DNA of 64,000 nt from Symbiodinium natans. Lineage: Eukaryota; Sar; Dinophyceae; Suessiales; Symbiodiniaceae. The DNA is taken from NCBI GenBank assembly GCA_905221605.1, contig CAJNDS010000091.1, positions 844,238 through 908,237 of the forward strand. The letters run 5' to 3'. Positions within the stretch are counted from its first letter, which is position 1. Each line of letters begins with the position of its first letter. Shown piece after piece: positions 1 through 64,000 of this stretch. The notes beneath the pieces are model-generated. The model was not told the DNA's origin. It made no database searches and saw only the letters and a list, made by a program, of their open reading frames with translations. The position numbers and the translations under genes were made by a program.

Positions 1-57
1 TTCCGCGGTGCTGCACCACAAGACTACATGCGTGGGTTTATGGGGTTTATAGGGTTT

Positions 58-200
58 CGGGGTTTCTAGGGTTTCTAGGGTTTCTAGGATTTCTAGGGTT
101 TCTAGGGTTTCTAGGGCTTCTAGGGCTTCTAAGATTTCTAGGGTTTCTAGGGTTTATAGGGTTTATAGCGTTTGTAGGGTTTGGGGTTAAAGTTTGAGGT
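58..200 (+). repeat. Variant telomere-type array TTTCTAGGG (9-mer)
   Basis: About ten tandem copies of TTTCTAGGG, followed by TTTATAGGG and TTTGTAGGG variants. This is the TTTAGGG heptamer with two extra bases inside, showing that derived units amplify locally. The same kind of 9-mer array appears again at 62131-62222. Confidence 0.85.
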
Positions 201-524
201 TTGGAGTTTAGGGGTTGAGTTGTGGGTGGAGGTCCTCAAATCTGGGTGCTCCCTGCGTGAGACCGAGAAGCCTACCTTCGCAGAGTCGTTCATGTGCATC
301 CGTTGCCGCGTGAGGAGGTTGATGCTGCGAAAAAACGGGCTGTGTATCAAATCCCGTGCGGCGAGCGCGCGCGCACGCGTGAACCTTCGACGGGAAAAAA
401 GTCGATTGCCTGATGAGAGCCTGCAACCCTGAGCCCTGCACCCAAAAACCCTTCACTCAAAACCCTAAACTTCGGGTTCAGGGTTTTACTCCCTAAACCC
501 TGAACCCGACAACCAGACCCTACT

Positions 525-645
525 TGGAGGTTCATGGTACTTAGTAAACCAATTACAACTGTACTTATAACCCAGTTATAGCCTATTAGGGTAATTAAAG
601 GGCTTACAAGTCACTTATCATTGGTTTATATGTACCCTACTCCCC
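525..645 (+). mobile_element. MITE-like element, family 2 (partial)
   Basis: Begins CTTGGAGGTTCATGGTACTTAGTA and continues with the TTATAACCC-type interior that is shared with copies at 44519-44750, 48729-48900, 59560-59750 and 61185-61270. The distal end is degenerate here. No coding capacity. Probably a non-autonomous DNA element. Confidence 0.5.
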
Positions 646-732
646 TAAACCCTACACCCCGCCATTAACTCGAACTTAGTAGCCCGGTAACCATATTATA
701 ATAAGGGTTTAGGGTTTAGGGTTTAAGGGCAC

Positions 733-838
733 CCCTTTTTGGGTTGGTCACCTTATAAGGGAACCTTGAACTCCCCCCCCCCCAAACAAAAAAAAACTAA
801 TAACATAAAAAGAAAAGGGTACCACTGGGCCACTAACT
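733..838 (-). mobile_element. MITE-like element, family 3
   Basis: Contains CCCTTTTTGGGTTGGT, then TTATAAGGGAACCTTGAA, a poly-C tract and GGTACCACTGGGCCAC. The same modules in the same order occur at 40635-40710 and 48240-48315. On the minus strand the element reads GTGGCCCAGTGGTACC first. At 40.7 kb that terminus coincides with a splice donor. Confidence 0.5.
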
Positions 839-2890
839 AGAATGCATGCCAGGGTATCCCAGTACCCATATTATGATAAGGAGGGAAAGCATAAACAAAA
901 AACAAAGGGTAGAGGGTATCACGGGGCTACCAAGGTTTCCAAGCCCGATCTGTCAGCTCCATCGATTGGCGCTCAGGCACACGCGGACCGAACAGCGGAG
1001 CACCTCTTCAGATCCTCAAGCCCTGCTCTGGCCTCCTGCAGCCCTAAACCCTAAACCCGAAACCCTAAACCCGAAACCCTAAACCCTAAACCCTAAACCC
1101 TGCCACCGGCAGCTCAAGCAGCTCAAGGGGTGTTGAAACCTTCCTGCTATCCAGGTGGAAGCACCCAGGCACTCTCAGCTCGATCGCGTGGACACTTGCA
1201 CGACTCTGGCTGGTTTTTCCCAAAGGTCGCAGTCTTACACAGTCGAACGGCTTCGGCTCCACCGAGTGTTGAAAGAAGTTACCAGGTCAAGTAACTGCGA
1301 CTTAGGTTGGCTTTGAACCCGTAACCCTGCAAGCAAAGAAGCGCTTGGGAACCCCCACCCCGACCCCCGCCCTCACCACCCCCCCCCCCCAAGGAAAAAA
1401 AAACAACAACACAAATAAAGCATCATAATAATAAGAATGATAATAATAATAATAACAATGACAGTGAGAACAATAATAATGAAAATAAGAATTATCATCA
1501 GAAGAATAATGATGATTAATATTTGAGGAAATAGTAGGTTTAGGGGTTGAGGGGTTCCAGCAGATAGGGTTCCATGTCAAAAGGGGTCAACCCAAAACCC
1601 CCATCCCTGCAGAACCCTGGCAGAGGGCCTGTGCTGGCTGACCAGACGAACGCGTCGCAGTCCGACTTTTCGGTGCAGGCCTGAGCCAAGGAAAAGAGTT
1701 TAGGGTTTAGGGTTTAGGGTTTGCGAAAGAGCCTAAGCTTGAGAGGGTTTAGGGGTTTAGGGTTTACCAGCGGCCTAGGGCAGCCGACAGGCCGACAGGC
1801 CGACAGCAAAACTGACATGCAATGCCACTGACCTGCCGCCTAGGCTGCTTGCTAAACCCTAAACCCTACACCCTAAACCCGAAACCCTAAACTCTAAACC
1901 CTAAACCCTATAGACTATATCCTAGAAAGGCGTCTTTCCAAATGAGCAGCAGCAAGGGGCACTACCCAGAAGTCGATTGTTCCCCCCCCCATCCCAATTT
2001 CAAACCAATTTCTGACGTGCTGAGAACGAACAGAGATTGGTTTGGTTGCAGGATTGAGGCTTAGGGCTTCGGTTAACCCTAAACCCTAAACCCTAAACCC
2101 TAAACCCTAAGCCCTAAGCCCTAAGCCCTAAGCCCTCAACGTCCTGAGTCTAAACATCCTGAACGGCACACCCAAGAGTTGGAACCCGGAATTTCGAGAT
2201 GGAGTGGCATAAGGTTTGGGTTTTGGGTTTTGGGTTTAGGGTTTAGGGTTCAGGGTTTAGGGTTTAGGGTTCAGGGTTTAGGGTTTAGGGCTTCTGTTGA
2301 CATGTTGGTCAGAGCCCACTTTAGCAGGGGTTTAGGCTAATAGGGCTTAGCGTTTTGTGATCTCAGGTTGCCTCCCTGCCTTCGCCACAGCAGCAACCGG
2401 CTTGGGGGTTAGGGTTTAGGGTTTAGGGTTTAGGGTTTAGGGGAGTCCTTAAGCCCGATCCACCTCGAGACCCTGAAGGCCAAAACCCAATTGTGAAGTC
2501 TTAAACTAACAGTCCCTAATCCCGACTTAATCCCCAAAGAAGGACAGCTGGTACAAGGGTGAACATCCCAACCCACAAGTTTCGTAAACCCTGTAAGACT
2601 GATAAGCTCCAAACCCCCAAATCCGAGGTTGCCCAGTAACCTCGGATTAAAACAGGTGTACTTGTTTTGCTTAAAAGGGGTTTATAAGAGAACCCCAAAC
2701 ACCCATAAATAAAGAAACATATATATATATATATATGTATAATAAAAATATTAATACAATCAAACCCCCCTTAACAATGAACATAATAATATTAATAATA
2801 ATAATACAATAAAAACAAAAAGGGAGTAAGGGAGTAAGGGTACTATTTGGCATCCTAGCCACAAAATAAAAGCAGCAATCAGTCCCCAGC

Positions 2891-2936
2891 CTTTTGGCAT
2901 GCCGCGCCGGTGGACATGTTGCTCGCCTGGTGAAGG
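2891..2936 (-). CDS. Internal exon, unrecognised gene (left chain)
   Basis: 46 nt exon bounded by an AAG acceptor and a GC-type donor (G|GCTGGG). Read in the phase inherited from the exon at 3530-3611 it encodes PSPGEQHVHRRGMPK. The surrounding introns carry TTTAGGG arrays (2945-3012). No domain is recognisable. Support rests on splice-like borders and phase continuity only. Confidence 0.4.
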
Positions 2937-3529
2937 CTTCACTTGTGTAGGGTTTAGGGTTTAGGGTTTAGGGTTTAGGTTTTAGGGTTTAGGGTTTAGG
3001 GTTTAGGGTTTCTTTCTCTCTCTTTCTGTCTCTCTCTCGCTCGTTTTGGGCGGTTTAGGGCTTAGACAGCCAGAAGGCAGGCATCCAGGTCTAGGGGTTT
3101 TGGGGTTTCAGGGTTTAGGGGAAAGGCACAGAGTGAAGTATATGAACCCTGGACCAAAACATGAACCCTATTTTTGCGGCTCATATGCGAGTACCAGGAC
3201 GCTTTGATACCTGTGGCCCTCCTTAGAAGACGGATTCATGGATGCTACGGAGGGTGTGTTAGGGTGAGGTGTCCAAACCATATAACATAGGGGCTCAATA
3301 ACTAGAATAGGGTGTTGCGGGTTATTAAATTGATATACTGTCTCCGAGAGCGTCGTCGCGCTCTCCCACAACACCCTCTGCGGGCCAATCACGCCTCGCA
3401 CGCAAAACCGCAACCCTCTTAGCCCCTAAACCCTAAACTCCCTAAACCCTAAAAACCCTAAACCCTAAACCCTAAACCCTAAACCCCCTAAACCCTCAAC
3501 CCTTGCAGACACCAAACAATCCCCAACAC

Positions 3530-3611
3530 CAGAGAGGCAATGCCTTGGCAACTTCCTCTCCGTGCAGCAGCGTTTGATCCTTGGTGCTTGGGGCGCGGGA
3601 TGAGGACGGAA
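3530..3611 (-). CDS. Internal exon, unrecognised gene (left chain)
   Basis: 82 nt exon with an AG acceptor at 3612-3613 and a GT donor (CTG|GTGTTG). It begins with one base that completes the GT left by the exon at 4639-4679 and ends in phase 0. It encodes SVLIPRPKHQGSN...SCQGIASL. The upstream intron (3612-4638) contains three separate telomere-type arrays of alternating orientation. Confidence 0.5.
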
Positions 3612-4638
3612 CTCCATTCAACCTTTCCAACATGGGGGGCTTCCAATATTAGGGGTTTGGGGTTTAGGGTTTGGGTTTGGGGTTTAGGGTTTAGGGTTTA
3701 GGGTTTGGGGTTTAGGCTGCCTTATTGGTAGAATTACTATCCGGGGATCCTTGTATTTGGGTGTCTACATTGGGAGTCCATTGGTATCATAAACCCCCAC
3801 ATTGGTCTCAAGAACCCAACAGTAGCCCAGGAAGAGAAAGGGTGCCTTTTTTTGGTTTACAGGGACTTCTCAGGGAACCCAAACCCTAAAAAACAACAAA
3901 ACCCTAAACCCTAAACCCTAAACCCTAAACCCTAAACCCTAAACCCCCCTAAACCCAAGAAAGGTAAAACATAAAATGTCCCAAGGGCCTACCAGGAAAG
4001 CACACAACAAACTAACAAGTCAAAGGCTCCAGGAATTGCGGAGGGCAGCTTCGGACGTCCTCAAAGGGAGTTCAACAATCCCCCCCCCCTGAGATAGGGT
4101 TTAGGGTTTAGGGTTTAGGGTTTAGGGTTTAGGGTTTAGGGCTAGGGTTTAGGGTTTAGGGTTTAGGGTTAGGGTTTAGGGTTCAGGGTTTTTGGTTTAG
4201 GGTTTAGGGTTCAGGGGTTAGAGCTGTAGCCCCGAGTGGGTTTAGGGGTATGTGGGGGAGGGTTTCAGTTCGGGGCCCTTGGGGGGGAAACCGGTTTAGA
4301 GGCTTAAAAGAGGTTACGGTTTGAGCAGGCCTAAGGGGCCTCAGAGTTTCAGGGCTATATCGCTTCAGGGCCAAGAGTTTCAGGTTTATGGTTTCGGGGT
4401 TTACGTGTTCAGAGTTGAGGATTTCAAGAAGGTCCTCAGATCATTCTGCTCCCCCAAAATGGCCCCAGTATTTCCTATACCTTCAACCCTGAGGCTTCTC
4501 TGCAAGGCGTCTGAAGTATTGCTTGCTCTCATGATCAGAGCAGTTGACACAATAGGTGGCCATAGTTCTAGCCTAAACCGGCCTTAAACCCTACTTGGGG
4601 GTGTCACAGCAAGCCTGGCAAACTGCGAAGCGCCTCAC

Positions 4639-4679
4639 ACGAGTTGCGACCAAATTTTCCCAAGCTGGCGAACAGACAT
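4639..4679 (-). CDS. Internal exon, unrecognised gene (left chain)
   Basis: 41 nt exon between acceptor CCAAG and donor GT|GTGAGG. In the phase set by the upstream exon (4930-5024, ending in phase 0) it reads MSVRQLGKIWSQLV. The plus strand is also open here (QAWQTAKRLTRV...), but the minus reading has consensus splice signals and fits its neighbours, so I prefer it. Confidence 0.5.
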
Positions 4680-4929
4680 CTTGGACCCTAGAACCTACTT
4701 TAGGGCTTAGGGCTTAGGGTTCCAAAAAGGGTTTAGGGTTCAGGGTTTTCAGAAAGGGCTTAGGGTTCAGGGTTTGCGGTTACAGTCCATACGTCCTCTG
4801 TGAAGCGAGGCTGAAGCAATAGATCCTGAGCCCGAAAACACTAATTTCTCTCAAGCTCCCTGAAAGCGGATCAGGGGCATAGGGTTTAGGGCTTACTGCA
4901 GGGTTTCGGGTTTCCGGTTCCAGGCTTAC

Positions 4930-5024
4930 GGTGTGCATGGTGTGGCGAAAGTCCTGCCACTTGAGAATCCGCTCGCGTTCTGCGTGAATCTGGAGAAACT
5001 CCTGGCGACGAAGTCTGTAGCGGG
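4930..5024 (-). CDS. Internal exon, helical arginine/glutamate-rich
   Basis: One of the most convincing islands in the left flank. The minus strand reads RARYRLRRQEFLQIHAERER followed by ILKWQDFRHTMHT, ending exactly at a canonical donor ACC|GTAAGC. The acceptor is an AG near 5025; a longer version starting upstream near 5050 is possible. The sequence looks like an amphipathic helix. The protein family is not recognised. Telomere-type repeats lie on both sides, at about 4870 and from 5100. Confidence 0.65.
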
Positions 5025-5189
5025 CTCGGCAGCAACCCCCCGAAACCCTGAAACCTGAACCTTACGAAGCCCAAAGCCCATCCGAAGCCAAAACCCTCTA
5101 AACTCTCAACCCCATAACCCTAACCCCCCATAAACCCTAAACCCACAAAGCCTAAAAAATGGCAAGATGTAACCCCCCCCCCCCCCCCC

Positions 5190-5260
5190 AATGTAGGGCA
5201 TGTTCCGGAAAGTAGGCAAATGGAGCCAGAGAACCCGGCGACCTTGTCCCCTGCAGCCCC
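5190..5260 (-). CDS. Internal exon, unrecognised gene (left chain)
   Basis: Acceptor GCTGCAG, then a frame that continues in phase from the exon at 6085-6137: GQGRRVLWLHLPTFRNMPYI. The 3' border is unclear because it runs into a poly-G (coding sense) tract; a GC donor a few codons earlier (AAC AT|GCCC) is possible. The TTTAGGG array at 5280-5342 lies in the upstream intron. Confidence 0.55.
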
Positions 5261-6084
5261 TCACATTCTACCAAGAACACTAGGGTTTAGGGTTTAGGGT
5301 TTAGGGTTTACGGTTTAGGGTTTAGGGTTTAGGGTTTAGGGCCTACCAAACCCATTTCTCTACTTAGGTTTCAGGGCTGTCGCCCTTAATGCCGAAGCCC
5401 CCCAAGCCCCGAGCAAGCCCCCCAAACCCCCCACCAAAAACTCAATCTCTGCAAGCCCCGCAACTAAACCCAAGGCCATCAACGCCGAACCCCATGGAAA
5501 CCCTCAGCCCTATACAAACATTTAGCGCCCAAGCCCTTCAAATCCTTCAAACCCTTCAAACGGCCCCCACCACCCCAACACCCTGTCCAGTCACCCTCTC
5601 CCAACCCATAGTCCTCAAAGCCCAAATCCCTGACACGCTACGCGTCCAAGCCAAAACCCAAAACCCCATACCTCAAACCCTAAGCCCTAAACCCTAAGCC
5701 CTCAACCTCATACCCTAAACTCTGAAAGTAGTTGCATGGTCCCTCAGTATGGCCCCCGAAATGGGGACCCCTTATATGCCACTTCAAAACCCCATACAAC
5801 CCAAGGGCCCATACTTCAGAACGCTTACATAAGGTAAGGGACCATATTCAGGGACCGTGTGACTTAAGACAAACTCCACGCCCTCTAAAGCCCTGAACCC
5901 TCTCAGCCCTACACCCTCAAGCCCTGAATCCAAAGCCCAAACCCTAAAGCCCGAACCCCAAACCCAAAGCCCTACACCCTAAAGGCCTAAACCCTAAGAC
6001 CTAAAGCCCTAAGCCCCTGAACCCTAAACCCTAAACCCTAAACCCTAAACCCTACGCCCTAAGCCCTAAACGCAGCCCTCAGAC

Positions 6085-6137
6085 CCTGTCCTGGCCTGGT
6101 GCCGCGCCTTCTCACTCTGGGTCTCCTGTTGTGGCGT
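6085..6137 (-). CDS. Internal exon, unrecognised gene (left chain)
   Basis: 53 nt exon between acceptor ACCCGCAG and donor GG|GTCTGAG. It continues in phase 0 from the exon at 6735-6791 and reads TPQQETQSEKARHQARTG, then hands two bases to the exon at 5190-5260. It is hydrophilic with no recognised motif. The intervening introns hold CCCTAAA (5985-6070) and TTTAGGG (6170-6240) arrays. Confidence 0.6.
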
Positions 6138-6330
6138 CTGCGGGTTATGGTTTAGGGATAAGTTTGGGGTTTAGGGTTTAGGGTTTAGGGCTAGGGTTTA
6201 GGGTTTAGGGTCTGGGGTTTAGGGTTTAGGGTCTAGGGTCATAAGTAGGGTTACGGGTCCGGTAATATATGGCTTTTGCCCTGTTTAGGGCACTATAACC
6301 CTGCAAGTACCCCATGAACCATCAGGTCAG

Positions 6331-6519
6331 TTGATGGGGGTGCTTCTCGCCATGTCAGCGACACCGGGTGCCAAGCCCCCAAAATCGGCAAGTGCACCCA
6401 ACACCCAACGCCCAAAACCCGAAACCCAAAACCCAAAACCCCAAGCTGTGGCCAAGCGGGGCTCAGAGCTTGAGGCGTTAAACGTCACAGAATCAAAGAA
6501 GACGCCAAGACGGGGCTAA
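6331..6519 (+). other. Open plus-strand stretch, coding status unclear
   Basis: A 62-codon plus-strand frame starts MMGVLLAMSATPG, passes through a degenerate CCCAAAAC repeat, and ends AVAKRGSELEALNVTESKKT before a stop. Both ends look protein-like, but the middle is translated repeat and every supported exon nearby is on the minus strand. I treat it as unresolved rather than a gene. Confidence 0.2.
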
Positions 6520-6734
6520 GACCCACTGCGGGACTCTCCATATCTACATGCTACACCTACCTCGTGGACTTACAGCTGACAAAATTCCGCAACCCCAAAC
6601 CCTAATTAAACTAACCCTGAACCCCTCAACCCTAAACCCTAAACCCTAACCCCTAAACACTACACCCCTAACCCTAAACCCTAAACCCTAACCCCTAAAC
6701 CCCTAACCCTGAACAATAAAACCCCCAATCCCGC

Positions 6735-6791
6735 CTTGTGGACAAGGGCGGTCAGGGGTCGGAAGGCCTGCATGGCGAGGGGGTCGAGGGA
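6735..6791 (-). CDS. Internal exon, unrecognised gene (left chain)
   Basis: 57 nt, exactly 19 codons, between acceptor CTGCAG and a GC donor (AAG|GCGGGA). It reads SLDPLAMQAFRPLTALVHK and is in phase with the next exon at 6085-6137. GC donors are normal in dinoflagellates. The neighbouring sequence on both sides is telomere-type repeat. Confidence 0.6.
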
Positions 6792-7045
6792 CTGCAGGCG
6801 GGAACCCTTACAAGGGGCCGCAGGGGAGAACTGAGGGCTACTTGGGGGCTACTTGTAGATAAGATATAGTAGGGTTTAGGGTTTAGGGTTTAGGGTTTAG
6901 GGTTTAGGGTTTAGGGATAGGGTTTAGGGGTTAATTAGGGTTTAGGGTTGAGGGCTGAGAGTATAGGGTTTGGGGTTTAGGGTTCAGGGCTACAAGCCCA
7001 AGAAACTCTTGAAGCCCCAAAGTCAACTCAATAACAAGCAGAGAA

Positions 7046-7093
7046 CAACATCTGAAAGCCCATGGCGTAGAGCTGCAGGTAGTCGCTGCTGAC
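7046..7093 (-). CDS. Probable internal exon, frame uncertain
   Basis: Follows acceptor GTTGCCAG. One frame reads VSSDYLQLYAMGFQ and another QQRLPAALRHGLSDVV. The 3' border is not clear (GA or GT donors possible) and phase does not settle which frame is used. It lies between CCCTAAA arrays at about 7110 and TTTAGGG arrays at about 6990. Confidence 0.35.
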
Positions 7094-7894
7094 CTGGCAA
7101 CGAAACTCCAGTCCCTAAACCCTAAACCCTAAACCCTAATTCAGGGGTTTCAGGGTTCCTGTCATAAGGATCTTGGTAAATAGCGTGGTATATTCGGGGC
7201 ACTCCTATTCGGGTTACATGAACCTATGATCCCGTGCATGCCTCTGGATTCCCCCAGAAGGCTTCTTCGGAAGGGTGCTATCCCTTAAACCCTAAACCCT
7301 AAACCCTAAACCCTAAACCCTAAACCCTAAAACCCTAAACCCTAAACTCCAGGGTCCAGGGAAACTTCCACGCCCATTGAAGCTTCAAAATGGTTCAGGG
7401 CTGAGGTTTGCAATGCCCTACACCCTAGTGTTCCGACTGTGCCCCAGTACCCTGTGGCTTAGGGTTTCCTTGGGGCCTAGGGCCTAATGCCCTAAACCCT
7501 AATACCTAAACCGTAAACTGTAAACGCTAAAGCCTAAACCCTAAACCCTAAACCCTAAAACCTAAACCCTAAACCTTGCTGTTATCCTTCTGCTTCGGGT
7601 GGCCCCAAGTACCCTGAAGATGAAGCCGGAGCGCGCTGCATTTTCTCAGCAGAGAGGTTCCCCTCAAGACGAAGGCTACACTTGGCTGTTCATGGGTACC
7701 TCTCAGTCGGTTATAAGTAGGGAAACTCTGGTTATAACCTTCTTTAGGGCTTATGGCCATATTTAGACATCGAGGTTTAGGGCTTTCACAAGAGAGGGCA
7801 ACTTGGAGTTCTAGGTTTGATGCTTTAGGGTTCGTGAACCGCTCTCCCTAAACCCTAAACCCTAAACCCTAAACCGGATGGGGCTTCACCGCGA

Positions 7895-7939
7895 TTAGTG
7901 GAAGACGACGATGTTGATCTTGCCCGACACGAAATGGAT
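7895..7939 (-). CDS. Probable terminal exon of an unrecognised gene
   Basis: After an AG acceptor the minus strand reads 14 codons, IHFVSGKINIVVFH, then TAA at 7895-7897. If this is a true stop, it ends a gene lying at higher coordinates, and the chain below 6.8 kb belongs to a second gene in the same direction. The stop could instead be intronic if a donor was missed. Confidence 0.4.
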   Translation of the reverse strand: MHFVSGKINIVVFH

Positions 7940-8096
7940 CTTACTTGGCCTCGGGACGGAAGGGGTTTAGGGTTTAGGGTCTAGGGTTTAGGGATTGGAG
8001 TCCGGGGCTGGGTGAAGTTGTGAGGTCGCACGGAGCACACATAGACGCGGCTGAGGGCTCGGACTTGCCAAGGGCGAACATCAACCCCAAAACTCC

Positions 8097-8400
8097 CAAA
8101 CCCTAAAACCTAAACTGCTAAACTCCAAAATCCCAAACCCTAAACTCCGACAAACTCCTAAACCCCTAGACCGTAACCCTAAACTCCTAAACTCCTAAAT
8201 CCTAGACTCCTAAACCCCCAACCCACCACCCCCCCCCAAAAAAAAAATAAAAATAAAATAAAATAAAAAATAAATAAATAAAAATATATATATCTTGAAT
8301 CCCGAGTTCTGGCCATAAAAGAAGTTGAAGCTTTTAAGCTTTTTTTTTCAAAGGTTGCTACTGGGCATAATACAGCTGTCAGACTAGCAAGATAAAAACA
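8097..8400. other. Border segment: decayed CCCTAAA, poly-C and A/T-rich tract
   Basis: Degenerate CCTAAACTCC repeats to about 8220, then poly-C, then an AAATAAAATA/TATATA stretch. The last telomere-type unit is near 8220 and the first GTCWGAC heptamer is at about 8380, so this is the left edge of the heptamer domain. No gene seen. Confidence 0.6.
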
Positions 8401-8717
8401 CATGTTGCACATGCAGAGTTACTTGAAGCTGCAAAGAACCCTTTTTGCAAAGCAGCGGCTGGCAATTGTAAGCTTGCACGAAATAAGGAGTAACAGGTCT
8501 GACACAACACAGTGACATTGACGGTGAAACTTGGTCTGACTTAGGAACTTGCCTGGCAAAGCCTTGACGGGAATGTTGCCTAGCAGAATCTTATTGACTG
8601 TCGTACTGTTAGGAGCAGACAATCATCCGCGCTGCACTCACTCATCAGTGGCCTTGGAAACTGCAGCAAACTCAGGCAATGATGTGACTGTGACGTTCAA
8701 AAAACCAGGACAAGGGG

Positions 8718-11285
8718 GCCTTCCATGCCAGAAGATGCTGGGTACCGACTGAAGAAGTGTTCACTCGTCCAGTCTGACAGGCCACCTGCAGAAACCCAGC
8801 ACGCGCATCAGCGCTTAGCCGTGCTGTCTGACGCCGGACCAAGGCGTGTTGGCCAAAATCTCGCAGGCCCTTCCCAGCAAAATCAGCCCCACACCCGGCC
8901 AACGGTGTAAGAACCGGCACTTTATACCTGGTCCGTGCTCGGTCCTTTGGTAGGGCGTCTGACTCAGATGCAAGAAGCAGTTCATCAATTGAAATTTGAC
9001 TGAAAGGATAATTGAATTTTCATTGTCTGACACACGCAAACTGCAAATAGGCGGGAGTAACAGAGTAACACATGTGTGAAGCAGCAGTCGAAGTAATGGC
9101 CTTCCACGCCAGAGGATACTGGGGATCGTCAACTGGATAGATGTTCGTCCAGTCTGACAGGCCACCTGTGGAAACCCAGCACGCGCATCAGCGCTTAGCC
9201 GTGCTGTCAAACGCCGGACCAGGGCGTGTTGGCCAATGTTTCCCCAGACCCTTCCCAGCACCCTCAGCCCCACACCCGGCCAACGATGTGAGAACCGGCA
9301 CTTATACTTGGTCTGTGCTCGGTCCTTTGGTCGGGCGTCTGACTCAGAACCCAGCGGGCGAGAAATCTGACACTGTGCCACAATCACGTCCGTTTACTTG
9401 TATTTAACCAAAGCTGGAAAATCAAGCTGTCAGATCACTCACACTCGCAAAATTTCAAAGAGACGGCAGTAACAGTAGTAACACGTGTCAAGCGGCCTTC
9501 CATGCCAGAGGATGCTGGGTACCGACTGAAGAAGTGTTCACTCGTTCAAGTCTGACAGGCCACCTGCGGAAACCCAGCACGCGCATCAGCGCTTAGCCGT
9601 GCTGTCTGACGCCGGACCAAGGCGTGTTGGCCAAAATCTCGCAGGCCCTTCCCAGCACACTCAGCCCCACACCCGGCCAACGGTGTAAGAACCGGCACTT
9701 TATACCTGGTCCGTGCTCGGTCCTTTGGTAGGGCGTCTGACTCAGACCAAAAGCGACTGGCAAGCCTTCTCGTCCAAAGATTTAAAATTTGAGTCATTAT
9801 TAATCATCTGACAGCATTCGCACACAACAGGCAAAACCTTGAATTTGCAGTCTCGGAAAAGCTACGACGACTTGTCAGAGCTAACAGACACACAGCCAGC
9901 AACCCCCAGCCCAAAAGCAGTAAGTCTGTAGGCCTTCCATGCCAGACGGTGCCGGGTATCGACACAAAGAATGTTGCACTCATTTCTGTCTGACAAGCCC
10001 ACTGCAGAAACCCAGCATGCGCATCAGCGCTTAGCCATGCTGTCAAACGCCGGACCAGGGCGTGTTGGCCAAAATTTCCGCAGACCTTTCCCAGCACACG
10101 CAGCCCCACACCCGGCCAACGATGTGAGAACCGGCGACTTATACTTGGTCCGTGCTCGGTCCTTTGGTAGGGCGTCTGACTCAGAAGCAAGCACCCGAGG
10201 AGTCTCACACTGTAGCAAGAAGCAAGTCCCTTCACTTTTCACCAGTGAGACGCCTGAGATTGTGTCTCACACGCACAATGACAAAGCTGTAACAGGTGTC
10301 AAGCAGCAAATCAATGTCCAAGACTTACGACAGCCTTCCATGCCAGAGGATGCTGGGTACCGACTGAAGAAGTGTTCACTCGTTCAAGTCTGACAGGCCA
10401 CCTGCAGAAACCCAGCACGCGCATCAGCGCTTAGCCGTGCTGTCTGACGCCGGACCAAGGCGTGTTGGCCAAAATCTCGCAGGCCCTTCCCAGGCCCCAC
10501 ACCCGGCCAACGGTGTAAGAACCGGCACTTTATACCTGGTCCGTGCTCGGTCCTTTGGTAGGGCGTCCGAATCACCAGAAGCGGCGGCTACATATACTAC
10601 GGACGCATTGCCATTGCTGGCCAGCATGTCTAAGAAATAATATGCTGGCAGGGACTCGCCATACGCGCAAGAAGCTTGACAGAACTATCACTTTCAGCAC
10701 GCATATGGTTTATTTCAAGAACGCAGGCAAACCAATCAAACAGCATTGACAGACAGTACTAGACTCACTAGACAGGATCTGGCCTTCCATTCTTGAGCTG
10801 CTGGGTACTACCGCCAGGGCCAAATGAAGACTTGGACATGCAGAACGCTGCACTCATTCATGTCTGACCTGCGGAAACCCAGCACGCGCATCAGTGCTTA
10901 GCCGTGCTGTCTGACGCCGTGTTGGCCGAAGTTTCCCCAGGCCCTTCCCAGCACCCTCAGCCCCACTCCTGCCCAACGATGTAGGAACCGGCGTTTTCAT
11001 AAAGGTGGTCCGTGCTCGGTCTGTTGGTAGGGCATCTGGGAAAAGTCTTACTGAGCAGTTGTGTGCATACTGTGTCACTCAGCACGACAAAATCAGAAAT
11101 CAAAAATTAATTTGGCACTCACTCATTAACCTGTGTCAAGCAGCAGACTTATGGCCCTGGCCTTGCGAGGATGCCGAGGACTCGACATGTTCACTTGTCT
11201 GACAGGCCACCTGAAGAAACCCAGCACACACATCAATGTTTAGCAGTGCTTCAGACGCCAGTCTACGACATGTTCCCCCGAGAAA
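8718..11285. repeat. Seven-copy ~400 bp tandem repeat with conserved ~250 bp core
   Basis: Cores begin GGCCTTCCATGCCAGAGGAT and end GGTAGGGCGTCTGACTCAGA. They lie near 8718-8967, 9098-9347, 9494-9747, 9931-10186, 10332-10571, 10791-11040 (diverged) and 11153-11285 (partial). Spacers of 120-200 bp are unrelated, so the core alone is conserved. The minus strand is open in long stretches (PKDRARTRYK and LSADARAGFPQVACQT recur), but more than one frame stays open. I see no reason to call a protein. Confidence 0.9.
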
Positions 11286-11299
11286 TCTGAGACTGGCCA

Positions 11300-11800
11300 T
11301 GGGGTGGGTGAGTGTGAGGAGTCGTGCAGGGAAATGAGGGTGTACGTCAGGGTAACGACAGTTGGTGAGTTTGTTCATCAAAACTGCACACAGTACATTG
11401 GATTGATACCACATATCATGACCATGATACGTTTCCCAAGTTTGACAGGCGGCTTGTCAGAAAGATGCACATGCACTGAAGGGCTGGTTTTGCCTAAGCT
11501 GCTCCCTTCAGGGTTTTGGGGGGAAGGTGTTTTGATTTGTGTCATTGCCTCTGACTGTCCCTCTAAATGCTCCAGTTTCTCTGACTCACAGCCACTGCCA
11601 CTCGCTGTCACCGACTCCATCCAGTCGGCCGAGTCGGGCCTTTGCCAGCAGCGTTTTTAAAACGCTGCCAGAATTCTGCGCACACACACTGCCCTGGCTG
11701 GCTACTACACGCGGCAACCATGTCTGACGTGCCCTGCAAGCACCTGTGCTATTCCAAGTCTGACTGCTTCCCGTCTCAGGGGAGGATGACATGATCCGTC
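11300..11800. other. Spacer between tandem repeat and first gene of the domain
   Basis: Several overlapping ORFs exist on both strands, none with a recognisable motif. GTCTGAC copies occur near 11720 and 11758. I see no supportable gene. Confidence 0.5.
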
Positions 11801-11803
11801 GTC

Positions 11804-12379
11804 TCACAGGAAGTGCCATTCCTCCGGGTCCATGTCCTCCTCCTCCTCGTCCACAGCCAACCGGTTCTGGAGCGCAGGTGGCGGCAGAACGATCATGTAG
11901 GTGCCGATGAAGAACAATACCCGAATGTGTCCGACATCGGTGTAGACAGGGTAGTAGTACGTGCGCGTCCCCCCGAGCATGTCTGGAAGCTCTTGCTGAA
12001 TGCAGCCCGCTGGTCTGAAGCAGAGGTCCCATCGTCGGATACCTGCGTCTGACGCACAGGCGAAGTCCGTGAGCAGAATCTGGCCTGATGTTGTCATTGA
12101 CCACAATCCTTGCGATCCCCATGCTCTGCGATTTGTACGGGTGCGGCGAAAAAAGAAGATGCGGCCGTGGAGTGGTGATCGTGCATGCCTTCGCTCTGAC
12201 TCCAGCAACAACCACTCGTCCCTCCTTCCAGAACCCTGGTGGTAAAACTTGAACAAGAAGACCTGATAAGGCGGCATGCTGACGCTTGCCCAGGAAAGGA
12301 GGCCGAGTCGACAGGCACACTTGGGGGTTTCTTGAGATGGTAGGGAGCGGCGGGCGAGCAGGTTTCGAGAAGGACACAT
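11804..12379 (-). CDS. Terminal exon of an unrecognised protein with acidic tail
   Basis: The minus frame is open for 191 codons and ends at a stop after MDPEEWHFL. Protein-like segments include MPPYQVFLFKFYHQ, GRIFFFRRTRTNRRAWG and TDVGHIRVLFFIGTYMIVLP; the C-terminus is strongly acidic (DEEEEDMDPEE). The first ~35 codons may be intron read-through; MPPYQ near 12280 is a plausible later start. It lies downstream of the exons at 12429-13343, probably in the same gene. Two competing minus frames are open over part of the region, but this one has the most natural composition. No family recognised. Confidence 0.5.
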   Translation of the reverse strand: MCPSRNLLARRSLPSQETPKCACRLGLLSWASVSMPPYQVFLFKFYHQGSGRRDEWLLLESERRHARSPLHGRIFFFRRTRTNRRAWGSQGLWSMTTSGQILLTDFACASDAGIRRWDLCFRPAGCIQQELPDMLGGTRTYYYPVYTDVGHIRVLFFIGTYMIVLPPPALQNRLAVDEEEEDMDPEEWHFL

Positions 12380-12428
12380 TACAAGAATCCAGGGAACTGC
12401 TTGGAGCTGTTGGTGTCCAATGAGAGTC

Positions 12429-12668
12429 TCAGACAGTCAGATATTCGCATCCGAGGCTCTGACTGGAGGCAATCTCCGCTGTGGCCAGATTCAGCTCGTG
12501 CCTTGGCCCAAACTTCACTGAAAAAGCTACACCCCACACCGCGCTGCCCCCGCCCCTGAACTTTCTGACTGGAGGGCGAAGGGAAAACTGAAGGACGCAG
12601 GCCCTGTTGTCAAGGCTACCACCTGGGCTGGTGGCCACTCGGCGGAGGTTGCAGCCTGCGAGAAGCAA
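12429..12668 (-). CDS. Probable exon upstream of the acidic-tail exon
   Basis: Minus ORF reading VATSPGGSLDNRACVLQFSL, then FRGGGSAVWGVAFSVKFG and ELNLATAEIASSQSLG. The composition is protein-like, while the opposite strand is poor. It sits 50 bp upstream (in the minus direction) of the exon at 11804-12379. Splice borders are not resolved. Confidence 0.4.
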   Translation of the reverse strand: MLLAGCNLRRVATSPGGSLDNRACVLQFSLRPPVRKFRGGGSAVWGVAFSVKFGPRHELNLATAEIASSQSLGCEYLTV

Positions 12669-12916
12669 CAGCTTACGCAGGTGAGGAAAGAGTTTGAAGC
12701 AAGCACTTCTGACGTGAAACTACTCGCTCAAAAGTCTAAGACATGCAAGGCAGGTATTCCATCATGAACATGCGCACTGCGCAAGCTGCACAGAAGCACC
12801 ATATTCACACTCGCAGCACCTTGTCTTTCACCAAAAGGCCTCAGACATTGCTCTCGAACAAGTTGATTCAAGACCAAGGCATCTTAATTTGCAGGGCCCT
12901 CTGAGTTTGTCAGTGG

Positions 12917-13343
12917 TCAGTCAAGGTCTGACATGTGACATGGGCAGCCAGGCATGAAGGACATATGGTACGACACATGGCAGGTGCAAAAGTCTGCCAG
13001 AGGCTGCCACTCTCTGACGAGTGTCCACACTGCAGTCTCACACTTCAACGTTTCAAGTCGAGACCCCTGAAATCGCAGATCGCGAACGTGGGCTACAGTG
13101 CCGAGGGCATGGCTCTGCATTTGTGCAAGGTCTCAAGTGCCTCGAGCAGGTTTGTCAGAATTGAAAAATGCGACAATGACAAGACTGCAACACAAGCAAG
13201 GAAAGAGCAGGGATGACAACAACCTGAACATCTCCCCCAGCTCGCGCAAGAGTAGTTTCAAGTTTCCTCGCTGTTGCTGCTGCGGTCTGACTGGAGTCCA
13301 CGGGTGTATCCGAATCCAAGCTCAAAACCAGACTGTCCGACAT
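12917..13343 (-). CDS. Possible exons of the same minus-strand gene
   Basis: Two adjacent minus frames look protein-like: SLVLSLDSDTPVDSSQTAAA (ORF 13155-13343) and TAVWTLVREWQPLADFCTCH (ORF 12917-13120). They probably belong to the gene ending at 11804. Overlapping plus ORFs also exist. No motif recognised and borders are unknown. Confidence 0.3.
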
Positions 13344-13434
13344 AAAGTCACAGTCAGAAACTTCACAATCTTGAGTCTAACAACTCCTCGCATGATTCTG
13401 CAGCAAGTTGCAAGGTCCGACTGACTTATGCAGT

Positions 13435-14010
13435 CTAACGAGGATGTCCTGGGACAAAATTGAAATACTTCAGATATGTCAAGATCGGGAGGCAGACCTT
13501 CACAAGCATGGCAGCACGCATGCCGTTGCCCAGCATCTCGCGGAGCTCCGACAATGTGTGACGCGAGTAATCCACCTCAGCCGGGTTGAGGCCCAAGCCA
13601 CGGACCATGTCTGCCTTGTCCATGAAGCCCTTCTTCTGATAGTTGTACCAAAGGCAACCGGTTGTCAACGTGGCCAGTCCTCCGTCTGACCTGTAGTGGC
13701 CCCGGTCCACTGTCTGACTCAAGTCTGCCAGAGGGTCTGACGTCCCAAGCCCGGCCGACTGCAGCATCATCTCATACACATCGACCTGTGCCCGGTGCCA
13801 AGCGCCCATTTCTGTGCCACTGCTGGCTCTCCTTTTCACCGGGGGCGGCTTCACATCTGACGGTATGCGTTTGGCTTTCACGGCCTTCCTTAGATGAGCC
13901 ACTCGAAGGACGGACACGCAAAGACGGACTGAACGACGACAAGACCATGAAAAACGTCTCAGATTGAAATCACAGTCAGGTACTGTGCTCAAAGATGAGA
14001 GTGCCACAGG
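13435..14010 (-). CDS. C5 cytosine methyltransferase-like, C-terminal exon (motifs IX-X)
   Basis: Continues the gene at 14148-15137 after a short intron. It starts in basic sequence (KPPPVKRRASSG) and contains CLWYNYQKKGFMDKADM. It then has SRHTLSELREMLGNGM followed by a hydrophobic helix, AAMLVKVCLPILTYL. The LGNGM plus helix matches conserved motif X (GN-V/M ... helix) of DNA C5 methyltransferases, which folds back onto the SAM site. The stop is at the low-coordinate end after FVPGHPR. At least five TCAGAC motifs are embedded in frame (SDVKP, TSDPLAD, LSQTVD, YRSDGG). The exact exon start is not resolved. Confidence 0.65.
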   Translation of the reverse strand, partial: PVALSSLSTVPDCDFNLRRFSWSCRRSVRLCVSVLRVAHLRKAVKAKRIPSDVKPPPVKRRASSGTEMGAWHRAQVDVYEMMLQSAGLGTSDPLADLSQTVDRGHYRSDGGLATLTTGCLWYNYQKKGFMDKADMVRGLGLNPAEVDYSRHTLSELREMLGNGMRAAMLVKVCLPILTYLKYFNFVPGHPR

Positions 14011-14147
14011 TTTGTAGTGTTCATCTGCCGAACAGGTCAGGGTGTGTCGCAAAGTGTTTCGTGAGGCTTCTTTGATGGAAGTGCTGTGACTGTGCAAACA
14101 GAGGTGCCAATGGATTAACACTCAAGAGACACATAATAAAAAAAGTC

Positions 14148-15137
14148 CTAATGACTACTGCAGCAAAGGTTCTTGCATGCCTCAGCGAAAAAACGATGGT
14201 ACTCAGTGTCGTCCTCCATGACTGACCGTGCTTTCGACACTGGGCCCTTGTCAGACCACGAGAAAGCAGCAGCAGAATGGCGTGGCATTTGGCTGCACAT
14301 CTCGCTGAGAATGCTCACCTCGCGAACCCAATCTGACGCAACGAAGTTGCTGTCTGACGAGCCCAACAGGACAACACGTGCACGACTCTCTGACTGAGGC
14401 AAGGCATCGACAACCATCGTGGCATGCGTGTAGTCCGGCAAGTCTGACTGGAGAGCTTCTTCGTACCACATCAAGGGGGTCTGACGTCCACCCTTTATGC
14501 GAGGCTGCAAGGCGCCCAAAACATTCTCCAGGACGTAGAACTTCCGCCGGTGTTTCTTCACGAACGCAAGACTTTCAACGAAAGTCTGACACTCTGGCTT
14601 GTTCAGGTCGATGGGGTCTGACGTGTAACGTTCTGAGTTGGACCTGCTGTTCAGCTTGCAGGAGAAACCGGACACAAATAAGTCCAGGTTCTGCATGCTC
14701 GGGTCTGACAACTTGCAGCAGCGGTTGTGCACCCAGCACGGCCCGGAACCTCTGACGCTGTACTTGATGTCCTTGAAGATGTGGTCAACGTCGAACGTCT
14801 CAGTCTGACGAAGCATGAACATCGCCGGCGCCTGCTTCATTTCTGACGCGCATACAGACGCAACCTCACCCTTCTTCAGCATCTTGGAGACAACATAGTG
14901 AGGCAGACCGGTGCCATCGCAGCCGCCTGCCATCATCAGAGGCGTCTGACGTCTCAGGCCACCGTCGGTCTGACTCTGCTCCAGTCCGGCGTCTGACAGA
15001 AGACTTGCCAGGAAGGATTGAAGATCGAACTCGTCGTCGGTCCAAACTGTCTGACGGCCCTCGTCACCTGTGTGGCGTGGTTTCTTGGCTGCCGGCCGTT
15101 TCATGGCTGCGGTGGTCTGACCTCGTTTTGGGGCCAT
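14148..15137 (-). CDS. C5 cytosine DNA methyltransferase-like protein, N-terminal exon
   Basis: I chose the ATG at 15137 (MAPKRGQTT, with a basic KRPAAKKP N-terminus suited to nuclear targeting). A start 11 codons earlier is open. Matches to the C5 methyltransferase order: a SAM-binding glycine loop AGGCDGTGLPH (about residues 70-80); an acidic residue in ASEMKQAP (about 99); the catalytic loop with Cys160 in VSGFSCKLNS, where the family normally has PC; ENV at 204-206 in YVLENVLG; and an R-x-R motif in SESRARVVLLGS (about 250-260). It therefore probably methylates cytosine in DNA in the nucleus, or descends from such an enzyme. Known dinoflagellate retrotransposons carry captured DNMTs, so a mobile origin is possible. 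About 20 TCTGAC heptamer-type sites lie inside this one exon, giving repeated RQT, CQT and SD residues. Confidence 0.7.
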   Translation of the reverse strand: MAPKRGQTTAAMKRPAAKKPRHTGDEGRQTVWTDDEFDLQSFLASLLSDAGLEQSQTDGGLRRQTPLMMAGGCDGTGLPHYVVSKMLKKGEVASVCASEMKQAPAMFMLRQTETFDVDHIFKDIKYSVRGSGPCWVHNRCCKLSDPSMQNLDLFVSGFSCKLNSRSNSERYTSDPIDLNKPECQTFVESLAFVKKHRRKFYVLENVLGALQPRIKGGRQTPLMWYEEALQSDLPDYTHATMVVDALPQSESRARVVLLGSSDSNFVASDWVREVSILSEMCSQMPRHSAAAFSWSDKGPVSKARSVMEDDTEYHRFFAEACKNLCCSSH

Positions 15138-15170
15138 GCTGCCTGGGAATTCTCTGACAGGCACTGTCAC

Positions 15171-15480
15171 TGACTGGGCTTAGGGATGCCTTCTGAGCCT
15201 CTTATCTCTGCGGCTTGATGCAGTTCGATTCTGACTCAGTATTAGTAAATAAGACTGACGTCCAGTGATTTCACAACAAGCCACGGCCTGCAGAAAAATG
15301 TCCAGCTCCAAGTCTGCCAAAACAGGACTGGCCTCAAAGCACTGCATCAGCTAGCACACAAGGCATCAAATAACAAGTGAACCCAGGGGTCTGTTCACAA
15401 GCCAGCAAAACAAAACTCATGATCAGACAGGCCTGGCTGACAGGTCGAAAAACACGTTCACATCATCTGTCTTACTCAGT
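15171..15480. other. 5' flank of the methyltransferase-like gene
   Basis: No ORF with protein-like content. It lies directly upstream of the ATG at 15137 on the minus strand and may contain the promoter or 5' UTR. Nothing resembling a TATA or TTTT box stands out. Only degenerate TGACTC/TCTGAC sites are present. Confidence 0.4.
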
Positions 15481-15481
15481 G

Positions 15482-15829
15482 TCACCACCAGTGGCAACGA
15501 AGTCTCACGCACTGCGAGGTTCCAGGCATGAAATCATATGACAGGATAGCACATCCAATCACTTCAGAACTCCAAGTCAGTTCCACTGCAGTCTGACAAG
15601 CACAGAAGCTGGAATGCATGAGCGAGTCAGGATCCACGACAAAAGACATGTATTGAATTCCCCTCTGATTCTGACAGATACGCTGTACACATGCTGAGCT
15701 GAGCACTTGTCTGACATTTCCGCCAGCAAGGTAGCGATGAGCATCACTGCAAGCAGTGGCCTCGGGAGTCATTATAATTATATAATCTGCACTCTCATTC
15801 CTAGCGACGCCCACACCACAAAGGAACAT
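15482..15829 (-). CDS. Possible exon, unrecognised
   Basis: 115-codon minus ORF with protein-like stretches ATACSDAHRYLAGGNVRQVL and IQYMSFVVDPDSLMHSSF, ending in HWW before a stop. Three heptamer sites are inside. No family recognised. It may be the end of the gene above (16.2-17.8 kb) or chance; borders are not resolved. Confidence 0.3.
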   Translation of the reverse strand: MFLCGVGVARNESADYIIIMTPEATACSDAHRYLAGGNVRQVLSSACVQRICQNQRGIQYMSFVVDPDSLMHSSFCACQTAVELTWSSEVIGCAILSYDFMPGTSQCVRLRCHWW

Positions 15830-16190
15830 TTGTCAACACAGTGACGTGAATCTGCTGAGTCATGCACTTCCGCGGAAGACGGTCTGACCTGACATTCAAA
15901 TTTCAAAAGAGCGAGACAGCAAGTCAGTCTCGGGCCTAAGGTCTGACTCACACACACACACAGACACATATCGTTCTCGGAAGCAGAGTGTCAGGCCGAT
16001 GGTCTCTCGCACTTCACCAATCCTGTCCTGTCAAGAGCCGATGCTGCATGACTCCGACCTGCCCTATGCCTTGGAAGAGCTCACAAGCGGCAAGCACTGG
16101 CACGAGATTGTTTCTGCGCTGCCTGCCTCCAAAATTATTTCTGACTGTCACGCACTTTGCGACGACAGTTGGGTGACGAGAATGACATTG

Positions 16191-16661
16191 TCACATGTCG
16201 TTCTCTTTGACCAAGGCCATGGTCTGACAGGCTAGGAGCAACATTGTCGCAGCTGTGGGAACTGAGGCCATGTTGGCCAGTGTGTGCGAACTGTATGACG
16301 GCTTGCACAGACTAAAGTCCAAACAGCAGCCATGCAGGCGGCTCGTCTCGCCCAACGTCATCTGTCTGACATCACGTTTTGTCTTAGTCAGCATTGTACT
16401 TCCAGGTGTCAGAAAAGAAGCCACAGTCTCCAGCCCGGAATCAATGACTCGCACCTTCTTACGAGCTGCATCCATGAACAGCGCACTCTGGTTGGCGGGC
16501 TTCATCCTGTCCAGATACGCGATCGCATCCTGCACTCGTTGCCGCTTCTGGCTGACAAGAACAGGCGGGTCGACTTCATGATTCTCGGCCATGACTGCGT
16601 CTGACGCTTCCTTCACGTTGCTACTCGATGCCGCCGAAGAAGGTCGGGCAGCACCTTGCAC
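16191..16661 (-). CDS. Terminal exon with methyltransferase-like C-terminal motifs
   Basis: The minus frame reads VQDAIAYLDRMKPANQSALF, then RQMTLGETSRLHGCCLDFSL, then SHTLANMASVPTAATMLLLA, ending KENDM before a stop. 'R-x-T-x-x-E-x-x-R-L-x-G' is the pattern at the end of the target-recognition region of C5 methyltransferases (usual form RxLTxxExxRLQGFP). The last helix stands where motif X should be, although its GN pair is missing (ANMAS). I read this as the 3' exon of a second, divergent or degenerate methyltransferase-like gene whose upstream exon is at 16957-17808. Several other origins remain possible. Confidence 0.45.
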   Translation of the reverse strand: MQGAARPSSAASSSNVKEASDAVMAENHEVDPPVLVSQKRQRVQDAIAYLDRMKPANQSALFMDAARKKVRVIDSGLETVASFLTPGSTMLTKTKRDVRQMTLGETSRLHGCCLDFSLCKPSYSSHTLANMASVPTAATMLLLACQTMALVKENDM

Positions 16662-16956
16662 GGGGATGTTGCGAACTCAAGGCAGACCCCCTTACACGCA
16701 ACCCCAGGAAGGTCATGAGCCACGTCCTGCCTGAGCGAGATTGTTCATGAAGCTCGTCCTTGTCATACTTCTACATTTTCTGCTCTGTCTTGCTGTTGCA
16801 ACCACCATCAGAAATCCAATTTTCCAGGCAGCGGTGCAAAGAGGCATTGACGTCTTTCATTTTCTTGATGGTTTCGGAGCCCATGGACGGCTTCTCCTTG
16901 TCGCACCACCTTGGCACACAAAAGTGTATTCGCAACACGCCAATGGACTCTCCACT

Positions 16957-17808
16957 TCAAGCATGCTGAAACAAACATGGGCACATGTTAGCCCCGATGC
17001 ACAAACTTAAGCTCATGACAATGCTGTGTCTGACAAGAGACATGCAGATGTAGCCTGTGGAGTCTGACTGCAGCAAAGCGGAGGTCGGAAACCAGTCCTG
17101 TAGCTTCAATGTCTTGCCCTCAAACACTGTGTTGGCATCCACGTCTGACGCAAAGGATAGCTCCATCGCTGTGCCTTTGTTACAAGGCACACTGAAGTGC
17201 ACCACAACGACTGTGGCGGACTTTGTGGCTTCACAGAGGCTTGTCTGACGCAAGAATGCCCAGCTGTCCTTGTTCTTCCAGATTGTGTGTGCCAGCAGCA
17301 TCGTCTGACATTTTTTGCCCGTGATGGTGTCTGACGAGTCTGACTGGTGCCCAAAACTGACCCACGGCATCGGAAACATGGTTTTCACACGAATGCGCAG
17401 AGCCTGATCCTCGTGACCGTGCTCTGACAGCACTCTGGGCAGGAAGTATGGCCGACTCAGGTCTGACAAGAGAGACAACGCGGCTGGCAGCTGATACAGG
17501 ACGACCTCGTAATTTTCTTCGGATGTCCATGCCAGGAGGTCTGACACTGTTTTCACATCCATGGCTGCACACAGAATCGAACAACAAACACTTTCTTTCA
17601 GAGCCAAAGCCCGACTGACAACGACAATGCAAGGACTACAGTGACGAATCTCTTGAACCCCATGTACACTCTGCCACATCAAGGACCAAGGCAATGGCAA
17701 GGACACCATTTTGGCAGCCACAGTCTGTATCTGACGGCCGAGTCTCGAGTCATGATTGTTGTGCACTCTCTGCTGGCATTGCCGGGGTGCCGAACTTGAA
17801 TGCAACAT
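16957..17808 (-). CDS. Exon of unrecognised protein, probably same gene as 16191-16661
   Basis: A long minus frame with protein-like content from about 17600 to 17020: MDVKTVSDLLAWTSEENYEV, PAALSLLSDLSRPYFLPRVL, RIRVKTMFPMPWVSFGHQ, ATVVVVHFSVPCNKGTAMEL. The first ~60 codons (MLHSSSAPRQ...) may be intron. Ten GTCTGAC copies are coded in frame as SD, QT or VR. No domain recognised. Position and spacing suggest it precedes the methyltransferase-like terminal exon downstream. Confidence 0.5.
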   Translation of the reverse strand: MLHSSSAPRQCQQRVHNNHDSRLGRQIQTVAAKMVSLPLPWSLMWQSVHGVQEIRHCSPCIVVVSRALALKESVCCSILCAAMDVKTVSDLLAWTSEENYEVVLYQLPAALSLLSDLSRPYFLPRVLSEHGHEDQALRIRVKTMFPMPWVSFGHQSDSSDTITGKKCQTMLLAHTIWKNKDSWAFLRQTSLCEATKSATVVVVHFSVPCNKGTAMELSFASDVDANTVFEGKTLKLQDWFPTSALLQSDSTGYICMSLVRHSIVMSLSLCIGANMCPCLFQHA

Positions 17809-17849
17809 GTTTTAGCTGGCAGACTAGTCTTCTGCCCGAAATATTCTGA

Positions 17850-18470
17850 GGGTATTCAGGATCTTGGCCTTTGACCCTACACTATATAAGTGTTCGGGCC
17901 GTGACGGTTTTTCAATGGGGCTCAGTCCTTCGGTTTTCAGGAAGGCATACGCTTGAAGTATCTCTCCTTCTCGAGAAAGCTTATGATATTCCTGCAAACC
18001 GAAGGACCGAGCCCCGGGCCCCGGAAGATTTGTATTGTAGTCCGGAGGCCTCCGTAAGCTACCCCCTTTCCAGATATGATTCGCCTAAGTTAATGAGTCA
18101 GTAAGGCATACAGAAAACGCGCCAGGCAGATTTTCGGCGATCCTGGAAAGGTCGAGGCTTCAGGCCTGTCTTCAGCATCGACCTTTCCAGGGTCTCCAAA
18201 ATCTTTTTTTGGAGGGCTCGTTTTCTTTATGTCCACTTTAAATAAAACTATTCTGATTCCATAGGCGAATCATATCTGGAAAGCGGGTAGTTTACAGAGG
18301 CCTCCGGACATAGCTATAATTTGGGGTTAAGTTATACAAGTCTTCCGGGGCCCGGGGATCAGTCCTTCGGTTTTCAGGAAGGCGGCCGAAGCTTTCTCGA
18401 GAAGGAGAGATGCTTGAAGCCTGAAGCCTTGACCTTTCCAGGCTCGGGGACTGTTTTTTTTATTCAGGGT
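17850..18470. mobile_element. Foldback (inverted-repeat) element
   Basis: Two long inverted arms flank an inner hairpin. Arm 1 (about 17970-18090) contains CCCCGGGCCCCGGAAG, GTCCGGAGGCCTCCG and CTTTCCAGATATGATTCGCC. Arm 2 (about 18264-18412) contains their reverse complements in mirrored order. An inner hairpin CCTGGAAAGGTCGA...TCGACCTTTCCAGG spans 18142-18191. TCCTTCGGTTTTCAGGAAGG occurs near both outer ends (17926 and 18362). No coding capacity and no GTCTGAC inside, so it probably inserted after the heptamer pattern formed. No clear target-site duplication. Confidence 0.8.
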
Positions 18471-18479
18471 ACTCGAATG

Positions 18480-18811
18480 TTTGGCTGGGGGGAAATTATT
18501 TCGTAACATTCTGAATCATGGACATGGCCATTCGCATGTGTCCTCTATCTAGTTCACAGGCCCCCCCTTGAGTCAGAGAATCGCCGAGACGAGATGCTGT
18601 GTCTGACACGTTAAAATCGATGAATCTGACGGTCCGGAGCATGGAGTCTTTCACAGACCTCCTGGCCGTAGAGCAACGAGCACTGCAGGACGAAGGTGAC
18701 GCCCCTTCGGAAATCCTAACATGATCGTATAGTCTATTACCGCTACTTAGAAATCTATTTCTCACACCCCTGGCACCACTTCTGTCATGTCACCTCGTCA
18801 TGGCATCACAC
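18480..18811. other. Spacer between foldback element and next gene
   Basis: Contains one or two heptamer sites (about 18601). No protein-like ORF. It lies just downstream of the stop codon at 18812 and could be 3' UTR of the gene at 18.8-22.7 kb. Confidence 0.4.
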
Positions 18812-19786
18812 TCACTCCTTGTCGCTGCTGGACGATGACGACTCGGAGTCTGACCCTTCAGCGCGTTTGCGCTTGCCACCAGTCGTCTGACAACCACCAC
18901 TCGTCTGAGGACCAGGTGAGTCGGGCATCACCGACGCGTCCAGGCTCGCCGCAGCCCTCGCAGCATCCAGGCGTGCTTCTTCCGCATGGCCGCCTGTCAG
19001 ACTTCTGACACGGCTGATCGCTCTGCGAGTGAAGCCATTGTTGACTCCTCTGACAATCTCCACCATAATCTGGAATGTCAGGGATTGGCGCAGTGTGTCT
19101 GATTGGCCCGGCAAGCAAAAGGCCACGTAGGGAACACACTGTCTGGCGGCTTGCAAGGCTGCCAAGCCCGGCCCGGGCGTGAAGTCGATGATCTTCCATG
19201 TGGCTGGCCGTCTGACGCCGTAGAGGTTGTACATCTCCGCCCAAAACATCTCTGACGGAGACCAGGCAAACCAAGTCATGGTTTGGTCTGACTTGACACT
19301 TTCCTCCGGCGTCGTCTCTGGCTCACCGTCCACAGTCTGACTGTCCGCCGCCTCACCCTCAGCCTTTGTGTCTGACTCGTCGCCTTCGTGGTCCTCATCC
19401 ACCGCGCCGGCAGCCATGTCGTGCTCCTCCTCTCTGGCGGACACAGCGGTGGAAGTCCCCACTGCCTTCATCATCTGGCTCAGCGTGTCTCGTCTGACAG
19501 CAATGCTCGCCTCCGCACCACTTCGAATGCTGAGGCCTTGGAGGCTGCGCGTGTAGTTGCTCCCCGGCAAGTCAAGGAACTTCCGTGGCCGAGTCTCTGT
19601 CTGACACTTTGTCTTACTGAGGATGAACAAGTTCTCGACAGGATCCGGCAAAGCAATCCGGCCTGTCTTACACGCCTTGGAGGAGTTCTTTCTGACGTAG
19701 CCGTCCTTGGTGAACTCGAGATTGTTGTAGCAGAGTCTGACTGGCGTGTTCATGAGCTTCTTCGGGTACTCTGAGTCCCCTTTCAC
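18812..19786 (-). CDS. Terminal exon with acidic linker and glycine-loop (SAM-type) segment
   Basis: 324-codon minus frame. Order: NNLEFTKDGYVRKNS; LPDPVENLFILSKTKCQTET; an acidic linker rich in D/E (about residues 125-170); WFAWSPSEMFWAEMYNLYGV; then KIIDFTPGPGLAALQAARQC and VPYVAFCL; and a tail KRKRAEGSDSESSSSSSDKE before the stop. The DFTPGPG loop after a beta strand, followed by a helix and a second strand, resembles the motif I region of Rossmann-type SAM methyltransferases. I infer only that resemblance. It is the 3' exon of a gene that probably starts at 22701. Heptamer sites are coded as SD, QT and VR. Confidence 0.6.
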   Translation of the reverse strand: MKGDSEYPKKLMNTPVRLCYNNLEFTKDGYVRKNSSKACKTGRIALPDPVENLFILSKTKCQTETRPRKFLDLPGSNYTRSLQGLSIRSGAEASIAVRRDTLSQMMKAVGTSTAVSAREEEHDMAAGAVDEDHEGDESDTKAEGEAADSQTVDGEPETTPEESVKSDQTMTWFAWSPSEMFWAEMYNLYGVRRPATWKIIDFTPGPGLAALQAARQCVPYVAFCLPGQSDTLRQSLTFQIMVEIVRGVNNGFTRRAISRVRSLTGGHAEEARLDAARAAASLDASVMPDSPGPQTSGGCQTTGGKRKRAEGSDSESSSSSSDKE

Positions 19787-19879
19787 AGCCTGTCTGACCT
19801 TGGAGTCTGGCAGGTCGCAGCGGCTAAGACTTTAACTAACACAGACCAGTTAACACAGACCAGTTCAATTAAATTCAAC

Positions 19880-20244
19880 TCGACCCAGGTCTTGGAACGC
19901 ATGGTGTGCAATCCAGCTGCCATGCGGGTCATCTTGCTGAAGTTGCTGGGACGGCGGGCATCTTTGAAAAGGAAAATGTCGTTCTTCTGGAAGAGGCTCA
20001 TCTCATGCCCACCCCCAATGTGTTTCTTCGGCAGCACCGCTTCCATAACGTTCTTGAAGTGGCTGTCGTCTAACTGCGGCAGCTGCCGCCAAGTCTTGCC
20101 AGCTAGGCAAGCACGGTCATACCGGCATGTGGAATCATAGATGTACACAGTTCTGTCTTCGGACGCAGCACCCGCAGCCGGCTTTGCGATGTCAGACACC
20201 ATCTCGAACCATTTCGTGCTGTCTGGCTCCGACATGAAGGTCAC
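19880..20244 (-). CDS. Internal exon, unrecognised (22.7-18.8 kb gene)
   Basis: The minus frame reads TVYIYDSTCRYDRACLAGKT, WRQLPQLDDSHFKNVMEAVL, PKKHIGGGHEMSLFQKNDIF and MTRMAAGLHTMRSKTWVELN. It then loses protein-like character below about 19880, so a donor is likely near there. No family recognised. It lies between the exons at 20260-20703 and 18812-19786 in the same direction. Confidence 0.5.
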
Positions 20245-20259
20245 AAAGGATGTCAGACC

Positions 20260-20703
20260 TCAGTCAGAAGTGCACACAACAGAGCTCGCTACCCCCTCTG
20301 CGAGAGACTGACAGAATCGGAAGCACAAGTCATCTTTGAGGCTGGCACGGGCGGAGGCATACGAGAACATGCTCTGCAGCGCTGACGGCGCAACATTGTT
20401 GAAGCTGTCCGTCGCCAACGGGGGCAGTACCAGCTTTGGGAACCATTCTGACAGCATCTGCATCACAACCTGGTTGTCTGCCACAAGATCCACATTCAGG
20501 TGGACTGTCTCTTCTTTTGGCACCACCTCATGCACGATGTCAGCAGGCTTGGCCGTGTCTTCCCCCATACGCGCGGTCTCCTGCGAGTCTGACACGGCAT
20601 CCTCCACCTTCGTGTCAGGTTTCGGCTCAGGCTTCGGAGGCTGCATCTCCTCTTCATGCAGCTGGAGAACCTTGTCGAGGTCGAAGTAATCCTGCAAAAG
20701 CAT
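20260..20703 (-). CDS. Internal exon, acidic linker plus helical segment
   Basis: Begins YFDLDKVLQLHEEEMQPPKP, continues with a P/K/E-rich acidic linker (VHEVVPKEETVHLNVDLVAD) and a hydrophobic segment QMLSEWFPKLVLPPLATDSF ... LKDDLCFRFCQSLAEGVASS. Low GTCTGAC density here (one exact copy near 20587). No domain recognised. Part of the 22.7-18.8 kb gene by position and strand. Confidence 0.5.
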   Translation of the reverse strand: MLLQDYFDLDKVLQLHEEEMQPPKPEPKPDTKVEDAVSDSQETARMGEDTAKPADIVHEVVPKEETVHLNVDLVADNQVVMQMLSEWFPKLVLPPLATDSFNNVAPSALQSMFSYASARASLKDDLCFRFCQSLAEGVASSVVCTSD

Positions 20704-20744
20704 GACAAGGTCTTACATGTCCAACTATCACAGCACATGACACC

Positions 20745-20876
20745 AGAATGCTCCTCCTGCAACAGCTCTGGCGCAGACAACAATGCTTCAGCCGACATGT
20801 TGACATCTCTCGCCAACGATTTGAGCAAGATGTGGTCGGCATTGCCGTCATACAGCATCTGCAAGCCTCGGGTCAT
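20745..20876 (-). CDS. Possible short internal exon
   Basis: The minus frame MTRGLQMLYDGNADHILLKS then LARDVNMSAEALLSAPELLQ is protein-like and sits between better-supported exons of the same gene. Its ends are not resolved; the donor is probably near 20750. Confidence 0.45.
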
Positions 20877-21049
20877 ACATATAATGATTCAATTCATATT
20901 CAAACTCAGACACAAGAAACATCATACACATACAGCACTAGACAAGGTAGTGAAAGAAGTGCAGCCAAACAACCCGTCGCAGCGGCCTGCACAGATGGTT
21001 TCGCAAACTTCTCCGAGAAGATTGGCGCCGTTGTCTTGCCAGGATCTGA

Positions 21050-21658
21050 CAGCTCCATTTCCCTGCCACGAGGAAACATCCGATGAAAAGCTGTCCAATT
21101 GCCGAAAATCTCGTTGATCTCCTTGCATTGCAGCTTCCACGAGATGTAGTGGGAGATGCGACGAAGAGCCAAGAACGTCGGTACTGTCTTGCTTTTGGTG
21201 TCATCACGGATCGAGGCCGACAAGGTGTTTCTCAAGAGCCTGATATGGATGCCAGAGACAACGAACTCTAACAGCTTGTTCTGCAATGCCAAGTTCTTGG
21301 GCACGGATGTCTTGCCACAGATAGCATCCAAAGCCGTCCACTTGGCCAGAGGGTGTTGCTTGCTGAAAGCAAACTCCAAGCCGTCCAGCTGGTTTCTGCA
21401 CTCAGGTGTAAGTCGTCTGACGATTTTCAGATGACATTCAACAGTCTTGGCACTGATCGACTCCTCGGCAAAATTCACCTTGCTGAACCACTGTGCCACG
21501 TCTGCTGCTGTGGAGGGCTTGTTCTGTCTCTTCAGCGACTCCTGCACTTCGTACGTCTGCAGACACTCCTTGTAGCCGAAGATCTGGCTGTTCAATGCAT
21601 CTGCCTTCATGTCCTCCTCCAGCTGTCGTTTGGTCCTGGGTAGTCTGAGACAACACAA
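21050..21658 (-). CDS. Internal exon, unrecognised helical protein
   Basis: Long minus frame: TKRQLEEDMKADALNSQIFG, LKRQNKPSTAADVAQWFSKV, SISAKTVECHLKIVRRLTPE, LALRRISHYISWKLQCKEIN, WTAFHRMFPRGREMELSDPG. Protein-like throughout and far better than the overlapping frames. No domain recognised. It belongs with the exons at 21676-21984 and 20260-20876. Confidence 0.55.
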
Positions 21659-21675
21659 TGTCTGTCACCGACAGC

Positions 21676-21984
21676 CTACGACGAATGACAAGAAGAACGA
21701 TGCAAGAGGTTCATGGCAAGCACGGGCTTCAATTGGGTTACAGCACCTTGCCAGCCGAGAGTCTGACCAAACTCATCATCAGACACCAGCAGCTTGAAGG
21801 TGACGGCAACACTGAGACTGGCCGTCTGGAAAGCCTTGATCGTCTCGTCTTTCTTGCCCCTGCGTGCCTGTGCGAAGGCATACTGCCATGCCATGCGAAA
21901 CAGACTCTTGTCTGCCACTTCCCAATCACCAATTTCTGGCGGTTCTGACTTCGAGGTAGCACGGATCCTGAACTGACAGTGCAC
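21676..21984 (-). CDS. Internal exon, unrecognised
   Basis: The minus frame reads EIGDWEVADKSLFRMAWQYA, FAQARRGKKDETIKAFQTAS and VAVTFKLLVSDDEFGQTLGW. Compact, with charged and hydrophobic residues alternating as in a folded domain, but no family recognised. Same gene as its neighbours by strand and spacing. Confidence 0.5.
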   Translation of the reverse strand: MHCQFRIRATSKSEPPEIGDWEVADKSLFRMAWQYAFAQARRGKKDETIKAFQTASLSVAVTFKLLVSDDEFGQTLGWQGAVTQLKPVLAMNLLHRSSCHSS

Positions 21985-22257
21985 AGCCAGACACCCAACC
22001 TAGAAACAGCAGGCATAATAAAGAATTCAAACGAGAATCGTCGTAGCGTGCTTTGCCTCGCAAATCTTGCTGGGGTTCACGCCATCTGACGTGCAGAAAT
22101 GATGCCGATACATTCTGAAAACGCTTCCCAGATTGGGCCAGAGACCGTCTGACTCGAATGCCTGGAATGCGAGTTTGAAATTGGAACGAGGGCCGTAAGC
22201 AGTCTGACGTGCACATTAATGTTCATTCTGACAGCTATCCCAAACCATCCGTCTGAC

Positions 22258-22701
22258 TCAGGCCGGGGCATCCAAGCCCAGCCAATGGAGCGGCACCGTG
22301 CACGTGTAGTGGGCTTTGTTTGCCATGTCTGACTGGTACCTCTTAGTGTCAAACGCATCAATGCCACCGAAGGGCTCGGGTTGAAGGTCTGACGTTTCCA
22401 TGCTCTCCAAGTAGTCTAACAGCGGGGACAAGACTTCCTTGGCGACGAGCTTCTGGTTAGTGCTGCCAACCCCTGCACTGTCTGACATCATCTTGGCCAC
22501 ATTGGCAGCCGCACGGTCTGACAAAGATTGCCGTGCCTTTGCTGGAGCGGCGGCGGCGTCTGACGGAGCACTGGCATTCATGGACACATCGGGGCGCCCT
22601 TGCGCTGCCTTCGGGGCATTGGCAGCTGGCGGCGACGTCTTACCCTTTGCCCTCACTGCAGTAGCATTCGTCTTCGGTGTGGCCGGTTTTCGCGGTGGCA
22701 T
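22258..22701 (-). CDS. Probable first coding exon, Ala/Pro/Lys-rich N-terminus
   Basis: Starts MPPRKPATPKTNATAVRAKG, a basic low-complexity N-terminus common in dinoflagellate nuclear proteins. It continues VAKMMSDSAGVGSTNQKLVA, LSPLLDYLESMETSDLQPEP and NKAHYTCTVPLHWLGLDAPA. Upstream (22702-23257) no further exon is obvious, so I take 22701 as the translation start of the 22.7-18.8 kb gene. Seven GTCTGAC copies fall inside, coded as SD, QT or VR. Confidence 0.6.
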   Translation of the reverse strand: MPPRKPATPKTNATAVRAKGKTSPPAANAPKAAQGRPDVSMNASAPSDAAAAPAKARQSLSDRAAANVAKMMSDSAGVGSTNQKLVAKEVLSPLLDYLESMETSDLQPEPFGGIDAFDTKRYQSDMANKAHYTCTVPLHWLGLDAPA

Positions 22702-23257
22702 CTTGCAGCTGAAGCGGCTCAGCTGTTCACAGCACGCTGGGCATTCTCGAGCTTCACGATATTCGTCGTCTGACTCCGGGCTGCAGTGGAGCTTTTTGTC
22801 GTCCCTTTTTCTTGTTTCACACGAACCTTCGGACTCTTGGGTTCCAGGCGCTGAATCACCCGCATAGCTGGCAGTCTAACTATAGTAATGAGGAGCAGGC
22901 TAGCCTGGTTTGAGCCTAAGTCCTAGACATATTCAATCAATGACCCAGCAGCCGAACATGTCAGGCTCTGCAGGCTGAAGCACCCTTGCCTTGCAGTTGC
23001 TGCGCAGCACGGAACGGCAAAACCAGAGACCTCGGCCAGAAAGAGATGACATTCAGTTAAATTTGTAAATTAACAGCAGGTCCTGCAGAGATTGCCAGAC
23101 ATCGCAAGCGCGCTGAGGCCAACTTTTTTCGGCCAGGAACAAGGGAAGCCCTTCAGCCCTTGTGACTCGGACAGACACTGGTCTCTATAAAATTATGTAC
23201 ATTCAGACACCACTGCGGTTGGTGTCTGACGTGCTCCATTTCCCAGGTCGCTCCACC
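22702..23257. other. Intergenic spacer
   Basis: No protein-like ORF on either strand. Separates the probable start at 22701 from the 3' end of the next minus-strand gene at 23258, so it should contain a promoter. No recognisable promoter motif. Heptamer density is low here. Confidence 0.45.
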
Positions 23258-23539
23258 TCAGGTGTAGTCAGTGATGGCATCATGGCAGAAGACTGGCTCG
23301 AAGAAAAAGAGAAGACAGATTGAAGAGACGGTCTGGCCAAGCTGCACTGTGATCATTTCGAACATGTACTCCACATTGATTGGTTTGCCTGCTTTCTTGT
23401 TATCCCGCGATTTGTCCTTCTCCTTCGACTTCTTCGCTTTCTTGTCTGACATGAGGACCCAGGATCTCTTCTTTTGCCTCGGATGCACCACAAGGCCCAT
23501 TGGGCAAGCACTGACACGACTGACACGACTGTCTGACAT
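23258..23539 (-). CDS. Probable 3' exon, lysine-rich segment
   Basis: The minus frame reads SWVLMSDKKAKKSKEKDKSR, DNKKAGKPINVEYMFEMITV and QLGQTVSSICLLFF, ending ITDYT before a stop. The lysine-rich stretch and the following segment look real; the last ~20 codons may be intronic. No domain. It lies just below the exon at 23546-24268. Confidence 0.45.
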   Translation of the reverse strand: MSDSRVSRVSACPMGLVVHPRQKKRSWVLMSDKKAKKSKEKDKSRDNKKAGKPINVEYMFEMITVQLGQTVSSICLLFFFEPVFCHDAITDYT

Positions 23540-23545
23540 GTAATA

Positions 23546-24268
23546 TTAAATTGAAGATCCAAGTAGCAGCTTCTTACGGCACTCGCGGATCACCCACGCG
23601 CAGTTCGCTGATGCAACCATATTGGCTGCAGCGACCACGTCTGACACCAGTGACCCGAACTTCTCTGACTCATGGCAAACCATTTCGCGTGGTATAGCCA
23701 AGGCACGAGCAAGCCGAAGCACAGGTTGCAGTGTCTGACGTGATCGCTTGCATGCCTCTAACCACTCAATGCCAGCGACCCAGCCACCCAAGAGCCGGGA
23801 AGTAAGGAGATATTCTGTCTGACATTCTGTCTGACGTTCGGTGGCATTGAGGCCATCCTGTGCGGCAATGGCAGATTCGTCACCAGGTGTGAACCAGACA
23901 ATGTCTTTGAAGTGCAAGAGTTCGCGAAAATATTCCCTGTCTGACTTCCACACAGAGACCTTCACACCCAATCGCTGCAGAACCTGCTCCTCGTCTGACG
24001 ACAAGGTAACGGCAGGTGGAAGCACACAACACGACGATCTGGACAGGCTTGCCCCCGTTCTCTCTGACCACTGCAAGTCACGACGCGAGAGATCTGCCAT
24101 TTTTCTGGCATCCATCATACTCTGACCAAGCTTCAACGTCTCCTGAGCATGTTTGTCGGACTGGCCGTCGGTCATGACTTCCAGTGCCTTCCGCTTCTTT
24201 CCCTGCAGCACAGCAGTGTCATTAAAAACCATACTGTGACTCACAATGACACAGTCACTAGCTGACAC
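23546..24268 (-). CDS. Internal exon, unrecognised; possible BRCT-like tryptophan pattern
   Basis: Long minus frame: KKRKALEVMTDGQSDKHAQE, TLSSDEEQVLQRLGVKVSVW, LHFKDIVWFTPGDESAIAAQ, LLGGWVAGIEWLEACKRSRQ, SLVSDVVAAANMVASANCAW. 'GGW...GIEWLEACK' is reminiscent of the W-x-x-x-C/S of BRCT folds, but the rest does not clearly fit, so I leave it unnamed. Ten exact heptamer copies are embedded; two adjacent copies (23825, 23837) give RQTECQTEYLL. Confidence 0.5.
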   Translation of the reverse strand: MSASDCVIVSHSMVFNDTAVLQGKKRKALEVMTDGQSDKHAQETLKLGQSMMDARKMADLSRRDLQWSERTGASLSRSSCCVLPPAVTLSSDEEQVLQRLGVKVSVWKSDREYFRELLHFKDIVWFTPGDESAIAAQDGLNATERQTECQTEYLLTSRLLGGWVAGIEWLEACKRSRQTLQPVLRLARALAIPREMVCHESEKFGSLVSDVVAAANMVASANCAWVIRECRKKLLLGSSI

Positions 24269-24269
24269 A

Positions 24270-24768
24270 TCGTCCGAGCCTGCAGGTCGGCTAGGGTGTT
24301 GCAGAGTTTGTTGAACTTCGCATTCTTCTTCTCCTCACATGAAGCCGCCGTGATTGCCTCCAAGCCGGCATCCTCCAATGTTTGATCCCCTTCTGACGTG
24401 GCCTGCTGCTTGATCAATTTCTGGATCTCTTCACGTCTTACACGCAGGAATCCTTGAACGCCTTTGGCTGCTGGCTCTTTCTTTGAGTGGACTTTCCGGG
24501 GAAGGTGAGGCGTCTTGCGTTGGTTCTTCGCATTGCCATACAGCTTTCGATACTGAGCCTGGCAGCGAAGGACCATGTCTGACACCGTATAGACACACAT
24601 CCCATTGACCTGTCTGACAGGGGCGAGCTGTTCCGGGGAAGGACCGTCTAACAACACCTTCAGAAGGTCACGCAAGTGCTCGGCTTTGATGCGGCTTTTC
24701 AGCTGAAACAGCTGCATATAGCTGAAATCTTGCTCCACCTCTGACGAACTCACCCAACAGGAAAGCAT
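24270..24768 (-). CDS. hAT-transposase-like C-terminal exon
   Basis: Begins SSEVEQDFSYMQLFQLKSRI, then LRDLLKVLLDGPSPEQLAPV. The S-S-x-V-E-x-x-F-S pattern followed by a helical L-rich stretch is the hallmark of the hAT dimerisation domain near the C-terminus of hAT transposases. After it comes SDMVLRCQAQYRKLYGNAKN and a basic/acidic tail. Upstream exons at 25225-26510 and the zinc-finger exon at 29977-30831 fit a split hAT-like gene. Whether it is an active transposase, a relic or a host gene cannot be told: the catalytic D/D/E residues could not be located. Confidence 0.5.
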
Positions 24769-24774
24769 GAAAGG

Positions 24775-25220
24775 AACCTCGGCGGCACTCCAGTTCGCAA
24801 CTCAGAAGCTTCAAGTCTGACATCAGTCCAATGGCCGGCAAGCAACTATGTCTGACAAAGCCGGCAGCTTCTTGGGGCCCCAGTGTCTGAGGACCTCTCC
24901 CCAGTAGATCTCGGGGTCGGTGGACCCACGCCTGCAGGAAGAGCCAGTGACTGACTAAAACTGGAAATTAATTAAGCAAACACTCTCAGGCACTGGCCTG
25001 ACACATGCCAAGGCAGTAGGTCTGGCAACCAGCATCTCTTTGACCAGCAGGCGCACCTGTTCAGCATTCATGCGTAATATTGAACTCGTTGTGACTACAA
25101 TCACCGTGATCATCCCACCTCGACTTTGGCAATTTTGGCCAACGGGGCGAGAACTTCTGACCTGATCAATGAATCGCGACTGTAGCCTAGCGGCATCCTC
25201 TCGACAGGACTACAAGAACA
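24775..25220. other. Intron or spacer
   Basis: No clear ORF. Contains two GTCTGAC copies (about 24814 and 24850). It lies between two exons of the hAT-like gene and is most likely intron. Confidence 0.4.
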
Positions 25221-25239
25221 CAGTTCAATCATAGTAATA

Positions 25240-25443
25240 AAATTTAAAAGCTTTTGTCAGTAAAAAATAAAAGGCCAGGTGCAGGGCTTCGTCATCTCGA
25301 GAAGCCAACCAGTGACTAACATCGAACGGTTCGAAAGCTTCGCCCAGACCGGCCTCCTGCTCTGACGCAACTCCTTTCAAGAACGCATTCGAGAGGTTTG
25401 CAATGGAACCCAGGCCATCGGCAATCAGCGTCCGCAGATCCAA
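25240..25443 (-). CDS. Probable internal exon of the hAT-like gene
   Basis: The minus frame MDLRTLIADGLGSIANLSNA then FLKGVASEQEAGLGEAFEPF and DVSHWLASRDDEALHLAF is protein-like. The final codons (FKFYYYD) are probably intron. It falls between the exons at about 25700-25976 and 24270-24768. Confidence 0.5.
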
Positions 25444-25704
25444 GCCATGACCTGGGCTGTGAACGAAGTTCTGAATGACATTGATAATATTTTAATTTTA
25501 ATATAATATTATAGTTATTAATAAGCAGTGGACAGAGATTTCTAGGCAGGCCGCTATACAGCCGATACAGCAGGCGGCCTCCATGAACCACAGAGAAAGT
25601 GGTCTGACTTCCTTAAATTAAATTTATGCATCATTGCCATTTGCTCACAGACTCAGAGCGGCGGCATTCAGTCTCAGTTGCACGGCATGGCTGAGTTGCA
25701 GCTT

Positions 25705-25976
25705 AGTGTCCGAACTTCAAGGCTTTGGCCGCTATCTGACAATAACCGTGGGTGAAATTGGGATCCAGAACCAAGGGCTTGTGCTTTTTGCCATCGATTT
25801 CAAAGTGAAAAAGCCTTGCGAGATTCTCTGACAGCATCCGTGCCCTGCGAGCTGCAAAGACAATGCGGCAAAATGCTGATTTTGTCGTCTGGCGGGGTCC
25901 ACTGCCACGAGTGCCACCTTGATTGTCCAGCGGACATGAACTCCACCAGCAAGCAGAGTGAGATGATGTTGGGCCA
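25705..25976 (-). CDS. Probable internal exon, frame partly ambiguous
   Basis: The minus strand is open in two frames. One reads QTTKSAFCRIVFAARRARML then SENLARLFHFEIDGKKHKPL and VLDPNFTHGYCQIAAKALKF; the other reads WPNIISLCLLVEFMSAGQSR and stops near 25793. The first covers the whole interval. The acceptor is likely near 25976 (TGTAG) or inside the exon. No domain recognised; assigned to the hAT-like gene by position. Confidence 0.45.
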
Positions 25977-26054
25977 CGTAAACACCTACAGGGGCAATGC
26001 TCGCAAATTCAACGTGGCTGTATTATTAATATATTAAAAGTTATATTGACTCAG

Positions 26055-26510
26055 TCAGACTGTCTGACAGAGCTGCCCCACCTGCAGCAAGGCAAGCGAC
26101 CATGCACGATTCTCTTCTTCGAGACAAACCTTGCAGAGAAAACGCAGCATCTCGTCTAACCTGAGCACGATCAATCTCAGAGCCTCCAGTGTCGAGTCCC
26201 ACCTCTGACTCGCAAAAGTACACTGCATGGCAGAGATAGGAGAAAGCTCTGCCACCACACTGGGCTCGAGTCGGACCTCTTGCTTGAAAAGAGCGGCCAG
26301 TTTGGGGCTGTTCTTCAGCGCACGGGCGAGAGACCCCCTGTCGTCCGTGCCCGCAAAACGGAGGACCAATTTGTCCACGAGAAAAGCCATCTTGTCATCA
26401 CATCTGACAGTCGCCTCTAATGTACCCTGAGCGCTGTGGCTGAAGCAGCGGATGGAGGCATCGAGGCGGGGCAGGATGTCGGCCACCTCAGTCAATGAGT
26501 CAGACGACAT
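26055..26510 (-). CDS. Internal exon of the hAT-like gene
   Basis: The minus frame reads LTEVADILPRLDASIRCFSH, KMAFLVDKLVLRFAGTDDRG, LAALFKQEVRLEPSVVAELS and MQCTFASQRWDSTLEALRLI. The 'F-x-x-x-R-(W/F)-x-S-x-x-x-P/A-L' segment resembles the region of dinoflagellate hAT-like proteins before the dimerisation domain. It ends near QVGQLCQTV at a TCAGACAGTCTGAC palindrome. Low to moderate confidence in family, fair confidence it is coding. Confidence 0.5.
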   Translation of the reverse strand: MSSDSLTEVADILPRLDASIRCFSHSAQGTLEATVRCDDKMAFLVDKLVLRFAGTDDRGSLARALKNSPKLAALFKQEVRLEPSVVAELSPISAMQCTFASQRWDSTLEALRLIVLRLDEMLRFLCKVCLEEENRAWSLALLQVGQLCQTV

Positions 26511-26676
26511 TGACCCGGGTCAAAAGCTTCAATTATTATCTAAAAAAAACTAATAGGCAAGATGCCTTGGCAATTCGAGGCATCAATTGCTCGGCTGGCT
26601 CGCCATCAGCACAAAAAACCTGACTTCGCTGTCCGACAAAACACCACTGCAATCGCTGGTAAGCGAGCCAGCCAGC

Positions 26677-26804
<128 letters not shown>

Positions 26805-26894
26805 GACGGACAGACAGAGACTGTGAGAGAGGCAACTCAATGACAATGAGACTGAGACTGACAGATTCAGTGTCCGACAAGCAACACGAATGGT

Positions 26895-27000
26895 CTGACG
26901 CAGCCTCTCTCGGATCTCCTCGTCTCTGTTGGAAAAGAAGGACATGGTCTCGCCTGCCTTCTCGGCCTTCCAGACAGCAGCCTGGCAGGGCACACGGAGT
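26895..27000 (-). CDS. Short internal exon
   Basis: The minus frame reads CQAAVWKAEKAGETMSFFSN then RDEEIRERLRQT, ending near a GTCAGAC. Protein-like and helical. It lies upstream of the GA microsatellite in the presumed hAT-like gene. Borders approximate. Confidence 0.4.
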
Positions 27001-27039
27001 AATGACATAACAGTATGGGCTTGTCAGTCAGCACTTGTC

Positions 27040-27170
27040 ACACCTTCCTCCCCTCGATCGGGCGCAAGTCCACCATGCGGCGGACCACCGTCATGTCTGA
27101 CAGGCACAACTTGAACTTCACCATGTTGTACTCACCACGAACATCCTCAGAGACCACACTTCTGCTGCTG
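27040..27170 (-). CDS. Short internal exon
   Basis: The minus frame SVVSEDVRGEYNMVKFKLCL then SDMTVVRRMVDLRPIEGRKV is clearly protein-like and ends at a stop just below 27040, so a donor should lie near 27045. One heptamer codes for the SD in CLSDMTV. Part of the presumed hAT-like gene. Confidence 0.45.
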
Positions 27171-27439
27171 CATGTGTGCAATCGCACACCAAGCCACAAA
27201 AATGCTGAGGTTGGGAGTGAAAGGCTTAATAATAAGGTCTTACCGTCACCGAAACGCGACTTAACTTCCCATAACTCTGAAGTAAAGCAGCTAAGCTTTG
27301 CAACGATGGTGTGTAGTCGGGTTGGACGCAGCAACAGCTGGAGCACACAAGCGTTTTTGGGGCCCTCGACTGTTGGAATGGTAGCTGACCCCATCCACCC
27401 GCAACACAAACACGTTAAATAATGCATTTGAAATTCCGG

Positions 27440-29035
27440 CAAGGGTGACTCCGACAGGTGAGACCGTGACCCCTCCTACCCCCACAGAGCCCACCACAGA
27501 CAGCAACGGAGACCACCACGAGCGGTTTGAGCAGCTAAAAGTGCGTTTGGGACATCCCGGGAAGGGGTGCCCGAGAGGTCTGACTGTGACCCATCCAACC
27601 CACAACGGAGCCCACCATTGACACTTTCAGCGTCATTAAGTTGGGTTTATTAGTAGGGAGGCGACCCATCCAACCCCACGAACGGAGCCCGCCACAGACG
27701 CTTTCAGCAGCCACAAGTGCTTTTGGGACAGGTCTGAACACAGAACCCATCCACCCCCGAACGGACCACGCCGGAGACGCTTTCAGCCGGCAAAAATGCG
27801 TTTGGAGATAGCCCGCAAGCGGGGTGTCCGAGAGGACCCCTCCAACCCCCTAACAAGTCCGCCACAGACGCTTTCGGCAGCTAAAAGCGCGTTTGGGCAG
27901 CACGGCTGGCGAAGTGTCCGAGTGGTCTGAACACAACCCATCCACACCCCAACGGAGCACACCAGAGACGCTTTAAACAGCTAAAAGTGCGTTTGGAGAT
28001 CCCAGAAGCGGGGTGGCAGACAGGTCCAACCGTGACCCCTCCAAACCCCCAACAGAGCCCGCCACAGACGCTTTCAGCAGCTCAAAGCGCGTCTGGGCGG
28101 GCCGGCTGAAGGGGTGTCCAAGAGGTCTGAACACAACCCGTCCAACCCCCAACTGCCCCCAACGGAGCACACCAGAGACGCTATTAACAGCTAAAAGTGC
28201 GTTTGGATATCCCGGAAGCAGGGTGTCCGACAGGTCGAACCGTGACCCCTCCGACAGAGCCCGCCACAGACGCTTTCAGCAGCTGAAGGCGCGTCTGGGC
28301 AGCTCGGATGGTGGGGTGTCCGACAGGTCTGAACACGACCCATCCAACCCCGAACGAACCACGCCAGAGACGCTTTCAGCAGCTTAAAGTGCGTTTGGAG
28401 ATCCCGGAAGCGGGGCCTGAACGACAGCCCCCAACACAGCCCCCACCCATCCAACCCCCAACAAATCACACCAGAGACGCTTTCAACAGCTAAAAGTGCG
28501 TTTGGCGGCATTGGCATTGGAGATCCCGGAAGCGGGGACTCCGACAAGTCGAACCGTGACCCCTCCAACCCACCAACAGAGCCCGCCACAGAAGCTTTCA
28601 GCAGTGCTGGTCGAGGTCACAATCCGCCCAACCCCCAACAGAGCACACCAGAGACGCATTTAAAAGCTAAAAGTGCGTTTGGAGATCCCGGAAGCAGGGT
28701 GGCCGGCAGGTCGAACCGTGACCCCTCCAAACCCCCAACAGAGCCCCCCACAGACGCTTTCAGCAGCTAAAAGTGCATCTGGGCGGCTCGGCTGGTGGGG
28801 TGCCCGACAGATCTGAACACAACCCATCCAACCCCCAACGGAGCACACCAGAGACGTTATGAACAGCTTAAAGCGCGTTTGGAGATCCAGGAAGCAGGGT
28901 GTCCGACAGGTGGAATCGTGACCCCTCCAACCCCCCGACAGAACCCGCCACAGACGCTTTCAGCAGCTAAAAGCGCGTCTGGGCGGCTTAGATGGCGGGG
29001 TGTCCGACAGGTCTGGCTTTGCTTGTTGAGTGTCA
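27440..29035. repeat. Satellite: ~100 bp monomers in a ~200 bp higher-order repeat
   Basis: About 15 monomers each carry AGACGCTTTCAGCAGCTAAA. Two types alternate. Type A has GCACACCAGAGACGC, then GTGCGTTTGGAGATCCCGGAAG and CGAACCGTGACCCC. Type B has CCGCCACAGACGC, then GCGCGTCTGGGCGGCTCG and CTGAACACAACCCATCC. Starts fall near 27699, 27774, 27865, 27966, 28066, 28176, 28268, 28369, 28474, 28592, 28650, 28752, 28852 and 28951. A related single monomer sits at about 29480-29560. ORFs here are repeat translations, not genes. Confidence 0.9.
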
Positions 29036-29039
29036 GCTA

Positions 29040-29976
29040 GCGAAATCTGCTAACTACACAGCTGCTGGTACCAGCCGAAGACCCCAAACACACTTTCAGC
29101 TGCTGAACACGTCCGTGGCGTGTTCTGTGTAGGGTTGAATGGACTCAGGGTCAGACCTCTCAGACTACCACGTGCCGAGTTCTCCAAACGCATTTTTAAA
29201 TGATGAAAGCGTATCCGGTGCGCTTTGCCGCAGGTTTAAAGGGTCCAGGTCTTTACTAGTAAACAAAACCCCTGACAGCCGAGGCCCCCAAATGCATTTT
29301 CAGCTGCCCAAACTGTCTGGCGTCAGTTCCATTTGGAATTCGAAACACCAGACCCAGAAGAAGCAGATATGCCTCTGACAAGGAGTCAAGCATCAGGACT
29401 GGCTGCACCTAAGGTGTAATAGCCTGACCACAACCTCACCAATGGGCCAAGACAGACAGTAAGGGGTAGTCCGACAGGTAGTGACCCATCCAAACCCAGA
29501 AAGGAGCACGCCACAGACGCTTTCAGCAGCCAAAAGTGCGTTTGCAGATCCCAGCAAGGGGTCGGCTGGTCCGAGCAAAACTCAACAGCAGACTGCTTCA
29601 GAGCCTGGAAAAAAAGCACACCACGCACACGTCGGTGGCCAAAAATGCATTTGGGGGCCTTGCCTGTGCAACGAAAAGGTTTCACTGCTTGCCATTCAGA
29701 ACTCAAATAATTAAATGCCACTTTCGGGGCACCCTGGTGTTTCCAGTGACACAAAGAAAGTTCACAAGAGTAAACATCTATGCTTAGTTTTGAGTCTTGG
29801 AAGAACATGAAAATCAAAGTCGCGACGCCCAATGCCAGTCCCCCAGTGCTAACAAGTATGTCCTCGGCCCACCCGGTGGAGAGGACTTTGTTCTTCTTGA
29901 ACAGGATGCGATCGTCGTCATACCTGGGCAAATTGCAGCACTGGTGATTATTACTCTGGCAGGGTATGCCGTCCAA
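29040..29976. other. Spacer with decayed satellite monomers
   Basis: Contains scattered CACTTTCAGCTGC and one fuller monomer near 29480-29560, but no convincing exon on either strand. Heptamer sites are nearly absent. Probably intron of the gene containing the zinc-finger exon. Confidence 0.4.
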
Positions 29977-29989
29977 CTACAGCAGGCAA

Positions 29990-30640
29990 TGACCGTAAGT
30001 GCGACAGAAGCACAACACCTTGGCAAGGCACCCCACAATGCGCTCGTGGTCATACGCTTTGTTGTGTGCCACAGGGTAGTTGCTAGCGTCTGACCTGTTG
30101 GCAAGCTCAGCTCGTCTGACGAACTCCGCTGCCTGGGCCCCCAAGGGTGTGCGAACCACCTCTAACGCTAAACGGATCTGGGCAGCTGTGGGGCCAAAAA
30201 GGCACTCATCTGACTGGGAGTCTGCTGCAGCGGCGACGGAGTCTGACTGCCCTTGCAGAAAAGCCTTCATTGCAACCTTGTGAAAGTCGGTGTTGCTGGC
30301 GTGTCTGCCAAGGTCAATCTTTTGAAGCACTCCGTCAGCACCCTTCTTACATCGCATCCACACAGACGCACGGCAAGACACCGCCCCACGTGTCGAATCC
30401 TGTGGGCGAGTCTTACCATAGTCGCGACAATACTTGCAGCCCAGGCCCCAGAACTCGGTTTCGTCTGACTCCACCAACCAATCAAACTCCTTTAGCCACT
30501 TCCGGCGATTCTTGATGTAGAAGCAACGGTTGCAAAGTCTGACTGCCTTCTTGAGGCTACCATGTCGCTCAACGCAGCGTCGCTGGTGAGCGATGTCAGG
30601 GCTCCGAGCCCTAATTGACATTATTATTATGACGGTCTGG
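29990..30640 (-). CDS. Exon with BED/TTF-like zinc finger, N-terminal part of hAT-like gene
   Basis: The minus frame reads ERHGSLKKAVRLCNRCFYIK, WLKEFDWLVESDETEFWGLG, CKYCRDYGK, VLQKIDLGRHASNTDFHKVA and LEVVRTPLGAQAAEFVRRAE. C-x2-C in CKYC and H-x5-H in RHASNTDFH, preceded by W/F residues, make a BED/TTF-type DNA-binding zinc finger as found at the N-terminus of hAT transposases. It ends at a plausible donor (GCCAAG|GTGTTG) near 30020. Sequence above 30640 is probably intron or 5' UTR. Six heptamers are coded as SD, VR or T/S residues. Confidence 0.55.
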
Positions 30641-30834
30641 CTTACTACTTTAAACTTTGGCAAGTTCTTATGTCTGACAACTTTCTTATGCCTGACCAGT
30701 TGAGTTCCGGGAATTTTTTGAGCACAGCTGGGCAGTCTAAGTGGTTTGTGATTCAGCTCCTGGTGAGTGGGTCTGGCTGTCGAGGCTGCGCCAAAAAATA
30801 GCACAGAGTCACAAGAACACTGACTGACCACATT

Positions 30835-31200
30835 GCAAGTTCAAGAATTCAAGCGCCAAGTCTGACTGCACCAGGCCACCCGGCCACGAGGAAACGAAGA
30901 CCTGGACCTGCCCAGACAAGACAATGCTGATGTCTGATGAACTGCACATTATTATTCACATGTAAACTGATCTGTTGAACAAGCTGACTCAGGCAACGGC
31001 AGATATCACTTCTTTTGACATGTCGCGGTCTGAGAAGCCACAATTAAGGTCGGTCTCGCGCCTTTGGCACTAAGACAAAATTCCGGAGGGCAAGTCAGAC
31101 GCAGGACTGGTCCCGACAACAGCTAGCCACTTCTTATGTGATTTAATTGAATTGTCTGATTTAGTACTACAGTGTCGCCTGTCTGACATCAAGTCCTGAG
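30835..31200. other. Spacer or intron
   Basis: No protein-like frame on either strand. Two heptamer sites (about 30861 and 31183) and one reversed copy (about 31096). Could hold an intron or a gene border. Confidence 0.35.
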
Positions 31201-31202
31201 AC

Positions 31203-31650
31203 TTATCGCCGCCCTCTGTTCAAGTCCCGGCCAGGCCAGTTGCCACCCCACCGGTCTGACGAATTCCAGTCTGAGGATTTCCAGTCTGAGGATTTCCAGT
31301 CTGACACAGACCAGTCTGACTGCCTCTGTCGCCACCCGGGATTCCAGCCATGCCGCCCATCCTTCCAGGAATGATCGCCGTGGCTGCTCCAAGACGCCTC
31401 ACTGTCTGACGGTTCTGGGCTCGTCTGTTTGCCTGGTTGGTCTGGCTCGGCATTGGGGACCGGGACGCTGGGGGCTGCCGTCTGACTCGCTGTCTGACCA
31501 AAGTTGGGGGTTGAAGGGCCTGGGTTTGTCTTACCATCGCCCTGGCTGGCGTCGGGTGACATCTTTTCAGCCCACCACTGCTCCAGAACTTGTCTGACCT
31601 GCTCGGGGCAAAGGTCCTTTTGGCCGGTCTGACTCGGATCCCAGTGAGCC
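31203..31650 (-). CDS. Low-complexity exon with repeated S-D-W units
   Basis: The minus frame begins HWDPSQTGQKDLCPEQVRQV, LEQWWAEKMSPDASQGDGK and passes a P/T/Q-rich segment. It ends in SDWKSSDWKSSDWNSSDRW, G/W-rich and arginine-rich tails. The repeated SDW comes from repeats of CAGACTGGAAATCCT, that is, clustered heptamer-type sites. Such W/G/S-rich segments are common in dinoflagellate gag-like or RNA-binding proteins, but nothing more specific can be said. A CA repeat and TAATAATA tract upstream (31655-31760) mark intron. Confidence 0.5.
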
Positions 31651-31799
31651 TGCAGCATGCACACACACACACACACACTGCCACAGCTAAATAGTAGGAT
31701 ACAATAATAATAATAATAATTCATAGTAATAATCATAATAAAATACAAAAACATAATATAACAATAATTAAACTAACACAAAAATAATTACTAACTTTA

Positions 31800-32040
31800 G
31801 CATTGCACTAGTCCGATTCCGAGCGGCATCTTGCTTCGGCGTCGCCGGCTCCTCCGGATCATAAAATTGCTCCTGCTGCGTTTCCTGGCTGTCGTCGTCG
31901 GCCTTGACGGCGTCTGACTGACCTGTGGCCTTCGCATCAGCAGGAGGACCAGTGTCCGACGGCTGGCCAGGCGTCGAGGGACCAGCACCACCTTCAGCTT
32001 CGTCGTCTGCCGGAGGTGTCGGAGGAAGGGGCATCGTGGG
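31800..32040 (-). CDS. Short acidic/proline-rich exon
   Basis: The minus frame reads MPLPPTPPADDEAEGGAGPS, TPGQPSDTGPPADAKATGQS and DDSQETQQEQFYDPEEPATP. Disordered, acidic, no domain. It is flanked by A/T-rich introns. It probably belongs with the exons at 31203-31650 and 33078-33737. Confidence 0.45.
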
Positions 32041-32119
32041 GGGCGGTCCTGGCGGAGGTGCCGGTACTTCCTCAGATTTGACTGAGAGGCAGGACCAGGA
32101 ACAATGACAAACACAACGT

Positions 32120-33077
32120 TGCTAGCAAAAGATAATAAAGAATAATGTCAGTTTGCAGCCCGAGGTTCAGTCTGACAGCCGACTGTTCGGAAGCACTTGT
32201 ACGGGTACCAGTCTGACACGGTGTAATCCCACGACTGTGGGTGAAGACTCACTTAGTTGCAAGACAAAATTAGACTCTGACAAGTCTGACAAGCAATCTT
32301 GAAATGAAATCATTGACATGTCATTGTCTGACACAAGTCCAGGCACTGAGCAAGTACTCTTTCTCGTGAGCCCAGCCAGCTATCAGGTGATTCGAGTCGC
32401 GGTAGTGGTGCGCCCTGTCGTACGCCACCCATTGTCCTTGGGCATAAGACAGTCTGACATGTCCTTGTCTGACATAAGCTAAGCGAAGCTTTATGAATGC
32501 AGACGAATTGAATTAAAATTAACTTAATTCTAATTATCCAAGCCACTGACGAGCTTGTACACGAGCTCAGCGGCGTACGCCTGTGCTCTGATGCGACTTG
32601 GATGTGTCATCGTGGCCAAGACGACCTGAAGCACACTCAGACTTTCTGGCAGTATGACAATGTCATGGCGGCCACGGCTGTCTGAGGATTCAATCATTCG
32701 GATTCAGATGAGGCGCCGCGTAGGACGCCCCGTCCACCTCCAGGCGTTGGAGGGCCCAATACATTGCCGGGCTGTGTTGGGCCACGTGGTCCATTATCTG
32801 ACAGCAACACAGGAGCAGCCGACGCGTTGTGGTTATTAAATTACTATGCCTGACTAGAAATGTTCAAAACGAATAATAATCAGTATCGACACTGTACTTA
32901 ATTAACAGTCTTGCTGATGTGAGGCCCGAGCAACGAAACCATCGATGGCGTCGCTCCTGGTGGCCTTGGGCGCCGTCGGCACGGGCACAGACGGGATCGC
33001 GTTCCAACCTCAATTGGACGCGGCATTCTGACAGTCAACTGATTGGGTGAGCAGGCTGAAACATTGTCTGGCTAATG
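32120..33077. other. Introns or spacer without clear exon
   Basis: Several heptamer copies (32171, 32210, 32284, 32325, 32452, 32466) and A/T-rich parts. A minus stretch near 32560-32640 is open but short. No gene I can support. Confidence 0.35.
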
Positions 33078-33737
33078 TTAACCCAAGCAGCACCGTTTGA
33101 CGGCTGCGTGGAGAATCTCGGCCTCCCGCTGCGGAACCCTTTCCCTGAGGGTTTCCATGAGCAGCCTTTGCCACTTCTGCAGGTCATCGGTGCTCCATGT
33201 CCTGACGGTCATGGGCCGACTCTGACTTGCCTGCCCTGCCTTGGGCTGGGAACGTGGCTGACCGTCTGATGACGACGTGTTGGGCTGGGAAGGTGGCTGG
33301 CCATCTGACGCTGCTGCCTGGGTTCTGGTCTTGGGCGGCGGCTGCGACTGGGATCTCGTCGTGGCCTGACTGACGGAACCTTTTTTTTTCATATAGGCTT
33401 TGCTGACCGGCCCACTGGGTACGCCGGTGTGGGCGGCGGCGGGGGCAGGAGTCGGGGCAGGAGTCGGAGCTTCTGGCACTGTTGGCAAGGGGGTCTGACT
33501 CATCATTGAGGCTGGAATGCCTTGCCGCACGACCGAGGGTTGGGGTGGAGGGCCAGCAGGCATTGGACTCGGAGCCGGCTGGGGCGTCTGACCACCAGCA
33601 GCCTTTGGAGTGGGAGCCGGCTGGGGTGTCTGACCACGTTCTGCCAGCTTCCTGTCGGCCTCAGAAAAAGTGGAGATTTCCGTGAGGTTGGAAATACTGA
33701 TATTGTCATCGTCCGCTCTGACTGGAATGGACGACAT
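33078..33737 (-). CDS. Proline/glutamine-rich exon with helical C-terminus
   Basis: The minus frame starts MSSIPVRADDDNISISNLTE and carries repeated GQTPQPAPTPKAAGG units. It continues with S/T/P/Q-rich sequence and ends with a helix-like segment WSTDDLQKWQRLLMETLRER and EAEILHAAVKR. The ATG at 33737 could be a start or internal. Heptamers form the GQT of the TPQPAP repeat. Probably mostly disordered; no function assignable. Confidence 0.55.
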   Translation of the reverse strand: MSSIPVRADDDNISISNLTEISTFSEADRKLAERGQTPQPAPTPKAAGGQTPQPAPSPMPAGPPPQPSVVRQGIPASMMSQTPLPTVPEAPTPAPTPAPAAAHTGVPSGPVSKAYMKKKGSVSQATTRSQSQPPPKTRTQAAASDGQPPSQPNTSSSDGQPRSQPKAGQASQSRPMTVRTWSTDDLQKWQRLLMETLRERVPQREAEILHAAVKRCCLG

Positions 33738-33744
33738 GGCTGCG

Positions 33745-34700
33745 AGGAGTCTGCCTGACTGCTTACTACTAAGTCGCTAGGGACATTAGTAGTGACACGG
33801 TCTGACAATGTCACTGACACTGACAATGAGAATCAGCTGGTAACCACGGCAGTAGTGCAGCTTACTGTTACTTTTATTTTAGTAATGTCGCGAGTCTGAC
33901 AAGTGCCGTGCTTCAGATTCAATATTCCTCACTGCTTGTCGCAAAATTGCACTGCAAATATAAACCTTGCTTCTCAATGCCTCCATGCACCCACAGACAA
34001 ATCATGCGAGCAAACTCAAACAGCGATGAATGACGTCGATGCCTTCTCATCTCCAACGCCAACCGTGGTCGTTTGAAAGCCAAACCTGGGCAGGTTGAAG
34101 AGGAATCGGAAGGACCAGTCTGTCTGACTCAGGAATGACGCAAAGCAAGGCTGCACTTGCAACACCAATCCAAGGCCCCAACATCATCTGACGAGGTGCT
34201 GCCACAACCTGCACAGTGATGAAATGCACGGGAACACCAGGGGAGGGGTCGCACATACGGAGCTACAAACCAAAGACGCCGCCCTAATGAACTCACTCAA
34301 GAGACTTTTCGAAAACTCAGCCATCGCCGCTTGCTCTGAGTCTGACGGACACAAGACCTTTCTGAGTCTGACGGACGCAAGACCTTTGGTCGGTCACTCC
34401 GTCTTACAGTTCGTCTGTACAGGAGTACGAGCTGCTCCCGGGCTAGGAACCGGGCGGTGAGGCACTGTGCAGTGAGGCTCTGGCACGTCTGACGGTGGAG
34501 GTGGCGTTGTCTGGCAGGGAGCGGTGAATTCTTCAATTGACATTGATTATTAAAAACATAGCTATTATTATTATTATTATTATTATTAAATGTTTGTTGA
34601 AGAGTCCTGCATGGCACCGATGAGGTCTATCGTTTTGTCCGCCAGCTTGACCTGAGCTTGTCTGACTTTACGAAGGCAAAAACAATTAATAATTTGATAC
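33745..34700. other. Intron with scattered heptamers and (TTA)n
   Basis: Contains GTCTGAC at about 33802, 33895, 34125, 34337, 34365 and 34490 and a (TTA)n tract at 34565-34590. Minus ORFs (34297-34617) look non-coding. No exon supported. Confidence 0.4.
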
Positions 34701-34744
34701 ATTGTCACATATTAATAAAAATAAAATTATAGAAAAAAACCTGA

Positions 34745-35382
34745 AACCAATGATGCCCAGGAGCAAAAGCCTCGGCCAGACTTGCGCTGGCAGCGTCTGA
34801 CGCTGGGACTAGGCTGCTGCTCGGTCTGGACTCGGACTTGTGGGACCAGTCATACCCGCTCGACCAGTCTGACGACCGCCAGCCTGAGGAATGCCACTGC
34901 CAGCTTGGCCGCTGCTGCCATTTCGACGAAGTGTTCCACCAGGAATCTGACAGCCATTTTTTCTGCTGCGGCGACTTCTGCGCCGGCTGGTTTGACCGGG
35001 TCTTGGCCTTGGCCCTGGCCTTCGCAGCATTGGTGGCCAGCTTCTCCTTCAGCGTTGCATCCCTGCTTCGATTTTTGGCCGGGTCTGACTTGTCAGGATT
35101 CGGAAACGTCTCTCCGACCAATGCACCAGGCAGAAGTAACGTCCTGTTGGAGTCTGACGACCCAGCATCAGAATCTTCACTGTCACCAGGCAGAAGTAAC
35201 GTCCTGTTGGAGTCTGACAACCCAGCATCAGAATCATCAGGTTCTGCTTTCGCATTGTCCTTGTCCTTGTCGCCAACGCAGGGTGCGTCTGACTTGGAAT
35301 CGGAAGCTAACCGATTCCTCAGCCTCTTGCCCTTTTTGAAGTGGGGCTTCCCGTACATCTCGGCCTTGCGCTTACGCACCAT
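34745..35382 (-). CDS. Probable first exon, basic and S/D/W-rich protein
   Basis: Starts MVRKRKAEMYGKPHFKKGKR, a basic nuclear-localisation-like N-terminus. It contains an internal duplication (SDSNRTLLLPGDSEDSDAG then SDSNRTLLLPG), a K/A-rich helix TLKEKLATNAAKARAKAKTR and a W/S/G-rich end SWQWHSSGWRSSDWSSGYDW. Nothing coding is visible immediately upstream, so 35382 is a likely start for the gene running to at least 31.2 kb. Function unknown. Heptamer-type sites form the SDSN and SDW units. Confidence 0.55.
35128..35233. repeat. 60 bp in-frame exon duplication
   Basis: CAGGCAGAAGTAACGTCCTG...GAGTCTGAC(G/A)ACCCAGCATCAGAATC occurs twice, 60 bp apart, differing by one or two bases. It adds 20 residues to the protein without breaking the frame, so the duplication is recent and tolerated. 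Confidence 0.85.
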
Positions 35383-35399
35383 GGCTTAGCTGCGACTCA

Positions 35400-35850
35400 A
35401 AAAAATAGTAGAGCTGGCTAGACTGCGTCTGACTGTGTGCAAGGCGCTCGTCGGAAAGAATCACGGCCCTGACCCTGGCCTACGGACAATTACGATGGCC
35501 TCCGACTCTGGCTGACTTGGGCCGATAGAATCACTGTGTCAAACCTCATGCCATGCTGGTCTGGCTGCATGAATGAAATGAAACAAGTAAATAAATCTGC
35601 TGAGTGGGCAATGAAGCAATTAATAGTATTCGGGCCTGCAGGTCCGAAAATGCCACGAAGTTGTTGACTCGGCCTGAGCAAAGGATTTGACATTCAATGA
35701 TTATTAAGTCTGACCCTGACAGCTCGCAGACTTATTTATTATTCTAATTCATTCAAACTCTCAAACTCAAGAATCTTGGCGCACCACTGCCACACGTCTG
35801 ACCTGGTACCTTAGTGACCCATTGGCACGCTCAGCTGACTGAGGCCAATG
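35400..35850. other. Upstream flank of the 35.4 kb gene
   Basis: No convincing ORF. GTCTGAC occurs at about 35426, 35708, 35795 and 35849. It may hold the promoter of the gene starting at 35382. Confidence 0.4.
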
Positions 35851-36450
35851 GTCTGACTCAGGGCCGTTGGCACCAAGCCAGCAGCTCACCTGAATCATCA
35901 CGACTGCACCGATGGCTCACCCGAAGGGGCCAACTCGAACAGGGCCGCCAGTAGCAGCGCACCTGTGTCAGACAGTGGGCCGATGGCTCACCCAGCAAGG
36001 GCCAACGAACGCACCACTGCACGCAAGGCTGTTGGCCTGCAGGAGTGGGCCGATCGGGCTCACCACCCAGCCAGCGCCACTGGCTCGCCTGACATGAAGG
36101 CACGCCCAGCATTACTGCTGGGGCCAACAGCTCACCACATCTTGCGCAAGGGCCATGGCATAGACCTGGGCCATGGCTCGCCTGTCTTACTCAGGGCCAT
36201 GGCCCGCCCAGCAAATGGCTGGGGCCAAGGCTCACCGCTTCAGACCTGGGACATGGCTCACCTCAGTCTTACTGAGGGCCATGTCACACCTGGCCTCCCG
36301 GGCCATGGCACGCCCAGCTGGGGCCAAGGCTCACCGTCCCCAGACCTGGGACATGGCTCACCCCAGTCTTACTGAGGGCCATGTCACACCTGGCCTGCCG
36401 GGCCATGGCTCGCCCCGAAAGGGCCAAGGCACACCGGCTTTCAATTGCAA
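35850..36450. repeat. Tandem repeat with GGCCATGGCTCACC units
   Basis: GGGCCATGGCTC(A/G)CC-type units recur every 15-40 bp. They are organised in three larger units of about 90-105 bp (about 36160, 36241 and 36341) starting CAGACCTGGGACATGGCTCACC and including CAGTCTTACTGAGGGCCATG. Plus-strand frames translate as repetitive peptide and are not taken as a gene. It marks the right part of the heptamer domain. Confidence 0.8.
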
Positions 36451-36460
36451 GCACTTGCGT

Positions 36461-36670
36461 CTGACGAACCCCCTAGCCTAAACCCTAAACCGACTAAGCA
36501 CCTAAATCCTAAACTCCCAAACCACTGGGCGCCCGGGCTCGGCGTGTCTGACAGCCACCTGGGTTTAATGGACCTGGCAGCACTACACCCAGACCCTAAA
36601 CCCTAGACCCCAATTCCGGTCTTACTGTTACTCAAATGTTAAACTTGCAGGGAGTGCCTGTTGTCTGACA
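36461..36670. other. Overlap of heptamer domain and telomere-type repeats
   Basis: The last three GTCTGAC copies (36461, 36545, 36662) lie among the first degenerate CCCTAAA units of the right flank. This is the only place where the two signals share sequence. No gene seen. Confidence 0.6.
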
Positions 36671-37492
36671 CAATGACGTCGGTGGGCAGGTTTCACATGG
36701 GCGTGGGCATTTACGACTCTGGGGTTTGACTGTCTTGAACCAACCACACAGCTTCGAAAATGAATCAGGCATCTTATTTTAACTAGCAACATTGGCTTAT
36801 AAAAAAAAAGTTTTAAAGCATTGAACTCGGGATTCAAGATATATATATATATAATAATCATAATAATAATAAAGTAAATAAACAAAAAATGAAGAAACAA
36901 ACTATGGTTCGGGTCATGCGCAAGGTTGCGGCAGCCGGCAGCTCCAATACCCCCTTAATTCAGAAAGATTCCTTCAACCATATCATGAGGAACCCTCCTG
37001 TTCTTTAAGGAATACTCGAAACCCTAAACCCTAAACTCCTAGAAGCCCTAAACCCTAAAACCTAAACCTAAACCCTAGACCCTAGACGCTAAACCCTCAA
37101 CCCTAAACCCTAAACCCTAAACTCCGAGAAGCCCTAAACCCTAAACCCTAAACCCTAAACTCCTAGAAGCCCTAAACCCCTAAACCCTAAACCCTAAACC
37201 CTAAGGCCTAAACCCTAAACCCCTAGAGGCAGCCTTAAGAGCTGCCGAGTTGCATGGACGTCTCCATGCTGCTGCCCACCTTCAGAGGGGCTCAAGGGCC
37301 CTTTGGGGATGTTTAGGGTCTAGGGTTTAGGGTTTAGGGTTTAGGGTTTGGGATTTAGGGTTTAGGGTTTAGGGTTTAGGGTTTGGGGTTTGGGGCTAGG
37401 GATGCTCAGGGTCGCAGAAGGCGCTTGCGGGGTATCATCCCATCGACTGCTCGGGGGTTTAAGGGTCTAGGCATGTTTCTGGTACAAGTAGG

Positions 37493-37545
37493 GGCCCCCT
37501 AGTTATAAGTGGGGGTTATGAAGGCCCTCTCAGGGTTTGAGTCGG
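37493..37545 (+). mobile_element. MITE-like element, family 1, truncated copy
   Basis: Starts TACAAGTAGGGGCCCC and shows the first part of the family interior, then stops near 37545. Full copies are at 38784-38906, 40821-40944 and 46889-47012. Confidence 0.55.
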
Positions 37546-37672
37546 GTTTAATCAGGGCTTACGATTGTCTAGGGGCAAGGCTTTGACTTTTGTTGCGGGG
37601 TTACAAAGTAAAGAAACGTCGAGAACCTAGACAAGAGCCCTAGACCCTAAACCCTAAACCCCAATTCACCAG

Positions 37673-37789
37673 CTAAGCGACATGCAGGGGAACGGCGGCG
37701 TCGGCGGCCACCGCGTGGTAGCCAGGGCCCCATTGTTGATTGCAGCTGTTGGCGACGCAAGCGGCCATCTGGTTGTAGTCAGCCTTGGT
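37673..37789 (-). CDS. Terminal exon of a cysteine-containing protein
   Basis: After acceptor GGGTAG the minus strand reads 38 codons and a TAG stop: TKADYNQMAACVANSCNQQW, then GPGYHAVAADAAVPLHVA. 117 nt, phase 0, in phase with the exon at 38285-38337. Composition is strongly protein-like. Family not recognised, but it may be the C-terminus of the somatomedin-B-like protein whose exons follow at higher coordinates. CCCTAAA and TTTAGGG arrays lie on both sides. Confidence 0.65.
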   Translation of the reverse strand, partial: TKADYNQMAACVANSCNQQWGPGYHAVAADAAVPLHVA

Positions 37790-38284
37790 CTACCCTAAAC
37801 CCTAAACCCTAAGGTTCAGGGGTTAGGATTCAATTCAAGGGCTCCTGGCAGGCAGGAAACTCTGAAACATGAAGGCCACAGGACATCGAAGTTAACGGTT
37901 TAGGGTCTAGGGTTTACGGTCTACGGCTTAGGCTCAGGAAGGGGCATTTCAAGGGCTACCGAGGAAAACAGAGGCAGGCTCCGGCTGAGAGGGGTGTGAA
38001 GTTTGGGACTTGAGGGGTTTAGGGTTTGGGGTTTAGGGTTGAGGGTTGAGGGTTGAGGGTTTAGGGTTTGGATGATTGAGCCCAAACAACCCAAACCGCA
38101 AACCTCCGGAATCAAGGGGTTGATACTCGTACTCCTAAGTTTGCAACCATAAACGGCTTCACCCTATACACCAAGAAGCCCTAACTAAAAAGCCTAGACA
38201 ACCCTTTAAAACCCCTTCCTGCCCCTGAAAAAAAAGCCTGTAGAGCCCGAAGCCCGGGTCTGGGCGCAGCGGGGCGGCGCTTGC

Positions 38285-38337
38285 CTTGCATGTTTTGATC
38301 ACGTTCTGCAGGTGGGAAACAGCCTCCGGGCTGAAAC
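38285..38337 (-). CDS. Penultimate exon of the same gene
   Basis: 53 nt between acceptor TGCCCAG and a consensus GC donor AAG|GCAAGC. Encodes FSPEAVSHLQNVIKTCK and hands over in phase 0 to the terminal exon at 37673-37789. The intron between them (about 500 bp) contains degenerate telomere-type repeat around 37,900-38,070. Confidence 0.6.
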
Positions 38338-38558
38338 CTGGGCAGACTTGGGTTGGGTTTTGGGGTGTTGGGGTTTTGGGGTTTGGGGTTTTGGGTTTTG
38401 GGTTTTGGGTTTTGGGTTTAGGGTTTAGGGTTTAGGGTTTAGGGTTTGGGGTTAGGGGTTAGGGGTTAGGGGTTTGGGGTTTGGGGTTTGGGGTCCGCCG
38501 ACCCTGGCGGCGTGTTGGATGGGTTTGGAGGTGAAAACCTCCCTCTTTCCCTCCTTAC

Positions 38559-38643
38559 CGGGTCGGTGCACAATTTTTTCGTGGAGGACCGCACCACCCG
38601 CACAGCGTAAACAGGCGGTTCAGCACAGGGGGGTAGGGGCGCC
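38559..38643 (-). CDS. Internal exon
   Basis: 85 nt between an AG acceptor at 38644-38645 and a consensus donor CCG|GTAAGG. Reads APLPPCAEPPVYAVRVVRSS then TKKLCTDP. Its end phase does not match the start of the next exon I see (38285), so either a small exon lies between or one border is off by a few bases. Confidence 0.5.
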
Positions 38644-38783
38644 CTCAGCAAAATCAGCGTTTTCGCCCCCCGCCCCCCCCCCCCCCCCCCCCTGTCTTTT
38701 TGGCTTGAGTTAGGGCTTGGGGTAGAGGGTTTGGGGTTGCCTCTGCGACTATATGGTCCAGGAGTCGGTCAAGTTTCAAAAGC

Positions 38784-38906
38784 TACAAGTAGGGGCCCCC
38801 TAGTTATAAGTAGGCTTATAAAGGCCCTAAATTGGGTTATAAGTCTCCCTATTTAGGTTACAACTCCCTTAAGTGAAGTTAGTAAAGTAAGGGGCCCGTA
38901 CTTGTA
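38784..38906 (+). mobile_element. MITE-like element, family 1
   Basis: About 123 bp with terminal inverted repeats TACAAGTAGGGGCCCC / GGGGCCCGTACTTGTA and a TTATAA-rich interior (GTTATAAGTCTCCCTATTTA). No coding capacity. Lies in an intron. Confidence 0.75.
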
Positions 38907-38989
38907 CCGCATGTGAGATGCTTAATTTCACCCCTCCCCAGATGCCCAACACTCCATCAACCCTTATCTACAACTTGCTTCAGAACCCC

Positions 38990-39031
<42 letters not shown>
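38990..39031 (+). repeat. Poly-C tract (~35-40 bp)
   Basis: Near-perfect run of C. Comparable tracts lie at 38668-38692, 41144-41163, 41348-41390, 42889-42906, 50919-50938 and 56676-56703; most have C on the plus strand, that is, G in the coding sense. ORFs such as PPPPPP runs are artefacts. Confidence 0.9.
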
Positions 39032-39032
<1 letters not shown>

Positions 39033-39207
39033 CCCCGAAAAAAACACGATAACAGTCGCTCGAGTTTCGTTTGGCGCTCTCAAGCGAGGAGAAACCCTAA
39101 ACCCGAAATTCCAAATCTCAAATCCCCAAAATGCACCTCTAAACCCTAAACCACAAGCCCTAAACCCTAAACCTTAAACCCTAGCCCTAAACCCGAAACC
39201 CCGGCCT

Positions 39208-39235
39208 CTATTCTCAACCACCTGCGGGGAGCCCC
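39208..39235 (-). CDS. Possible micro-exon
   Basis: Between acceptor CGACTCAG and donor CAG|GTGGTTG the minus strand reads EDSWGSPQ (8 codons). Splice signals are good, but the exon is so short that chance is a real alternative. Confidence 0.3.
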
Positions 39236-39419
39236 ACGAGTCCTCCTGAGTCGGATTTGAGGGTTTTAGGAGGGGCTTGGGGTTTAGGGCTTAGGGCTTG
39301 GAGCTTATGGTTTTGGGCTTGGGGTAAAGGGTTTCGGGTTCAGGGTTTGGGGTCTAGTTGGGCTGGGGAAGGGTGATGGGTCTGTTTTAGAGGCTTATGA
39401 AGACGAATGCACGTAGACG

Positions 39420-40135
<716 letters not shown>

Positions 40136-40291
40136 AGATGCCTGCAGAAAGAGATATAGATAGAACCGGAAAACAGGAAAATATAGGAAAAAACAAAGAT
40201 AAGAAGATACATATACACACTACATACATATATATATATATATCTGTATGTATATTATGTATACATATATTATATGTATATTATATCTTGC

Positions 40292-40398
40292 CCGGAAAAA
40301 AAGCAAGGCCGCCGGCCTTCGCCATGGACTGGAGCATGACGGCGCCAAGCGTGTATCGAGCAAACGACGAGCAGAGTGACTTTGAGCCAAGTGCTGTG
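40292..40398 (-). CDS. Internal exon with hydrophobic segment
   Basis: 107 nt between an AAG acceptor and a consensus GC donor (CCG G|GCAAGA). It begins with one base that completes the codon left open by the exon at 40711-40771 and reads TALGSKSLCSSFARYTLGAV then MLQSMAKAGGLAFFPG. The plus strand (MDWSMTAPSVYRANDEQ...) is also open, but the minus reading has both splice signals and phase. Function unknown. Confidence 0.6.
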
Positions 40399-40634
40399 CT
40401 TGGGCCAACATGGGGGGTTTGGGGTTCAGGGTTTAGGGTTTAGGGTTCCCGCCCGATAAGAGAAAGCCCCCAACCTCTCTTCTTGTAAGGACGGCCACTC
40501 CAAAGAAGCATGACATATCAACCATGAACCCCTAGACATGTTCGTTTCTTTTTTTGTGGGGGGGGGGGGGGGAGGTTCCTGTTTGGGCTTCTATAGGGGG
40601 TGGGTTTGAGCCCCAGTAGCCAAATCATAGTAAG

Positions 40635-40710
40635 GGAACCCTTTTTGGGGTTGGTTGCTTTACAAGGGAACCTTGAACCAACAAAAGGGGAACGGGTACC
40701 ACTGGGCCAC
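40635..40710 (-). mobile_element. MITE-like element, family 3, terminus at a splice donor
   Basis: On the minus strand the intron starts exactly with GTGGCCCAGTGGTACCC, which is the family-3 terminus, followed by GGTTCAAGGTTCCCTTGTAA and CCAACCCCAAAAAGGG. The same modules occur at 733-838 and 48240-48315. The GT of the element end appears to serve as the 5' splice site of the exon at 40711-40771. Confidence 0.6.
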
Positions 40711-40771
40711 CAAGCAAACATGCCGGAGCGCACCTCTGGCGGCGATGTCAGCAGCAGGCGAAGGAGCCTAC
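40711..40771 (-). CDS. Internal exon ending at a MITE-like terminus
   Basis: 61 nt between acceptor AGGCAAG and donor TG|GTGGCCC. Reads RLLRLLLTSPPEVRSGMFA plus a split codon that is completed (Cys) by the exon at 40292-40398. Leucine-rich start. Phase agreement with the next exon makes this a good call despite no recognisable domain. Confidence 0.6.
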
Positions 40772-40820
40772 CTTGCCTTTTGCCCTTTTGGGTCACATTA
40801 AGGGGTGAAGGTTGAGGGTT

Positions 40821-40944
40821 TACAAGTAGGGGCCCCGTTACTGTACCAACTGTACTTAAGGGAGTTGTAACCTAAATAGGAAGACTTGTAACCCAATTTA
40901 GGGCCTTCATAACCCCACTTATAACTAGGGGGCCCCTGCTTGTA
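40821..40944 (+). mobile_element. MITE-like element, family 1
   Basis: 124 bp, TACAAGTAGGGGCCCC at the left and GGGGCCCCTGCTTGTA at the right. Nearly the same interior as the 46889-47012 copy (GGAGTTGTAACCTAAATAGG, TTATAACTAG). Intronic. Confidence 0.8.
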
Positions 40945-41439
40945 GGCGCTTAGGCTTCATGCTCAGAAATACAACCTCTTTTTGGAGCCCTCAATGTAGC
41001 AGAATGCCCCTGACCTTGCACCCTAAACTTCCAAACCCCTCAAACCCCAAAACCCTAAATCCCCAAACAAGAAGGTCTGGCAGGTCTCGCATCTTGAAGG
41101 TTAAACCCCAAACCCAAGGGGTTTAGGGTTTAGGGTTAGCCCCCCCCCCCCCCCCCCCCCCCCTCCGCCTCCACTCTGCTGTGGTCTCTTCAACCCGGAA
41201 CTTGAAACCTACCCCAAAAACCCTAAACCCGAAACCCTGAACTCCCTCAAAACCCTAACCCCAAACCTTCAACCCCAAACCTGAACCTAATGTTTAGGGC
41301 TTAGGGTAGGGTGTAGGGACAGTTTAAGTCTATTGGCTTAAGAACTCCCCCCCCCCCCCCCCCCCCCCCCCCACCCCCCCCCCCCCCCACAAAAAAAGAA
41401 TAATATAATGATTGGTGTAGGGTTGCTGGGATGTCTGGT

Positions 41440-41795
41440 CTATGGGCTCAGGGTCCAGGGCCTCGGGTAGGATTCGAAATTCCTCCTTGTAGCAGCCGTT
41501 GCCACACGATGACCCCCCCAGCTCCTGATCCCTCAGCCGGCGTCTGTAAGCTCCGATGCACCTCTGCCATGTGCTCGGAAGTTCGGGAATGCTTCCGGAG
41601 CACCCTTGCACGACTCAGCACTTTCTGTCGACGCCTCCTTCTCGAGCCCTCTTGAGCAATCGTGGGATCACCCGCTCTGTCGAGAATGTTGATGCTGATG
41701 CGTTGTCATCGGCTTCCGGCTTCCCCCTCATCTTCCCAGAGGTGAAAGGTTCGCAAGGCTCGTCGCTGCGCAGACTCCCGGGTGGACGTCGCATA
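41440..41795 (-). CDS. Exon-bearing island, frame unresolved
   Basis: About 350 bp of non-repeat sequence with all three minus frames partly protein-like: RRALRTFHLWEDEGEAG; VLSRARVLRKHSRTSEHMAE then VHRSLQTPAEGSGAGG; and GAYRRRLRDQELGGSSCGNG with CYKEEFRILPEALDPEP. Phase from the exon at 42252 (ends 0) and into 40711 (needs one base) allows two exons separated by a small intron here. SSCGNGC is reminiscent of the first half of a third somatomedin-B-like domain but is not convincing. Confidence 0.4.
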
Positions 41796-42251
41796 AAGGG
41801 CTTAGGGTTTCTAGGGTTTAGGGTTGAGCGTTTGAAAAACTAGGATCTTGGCAGGTTCCGAAATTCAGACTTGCACCAACGATCTACCATTCGTCGATGG
41901 CTAGTATTTGGGGGGGGGGAGGGGTTGGGGAGGGGAACATCCTAACATCCTAAAACCCAAAAATCTAAAACTCTAAAGAGGTCCAGCAATCCCGAAGCAT
42001 CAGGATTTCAGAGGGTATAAATGTATATAAAGATAAAAGACTAGTAAGCAGAGGACAACAGAGAAAGAGAGAGAGGGAGAGAGCGAGAAAAAAAAAGAGC
42101 TTCACAGCCGACATGGGGCTCCTAACCTCTTAGGGCTTAAGCCAAAACCCTAAACCCTAAACCCCAAACCCTAAACCCTAAACCCTAAACCCCCAAACCC
42201 TAAACCCCAAACCCCAAAACCCTAAACCCCAAAACCCTGAAGCCCAAAGGC

Positions 42252-42311
42252 CTCGTGCTTCTCCTTCTTGTCCTCCTTGGGAGCCACCTCCAGGGCGATG
42301 AAGCTTTTTGC
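42252..42311 (-). CDS. Internal exon of somatomedin-B-like gene, charged linker
   Basis: 60 nt, exactly 20 codons, between acceptor CCTGAG and GC donor GAG|GCCTTT. Reads AKSFIALEVAPKEDKKEKHE. Phase 0 at both ends, joining in frame to the exon at 42935-43001. CCCTAAA arrays directly flank it on both sides (42145-42240 and 42322-42410). Confidence 0.7.
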
Positions 42312-42934
42312 CTCAGGTAGCCCTAAACCCTAAACCCTAAACCCTAAACCCGAAACCCTAAACCCTAAACCCTAAACCCTAAACCCTAAACCCTAAACCC
42401 CAAACCCAAATGCGAGGGTTAAATCCTATAAACCCAAACCCGAAACCCTAAACCCTTAATTCTTAGACCCTGCGACCCGAAAACCCTGAAACCCTCTTTC
42501 GGTGGAAGCATCCGCCTTTACATGGACTCGCCGAAGCTGGAAGCAAGTAACTTCTTCTAGCGGAGTTGGGGGGGGGGGGGGTCCAAATCCAACTGCCCTG
42601 ATCCCAAGACCTAAGCCCTAAACGCGACCTGGAGGTTATTGATTGTTTAAACGTAGGGTTGTATGTACCCCAGAAAGGGGGATAACCATAGTTACTCTGC
42701 TGATAGCCCTAGATATAAGTACCCATGAACCTAGAAGTACCACCCTGAACCTAAACTCTCTCCAAACTCCCCCCCCCCCCCTTTGCTTGGGGACGATATG
42801 AAGCCTAAAAGGGTTTATGGTTCATATACCTTAATAGGAATTATACTAGTCTAGGTATATGACCCCAATTTTAGGGAAAAAATTTCGCCCCCCCCCCCCC
42901 CCCCCCTTCCCTCCTCTCCCCTGGGCCACCCCAC

Positions 42935-43001
42935 GCCGCAAAAGTGCTCGAAGTCCTCGCAGCAGTCGCCGAAGTCACGGCAGCTGGCTGTGCATTGACA
43001 C
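42935..43001 (-). CDS. Somatomedin-B-like domain 2, second half
   Basis: 67 nt between acceptor TTACCCCAG and donor GGC|GTGGGG. With one base from the previous exon it reads CQCTASCRDFGDCCEDFEHFC. C-x-C-x3-C-x5-CC-x6-C is the C-terminal half of a somatomedin-B domain, a small disulfide-rich extracellular fold, usually seen as CxCxxxCxxxxDCCxDYxxxC. Together with the exon at 43863-43915 all eight cysteines are present. The intron between the halves contains a ten-unit CCCTAAA array. Confidence 0.75.
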
Positions 43002-43129
43002 CTGGGGTAAGGTGCAGGATTTTCTTCCTTCTCCAATAGCCAAGGAGACAAAAAGTTATGATTGTTCTTCCTAAATAAGGAAGCCCAAAAAACACAGTTC
43101 TTCTGTTGGCTGAGTAAGGCTGGTTGGGG

Positions 43130-43260
43130 GGTTGGGAGGTTTAAGGTCGAGGGTTGAGGGGTTGAGGGGTTGAGGGGTTGAGGGGTTGAGGGGTTGAGGG
43201 GTTGAGGGGTTGAGGGGTTGGGAGGTTGGGAGGTTGGGAGGTTGGGTGGTTGAGGTCGAG
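43130..43260 (+). repeat. GGGGTTGA minisatellite
   Basis: About eight units of GGTTGAGG followed by five of GGTTGGGA, inside the intron that splits somatomedin-B-like domain 2. Adjacent minus ORFs (43141-43485: LNLANLMHFPGQVAPESQLL) look partly protein-like but do not fit the phase of the flanking exons, so I do not call them. Confidence 0.7.
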
Positions 43261-43862
43261 GGGTATAGGGGCTGCGTAAGGCTTCCTGAGGCTACACAAG
43301 GCTTGATCAGGAAAAAGCGTCTGCGTCCACCGCACAAACAACTGTTTACGAGCGCAGCTGTCATGAATCTCAAGCAGAAGTTGGCTTTCTGGAGCAACTT
43401 GGCCTGGGAAGTGCATGAGGTTCGCAAGGTTCAAGAATAGCCGGGTGACTGTCCGAGCAATTGCAAGAGCACTCAAATGCCCCAAGCAGGGCCCCCTGTA
43501 CTACGATTTGGCAGCACCAAATGGCTGCTCCTCACTACGAGCATGTAGAGGGAATGACTGTGGTGAGGCCAAGACTGACACAAACCTAAATCTTAAATCC
43601 TAATCCCTAGAAGCCCTAAACCCTGGCCCCCCAAGGCCGATCCCTCTAAACAATGATAGGATGAACGGTTCAACATTACCACCCTAAACCCTAAACCCTA
43701 AACCCTAAACCCTAAACCCTAAACCCTAAACCCTAAACCCTAAACCCTAAACCCTCAGTGAAAAGGCCCTGAACCCTGAACCCTAAACCCTATCCCTGAA
43801 CACTAAACAACCCAAACCCGGATCTGATGATGAACTCCGGACCAAATTTTCAAGTGCCCCGC

Positions 43863-43915
43863 GTGTGCTCCGGCTTGATAACGTTCAAGCACCCGTACTT
43901 GTTGCAGCTGCCTTC
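43863..43915 (-). CDS. Somatomedin-B-like domain 2, first half
   Basis: 53 nt between acceptor GTGGGCAG and a GC donor (CAC AC|GCGGGG). Reads EGSCNKYGCLNVIKPEHT, the C-x4-C start of a somatomedin-B domain. It hands two bases to the exon at 42935-43001, so the join gives ...KPEHT-CQC..., with normal cysteine spacing. In phase 0 with the upstream exon at 44758-44808. Confidence 0.75.
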
Positions 43916-44518
43916 CTGCCCACGTACTAAACCATACAAGCCCTGCTTGGGTTTGAGGGGTTCGGGGGTTGTGGTGTTTAGGGCGAGAGACTACACGAAG
44001 CTAGGAATACAAAGGGTGCATTTCTTGAGGTTAAAGGAGCCTATAAGGGAATGTAAACCCTAACGAAGGAGCTTAAGAGGGAATGTAAACCCCAACAGAA
44101 AAGAGAATATGGGCCGACTGTGGGGTCCTAGGAGAGGTGGCTGGCTGGCCTGAAGGCATAGGCTCGAGCGACGACAGGCACGGTTGACGAACAGTCCATC
44201 TAGGTGCAGGCTTCACAAGGCTAAACCCCTAAACACCTAACCCCTACACCCCTAAACCCCTAGAACCCTAAACACCTACTACACCGCTAAACCCCTAAAC
44301 GGTAACACCACCTATAGATAGACGAAGCATACGGAGGGTTTCGTGCTCAAAGTTCAAGGTCTAGGATTCAAAGAACGGGCTCAGGGATTTGGATCGCCGA
44401 TGCTTACAGAGTGCAGTTTAGCCACACACGCACACATACCCTACACCCTAAACCCTAAACCCGAGCCCCTAAACCCCTATACCCGAAGCCCTGCATCTAA
44501 GGCATGGAGGAATTCCTC

Positions 44519-44750
44519 ACATGGAGGTTCATGGTACTTAGTAACCCAACTATAACTGTACTTATAACCCAATTATAACCCTGTTAGGGTACTTACGGGG
44601 CTTATAACTGCACTTATAACTGGGTTATAAGTCTAGACCCAGGAGTAGCCCGGAAGAGCACCCTTTTTGGTTTTAAGGGGATTATAAAGGGACCCCAACC
44701 CTAAAACAAGGTACTCCGGGTCCTAGATGTACCCTGAACCTTCAAGTACC
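44519..44750 (+). mobile_element. MITE-like element, family 2
   Basis: Starts GGAGGTTCATGGTACTTAGTAACC and ends GTACCCTGAACCTTCAAGTACC, an imperfect inverted repeat. The interior is TTATAAC-rich and includes a CACCCTTTTTGG module. On the minus strand its end lies only about 8 bp downstream of the splice donor of the exon at 44758-44808. Confidence 0.7.
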
Positions 44751-44757
44751 CCACTGC

Positions 44758-44808
44758 CTTGGGAGTGCTTGGCTGCGCCGCAGAGTGGTCCTGCGGATCC
44801 GGCTTCTT
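44758..44808 (-). CDS. Linker exon between the two somatomedin-B-like domains
   Basis: 51 nt, 17 codons, between acceptor CCCAGAG and GC donor AAG|GCAGTG. Reads KKPDPQDHSAAQPSTPK, a proline-rich linker. Phase 0 in and out, matching the exons at 45361-45407 and 43863-43915. Confidence 0.7.
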
Positions 44809-45203
44809 CTCTGGGGTTTAGGGTTTAGGGTTTAGGGTTCGGGTCTAGGGTTTAGGGTGTATATTATGGGGTTTAGGGTTTATAGGGTTTAGGGTTTACG
44901 GTAGCGCTTATAGGATCCTGTACTACACCCCCCCCCCCCCACCTTGGCTTTCGAGTTTAGGCACCTCGTCCCCTTCGGGTTGTAGTAGAATTATCAGGCG
45001 AAGTGGTCTGTGATAAACCCTACACCCTGCTTAAGGCTCAAAAGCTCCGTTACGTTTAGGATCTCGAGTTGAGTGGGAATGCCCTAATTAAACCCTAAAC
45101 CTTGGAATCTTCCCCTTATACTAACAGTCCTGAATAGGTATTCTCGTACCCCCTATAACCGTCCCTATTAAGGGACTGCTAGTAAAACGGGGAACATCCC
45201 AAC

Positions 45204-45325
45204 CCTACACCCTACACCCTACACCCTACACCCTACACCCTACACCCTACACCCTAAACCCTAAACCCTAAACCCTAAACCCTAAACCCTAAACCCTAAA
45301 CCCTAAACCCTAAACCCTAAACCCT
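45204..45325 (-). repeat. CCCTACA array fused to CCCTAAA array
   Basis: About seven units of CCCTACA followed directly by about ten units of CCCTAAA. The single-base unit change at a sharp border shows local homogenisation of a variant. Lies in the intron between the exons at 45361-45407 and 44758-44808. Confidence 0.9.
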
Positions 45326-45360
45326 GAACCCGACATGCTTTGGATTCGGAGCATCCTGTC

Positions 45361-45407
45361 CTTGCAGATGGCATGGTAGTCTTCGCAACAGGTCCCGTCC
45401 ATCTCAC
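45361..45407 (-). CDS. Somatomedin-B-like domain 1, second half
   Basis: 47 nt after acceptor GCGCCCAG. Reads (S)EMDGTCCEDYHAICK. GTCCEDYHAIC is the CC-x-D-Y-x3-C core of a somatomedin-B domain. Two leading bases complete the codon from the exon at 46030-46108, giving CNKECPSEMDGTCC. The donor would be AAG|GACAGG, a GA donor of the kind described in Symbiodiniaceae; a GC or GA site a few bases later cannot be excluded. Confidence 0.7.
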
Positions 45408-46029
45408 CTGGGCGCGTGACTCGCGTGCTTCGGCTTTTACGGTTCTAGGATGGCCCCTAAAAGCCTCTGAAATTTAGGGTTTAGGGTTTAGGGTTTAGGG
45501 TTTGGGGTTTAGGGTTTAGGGTTTAGGGTTTAGGGTTTAGGGTTTATCCTGAATCTCACCCTCTTCAACCCAAATAAGGGAAAAGATGAAAAATGTTCCA
45601 AGGGCCTACCTAGGATTGAGGTCTCGGGCTTATAGGGTTTAGGGCTTGGAGTTCGGAGCTCCCTGAACCCGAAACCCTGCCGTAATCCGTAAGCTCTACA
45701 CACTGAAGCCTGCCGAGCTGAACTCCCCTTAAACCCGAAACGCATAAAACCCCAGATCCCAAAACCCTAAACGCCCACACGCCCTAAAACCCTAAACGCC
45801 CAAACGCCCTAAAACCCCTAAGCCCTGTAAGCCCTAAACGCCCTGTTAGAAGCCCTCTAAAACCTGCAAGTCCTATAAGCTCAGCCCTTTGAACCCGATA
45901 AACCCCATAAACCCTAAAACCCTAAAACCCTCAAAACCCTAAAGACACACACACACACAAAAAAAAAAAAAAAAACAACAAAACCCCTAAAAACCCTGCA
46001 TGAGCCCTAAAAGCCCTACGGCCTGAGGC

Positions 46030-46108
46030 TCGGGCACTCTTTGTTGCAGCGGCAGCTGACCTGGAGGCTGAGATCACCACAGCCATAGAGGCCGCAAGAG
46101 GCCATGTC
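46030..46108 (-). CDS. Somatomedin-B-like domain 1, first half
   Basis: 79 nt between acceptor CCCTGCAG and a GC donor (CCG A|GCCTCA). Reads DMASCGLYGCGDLSLQ then VSCRCNKECP: C-x4-C ... C-x-C-x3-C, the first five cysteines of a somatomedin-B domain. Phase fits the exon at 45361-45407. Same architecture and same intron position as domain 2, so the pair probably arose by duplication. Confidence 0.75.
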
Positions 46109-46576
46109 CTGCAGGGCTTTTCGGGTTTAGGGTTTAGGGTTTAGGGTTCAGGGTTCAGGGTTTGTAGGGTTTAAGGGTTAGGGTTGTGCCCTTGGGTTTT
46201 GGGGACCCTACTTCAAGATCCCTAAGATAGCGAAAGGGCCATATCAGGAGTAGACTAAGGGGAATTTTAGGGTTTGTAGGGTTTGAGGTTTAGGGTTCAG
46301 GCCATGCCCTGTGGGGATTTCAGGCATTTTAGGGTTTTGGGCGTAGGGTTTGGGGTTTCGGGTTTCTTGGGCTTGTAGCGCAGGTCTTCGGGTTTCGGGT
46401 GTTACGGCCGCTTTAGGGTTCCGAAACCATCCCACAGCCGCAGAAGCACGAGATACCCACTAATTAAGCACCACCAACCGCCCCCCCCCCTCGGCGCCCC
46501 TAAACCCAGAACCCCCAAATCCCACAAAACCCCCCAAACCCCAAACTCCAAGAACCTCGAAAGCAAAAAACTTAAC

Positions 46577-46646
46577 CTCGACTGCAAAGGGTGGTCCTTC
46601 TGCTTGGGCTTGACCTTGATGATGGTCTGCGGCACGCGTGGGGCTT
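46577..46646 (-). CDS. Internal exon, basic linker
   Basis: About 70 nt, reading APRVPQTIIKVKPKQKDHPL(Q) on the minus strand after an AAG acceptor; GTTAAG is a possible donor. Clearly protein-like, but its phases do not match the neighbours I can place, so a border may be shifted or a small exon is missing. Confidence 0.5.
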
Positions 46647-46888
46647 CTTTCATAAGGAATAGGTTAGGGTTGAGAGGTTTTGGGATTAAATGTCTAGGGT
46701 TTAGGGTTTGGACTGGTTTACGGTAGTTCGAGAGCCAATATTCCTGGAAAACCTCTAGAAATCCAAGGGTGCGTAGAGCAATGGTATAAAGGAACCATAC
46801 TTGGAGGTTCTTGGGTACTTGTCAGTAGGCTTATAAGGAGGAGAACGACTGTTGCAACCTCATTTGAGGGCACTTGGAACCCTTCTGA

Positions 46889-47012
46889 TACAAGTAGGGG
46901 CCCCTTTACTGTACTAACTTTACTTCAGGGAGTTACAACCTAAATAGGAAGACTTATAACCCAACTTAGGGCCTTTATAACCCTACTTATAACTAGGGGG
47001 CCCCTACTTGTA
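46889..47012 (+). mobile_element. MITE-like element, family 1
   Basis: 124 bp with perfect 16 bp terminal inverted repeats TACAAGTAGGGGCCCC / GGGGCCCCTACTTGTA. The interior includes GGAGTTACAACCTAAATAGG. On the minus strand it begins about 25 bp after the splice donor of the exon at 47037-47090. Confidence 0.85.
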
Positions 47013-47036
47013 AGTACCCATGAACCCTGTAGTGGC

Positions 47037-47090
47037 CTTGAAGTAGTGCCAGGGAAGATTGAAGGTGTGCGGGCCGAGGTAAGGGTGTAG
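47037..47090 (-). CDS. Internal exon
   Basis: 54 nt, 18 codons, between acceptor CTTTAAG and GC donor AAG|GCCACT. Reads LHPYLGPHTFNLPWHYFK. A family-1 MITE-like element follows the donor closely. No domain recognised; probably the N-terminal part of the somatomedin-B-like protein. Confidence 0.6.
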
Positions 47091-47892
47091 CTTAAAGCCG
47101 TAACCCCCGAACCCAAAACCCTTACCCTAAACCCTAAACCCTACCCCCTAAACCCTAATTCCTAAGCCCCAAGCCCGAAGCCCTAAAGCTTATCCATCCT
47201 TCAAGCCCACAAGCCTTTCCCTTCACAGACCCTCACACCTTAAGACCTTCACATTGTTGCAAAAAACACTCAAACATCATTATTGTTATTACTACTACTA
47301 GTATTCATGGCCTTAAGCCCTCAACCTCAACGACACTGAAAACCCCCAAAGTCTTAAAACCTAAACCATGAACCTTACAAGCCCTAAACCGTCGATCAAG
47401 AAGGGCAACAGATCTTGAAAAGCAGCGAACCCACAACCTCAAGGCTTCTCTGAGGCCCGCCTCGTCCCAAAGCTCGGGCGGTTCTGCGGGTCTCGCCTCG
47501 GCTTTTTGGGCTCTAGGGTCCGCATTCGGGTAAAGGTTTGGAGCACTTCCCCCAACCCATACCCTAAACCCTGTAAAGCCTAAACCCTCAGCCCTATAAG
47601 CCCTAAACCCTACACCCCAAACCCTAAGCCCTATAAGACCTAAACCCCAAAGCCTAAGCCCTATAAGCCCTCAACCCCGAACCCTAAACCCATAAACCCT
47701 AATCCCTCCTGCAGCCAGGTGGGAGTGTTTACGAAAGTATGGGACCCCTAAAATAGATCCCAGATAGTAGGATCCCCCTTATTATAAGGACCCCAAGAAG
47801 GTACCCTTAACCCTAAACCCCAAACCCTAAACCCCTAAACCCCTAAAAGAAAGGACCCCAACAAGGTACCCCCTACTTTCGGAAACTCCCAC

Positions 47893-47955
47893 ATGAGGCG
47901 GCGGCTGCAGCCAGAGGAGGATGCTCCGGCGGCCTCTTCAGGCTTTTTGGGAGCC
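47893..47955 (-). CDS. Internal exon, charged
   Basis: After acceptor GGGTTCAG the minus strand reads APKKPEEAAGASSSGCSRRL. The donor is unclear (near 47890). Telomere-type repeats lie on both sides. Confidence 0.5.
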
Positions 47956-48239
47956 CTGAACCCGAATGCGTAAAGCCTTTGACCGAAAGGGCTGGTGGCT
48001 AGGGTTTAGGGTTTAGGGTTTAGAGTTTAGGGTTTAGGGTTTGGGGTTTGGGGTTTAGGGTCGAGGGTGCTGTAGTGGAGACGGGGCGGATTCGGATGTG
48101 GAAGAGGAATGAAGGTTAAGACTTTCAGGCATCAAGGCAAAAGAACCATGATCTCCTTACAAGACCCCTCTCCCCACCCGACCTCCCTGTAACCGTAACC
48201 CGAATAGTCTTGGTTGCCCAGCAAACATCTTGTAGTAAG

Positions 48240-48315
48240 GGCACCCTTTCTTTGGTTGGCTACCTTATAAGGGAACCTTGAACCAAAAACAGGGCAAAGG
48301 GTACTGGGCTACCGA
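48240..48315 (-). mobile_element. MITE-like element, family 3
   Basis: Contains CACCCTTTCTTTGGTTGG, CCTTATAAGGGAACCTTGAA and GGGTACTGGGCTACC. On the minus strand its terminus GTAGCCCAGTACCC again follows a protein-like stretch (MPCFDFS, about 48321-48341), as at 40.7 kb. Here exon phase cannot be checked. Confidence 0.55.
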
Positions 48316-48494
48316 GAAGTCAAAGCATGGCATCTTGCCTAAGCGTCTGCAAGGTGACGAGCACGACGAGCAACATCAGGCCTCGTGGAGCGTGCACCCC
48401 TTAAGAGCTTAGGCGGATGTAGGGGCTGAGCTTATTGTTGGCTCTTGGTAAGGTACACCTGACAAGTAGTGAGGTAAGGATTCATAAGGTGTAC

Positions 48495-48679
48495 TTGGAG
48501 AAGCTGCGCCACACTGGGGCTTAGGGTTCTGGACGAAGCCCCTTGGCTTTCTGCAGCTTCCCGAAAGGCCTTTCTGACCCCACTGGGAGGATACTCAGGG
48601 GAATCAGGAAGGGGTTCACCTCGGCCGTCAGAAGTAGCTTGTTCAACCTCACGCTCCGAGCTCGACAAGAGCTCCGAGT
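48495..48679 (-). CDS. Internal exon, serine/glutamate-rich
   Basis: 185 nt between an AG acceptor (CTGACAG) and donor CAA|GTACAC. Reads SELLSSSEREVEQATSDGRG, EPLPDSPEYPPSGVRKAFRE, AAESQGASSRTLSPSVAQLL. Longest single exon in this gene; disordered or helical. In the same direction as the rest. Confidence 0.6.
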
Positions 48680-48728
48680 CTGTCAGTCCACCAAGGCAGA
48701 TTAAGAACTACTTGGAGAATTATAACCC

Positions 48729-48900
48729 GGAGGTTCAAGGTACTTATAACCCAATTGTAAGTGTAGCTATTACCCACTTCTAAGCCCCTTAAGTACCCTA
48801 ATAGGGTTGCAATTGGGTTATAAGTTATAAGTACACTTACAATCGGGTTATAAGCACAGTATAATTGGCATGGGTTACTACGTACCATGAACCTCCAAGT
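48729..48900 (+). mobile_element. MITE-like element, family 2 (best copy)
   Basis: About 172 bp, starting CGGAGGTTCAAGGTACTTATAACCC and ending TACGTACCATGAACCTCCAAGT, inverted repeats of about 18 bp. The interior is AATTGGGTTATAAGT-rich. Intronic and non-coding. Confidence 0.8.
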
Positions 48901-49236
48901 ATGCCCCTGTACATGGGCGTGTAACAGGCTTGACTCTCCTTGCCTCTTTGGGGTAGGGCTAGAAAGCATTTGGGTTTAGGGTTTCGGGTTTCGGGCTAGC
49001 AAACCCACGAGGTTTAGGGTGCGAGTGTGGACAAAGCGCCTTTTTGTAGCTGTTGAAAGGAGCCCCTTCCAAACAAGACACCCCCCCAAAGGAGCCCAGT
49101 TCAAAAGAACGCCACTCCCCACCGACTGCTGACCCCCCCTCTCGCCCAAACGCTAAACCCTAAACCTTAAACCTTAAACCCTAAACCCTAAACCCTAAAC
49201 CCTGAACCCTAAACCCTAAAACCCAAACTCCACGAC

Positions 49237-49303
49237 GGATCAGCTCGGCTGAGGCATCCGCTGATTCCCGCCAGCACGGGCGTGCGACAGCTCAGCAACC
49301 CAG
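49237..49303 (-). CDS. Possible internal exon
   Basis: The minus strand reads SSTWVAELSHARAGGNQRMP between repeat tracts. Splice borders are not clear. Protein-like composition only. Confidence 0.35.
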
Positions 49304-49329
49304 GTCGAGGACCTTAACACTATTCAGGG

Positions 49330-50265
49330 TTGAGGATTTAGGGTTGAGGGTTTCGGATTTTTGGGTTTAGGGTGTAGGATTCAGGGTTGAGGGCTTAGGA
49401 TTTAGGGTTGAGGGTTTCGGATATTGGGGGTTTAGGGTTTAGGATTCAGGGTTAAGGGCTTAGGATTTAGGGTTTAGGGATTCTGTGCCCCAATCTCTAA
49501 GGACTCTCGTCTTAGAAGTTCTGGGGCTAGAGGAACTGTAAGGGGTTTTGGGCATCTTCCCTTACTGGCCCAAAACCCACGGAAATAAAAGTTGGAAGCC
49601 CAAAAGTTGAAAAGTTGGGTTTTGAACCAGCAAGAATCCTTGGGTTGCAGGCAAAGGCTGGGATCTGCAACCCGACACAACCCCTAACTTCCGTTTGCCC
49701 GTCTTGGTGTGGGGGCTTGGGAGCTTTTCGGGTGTAGGGCTCCTCCCCCAAGAAAAGCTGTAAAACCCCAAACCCTAAACACTTGTGGAACCCAAATCGA
49801 AGCCCACACCCCAGGGACCCTTTAAAAAAAAACCTCAATCCTTTTCGACCCCAAGCTCCTGCTGTGTAGACCCAGGTCTTCCAAAACCCCGTGATTAAGG
49901 AATATACCATAACTTATACTAAAGATCATGATTATGCACTAGGGTATGTTCCTTAAATAAGGGGTTTTGCAAGATCTGGGAAGTTACCCCTAAAGAAGGG
50001 ACGCTCATTCTCAAAACTGCGCACAGGGTCGCTAGATTTTCTTGGCTTGACAAGCACAAGCCTTTGGTCACAGAGCCAAAGGCTCTGGCACATAGCGTCT
50101 AAGGACAGGGTTTAGGGTTTAGGGCTCAGGGCTCAGGGCTTCGGGTTTAGGGTTGGGCTCACAGGGTTCAAGGTTGAGGGCAAAATCCCCCAAAGCAAGC
50201 ACAGCTTCGAGCAGCTAGCTTCCTCCACGTGCCCCTCAAGGAATGTCCTTCCCCGTCAACCTTAC
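49330..50265. other. Repeat-rich spacer without firm exon
   Basis: Degenerate TTTAGGG/TTTAGGATT repeats to 49480, then about 700 bp with minus ORFs (49527-49910) whose content is partly repeat-derived. Nothing I can support as a gene. Confidence 0.35.
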
Positions 50266-50316
50266 CTCAACCTGGCGCTGCCTTTGAATCTGACGCCGGA
50301 TTGCAAAGAGCACCGG
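50266..50316 (-). CDS. Internal exon with consensus donor
   Basis: 51 nt, 17 codons, between acceptor TCTAAG and donor GAG|GTAAGG. Reads PVLFAIRRQIQRQRQVE. Good splice signals; helical, basic. No family recognised. Confidence 0.6.
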
Positions 50317-50329
50317 CTTAGAGACGATG

Positions 50330-52080
50330 TGCCTAAAATGCTAAACTCTAAACCACCCCAAAACCCCTAGACCCAGGAGTAACCTAGGAACGAAAGGGCG
50401 CCCTTTTTGGATTTAAGGGGATTGTAAGAGAACCCCAACCCAAAAAAAGGAAATAAGGGCCTACTCCGGGTCCTAAATCCCCTATAAACCCTCTAAGGTT
50501 GGCGCATGGATGAAAATCTTCTTCCGACTGCACCCTGTCCCGCAAGACCCCAACACCTGCAGCACGGGCACGGGAACAGAGTGCTCACATGGGAGTAACG
50601 CCCTCGAGTCTCGGCTACCAAGATGATGGATCCTAAACCCCCTGAACCCCATAAACTGCGTTATGCCCCTGAGCCCTTTTATTTCCGGTCCAAAAAGACA
50701 TAGTTGTTGATCTAAATTATCATCCAGTCTTACCTGCATCTCTATTATCCTATATTCCTTATCACTGATACAGGATACAATACAAACTCCCAACCTGAGC
50801 CTCTTTAGGCCTGACATCTTAGACCCGAAGCCCCATACTTCAACCCTCAGCTCAGGCGTCCAAATCTCCAGTCTTATCCCCCAAAAGCCTCCACAACTTC
50901 CCAAGAGCCCTCAAGCCACCCCCCCCCCCCCCCCCCCCGGTACTATAATCCCTAATTCAGGACTGTTAGTATAAGGGGGGAACCTTCATGCCTAACCCTA
51001 AACCCTAAACCCCAAACCCTAAACCCTAAACCCTAAGCCCTAAACCCTAAACCCTAAACCCTAAACCCTAAACTCTAAACCCCCCAAGGTCGGGTGCCTT
51101 CAGCCTCCTGGAGCCGGTGTCGGTCCAGCAGTGAGGCATCCTGTGAACTCGTGTAGGGCTTAGGGTTTAGGGTTTAGGGTTTAGGGTTTCGGGTTTAGGG
51201 TTTCGATTTAGGGCTTCTAAGAATTGGTATTCGGGTTTGGCGTTTGGGGTTTAGGGGTATAGGGTATCTGTGAACAAGTGCAGGGTAGAAGGTTCAGGGT
51301 TTTTGGGCCTTGGTATTACGGTTCAGGGTTTGGGTTTCAGCCCTCGACACATTATCGTATATCAACAGCTGCGCGTCCATCAGCTTGGATCCGCCACTGG
51401 AAGTCCCAGGTCGGTTTCGACCCATGATGGCGGCGTCGCAGAATCAAAGCGCGCCAGAGCATCGTGGGCTTCCCGAACTTCTGCAACCCTGCCGAAAATA
51501 CTTGGAACTCACAGGACATCCAGTTTGTTTCGTTCCTTCTTCGGAACGGCCACATCCATGTTTTTGGGGATGAAACGGGAGGGTGGGGCTGGGTAAGGGT
51601 TCAGAGTTCAGGGTTCAAGGCTATAAGGGTATCCTTCCCTGCGAGTGTCAGCTCTGTCCAGGTAGGTTGACACAGAACTGACTGAAGCAACACGCTCACA
51701 CCAACAAGAGGTGGTCCTTGAAGATGTAAGCCGCAACCCAACATCTTTAACAAGCTCCCTAAACCCTAAAATGCAGGGATTCGGATGCAGGGTTCGAAGC
51801 CCAAACAGGCTTTGAGAGGGCATATATTGACTCCAAGGAACACTTCCATGGTCTACGTATGACCAAAAGAACAAGACATCCCGACACCCTACGGTACAAC
51901 CAAAAACCCTGAACCCGAAAACCTGGCACAAAAGCCCAAAACCCTACAAACTCGAGACCTGCAGCCTGACAGACCCACCAGCCCGAAATCCCTAAACCCT
52001 CCCCAGATCCAAGGCGAACCCTAAACTATAAACCCTAAACCCAAACCCCAAACCCCAAACCCTAAACCCTAAACATCCCG
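50330..52080. other. Introns with telomere-type arrays and one ambiguous island
   Basis: Arrays at 51000-51075 and 51160-51190. The island 51340-51590 is open on both strands (minus KPTMLWRALILRRRHHGSKP; plus LPELLQPCRKYLELTGHPV) and cannot be assigned. Otherwise nothing. Confidence 0.35.
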
Positions 52081-52081
52081 C

Positions 52082-52170
52082 CCTTGAAGGCCCGGATCAT
52101 CTTACAACAGCTTTGCCCCAAGTGCCCCAAGGCCTCCAAATCCGGATACCGCATGTAGCAGCCTTCCGCG
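52082..52170 (-). CDS. Internal exon, cysteine-containing
   Basis: After acceptor AACGCAG the minus strand reads AEGCYMRYPDLEALGHLGQS then CCKMIRAFK. The likely donor is GC (G|GCGGGA). The CC pair is not in a recognisable domain. Confidence 0.55.
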
Positions 52171-52371
52171 CTGCGTTTCGGGTTTTCGAATGCTTCGACT
52201 GGTTTAGGGTTTAGGGTTTAGGGTTTAGGGTTTAATGCGGCCCATAGACCCGGTTTAGGGTTTAGGGGCGTAGCCAAAAAAACCTTGTTACAAGCGTGTG
52301 GAGGTGGCTGGCTGGTTCTTACTAGGGAATGAGGGAATGAGGTACCCTATCTAATTCCTCAAAGGGTATAT

Positions 52372-52396
52372 GTATATATATATATATGTATATAGG
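52372..52396 (+). repeat. Short (TA)n tract within an inverted repeat
   Basis: TATATATATATATA at 52376-52390 sits between GGGAATGAGGGAATGAGG (about 52325) and CTAATTCCCTCATTCCC (about 52400), which are reverse complements, so the region can form a hairpin. Small foldback element or simple hairpin. Confidence 0.5.
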
Positions 52397-52623
52397 GCTC
52401 TAATTCCCTCATTCCCTACGAAGAACCAGGGGGTTGGGGGCCTGAGGCGCTTTTGGTTGAGTCGAAGTCTAGTCTGGGATGCCACATGCATGCCCAGCTT
52501 CGCTCTTAAACAATTCTGCAAAATATGCTTAATTAGGGTTTACGGTTTAGGGTTTAGGGTGTAGGGTTTTCTTATACCCAAGAAGGGTAAACATACATAT
52601 CACACCATATCACACTGTCTTAC

Positions 52624-52700
52624 CCGGATGTAGTACATGCGGAGTTGAAACCTGCGCGTGACCTGCTCAAGTCCCTCGAAAGGAATCTGCTCTTGCTCCG
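52624..52700 (-). CDS. Internal exon with strong splice signals
   Basis: 77 nt between acceptor TTCGTGCAG and donor CGG|GTAAGA. Reads EQEQIPFEGLEQVTRRFQLR then MYYIR. Clear coding character. The next island upstream (52740-52860) is open on both strands (minus NAIEVMSQSPASHALELRHN; plus MSLFDLLPSEHLHAQGLL) and is left unassigned. Confidence 0.65.
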
Positions 52701-53304
52701 CTGCACGAAGCGAAACCATGTCACTCTTCGACCTGCTACCCTCAGAGCATCTTCATGCACAGGGCTTATTAAGCAATCTCAAGGTTGCGGAAATGTTATG
52801 CCGCAGCTCCAAAGCATGGCTTGCGGGGCTTTGGCTCATCACCTCGATTGCATTCTGACCTGCTCGCACACATCATGTTCCACTCACAACCCAATCGAAT
52901 CACAAAGAAGCCTACGGCAAACTGCAGCTGTCATGTGGCTGGGCACGGATGCAACAAATGTGACATAGCCAAGCTAGACACCCGAAAACCCTGCAACGCA
53001 AATCTCTCTCCAGGCACAAACCGCAGGAGCATGAACCCTAAGTCACACAATCACATATATTCCTGTAGCGATCTTACACCCACAACTAACCCGCTCAACC
53101 TAGAGGCCTCAAACCCTTCACTAAGCCCATCCCTAAATGCTAAAACCCTATAACCATAGTTAAAACCTAACCCCTCAACCTTAAATCCCTAAAACGGCTA
53201 GTTGAACCCTAAAGCCCTACAAACCCTATAAACCGCACTCCGGGACCCGAGCTGTTTGTTGCCGCGCTTCGAGACGGAGGTGTGGAGCAGAATCGGCGAC
53301 TTAC

Positions 53305-53349
53305 TCTGACAGCTTTGTTGGCTCTCTATAGCTCCGGAAGAATTGGGAA
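53305..53349 (-). CDS. Short internal exon
   Basis: 45 nt between an AG acceptor (ATAGCAG) and a consensus donor CAGA|GTAAGT. Reads PNSSGAIESQQSCQ. Good splice signals; otherwise unremarkable. Confidence 0.5.
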
Positions 53350-53546
53350 CTGCTATGGAGTAAGTTCCTTGCAGGCTTAGCGTTTCAGGGTCTGGGGGCT
53401 GAGGTTGGGCGACGTTGCTTCTTCACGCGCTTGGAAATGCTAAGGGCTTGAACACTACAGGTCTCACCTAAAAAGTACGAGTTGAGATGCGGCTCCGTTT
53501 TGCATGTGCTCAGCTACTGAAGCCCTGCACCACGATGCCAAAAGCC

Positions 53547-53640
53547 CTAAGCCTTGGCCCTTTGAGCCGCAACTTCAGCTGTCGGGAAGTCATGGGCTTC
53601 GTCCCTGCGCTTCAAATCGGGGAAAAGGTCGTCCGAGTCA
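53547..53640 (-). CDS. Possible terminal coding segment
   Basis: The minus strand reads YDSDDLFPDLKRRDEAHDFP then TAEVAAQRAKA and a TAG stop. Very protein-like, but no AG acceptor is visible just upstream and a plus ORF (MRLRFACAQLLKPCTTMPK..., 53487-53669) overlaps. Strand preference is from composition. Confidence 0.35.
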
Positions 53641-53812
53641 TAATTAGCGAGTTTACGTTAAAAGTATAAAGTGAATCACCGAACTAACTTTCCGCTTACA
53701 GGAGCTGCTCTGCTATGTTTGGATCTACATCCACCTCCCCCTGCAAAAAAAAAAGTTGGTGCAAGTACGACGTACCCTTATTCGGACCTTTGAAAACAAG
53801 AAGTGTTGACAA

Positions 53813-54202
53813 CTAGCGCGCGCCTGGGGTGCCACGCGGGGACCCCGGAACCACGACACCGTCTACCAGGATTGCACGCAAGCCCCTCGACGAGTAAGAA
53901 AGGACAAGACACGTCGTGGCCGCACTCGGCCAGCCGCTTTTACAGTTTGGCGCGTTTTTGCCACGTTGATTCTGTCGGCTGGTCAAGGGACTAGAACAGA
54001 TGCTGTGACAGGGGAGCTCGTCATCCGGCAGATTTGCAGATGGACGCTTGGATCCCCCGAAGGTTGATTCCGAACTCAGCTTCTCATCGGCATCACATCT
54101 CAGGCCAAGTTTTCTGATGTCTACGGCTCTGTCCCAGGGTGATCGGCGATTGCCGCTGTATGGTCTCAGTCGGCCGACAAATAGGAATAGATCGCACGGC
54201 AC
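53813..54202 (-). CDS. Possible exon, unrecognised
   Basis: The minus frame has a protein-like middle part: SGNRRSPWDRAVDIRKLGLR, CDADEKLSSESTFGGSKRPS, ANLPDDELPCHSICSS. The rest (GVVVPGSPRGTPGAR) is less convincing. No family; starts and ends are unknown. Confidence 0.3.
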   Translation of the reverse strand: MPCDLFLFVGRLRPYSGNRRSPWDRAVDIRKLGLRCDADEKLSSESTFGGSKRPSANLPDDELPCHSICSSPLTSRQNQRGKNAPNCKSGWPSAATTCLVLSYSSRGLRAILVDGVVVPGSPRGTPGAR

Positions 54203-54426
54203 TTATCCATGAGATTCGTGGGCAAATGACTCTATGAACATAACTATGAACCACTGACATTCATGCCTTCGAACCATACTAGTGGATCACACGTCGGCTT
54301 CAAAAGCTCCATCGACGCAGCGCCGAGTTTTGCCATGTAGCTGTTTCCCGACGGTGATAATTCCAGCGGCATAGGTGTACGACTGCTCAAGTCGATTCCT
54401 CCGCACTTGGTTGCAATTGACCATTT

Positions 54427-55527
54427 CTAAATCTTCGGCTGCATGTTCCAAGCCTCCCTGCACACTGATTGCATCGGCGTAGGCCGAAAATGTGTTTCTA
54501 GCCTCGTCATTGCTCTAGATCTTTCTTCACCGAGGGAAGTCTCGAGCGCATGCTCAAGCTGATGAATCTCCTCAAACCCTCGCCGTACTCGCCAGTGAAT
54601 CGCCTCAAGCCATTGAACCTCCTCGCGTCGAATCTCCTCTCGCAGTTGAATCATCTGTTGAAGCCGTTGCCGTTGAATCACCTCAAGCTGTTGAAACCCC
54701 TCTCGCCGTTGAATCTCCTCAAGCCGTTGAATCCCCTCTCGCTGTCGAATCTCCTCAAGCCGTTGCTGTTGAATCCCCTCAAACCCTAGCCGTACTTGCC
54801 GTTGAATCTCCTCCAGCAGTTGACCCTCCTGCCGTCGGATCTCCTCTCGCCATCGAATTTCCTCTCGCCGTTGAAACTCCTCGAGCCGTTGTTGTTGAAT
54901 CACCGCGAACCCTCGCCACACTTGCCTTTGAATCTCCTCAAGCCGTTGAACCTCCTCCCGTCGAAGGTCCTCTGGCCGTTGAATGTCCTCAAGCCGTTGC
55001 CATTGAGTCACCTCAAGCCACTGAAACCCCTGTGGCCGTCGAGTCTCCTCCAACCGGTGCCGTTGAATCTCCTCAAGCCGTTCAAGCTCCTCTCGCCGTT
55101 GTCTCTCCTCAAGCCGTTGCAGCAGTCGCCGTTGAGTCTCCTCCTCATGCCGTTGCAATTGAATCCACTCTTGCGATCGAGTCTCATCAAACCGTAGCCG
55201 TAGCCGTTTAATCTCACCAAGCCGTGAAATCTCAAGCCATTGCCATCGATTCTCCTCCTCAAGCCGTTGCCGGTGAATCCACTTTCGCCATTGAATCGCC
55301 TCAAACCGTTGCCGTTCAATCTCCTGGAGCAATTGCCATTGAATCTCCTCCTCGCGTTGAATCTCCTCAAGCCGCTTCAGGCTTCTCCACGCAAGGACCC
55401 CGACTAAGGCAGAAAAGAGGCCTGTGACCCCCGACAGTGCAAGTGCAGTCTTGGCAGCTCTACCTAGCAGAACTCGCGAGGGCCTCTCGGACTCAAAGTG
55501 AATGTGAAGATGCCCTTGTGTGCCCAA
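54427..55527 (-). CDS. Membrane-anchored coiled-coil protein, intronless
   Basis: 366-codon uninterrupted frame, unusual in this intron-rich window. A short N-terminus (MGTQGHLHIHFESERPSRVL) leads to one hydrophobic segment at about residues 27-48 (ALALSGVTGLFSALVGVLAW), a likely signal anchor. Then about 290 residues of imperfect repeats built on RLEEIQRQ / RREEIQRLEEIQR, which should form a long charged coiled coil. It ends ETHFRPTPMQSVCREAWNMQ...stop. On DNA the repeat is GAATCTCCTCAAGCCGTTG. It probably arose by tandem expansion. Role unknown. It lies 1.9 kb below the caspase-like gene in the same direction. Confidence 0.75.
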   Translation of the reverse strand: MGTQGHLHIHFESERPSRVLLGRAAKTALALSGVTGLFSALVGVLAWRSLKRLEEIQREEEIQWQLLQEIERQRFEAIQWRKWIHRQRLEEENRWQWLEISRLGEIKRLRLRFDETRSQEWIQLQRHEEETQRRLLQRLEERQRREELERLEEIQRHRLEETRRPQGFQWLEVTQWQRLEDIQRPEDLRREEVQRLEEIQRQVWRGFAVIQQQRLEEFQRREEIRWREEIRRQEGQLLEEIQRQVRLGFEGIQQQRLEEIRQREGIQRLEEIQRREGFQQLEVIQRQRLQQMIQLREEIRREEVQWLEAIHWRVRRGFEEIHQLEHALETSLGEERSRAMTRLETHFRPTPMQSVCREAWNMQPKI

Positions 55528-55539
55528 CGGGGCCCCTCT

Positions 55540-57380
55540 CGCAACGCACCTCGCAACACGGCAGGAACATTGGAAGGCGTAAGCTCAAACATACTCTGAT
55601 GGACGACTCCCCCCTGTAAGCAGCAAAAAACATGCCAATCTATTGACAAAGCTGCTGTGGGTTTTGCCTCTCTGCGCAAATGACCTGGCATGAGGTGGCA
55701 ACACAAGCGGGAGAGCACGACTTTAACAAAAGACTGCTGCGTGAAAGACTTCACACACATCCCCAGCAAAAAACAACCATGTTGTTGCGCAGCAGGCTCC
55801 TGGCAAGGCCGCGACTTAAGATGATGCCTGCGTGGCTTACATGCGGGCACAAGCGGCTGCTGATAGCAAGTGTGGTCAATGCATTTCTGGCATAGCATAG
55901 GAAGGCCTACAGTGCATGAGATTCACGGCAAAAAAATCCTGTGACTTGCTGCTTTTCGCAGCAGAAGGACGTTCCCATGACACGAATGCATTGCAATCTT
56001 TAGACTTGCAATCGCTTCAAGTGAGACCCGGCCTGACTTCTGCATGGTTTGAGAGGCTGTCTTCAAGCGGCCACAAAGCCAAACCCGTTAACCCTGGACC
56101 CTAAACCCCAAAGGCCTGGGCAAACACCTCCTCCAACCGCTGTAAGCAGGTAGTTTGGCTGGCGAGTACCTCCAAGCACTGGACTCGGTGGCACTTGCGA
56201 GACTCGGCAACATAAACTATAGGGCACATAAACTAGGGCCGCCCAACACAAGTTCCGATTCCACGCAATGGACTGCTTGACTCGGTAGTTCTGAATTGAA
56301 AACTTAGGCGAGGGCCTCCGTCCACTCAGCATTCGTCCTGGGTCTATCAGAACAAGGACTGGGCCCAGAAAGCTGCGCGAAGCCCTCCACTGTCAGGCCA
56401 TTTGGCTGTGTTCTACTGCTGGGCCTGCTGTTCTTGAGTCGCACCTCAAAGCGACGACGCGAACTGATCACGGATTGCTGGCAAGCGGCAAAGCTGGCAA
56501 AGCTGATGCTACTCTGTGCCGTAGGAAAGCCAGTGCATGTATCTCAGGGCGCATCTTCAGCTTCCTGCGGCAGAAGAGCTTGCGGTCAGGCTATTTTTAT
56601 TGCAACATATCAAAAAACACAACCTATGACGACTAATCCTTTCTCCCCTAATTATTCCCTAATATTAAACGGACGCCCCCCCCCCCCCCCCCCCCCCCCC
56701 CCCAAATAGAAATTCGAAGTGTGTGTTTTAGAATTAAGGGTATATTCTTCTGCAAATGTCATGTTTTGGGTCCAAAGGGTTTAGGGTTTAGGCTTCAGAG
56801 TTTGGAGGGTTTGAGTACTGAATTAGCTTGCAAAGTGAAAGAGGGAAGGGAGCTTCAGGATGTTGGTTGGTTTGAGGGGATTGGGAGCCATCAAACCACC
56901 CCCTAATTCTGAATAGGGTGTAAATTTTCGGGGTGATTTCGGGAGGGTTTTCCGCAAAGCGTTTTTTTTGTAATTATAATTAGCGGTGCATTTAATAAAA
57001 GAGGGAAGGGATTAACGAGCGGTTTAGGGTTTAGGGTTTAGGGTTTAGGGTTTAGGGTTTAGGGTTTAGGGTTTAGGGTTTAGGGTTTCACGAAGATCAG
57101 CATGGACCCCGAAGTTCCCCGAAGTTCACTTCATCATGCAACGCCGTGCGCTGCAAGCGGTCCTCTCATTTGCCATGCGAACCAGCTCTTCCAACTGAAG
57201 CTGCAGGCTCGAGTCACGGCTTGAATCCTGAAAGCTCTTCGCCACAGCAATCCGCAACCCGCCCGTGCCTTGGAGCCTCACAGTGACTTGCATGTGATGA
57301 TGTCGTTTCAACAGTACGTAATATCTAGTTACTAGTGTCGGCTCCAATATATGCCAGCGCTTGAAGCAAGCCCGAAACCC
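55540..57380. other. Island between coiled-coil and caspase-like genes
   Basis: Overlapping minus ORFs (55464-55898) and plus ORFs (55680-55895, 56434-56709) have no recognisable content. A poly-C tract is at 56676-56703 and a ten-unit TTTAGGG array at 57023-57090. Some sequence may be UTR of either gene. Confidence 0.4.
57023..57090 (+). repeat. TTTAGGG array, ten units
   Basis: One of the purest arrays in the window, about 300 bp below the 3' end of the caspase-like gene. Confidence 0.95.
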
Positions 57381-57384
57381 AAGT

Positions 57385-58981
57385 CTAAGCACGGCCGAGT
57401 TGCCACGTTGCGCCCCTTCGTTCCACGGTGTCTTCGAATACGATGATCCTCCATGCATCAGTGGCTTCTACCATGCCTGAACTGCTGTCGAAGGTGCTTT
57501 CGGCAATATGCTGTCGTAGGTCCGATGCTCTGAGCCACAAGACCTGAGTCAGCGAATCGACTCCAGAAGAGGAATCAGGTCCAACCATGGTATCGAGCTT
57601 TTGAACCAGTTTGTAGATGCCTGCCGGGACTGCGTGCATGGGCTTCCAGCTAGGTTTGCTGGTAAGACTCCATCCATGGCCGCCACGACCTTCTATGCTT
57701 CCGTGGAGGAACTCGCAAAATGCGTCTCGAAACTTGCTTTGCTGATCTTTCGCCAAGGGCTGGCACAAACAGAACACCAGCCAGAGACTGCCAGGTGCAA
57801 GATAGACCCGATCTCGTATCTCAAAATCTGTGCAAAGCTGGTTGATGCATGCTGCAATGTTCTTCAGGTCGCCCTCGCACAGGCAGTTTATATCCAAGCC
57901 ATCCACGCACAACGCGTAGCGACAGCGCCGTTGCCCCGCTCCTGTCACATCCACCGAGGAGCCCTCATATTTTTCATACCACTGACTCAAGTCCTGGAGC
58001 AGGCATCGCACATCCTCCAGGACTGGAAGCTCCTCACCCGAAGAAGCATTGATTTTGCCAGGGAAACTTCCCCTCAGTGCATTGGCTACCGCACGGCGAA
58101 CTTCTTCGGGAATCACATCGGTTTCAAGACGTGGAGTGGGCTCTCTATGGTTCTCTGCGGCCTCTGCCCTTGCCTGCAACGTTTGAAAGGCATTGGGGGC
58201 AATCTCCAGCTGTGTGCAGAGCGTGATCACCTCCAGCTCGCGCCAAGGATCTTCAAGAAACCACGCCAGTCTTGCCTCAAATAAATCGGCTATCTCCCGG
58301 ATGAAGGAAATAGCATCTCTCACCTCCGAGTCATCACGCTCCAAAAACTCTTCGGTCCACAAGTCACAGGCGAATCTCAAGAAGTGACTTCGTTCAAAAA
58401 TGCGTTCCCTTCTCTGTGCCTCAGTCAAGGGCCACTCCTTCAGCACTGGTTCCAACGTAGCAGCCCCCAAGTTACAACGGCCCGAAGCGCACAGCCGTCC
58501 AAATGACAACTGCCTCGCCAGTTCTTGCACGCAAGCCACGAAAAAGTGCACGTCTTGAAAATGATGCTGCAAGCAGTGCTCGAGGGCTCGCTCAAATAAA
58601 CATCCGTCGCGGACGCCTTCATCAAATTTGCCTGAGCGCACGGGTATGAACAAATTGCTAGCGTCCGGTTGCAGGTCGAAGTCCTCGTCGTCGTTCCAGT
58701 CTGTCTGAAAGGCGCAGGCATCGATAAAGAGAACAACTGTGACACTCTTTAGCCCTAGCTGTTGCACAATTTTCATCACTGCTGGAATGAGGTAGAGCTT
58801 CGCACCAGAGGATGTGGGCTCAATGACTGTCCACTCTGGATCGTCATCCGTGGCAACAGCGTGCCCTGCATAATACACGAACAAGTGATCAACTTTGTGA
58901 TCTGCCATGTACTCTACTGCTCCAAGGAGTGCATTCTGAATTTCTTCGGCCGATTGATCGAGGATAGCAAAGACCGCATCG
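57385..58981 (-). CDS. Caspase-like (peptidase C14 fold) protein, main exon
   Basis: Begins after acceptor CTTGCAG at 58982: DAVFAILDQSAEEIQNALLG, VEYMADHKVDHLFVYYAGHA, KSVTVVLFIDACAFQTDWND. The first conserved pair is a beta strand ending in Y-Y-A-G-H, with the catalytic histidine of caspases and metacaspases. The second is a beta strand ending in D-A-C, with the catalytic cysteine. Both dyad residues are present, so it may be an active cysteine peptidase, although paracaspase- or pseudoenzyme-like roles are possible. About 350 further residues, including CRYALCVDGLDINCLCEGDL, show no known domain; they may be a substrate-binding or regulatory part. The frame above 58981 is intron, so the apparent ATG at 59079 is not the start. 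Ends at a stop after WQLGRA. Confidence 0.7.
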
Positions 58982-59103
58982 CTGCAAGTTCGAGCGCCTG
59001 ACAGATGCACAAGCACATGCAAGCCCCGGAATAGCCCTATAATGCTGATATCCTTACACCTCAAAACAACCGTGAACAAAAAACCTGTTCCTACAAAACA
59101 ATC

Positions 59104-59238
59104 ATATGTTCATCCTTGAAGACTCCGCGTCGCAAGGCGCCTTCTGCTTGCGGCAATGCTCTCTGAAGCCTTTCAGCGCACTTCCGTGCTTGCGGGATGG
59201 CATCTGCATCGGAGTTTCCGATCACGACCCACACGCAC
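59104..59238 (-). CDS. Caspase-like protein, upstream exon
   Basis: After acceptor CTTCCCAG the minus strand reads CVWVVIGNSDADAIPQARKC, AERLQRALPQAEGALRRGVF, KDEH. A hydrophobic beta strand followed by G-N-S and then a helix is the usual opening of the caspase fold (ALVIGNSxY ... A..L...L). The join to 58981 works in phase if the donor is GA (CAT AT|GATTGT); otherwise the border is slightly different. The first coding exon with the ATG is not identified. Confidence 0.6.
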
Positions 59239-59559
59239 CTGGGAAGCCACAATTTTATAACTCTTCTTCTGCACTTCCAAGCAAAAAGCAACAGTTCCAT
59301 GAACCCAGGCCCTTCACAAGGCATGAATTCTGACCAACCAACAAACGCTCAAAGCGAATGCCTCCAGACTCTATCTGCAAAGAGGGCACTGAAAATGACC
59401 CTAAACCCTAAACCCTAAACCCTAAATCCTAAACCCTAAACCCTAAATCCTAAACCCTAAACCCTAAATCCTAAACCCGAAGCCCTGTTCACCAGAAGGC
59501 AAGATGCTTCGGCAGCTGTGCTTCGCACACCGAAGCTGTGGACCTGCAGAGTGCTGTGT

Positions 59560-59750
59560 AAGCCTACTTGGTTCAGGGTACTTAGTGTTTAGGGCTTAGG
59601 ATTTAGGGTTTAGGGTTTAGGGTACCTATAACCCAATGATAAGTTTAGCTCTAACCCACTTAAAAGCCCCTCAAGTACCCCAATAGGGCTCTAATTGGGC
59701 TATAGGTACAGTTACAATTGGGCTGCTAAGTACCTGAACTTTCACAGTGC
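59560..59750 (+). mobile_element. MITE-like element, family 2, interrupted by TTTAGGG
   Basis: Family ends CTACTTGGTTCAGGGTACTTAG and CTAAGTACCTGAACTTTCA flank TTATAAC/CAATTGGG interior. A TTTAGGG stretch sits inside the left part (about 59588-59620), so telomere-type sequence was added within an existing element, or the element was rearranged. Confidence 0.6.
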
Positions 59751-59882
59751 CCTTCATACCTGGGAACCTCTTTACCTACAGTTTTATGGGCTATTCCTAC
59801 TGATTACGGGTAGTTACTAAGCTACTAAAGTGTAGGTAGATAGAGTCCCAGGTAAGGTTCCGATGGAGTACCGTGTATGTAC

Positions 59883-59951
59883 CTTCATCTACAAGCAGCA
59901 GATGGAGAGCCCCGGAGGACAGGAAATCAGACAGGAAAGATGCAGTCGCGA
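59883..59951 (-). CDS. Internal exon, hydrophobic
   Basis: 69 nt between acceptor GTTCACAG and donor G|GTACAT. Reads ATASFLSDFLSSGALHLLLV then DE. The plus strand is also open, but only the minus strand has paired splice signals. Could be an upstream exon of the caspase-like gene or of another gene. Confidence 0.45.
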
Positions 59952-60843
59952 CTGTGAACACAAGCTCAAGCTGTCAGGCGTGTCTCGAAGACTAGCGCGG
60001 ACGAAGTCAGGCGAGGCTGGTGGGCAGGTTTAGGGTTATCTTGGGTTTAGGGTTGAGGGTTCATGCGAGCCGGGGCTCTCGGACCCTTTAGGGTTTAGGG
60101 TTTAGGGTTTAGGTTTAGGGTTTAGGATTTAGGATTTAGGATTTAGGGTTTAGGGTTTAGGGTTTAGGGTTTAGGGTTTAAGGTCTAGGGTCTAGCACCT
60201 CCTACGTCCCTTCCCGGCCTGAAGAGGTTGGAGAGGCGGGAAGCCCAAGCTCGGGCGTCGACATTTATGTGCATAAGCAGGCTTTAGGGTGTTGGGTTTA
60301 GGGTTTAGGGTTTAGGGTTTAGGGTTTCGGGTTTAGGGTAATTATAGGAGCAGAAGTACTTCCGAGCGAATCCCCGATGTTAAGGCTTTACGGGTCCAGG
60401 GCTCGTGACTGAGGGCTGTGTATTTCCAAGATGTTTTAAGAGCCTTGTATGCTGCAGACTGTGTTTAGGGTTTAGGGTTTAGGGTTTAGGGTTTAGGGTT
60501 TAGGGTTTAGGGTGTAGGGTTTAAGAGAACGGTGCTGGGAGCCGTTTCGACGGTAAAGCTAGGGACTGGCTTGAGCCAAGAGCCTGATAGTAGGTTCGGG
60601 CGTTAGGGTGTTAGGCTTGGAAAACGGCTCAGGGTTTAGGGTTTAGGGTTTAGGGTTTAGGGTTAGGGTTTAGGGTTTACGGTTTAGGGTTTAGGGTAAA
60701 GGGTTTAGGGGTTTAGGGTTTAGAGTTTGAGTTTAGGGGAACCGAAGAACCATCCAGTTCCAAAGCAGTCCTGCGCGTGCTTTTAAAGGGGCTTAGCGGG
60801 CTCAGGAATGGAGCAGGAAGCTCCGCACACTGAATACAATCAC

Positions 60844-60903
60844 CTCGCTCCTGCCCGAATCATCTTCCGGTCCATGCAGCTGGTGCCGTTTGGATGCAGC
60901 ATA
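60844..60903 (-). CDS. Short internal exon
   Basis: 60 nt between acceptor CCGCTAG and donor AG|GTGATT. Reads MLHPNGTSCMDRKMIRAGA. Protein-like with good borders; family unknown. TTTAGGG arrays on the low-coordinate side. Confidence 0.45.
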
Positions 60904-61184
60904 CTAGCGGTTTTGGGACTAACCTAGAGCAACCTATGTATACATACTACCCTCAACAAGAAGAGCCAAACTTCCCTTTTTCAATGAATTAGCCAATACC
61001 GCAGGGAAGGGCATTGGCGTGTCATGCGAAGTTCTTTCAGTCATTTCAGGGGGCCGCTGTGAGCTAGCTCAAGGTGGTAGACTGTGCGGCCAGAAGGCAA
61101 GAAAGGGCTCGACCTGCGGATTTAAGGTCTCCAGCTCAGCAAAAGGACACACCAATCCATATAGAAGCAGGGATGTGGGGGTTC

Positions 61185-61270
61185 CTACTTGGAGGTTCAG
61201 GGTACCCATAACCCAATCATAAGTGGCAGGTACAATTGGGACACTAAGTAGCATGAACTTCCAAGTACAT
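61185..61270 (+). mobile_element. MITE-like element, family 2, short copy
   Basis: CTACTTGGAGGTTCAGGGTAC at the left, CTAAGTAGCATGAACTTCCAAGTAC at the right, with only about 45 bp between. An internally deleted member, typical of MITEs. Confidence 0.75.
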
Positions 61271-61361
61271 CCTCAACCACCCCCCTCTAAAGGTGACTCA
61301 CCAATCTATGCAAACGTACGCCCATCTCCATGACATTTTGCTCCTCGCGTGTCACAGGGCC

Positions 61362-61382
61362 TCACTCAGGAGCTCCTTAGAT
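61362..61382 (-). CDS. Possible terminal micro-exon
   Basis: After acceptor CATCTAAG the minus strand reads ELLSEAL and then TGA. Too short to be certain; noted because the acceptor and stop fit a last exon. Confidence 0.25.
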
Positions 61383-61998
61383 GAGCAGACGAAATTCGCT
61401 TCGGGTTTAGGGTTTAGGGCTTAGGGTTTAGGGTTTAGGGTTTAGGCTTTAGAGTTTATAGGGTTTAGGGTTTCGGGTTTAGGGTCAAGCCTTGAAACAC
61501 ACATTGACAAGCCTCTATATTTATGCTCGCCCCTCTCGATCGCGGAAAAAAAGAGCTCAACTGGAGATCAGGTAAGCTTTGAATAAGTTCAAAAAGGCAC
61601 AAGAATTTCCAGGAACTGCACAAAGAAACAAAGCAGCTTCAAAGCTGCGGCACTTGCACACACACACACACACAGAACACAAACCTAAAGCCCCTCAATG
61701 CTTCAAGGTCGCTTTCCTGCCCAGATAGGGAAGCCCAACTTCTCCCGAACCCTATAAACCCCCATAAACTCAATAAACCCAATAGAATGAGCCACACAAA
61801 CTAATTAAACGAATATAAACTCACCCCAAACCCTACACCCTAAACCCCAAACCCCAAACCCTAAACCCTAAACCCCAAACCCTAAACCCCAAACCCCGCC
61901 AGGCATCGCAAACCGCACGGGCCGCGGGCACCCTCCCGAGCAGGTCAAGGCGAGACTGAAGCGATAGGCCCTCGAAGCCCTCCCAGGGATGGCATCTT

Positions 61999-62001
61999 TG
62001 T

Positions 62002-62038
<37 letters not shown>
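61999..62038 (+). repeat. Poly-G tract next to TTTAGGG array
   Basis: About 38 G followed by CGGG and then a pure TTTAGGG array (62040-62130). The longest homopolymer on this strand; most others are C. Confidence 0.9.
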
Positions 62039-62130
62039 CGGGTTTAGGGTTTAGGGTTTGGGGTTTAGGGTTTAGGGTTTAGGGTTTAGGGTTTAGGGTT
62101 TAGGGTTTAGGGTTTAGGGTTTAGGGTTGA

Positions 62131-62222
62131 AAGGTTTATAGGGTTTATAGGGTTTATAGGGTTTATAGGGTTTATAGGGTTTATAGGGTTTATAGGGTTT
62201 ATAGGGTTTATAGGGTTTATAA
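62131..62222 (+). repeat. TTTATAGGG 9-mer array
   Basis: About ten tandem TTTATAGGG units directly continuing a TTTAGGG array, the same kind of variant as at 58-200. Confidence 0.9.
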
Positions 62223-62353
62223 CGTTTATAATGTTTAGGGTTAGGGGGGTTTTGGCTTTAGGGTGGCAACCCTAATTGAACCCTAAACCCTGATCAAGCC
62301 CTAAATAAACCCTAAGGCCTGAACCCCATGAAGCCTACAAGCTAAGCCCTAAA

Positions 62354-62452
62354 ATGGCCCTGAGCCTTGCACGCTTCAACTCCAACTTCCCTAAGCAACT
62401 CCTAGCCTCAAAGGCGAGGCTTGTCTGGCGGCCCATTCTTCCAGTCAAGTAA
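62354..62452 (+). other. Small plus-strand ORF, protein-like
   Basis: 32 codons, MALSLARFNSNFPKQLLASK then ARLVWRPILPVK and a stop. It has the composition of a mitochondrial targeting peptide, but no continuation or splice signals are evident and it would be the only plus-strand gene. Kept as a possibility only. Confidence 0.2.
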
Positions 62453-62804
62453 TAACAGGTTTCTCAAGTACAAGTACTGGGTTTACCTGGTGCCCCCCAA
62501 GTACCCAGAAATCAGGGACTCGGTGTACAGTACCTTAGCGCGGGCTACCTAGGGTAGACCTAAACCTAAAGCCTCAACTCGAAACCCGAAACCCTAAACT
62601 CTGAAACTGTACAAACACGAAAAAGCATCCACTCTGCACACCCTAAAGCCTCAACTCCGCCAACCTGAACTCTAAAATCCGTAAAATCTGTAACTATAAA
62701 CCTTGTATCCAATAAACCCGTATATAAACCTAAACCCTCAAACCCCTCAAACCCTCACCCCTCAACCCTCAAAACCCTAAGCCCTCAACCCAAGGCCGGC
62801 CTCC

Positions 62805-62870
62805 AGATTTCTCAGCGCCGCCCGGGGCGGCGCTGCCGGTGGCAGCGGAAAAGCCACGGAAATGGCGGAC
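62805..62870 (-). CDS. Possible internal exon
   Basis: After acceptor CTGCCCAG the minus strand reads RHFRGFSAATGSAAPGGAEK. The 3' border is not clear. Low-complexity composition lowers confidence. Confidence 0.3.
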
Positions 62871-63597
62871 CTGGGCAGTTTTAGATGGTTTGTAGGGTTT
62901 GAGGGGCTTATCGGTTTATAGGGGCTTACAGGGGTAAAAGGGTTTTGGTTGTAGGGATTTGTTTAGGGTTTATAGAGTTTATAGGGATTAAACGGTTTAT
63001 GGGGCTTATGGGGTTTAGAGTTCGGGGTTTATAGAGTTTATAGGCGTTGTAGGGTTTACATGTTTACTTTTTTCCACTCGTTTAGGGTTGGTAGCGTTAT
63101 ACAGAGCTTAGGGCTAAGGTTTTAGGGTTCAGGCTTTATAGCGTCTAGGGTTTGTAGGGCCTGTTGAGGAATAGTAGAGCTTACAGGGTGGCAGGGCTTA
63201 GGGTTTGGGGTTCAGGGTCTTAGGGCTCAGGCTTTATTGAGTTTAAGGTTTGTGGGGCTTCTTGCTTGTTTTTTTTTTTGATCACGTTTAGGCGCATAGG
63301 GTTTCGGATGGGGTTTCGGGTCCGAGGGTCTGAGGGTCTGATGATTTGGGGGTTTGGGGGGCATTGGGGGTCTGAGGGTTGAAGGGTTTTGGGCTTGCTA
63401 AGCAGGCTGTAAGTAGGGTTCTAGGTTTGGGGACGAGAATTATCCTTTGGATGGGTTTGGGGTTGTAACCAGAAAAATTTACATCTATGTGTATATATAC
63501 ATGTATACAAAACAAGTAAATAGCTATAACTAAAACTGAAACTATAGCTATAACAATAACTATATCTATAACTATACTATAGCTATAGCTAAAGCTA

Positions 63598-63726
63598 CAG
63601 CTAGAGCCATAACTATAACTATAACTATAACTATAACTATAACTATAACTATAACTATAACTATAACTATAACTATAACTATAACTATAACTATAGCTAT
63701 AACTATAACTAGAACTAGAACTATAA

Positions 63727-63755
<29 letters not shown>
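63598..63755 (+). repeat. (CTATAA)n and (TA)n microsatellites
   Basis: About seventeen ACTATA/CTATAA hexamers, then CTCTCT and a TATATA tract. The long minus ORF over it (YSYSYS) is an artefact. Confidence 0.95.
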
Positions 63756-63758
<3 letters not shown>

Positions 63759-64000
63759 CGAATACATACACACACACACCCTTAACCTTTATACAAACAT
63801 CTCAATCCTTGAAGAGGCGAAGGTAGACACATATCGGTATCTATATCTGTATCTAGATGTGTATATATGTATATGTATATATATATATAGATTTGAGTAT
63901 ATACATCCCTAAACCCTATAACGCCAAACCTGCGCATGTTGAGCTCCGCGACAGCAGCGCTGCTGTCTCTGTGTTCGTGCCCACCGGCTCCTTCCGTCGG

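Follow-up and report, generated by a model that had tools for sequence, protein, structure and literature searches.

A discrete, multi-copy mobile element occupies positions 8294-36838 of the window, the 64,000-nucleotide stretch of Symbiodinium natans DNA analysed here. S. natans is a free-living relative of the coral-symbiont algae. The long reading frames of the element lie on its minus strand, as does the seven-letter word GTCAGAC that tiles it. We assigned the following features.

8294..36838, minus strand: whole mobile element, 28,545 bp (inverted ends; exact ends recur in other flanks)
8294..8309, plus strand: left terminal inverted repeat, CTTGAATCCCGAGTTC (end comparison; recurs in other copies)
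8497..36669, minus strand: 141 GTCAGAC copies, GTCTGAC on the plus strand (exact recount against expectation)
8717..11261, minus strand: seven diverged repeats of a ~400-bp unit (self-comparison, unit alignment)
13438..13895, minus strand: probable second exon of the methyltransferase-like gene, start approximate (P0002 and P0003 continue into the frame)
14151..15137, minus strand: main exon of a putative C5 DNA methyltransferase-like protein, 12 GTCAGAC (homologues, profile match)
17917..18446, no strand: nested inverted repeats, probable later insertion (self-comparison)
18815..19831, minus strand: second conserved gene (motif-free relative P0007)
22726..22727, no strand: point where C513 and C1989 carry a 1.1-kb segment that the window's copy lacks (copy comparison)
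27441..29015, no strand: array of ~100/200-bp units (self-comparison)
36823..36838, minus strand: right terminal inverted repeat (end comparison; same end in copy C513)

Ends, copies and contents of the element

The 16-bp terminal inverted repeats are perfect and identical in the window's copy (C91) and in C513. Just inside the left repeat is an A/T-rich, partly similar subterminal stretch. The exact left end occurs at six places in the S. natans genome, in five different flanks, one of them common to C250 and C2322, and the right end was found in C91 and C513 with different flanking DNA. Copies are 98.9-99.4% alike in their left halves, and the four read at length are all tiled, at 4.6-5.5 motifs per kb. 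Inverted repeats at both ends and several exact-ended copies in different flanks are hallmarks of DNA transposons, and the element is best read as a giant Symbiodinium DNA transposon. C513 shows no target-site duplication, and in C91 an AT repeat on both sides would mask one. A boundary of a unidirectional gene block, of the kind described in the accessible text of PMC8110479, is less likely, since the exact ends recur in other flanks. The initial annotation had drawn a 28-kb domain at 8380..36670; this does enclose all 141 motif copies, but overlooked that the domain is a mobile element, present in several copies and bounded by terminal inverted repeats.

Several internal parts bear on how the motif is distributed. 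Among the ~400-bp units, one GTCAGAC is retained by all 7 that were aligned and two others by 4 of 7. A motif-free stretch of 1,062 bp surrounds the nested inverted repeats, and the longest gap between motifs, 27578-30088, contains the ~100/200-bp array. The 1.1-kb segment is present in C513 and C1989, with four motif copies. None of 28 reading frames of the element matched Pfam above its cut-off, introns hiding parts of genes, and neither a transposase, VANC nor a motif-binding protein appeared among these single frames; a weak match to the MuDR DNA-binding domain falls at 21679-21999 (E 0.15). Rfam and ARAGORN searches returned no RNA genes.

A private word on one strand

An exact recount of the window found 141 GTCTGAC on the plus strand, with starts from 8497 to 36663, against 10 GTCAGAC, nine of them within 8380..36670 and one at 8378, all within the element. 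The strand-biased counts first estimated by hand (about 140 and 10) were thus accurate, whereas the chance expectation of about two each was too low: with the motif masked, a second-order Markov model of the domain gives 4.2 and 3.8. The motif stands 34-fold above expectation; in 10 simulated sequences the most frequent heptamer, whichever it was, reached 12-15 copies.

The tiling is private to the element in the DNA sampled, namely 40 kb of background, flanks and later insertions. Neither word occurs in the other ~35 kb of the window. Eight 5-kb background samples, from four contigs that all carry an element copy elsewhere, held two GTCTGAC and one GTCAGAC; the flanks of five insertion sites, the window's included (79,946 bp), held four and none; later insertions within copies are not tiled. 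For the DNA sampled, this bears out the proposal of a domain rather than a species-wide bias at the same density. The window's flanks showed no further strand-private word beyond telomere-like and simple repeats. Neither motif nor element is reported in the literature we found, a search that mostly left subscription papers outside.

Within the element the motif is spaced irregularly (CV 1.10), agrees in orientation with the long reading frames and occurs in probable exons and other DNA alike, all as first described. Copies had also been called single; this holds for the 120 of 141 with unique surroundings, while the other 21 resemble another copy's, mainly through local duplication. All three frames are used (43/28/13), and probable coding DNA is the denser (7.24 versus 4.32 per kb). 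A splice donor or U1 site, a splice role having been among the early suggestions, is not supported: GTAAGT occurs once in sense and three times in antisense.

Near-matches to the motif form a steep gradient, since one-mismatch forms are enriched (171 versus 66 expected, 2.6-fold) and two-mismatch forms are not (423 versus 441). Enrichment limited to the motif and its one-mismatch forms is what weak selection or drive would produce. The fitted advantage per site is small, a log ratio of ~2.6 for motif over one-mismatch forms by arithmetic on the counts, and can be checked by comparing copies. Positions C3 and C7 tolerate mismatch and G1 and G5 do so little; the commonest one-mismatch form, CTCTGAC (22 copies), is a transversion. 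Simple decay of once perfect copies is not favoured, given that transversion and the position-dependent tolerance. The shorter form enriched is GTCAGA, not TCAGAC.

Might the word act in RNA? An RNA-binding protein could coat a presumed long unspliced transcript bearing GUCAGAC, guarding it against early termination or decay, aiding its export or handing it over to a mobility complex. The strict agreement with the sense strand fits this account, as do the higher density in probable coding DNA, the presence in exons as well as in other transcribed DNA and the pattern of tolerated positions. However, the Pfam search of 28 frames found no RNA-binding protein and the inverted-repeat ends point toward DNA transposition, and we consider the account rather unlikely. 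DNA strand and transcription make one and the same signal here, because all long frames with homologues lie on one strand.

Only very faint odds attach to a second RNA-level account, in which GTCAGAC is a 7-nt seed match and the transcript a sponge or massive target of a small RNA. Seven bases, the restriction to the sense strand and the irregular spacing would suit a seed, but the preference for GTCAGA over TCAGAC reverses the usual hierarchy of seed matches. Argonaute and small RNAs are described in S. microadriaticum in the accessible parts of PMC3853145, which lends the idea some plausibility, yet both gtctgac and gucugac are absent from the main text of that paper.

Comparison of young copies bears on whether mutation alone could write the motif, through repair or conversion favouring GTCAGAC on one strand with no benefit to the element. 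Motif columns differ at 7 of 1,151 positions and other columns at 256 of 28,827, a difference that is not significant and has low power. Motif columns vary about like others, so no constraint is visible on resident motif copies, as directed mutation would have it. Against it, later insertions inside copies and flanks stay motif-free, the enrichment of one-mismatch forms depends on position, transversions being commonest, and gains among copies are few: a single base change that is either a gain in C513 or a loss in C91, and one motif gained or lost through an indel in C539. We regard directed mutation as improbable.

Substitution as the origin of well-aligned motif sites

The gene at 14151-15137 probably encodes a C5 DNA methyltransferase-like protein, judging by similarity in the catalytic region that includes the Cys and ENV. 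A profile of five homologues matches PDB 7r76 (E 2.5e-5), aligned at SC and ENV; we take this structure to be fungal Dnmt5, the entry itself naming Rad8. The Pfam PF00145 match of the frame is weak (E 0.012, under its cut-off), and a low-confidence structure model resembles C5 methyltransferases with no match at E 0.001. The junction to the second exon was placed by eye; P0002, an S. natans protein, and P0003 continue into that exon's frame. Viral contigs contained no relative of the methyltransferase-like protein. The second conserved gene has no Pfam match, and its structure model (pLDDT 34) is unusable.

The protein alignment bears on how motif sites arose. In the main exon, 12 of 14 QT/SD signature sites are GTCAGAC; motif-free relatives have the same length at well-aligned sites and carry other residues there (RQT/HET, QSD/AKK, TSD/AQD). 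At well-aligned positions, the alignment thus shows motif sites arising by substitution, not insertion, a judgement that leaves out N-terminal and loop columns beside gaps (e.g. 31, 64, 72, 121). The homologue from S. tridacnidorum CCMP2592, sister to the S. natans protein (98/98), has 17 signature sites against 16 by protein comparison; six share a column and the others fall at different places.

Aligning homologous genes, as originally recommended, contradicts the scar of a dispersed insertion at well-aligned sites. We give almost no credence to scattered heptamer insertions or to peptide repeats: the 21 copies in similar surroundings and the few protein sites that adjoin alignment gaps would be expected of them, but well-aligned sites are length-neutral, which rules out insertion there, and neither the use of three frames nor the 120 unique surroundings fits. 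Three-frame use and a codon test also rule out peptide repeats or codon usage as the source. Of 60 SD dipeptides, 44 are written TCAGAC, while TCA serves 42 of 317 other serines; 26 of 34 QT dipeptides lie within GTCAGAC.

A DNA-modifying or nicking enzyme was another early proposal. Such an enzyme, which might be the methyltransferase-like protein of the element, would read GTCWGAC as a near-palindrome and have these sites as targets. The element does encode a C5 methyltransferase-like protein. A symmetric site, however, does not predict a 14:1 orientation, and relatives without the motif encode the same protein family; we judge such a target role highly improbable.

A candidate self-recognition tag

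These results suggest that a dense tag of its own identity has evolved in the element, with selection or drive as the inferred cause of its saturation. Our preferred reading, tentative and a little short of an even chance, is a family-private tag whose direction and density are read by an element-specific factor. The lineage would have been saturated with GTCAGAC on its sense strand through point substitution, weak selection or drive spreading the tag. A sequence-specific factor, probably encoded by the element, would bind many sites in the same orientation and cover the element. So coated, the element would be marked as self and could escape host silencing or be chosen for mobilisation, much as with VANC.

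More doubtful, though possible, is a broader version: a selfish eukaryotic element would have written a selected identity code of seven letters over its whole sense strand, protein-coding DNA not excepted. This strand-written self-tag in a nuclear genome would resemble uptake sequences, its density would be kept as single sites turn over, and related elements would have other private words with matching readers.

The closest parallel comes from the VANDAL transposons of Arabidopsis, which escape host silencing via VANC proteins that read short private motifs (accessible text of PMC5735166 and PMC10398659); in VANDAL21, VANC21 binds YAGTATTAY motifs that are dense, private and in one orientation (PMC5735166, same text). 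Both cases involve a DNA transposon family and a short, dense motif of one orientation that is rare elsewhere (here, in sampled DNA), and in both density rather than single sites would confer specificity. By those accounts VANDAL motifs are mainly non-coding and multiply by tandem repeats, whereas the S. natans motifs, most of them single and derived by substitution, extend over 28 kb and reach their highest density in probable coding DNA, with 120 of 141 surroundings unique. The S. natans element also differs in having terminal inverted repeats, and no VANC or MULE transposase was found in single frames with Pfam. Some observations count against the self-tag reading: neither a binding protein nor a transposase came from the 28 Pfam-searched frames, VANC motifs avoid coding DNA while here probable coding DNA is denser, and in young copies the motif columns are not significantly constrained, at low power.

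If the tag is real, it would be a VANDAL-like escape tag carried through the genes of an element that is far larger and belongs to a distant lineage, at the cost of changed proteins and with its strand fixed. Three questions would then be open to test: what gives a short word its selective value, what maintains density when individual sites shift, and by what means dinoflagellates distinguish the element from host DNA.

Other systems share parts of the pattern. Chi and KOPS are short strand-polarised words that run through genes, chromosome-wide in bacteria and polarised by replication; the S. natans motif is likewise short, polarised and spread across genes, but belongs to one element. Symbiodinium has methyltransferase-bearing retrotransposons, which resemble the element in genus and in carrying a cytosine methyltransferase-like gene on mobile DNA; the element described here has terminal inverted repeats and the motif tiling. 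In DNA uptake sequences of Neisseriaceae and Pasteurellaceae, near-matches are enriched by similarity and molecular drive is invoked (accessible text of PMC1939737 and PMC2346458). There too a short motif lies far above chance and one orientation is commoner in reading frames, but those sequences are genome-wide, present in both orientations, bacterial and tied to competence, whereas this motif marks, in sampled DNA, one mobile element of a eukaryote at 14:1.

Viral contigs offered look-alikes. Locus L001, the one viral sequence that matched the inverted repeat, is not tiled. A tiling scan gave at least 120 viral loci, which were ranked together with L001; of eight inspected, six owe most of their copies to a single recurring context that nearly always uses one or two frames. 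L110 has varied contexts and, as read by eye, portal- and terminase-like frames that make it a phage. L052, also among the eight, shows mixed contexts.

Motif count and the element that carries it

Exact counting placed 141 copies of GTCTGAC on the plus strand of the window, every one within 8497-36669, against 10 of GTCAGAC, the form that the motif takes on the gene-sense (minus) strand; outside the element described below, the window contains neither. The initial annotation's estimates of about 140 and about 10 therefore hold, while its chance figure of about two each was low: a second-order Markov model built on the domain with the motif masked predicts about four each, and the commonest heptamer of any kind in ten simulated sequences reached at most 15 copies. 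Spacing is irregular, as first described, with mild clustering (CV 1.10, variance/mean 1.3-1.6). For 21 of the 141 copies the adjoining 24 bases are similar to those beside another copy, and 13 of these 21 belong to the 400-bp repeats at 8.7-11.3 kb. The preceding base is G in 14 of 141 (expected 21-24%).

The tiled domain is a mobile element. CTTGAATCCCGAGTTC occurs inverted at both of its edges (start 8294, end 36838), each time adjoining an AT run. A single search of the window's own genome (759 Mb, 2,543 contigs) returned six matches to the left end at 98-100% identity, which makes the copy number a lower bound, and all six begin with CTTGAATC. The preceding DNA differs among them except at C250 and C2322, which have one flank in common, so the six left ends represent five insertion sites.

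Further contigs of the S. natans genome carrying the element
C513:233,633-265,414: complete copy, 31,782 bp
C1989: 5' part, then other DNA with an assembly gap
C539: 5' part, ending at the contig end
C250: left end, ending at the contig end
C2322: remnant, divided by an 8.9-kb insertion

Left halves (C1989, C513, C539) are 98.9-99.4% identical to the window's copy. No target duplication was seen at the C513 copy, and AT repeats would mask any in the window. Gene models of the element were judged from single frames, and in these Pfam revealed no transposase or motif-binding factor above its cut-off. One long frame (29980-30840, minus) has a Cys/His pattern that, judged only by eye, looks like a transposase-type zinc finger; Pfam and PDB gave no match for it.

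On either side of the element (1-8218 and 37019-64000) the window is filled with telomere-like TTTAGGG/CCCTAAA arrays of mixed orientation. The window holds 112 such clusters, 62 with at least three units; inside the element there are only two single units, and degenerate pieces lie just inside its right end (36477-36613) amid intact GTCTGAC copies. Such arrays are plentiful in six of eight sampled genome stretches (L146-L151). The right flank also holds an array of 18-bp units (54669-55143, consensus GCCGTTGAATCTCCTCAA), which long open frames of either strand overlap, and a long open frame (57385-59109, minus) that matches the caspase domain PF00656 weakly (E 0.0013; 18.9 bits, short of the 21.4 cut-off).

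Confinement of the tiling

Sense motif density is 4.94 per kb in the window's copy, 4.59 in C513, 4.60 in C1989 and 5.53 in the C539 part. Flanks of the insertion sites (79,946 bp) contain four GTCTGAC and no GTCAGAC, and sampled background (40,000 bp) two and one, so the tiling is not species-wide. DNA that entered later lacks the sense motif: a 1,963-bp insertion in the C513 copy has no motif, and the 8,920-bp insertion in C2322 has no sense and two antisense copies. A native 1.1-kb segment absent from the window's copy carries four. The window's nested inverted repeats at 17.9-18.4 kb, probably a later insertion too, are free of the motif. Genomic location thus does not impose the motif; the element's lineage gained it ahead of its recent jumps. 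CpG observed/expected is 0.71 and TpG 1.35 in the element; the window's flanks have 0.47-0.58 and 0.83-0.92, respectively.

The C513 insertion (about 252,500-254,460 of the contig) is AT-richer than the element (GC 0.40), and its ends look inverted (GGTTCAAGG... / ...CTTTGAACCA). Right of the C2322 remnant (L129, L130), CATGGAC is strongly strand-biased, 70 to 12, in ACCGTCATGGACC-like units, possibly one tandem array.

Substitution origin and near-matches

By frame, the motif reads as [RCGS]QT, SD or VR (28 QT, 43 SD and 13 VR across all 18 long minus-strand frames). The methyltransferase-like gene has 14 QT/SD sites in its main exon, and 12 of them are GTCAGAC. Aligned with the motif-free relative P0004, well-aligned motif sites are length-neutral replacements (RQT/HET, QSD/AKK, TSD/AQD, CQT/VQT), which identifies the motif there as substitution and speaks against the scar of dispersed insertion that had been suggested. 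Signature sites number 1 in P0004, 2 each in the relatives P0008 and P0009, 16 in the S. natans model P0002 and 17 in the homologue P0003, from S. tridacnidorum CCMP2592 according to PMC8045281. A six-row tree places P0003 as the sister of the S. natans sequences (support 98/98). Six signature sites are column-matched between P0002 and P0003; 10 and 11 are not, four pairs of these lying within four columns. In P0003, compared as protein only, the residue before QT is R, C, G or S in 8 of 8 cases, as GTCAGAC requires. The second conserved gene (18815-19831, minus) repeats this picture more weakly, with five QT in the window and none in its relative P0007. Across 15 long minus-strand frames (the 18 less 8818-9393, 26539-27027 and 29389-29976, repeat-derived or doubtful), SD is encoded by TCAGAC in 44 of 60 cases, against 42 uses of TCA among the 317 remaining serines; of the 34 QT, 26 fall within GTCAGAC.

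The motif is enriched 34-fold and one-mismatch forms 2.6-fold (171 observed, 66 expected); two-mismatch forms are not enriched (423 observed, 441 expected). Observed/expected counts of sense forms vary by position: GTCAGAG 22/3.8, GTCAGAT 15/2.8, GTCAGAA 14/3.9, GTAAGAC 15/1.1, GTTAGAC 7/0.8 and GTCGGAC 11/1.7 (four or five of the 11 in the 28-30 kb repeat region), with pooled changes at G1 16/8.9 and at G5 7/4.8. This uneven tolerance suggests recognition rather than neutral decay. One-mismatch forms lie no closer to intact motifs than random places do (median 113 vs 79). Young copies differ at 7 of 1,151 motif columns and 256 of 28,827 others (comparisons summed); no constraint on resident motifs is demonstrated among them, no single comparison being significant and power being low.

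A candidate self-tag

We propose that the motif may be a self-tag of the element, read by density by a putative element-specific factor. Two parallels motivate this. VANC21 action on VANDAL21 is described as needing a dense private motif, in one orientation, in one transposon family (PMC5735166), and the element here likewise has a dense private motif in one orientation. Bacterial uptake sequences, as presented in PMC1939737, show enriched near-matches and molecular drive. The main rival is a reader that acts on the element's sense RNA. A link to DNA methylation would be attractive, as the element encodes a C5 methyltransferase-like protein; its motif-free relatives are members of the same family, so the encoded protein is no evidence for that link. 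VANDAL21 motifs, in the account of PMC5735166, lie chiefly in non-coding tandem repeats, whereas most of those in the element stand singly and derive from substitution, and they reach their highest density in probable coding DNA (7.24 per kb vs 4.32 with the two motif gaps excluded, 6.76 vs 3.53 with the gaps included).
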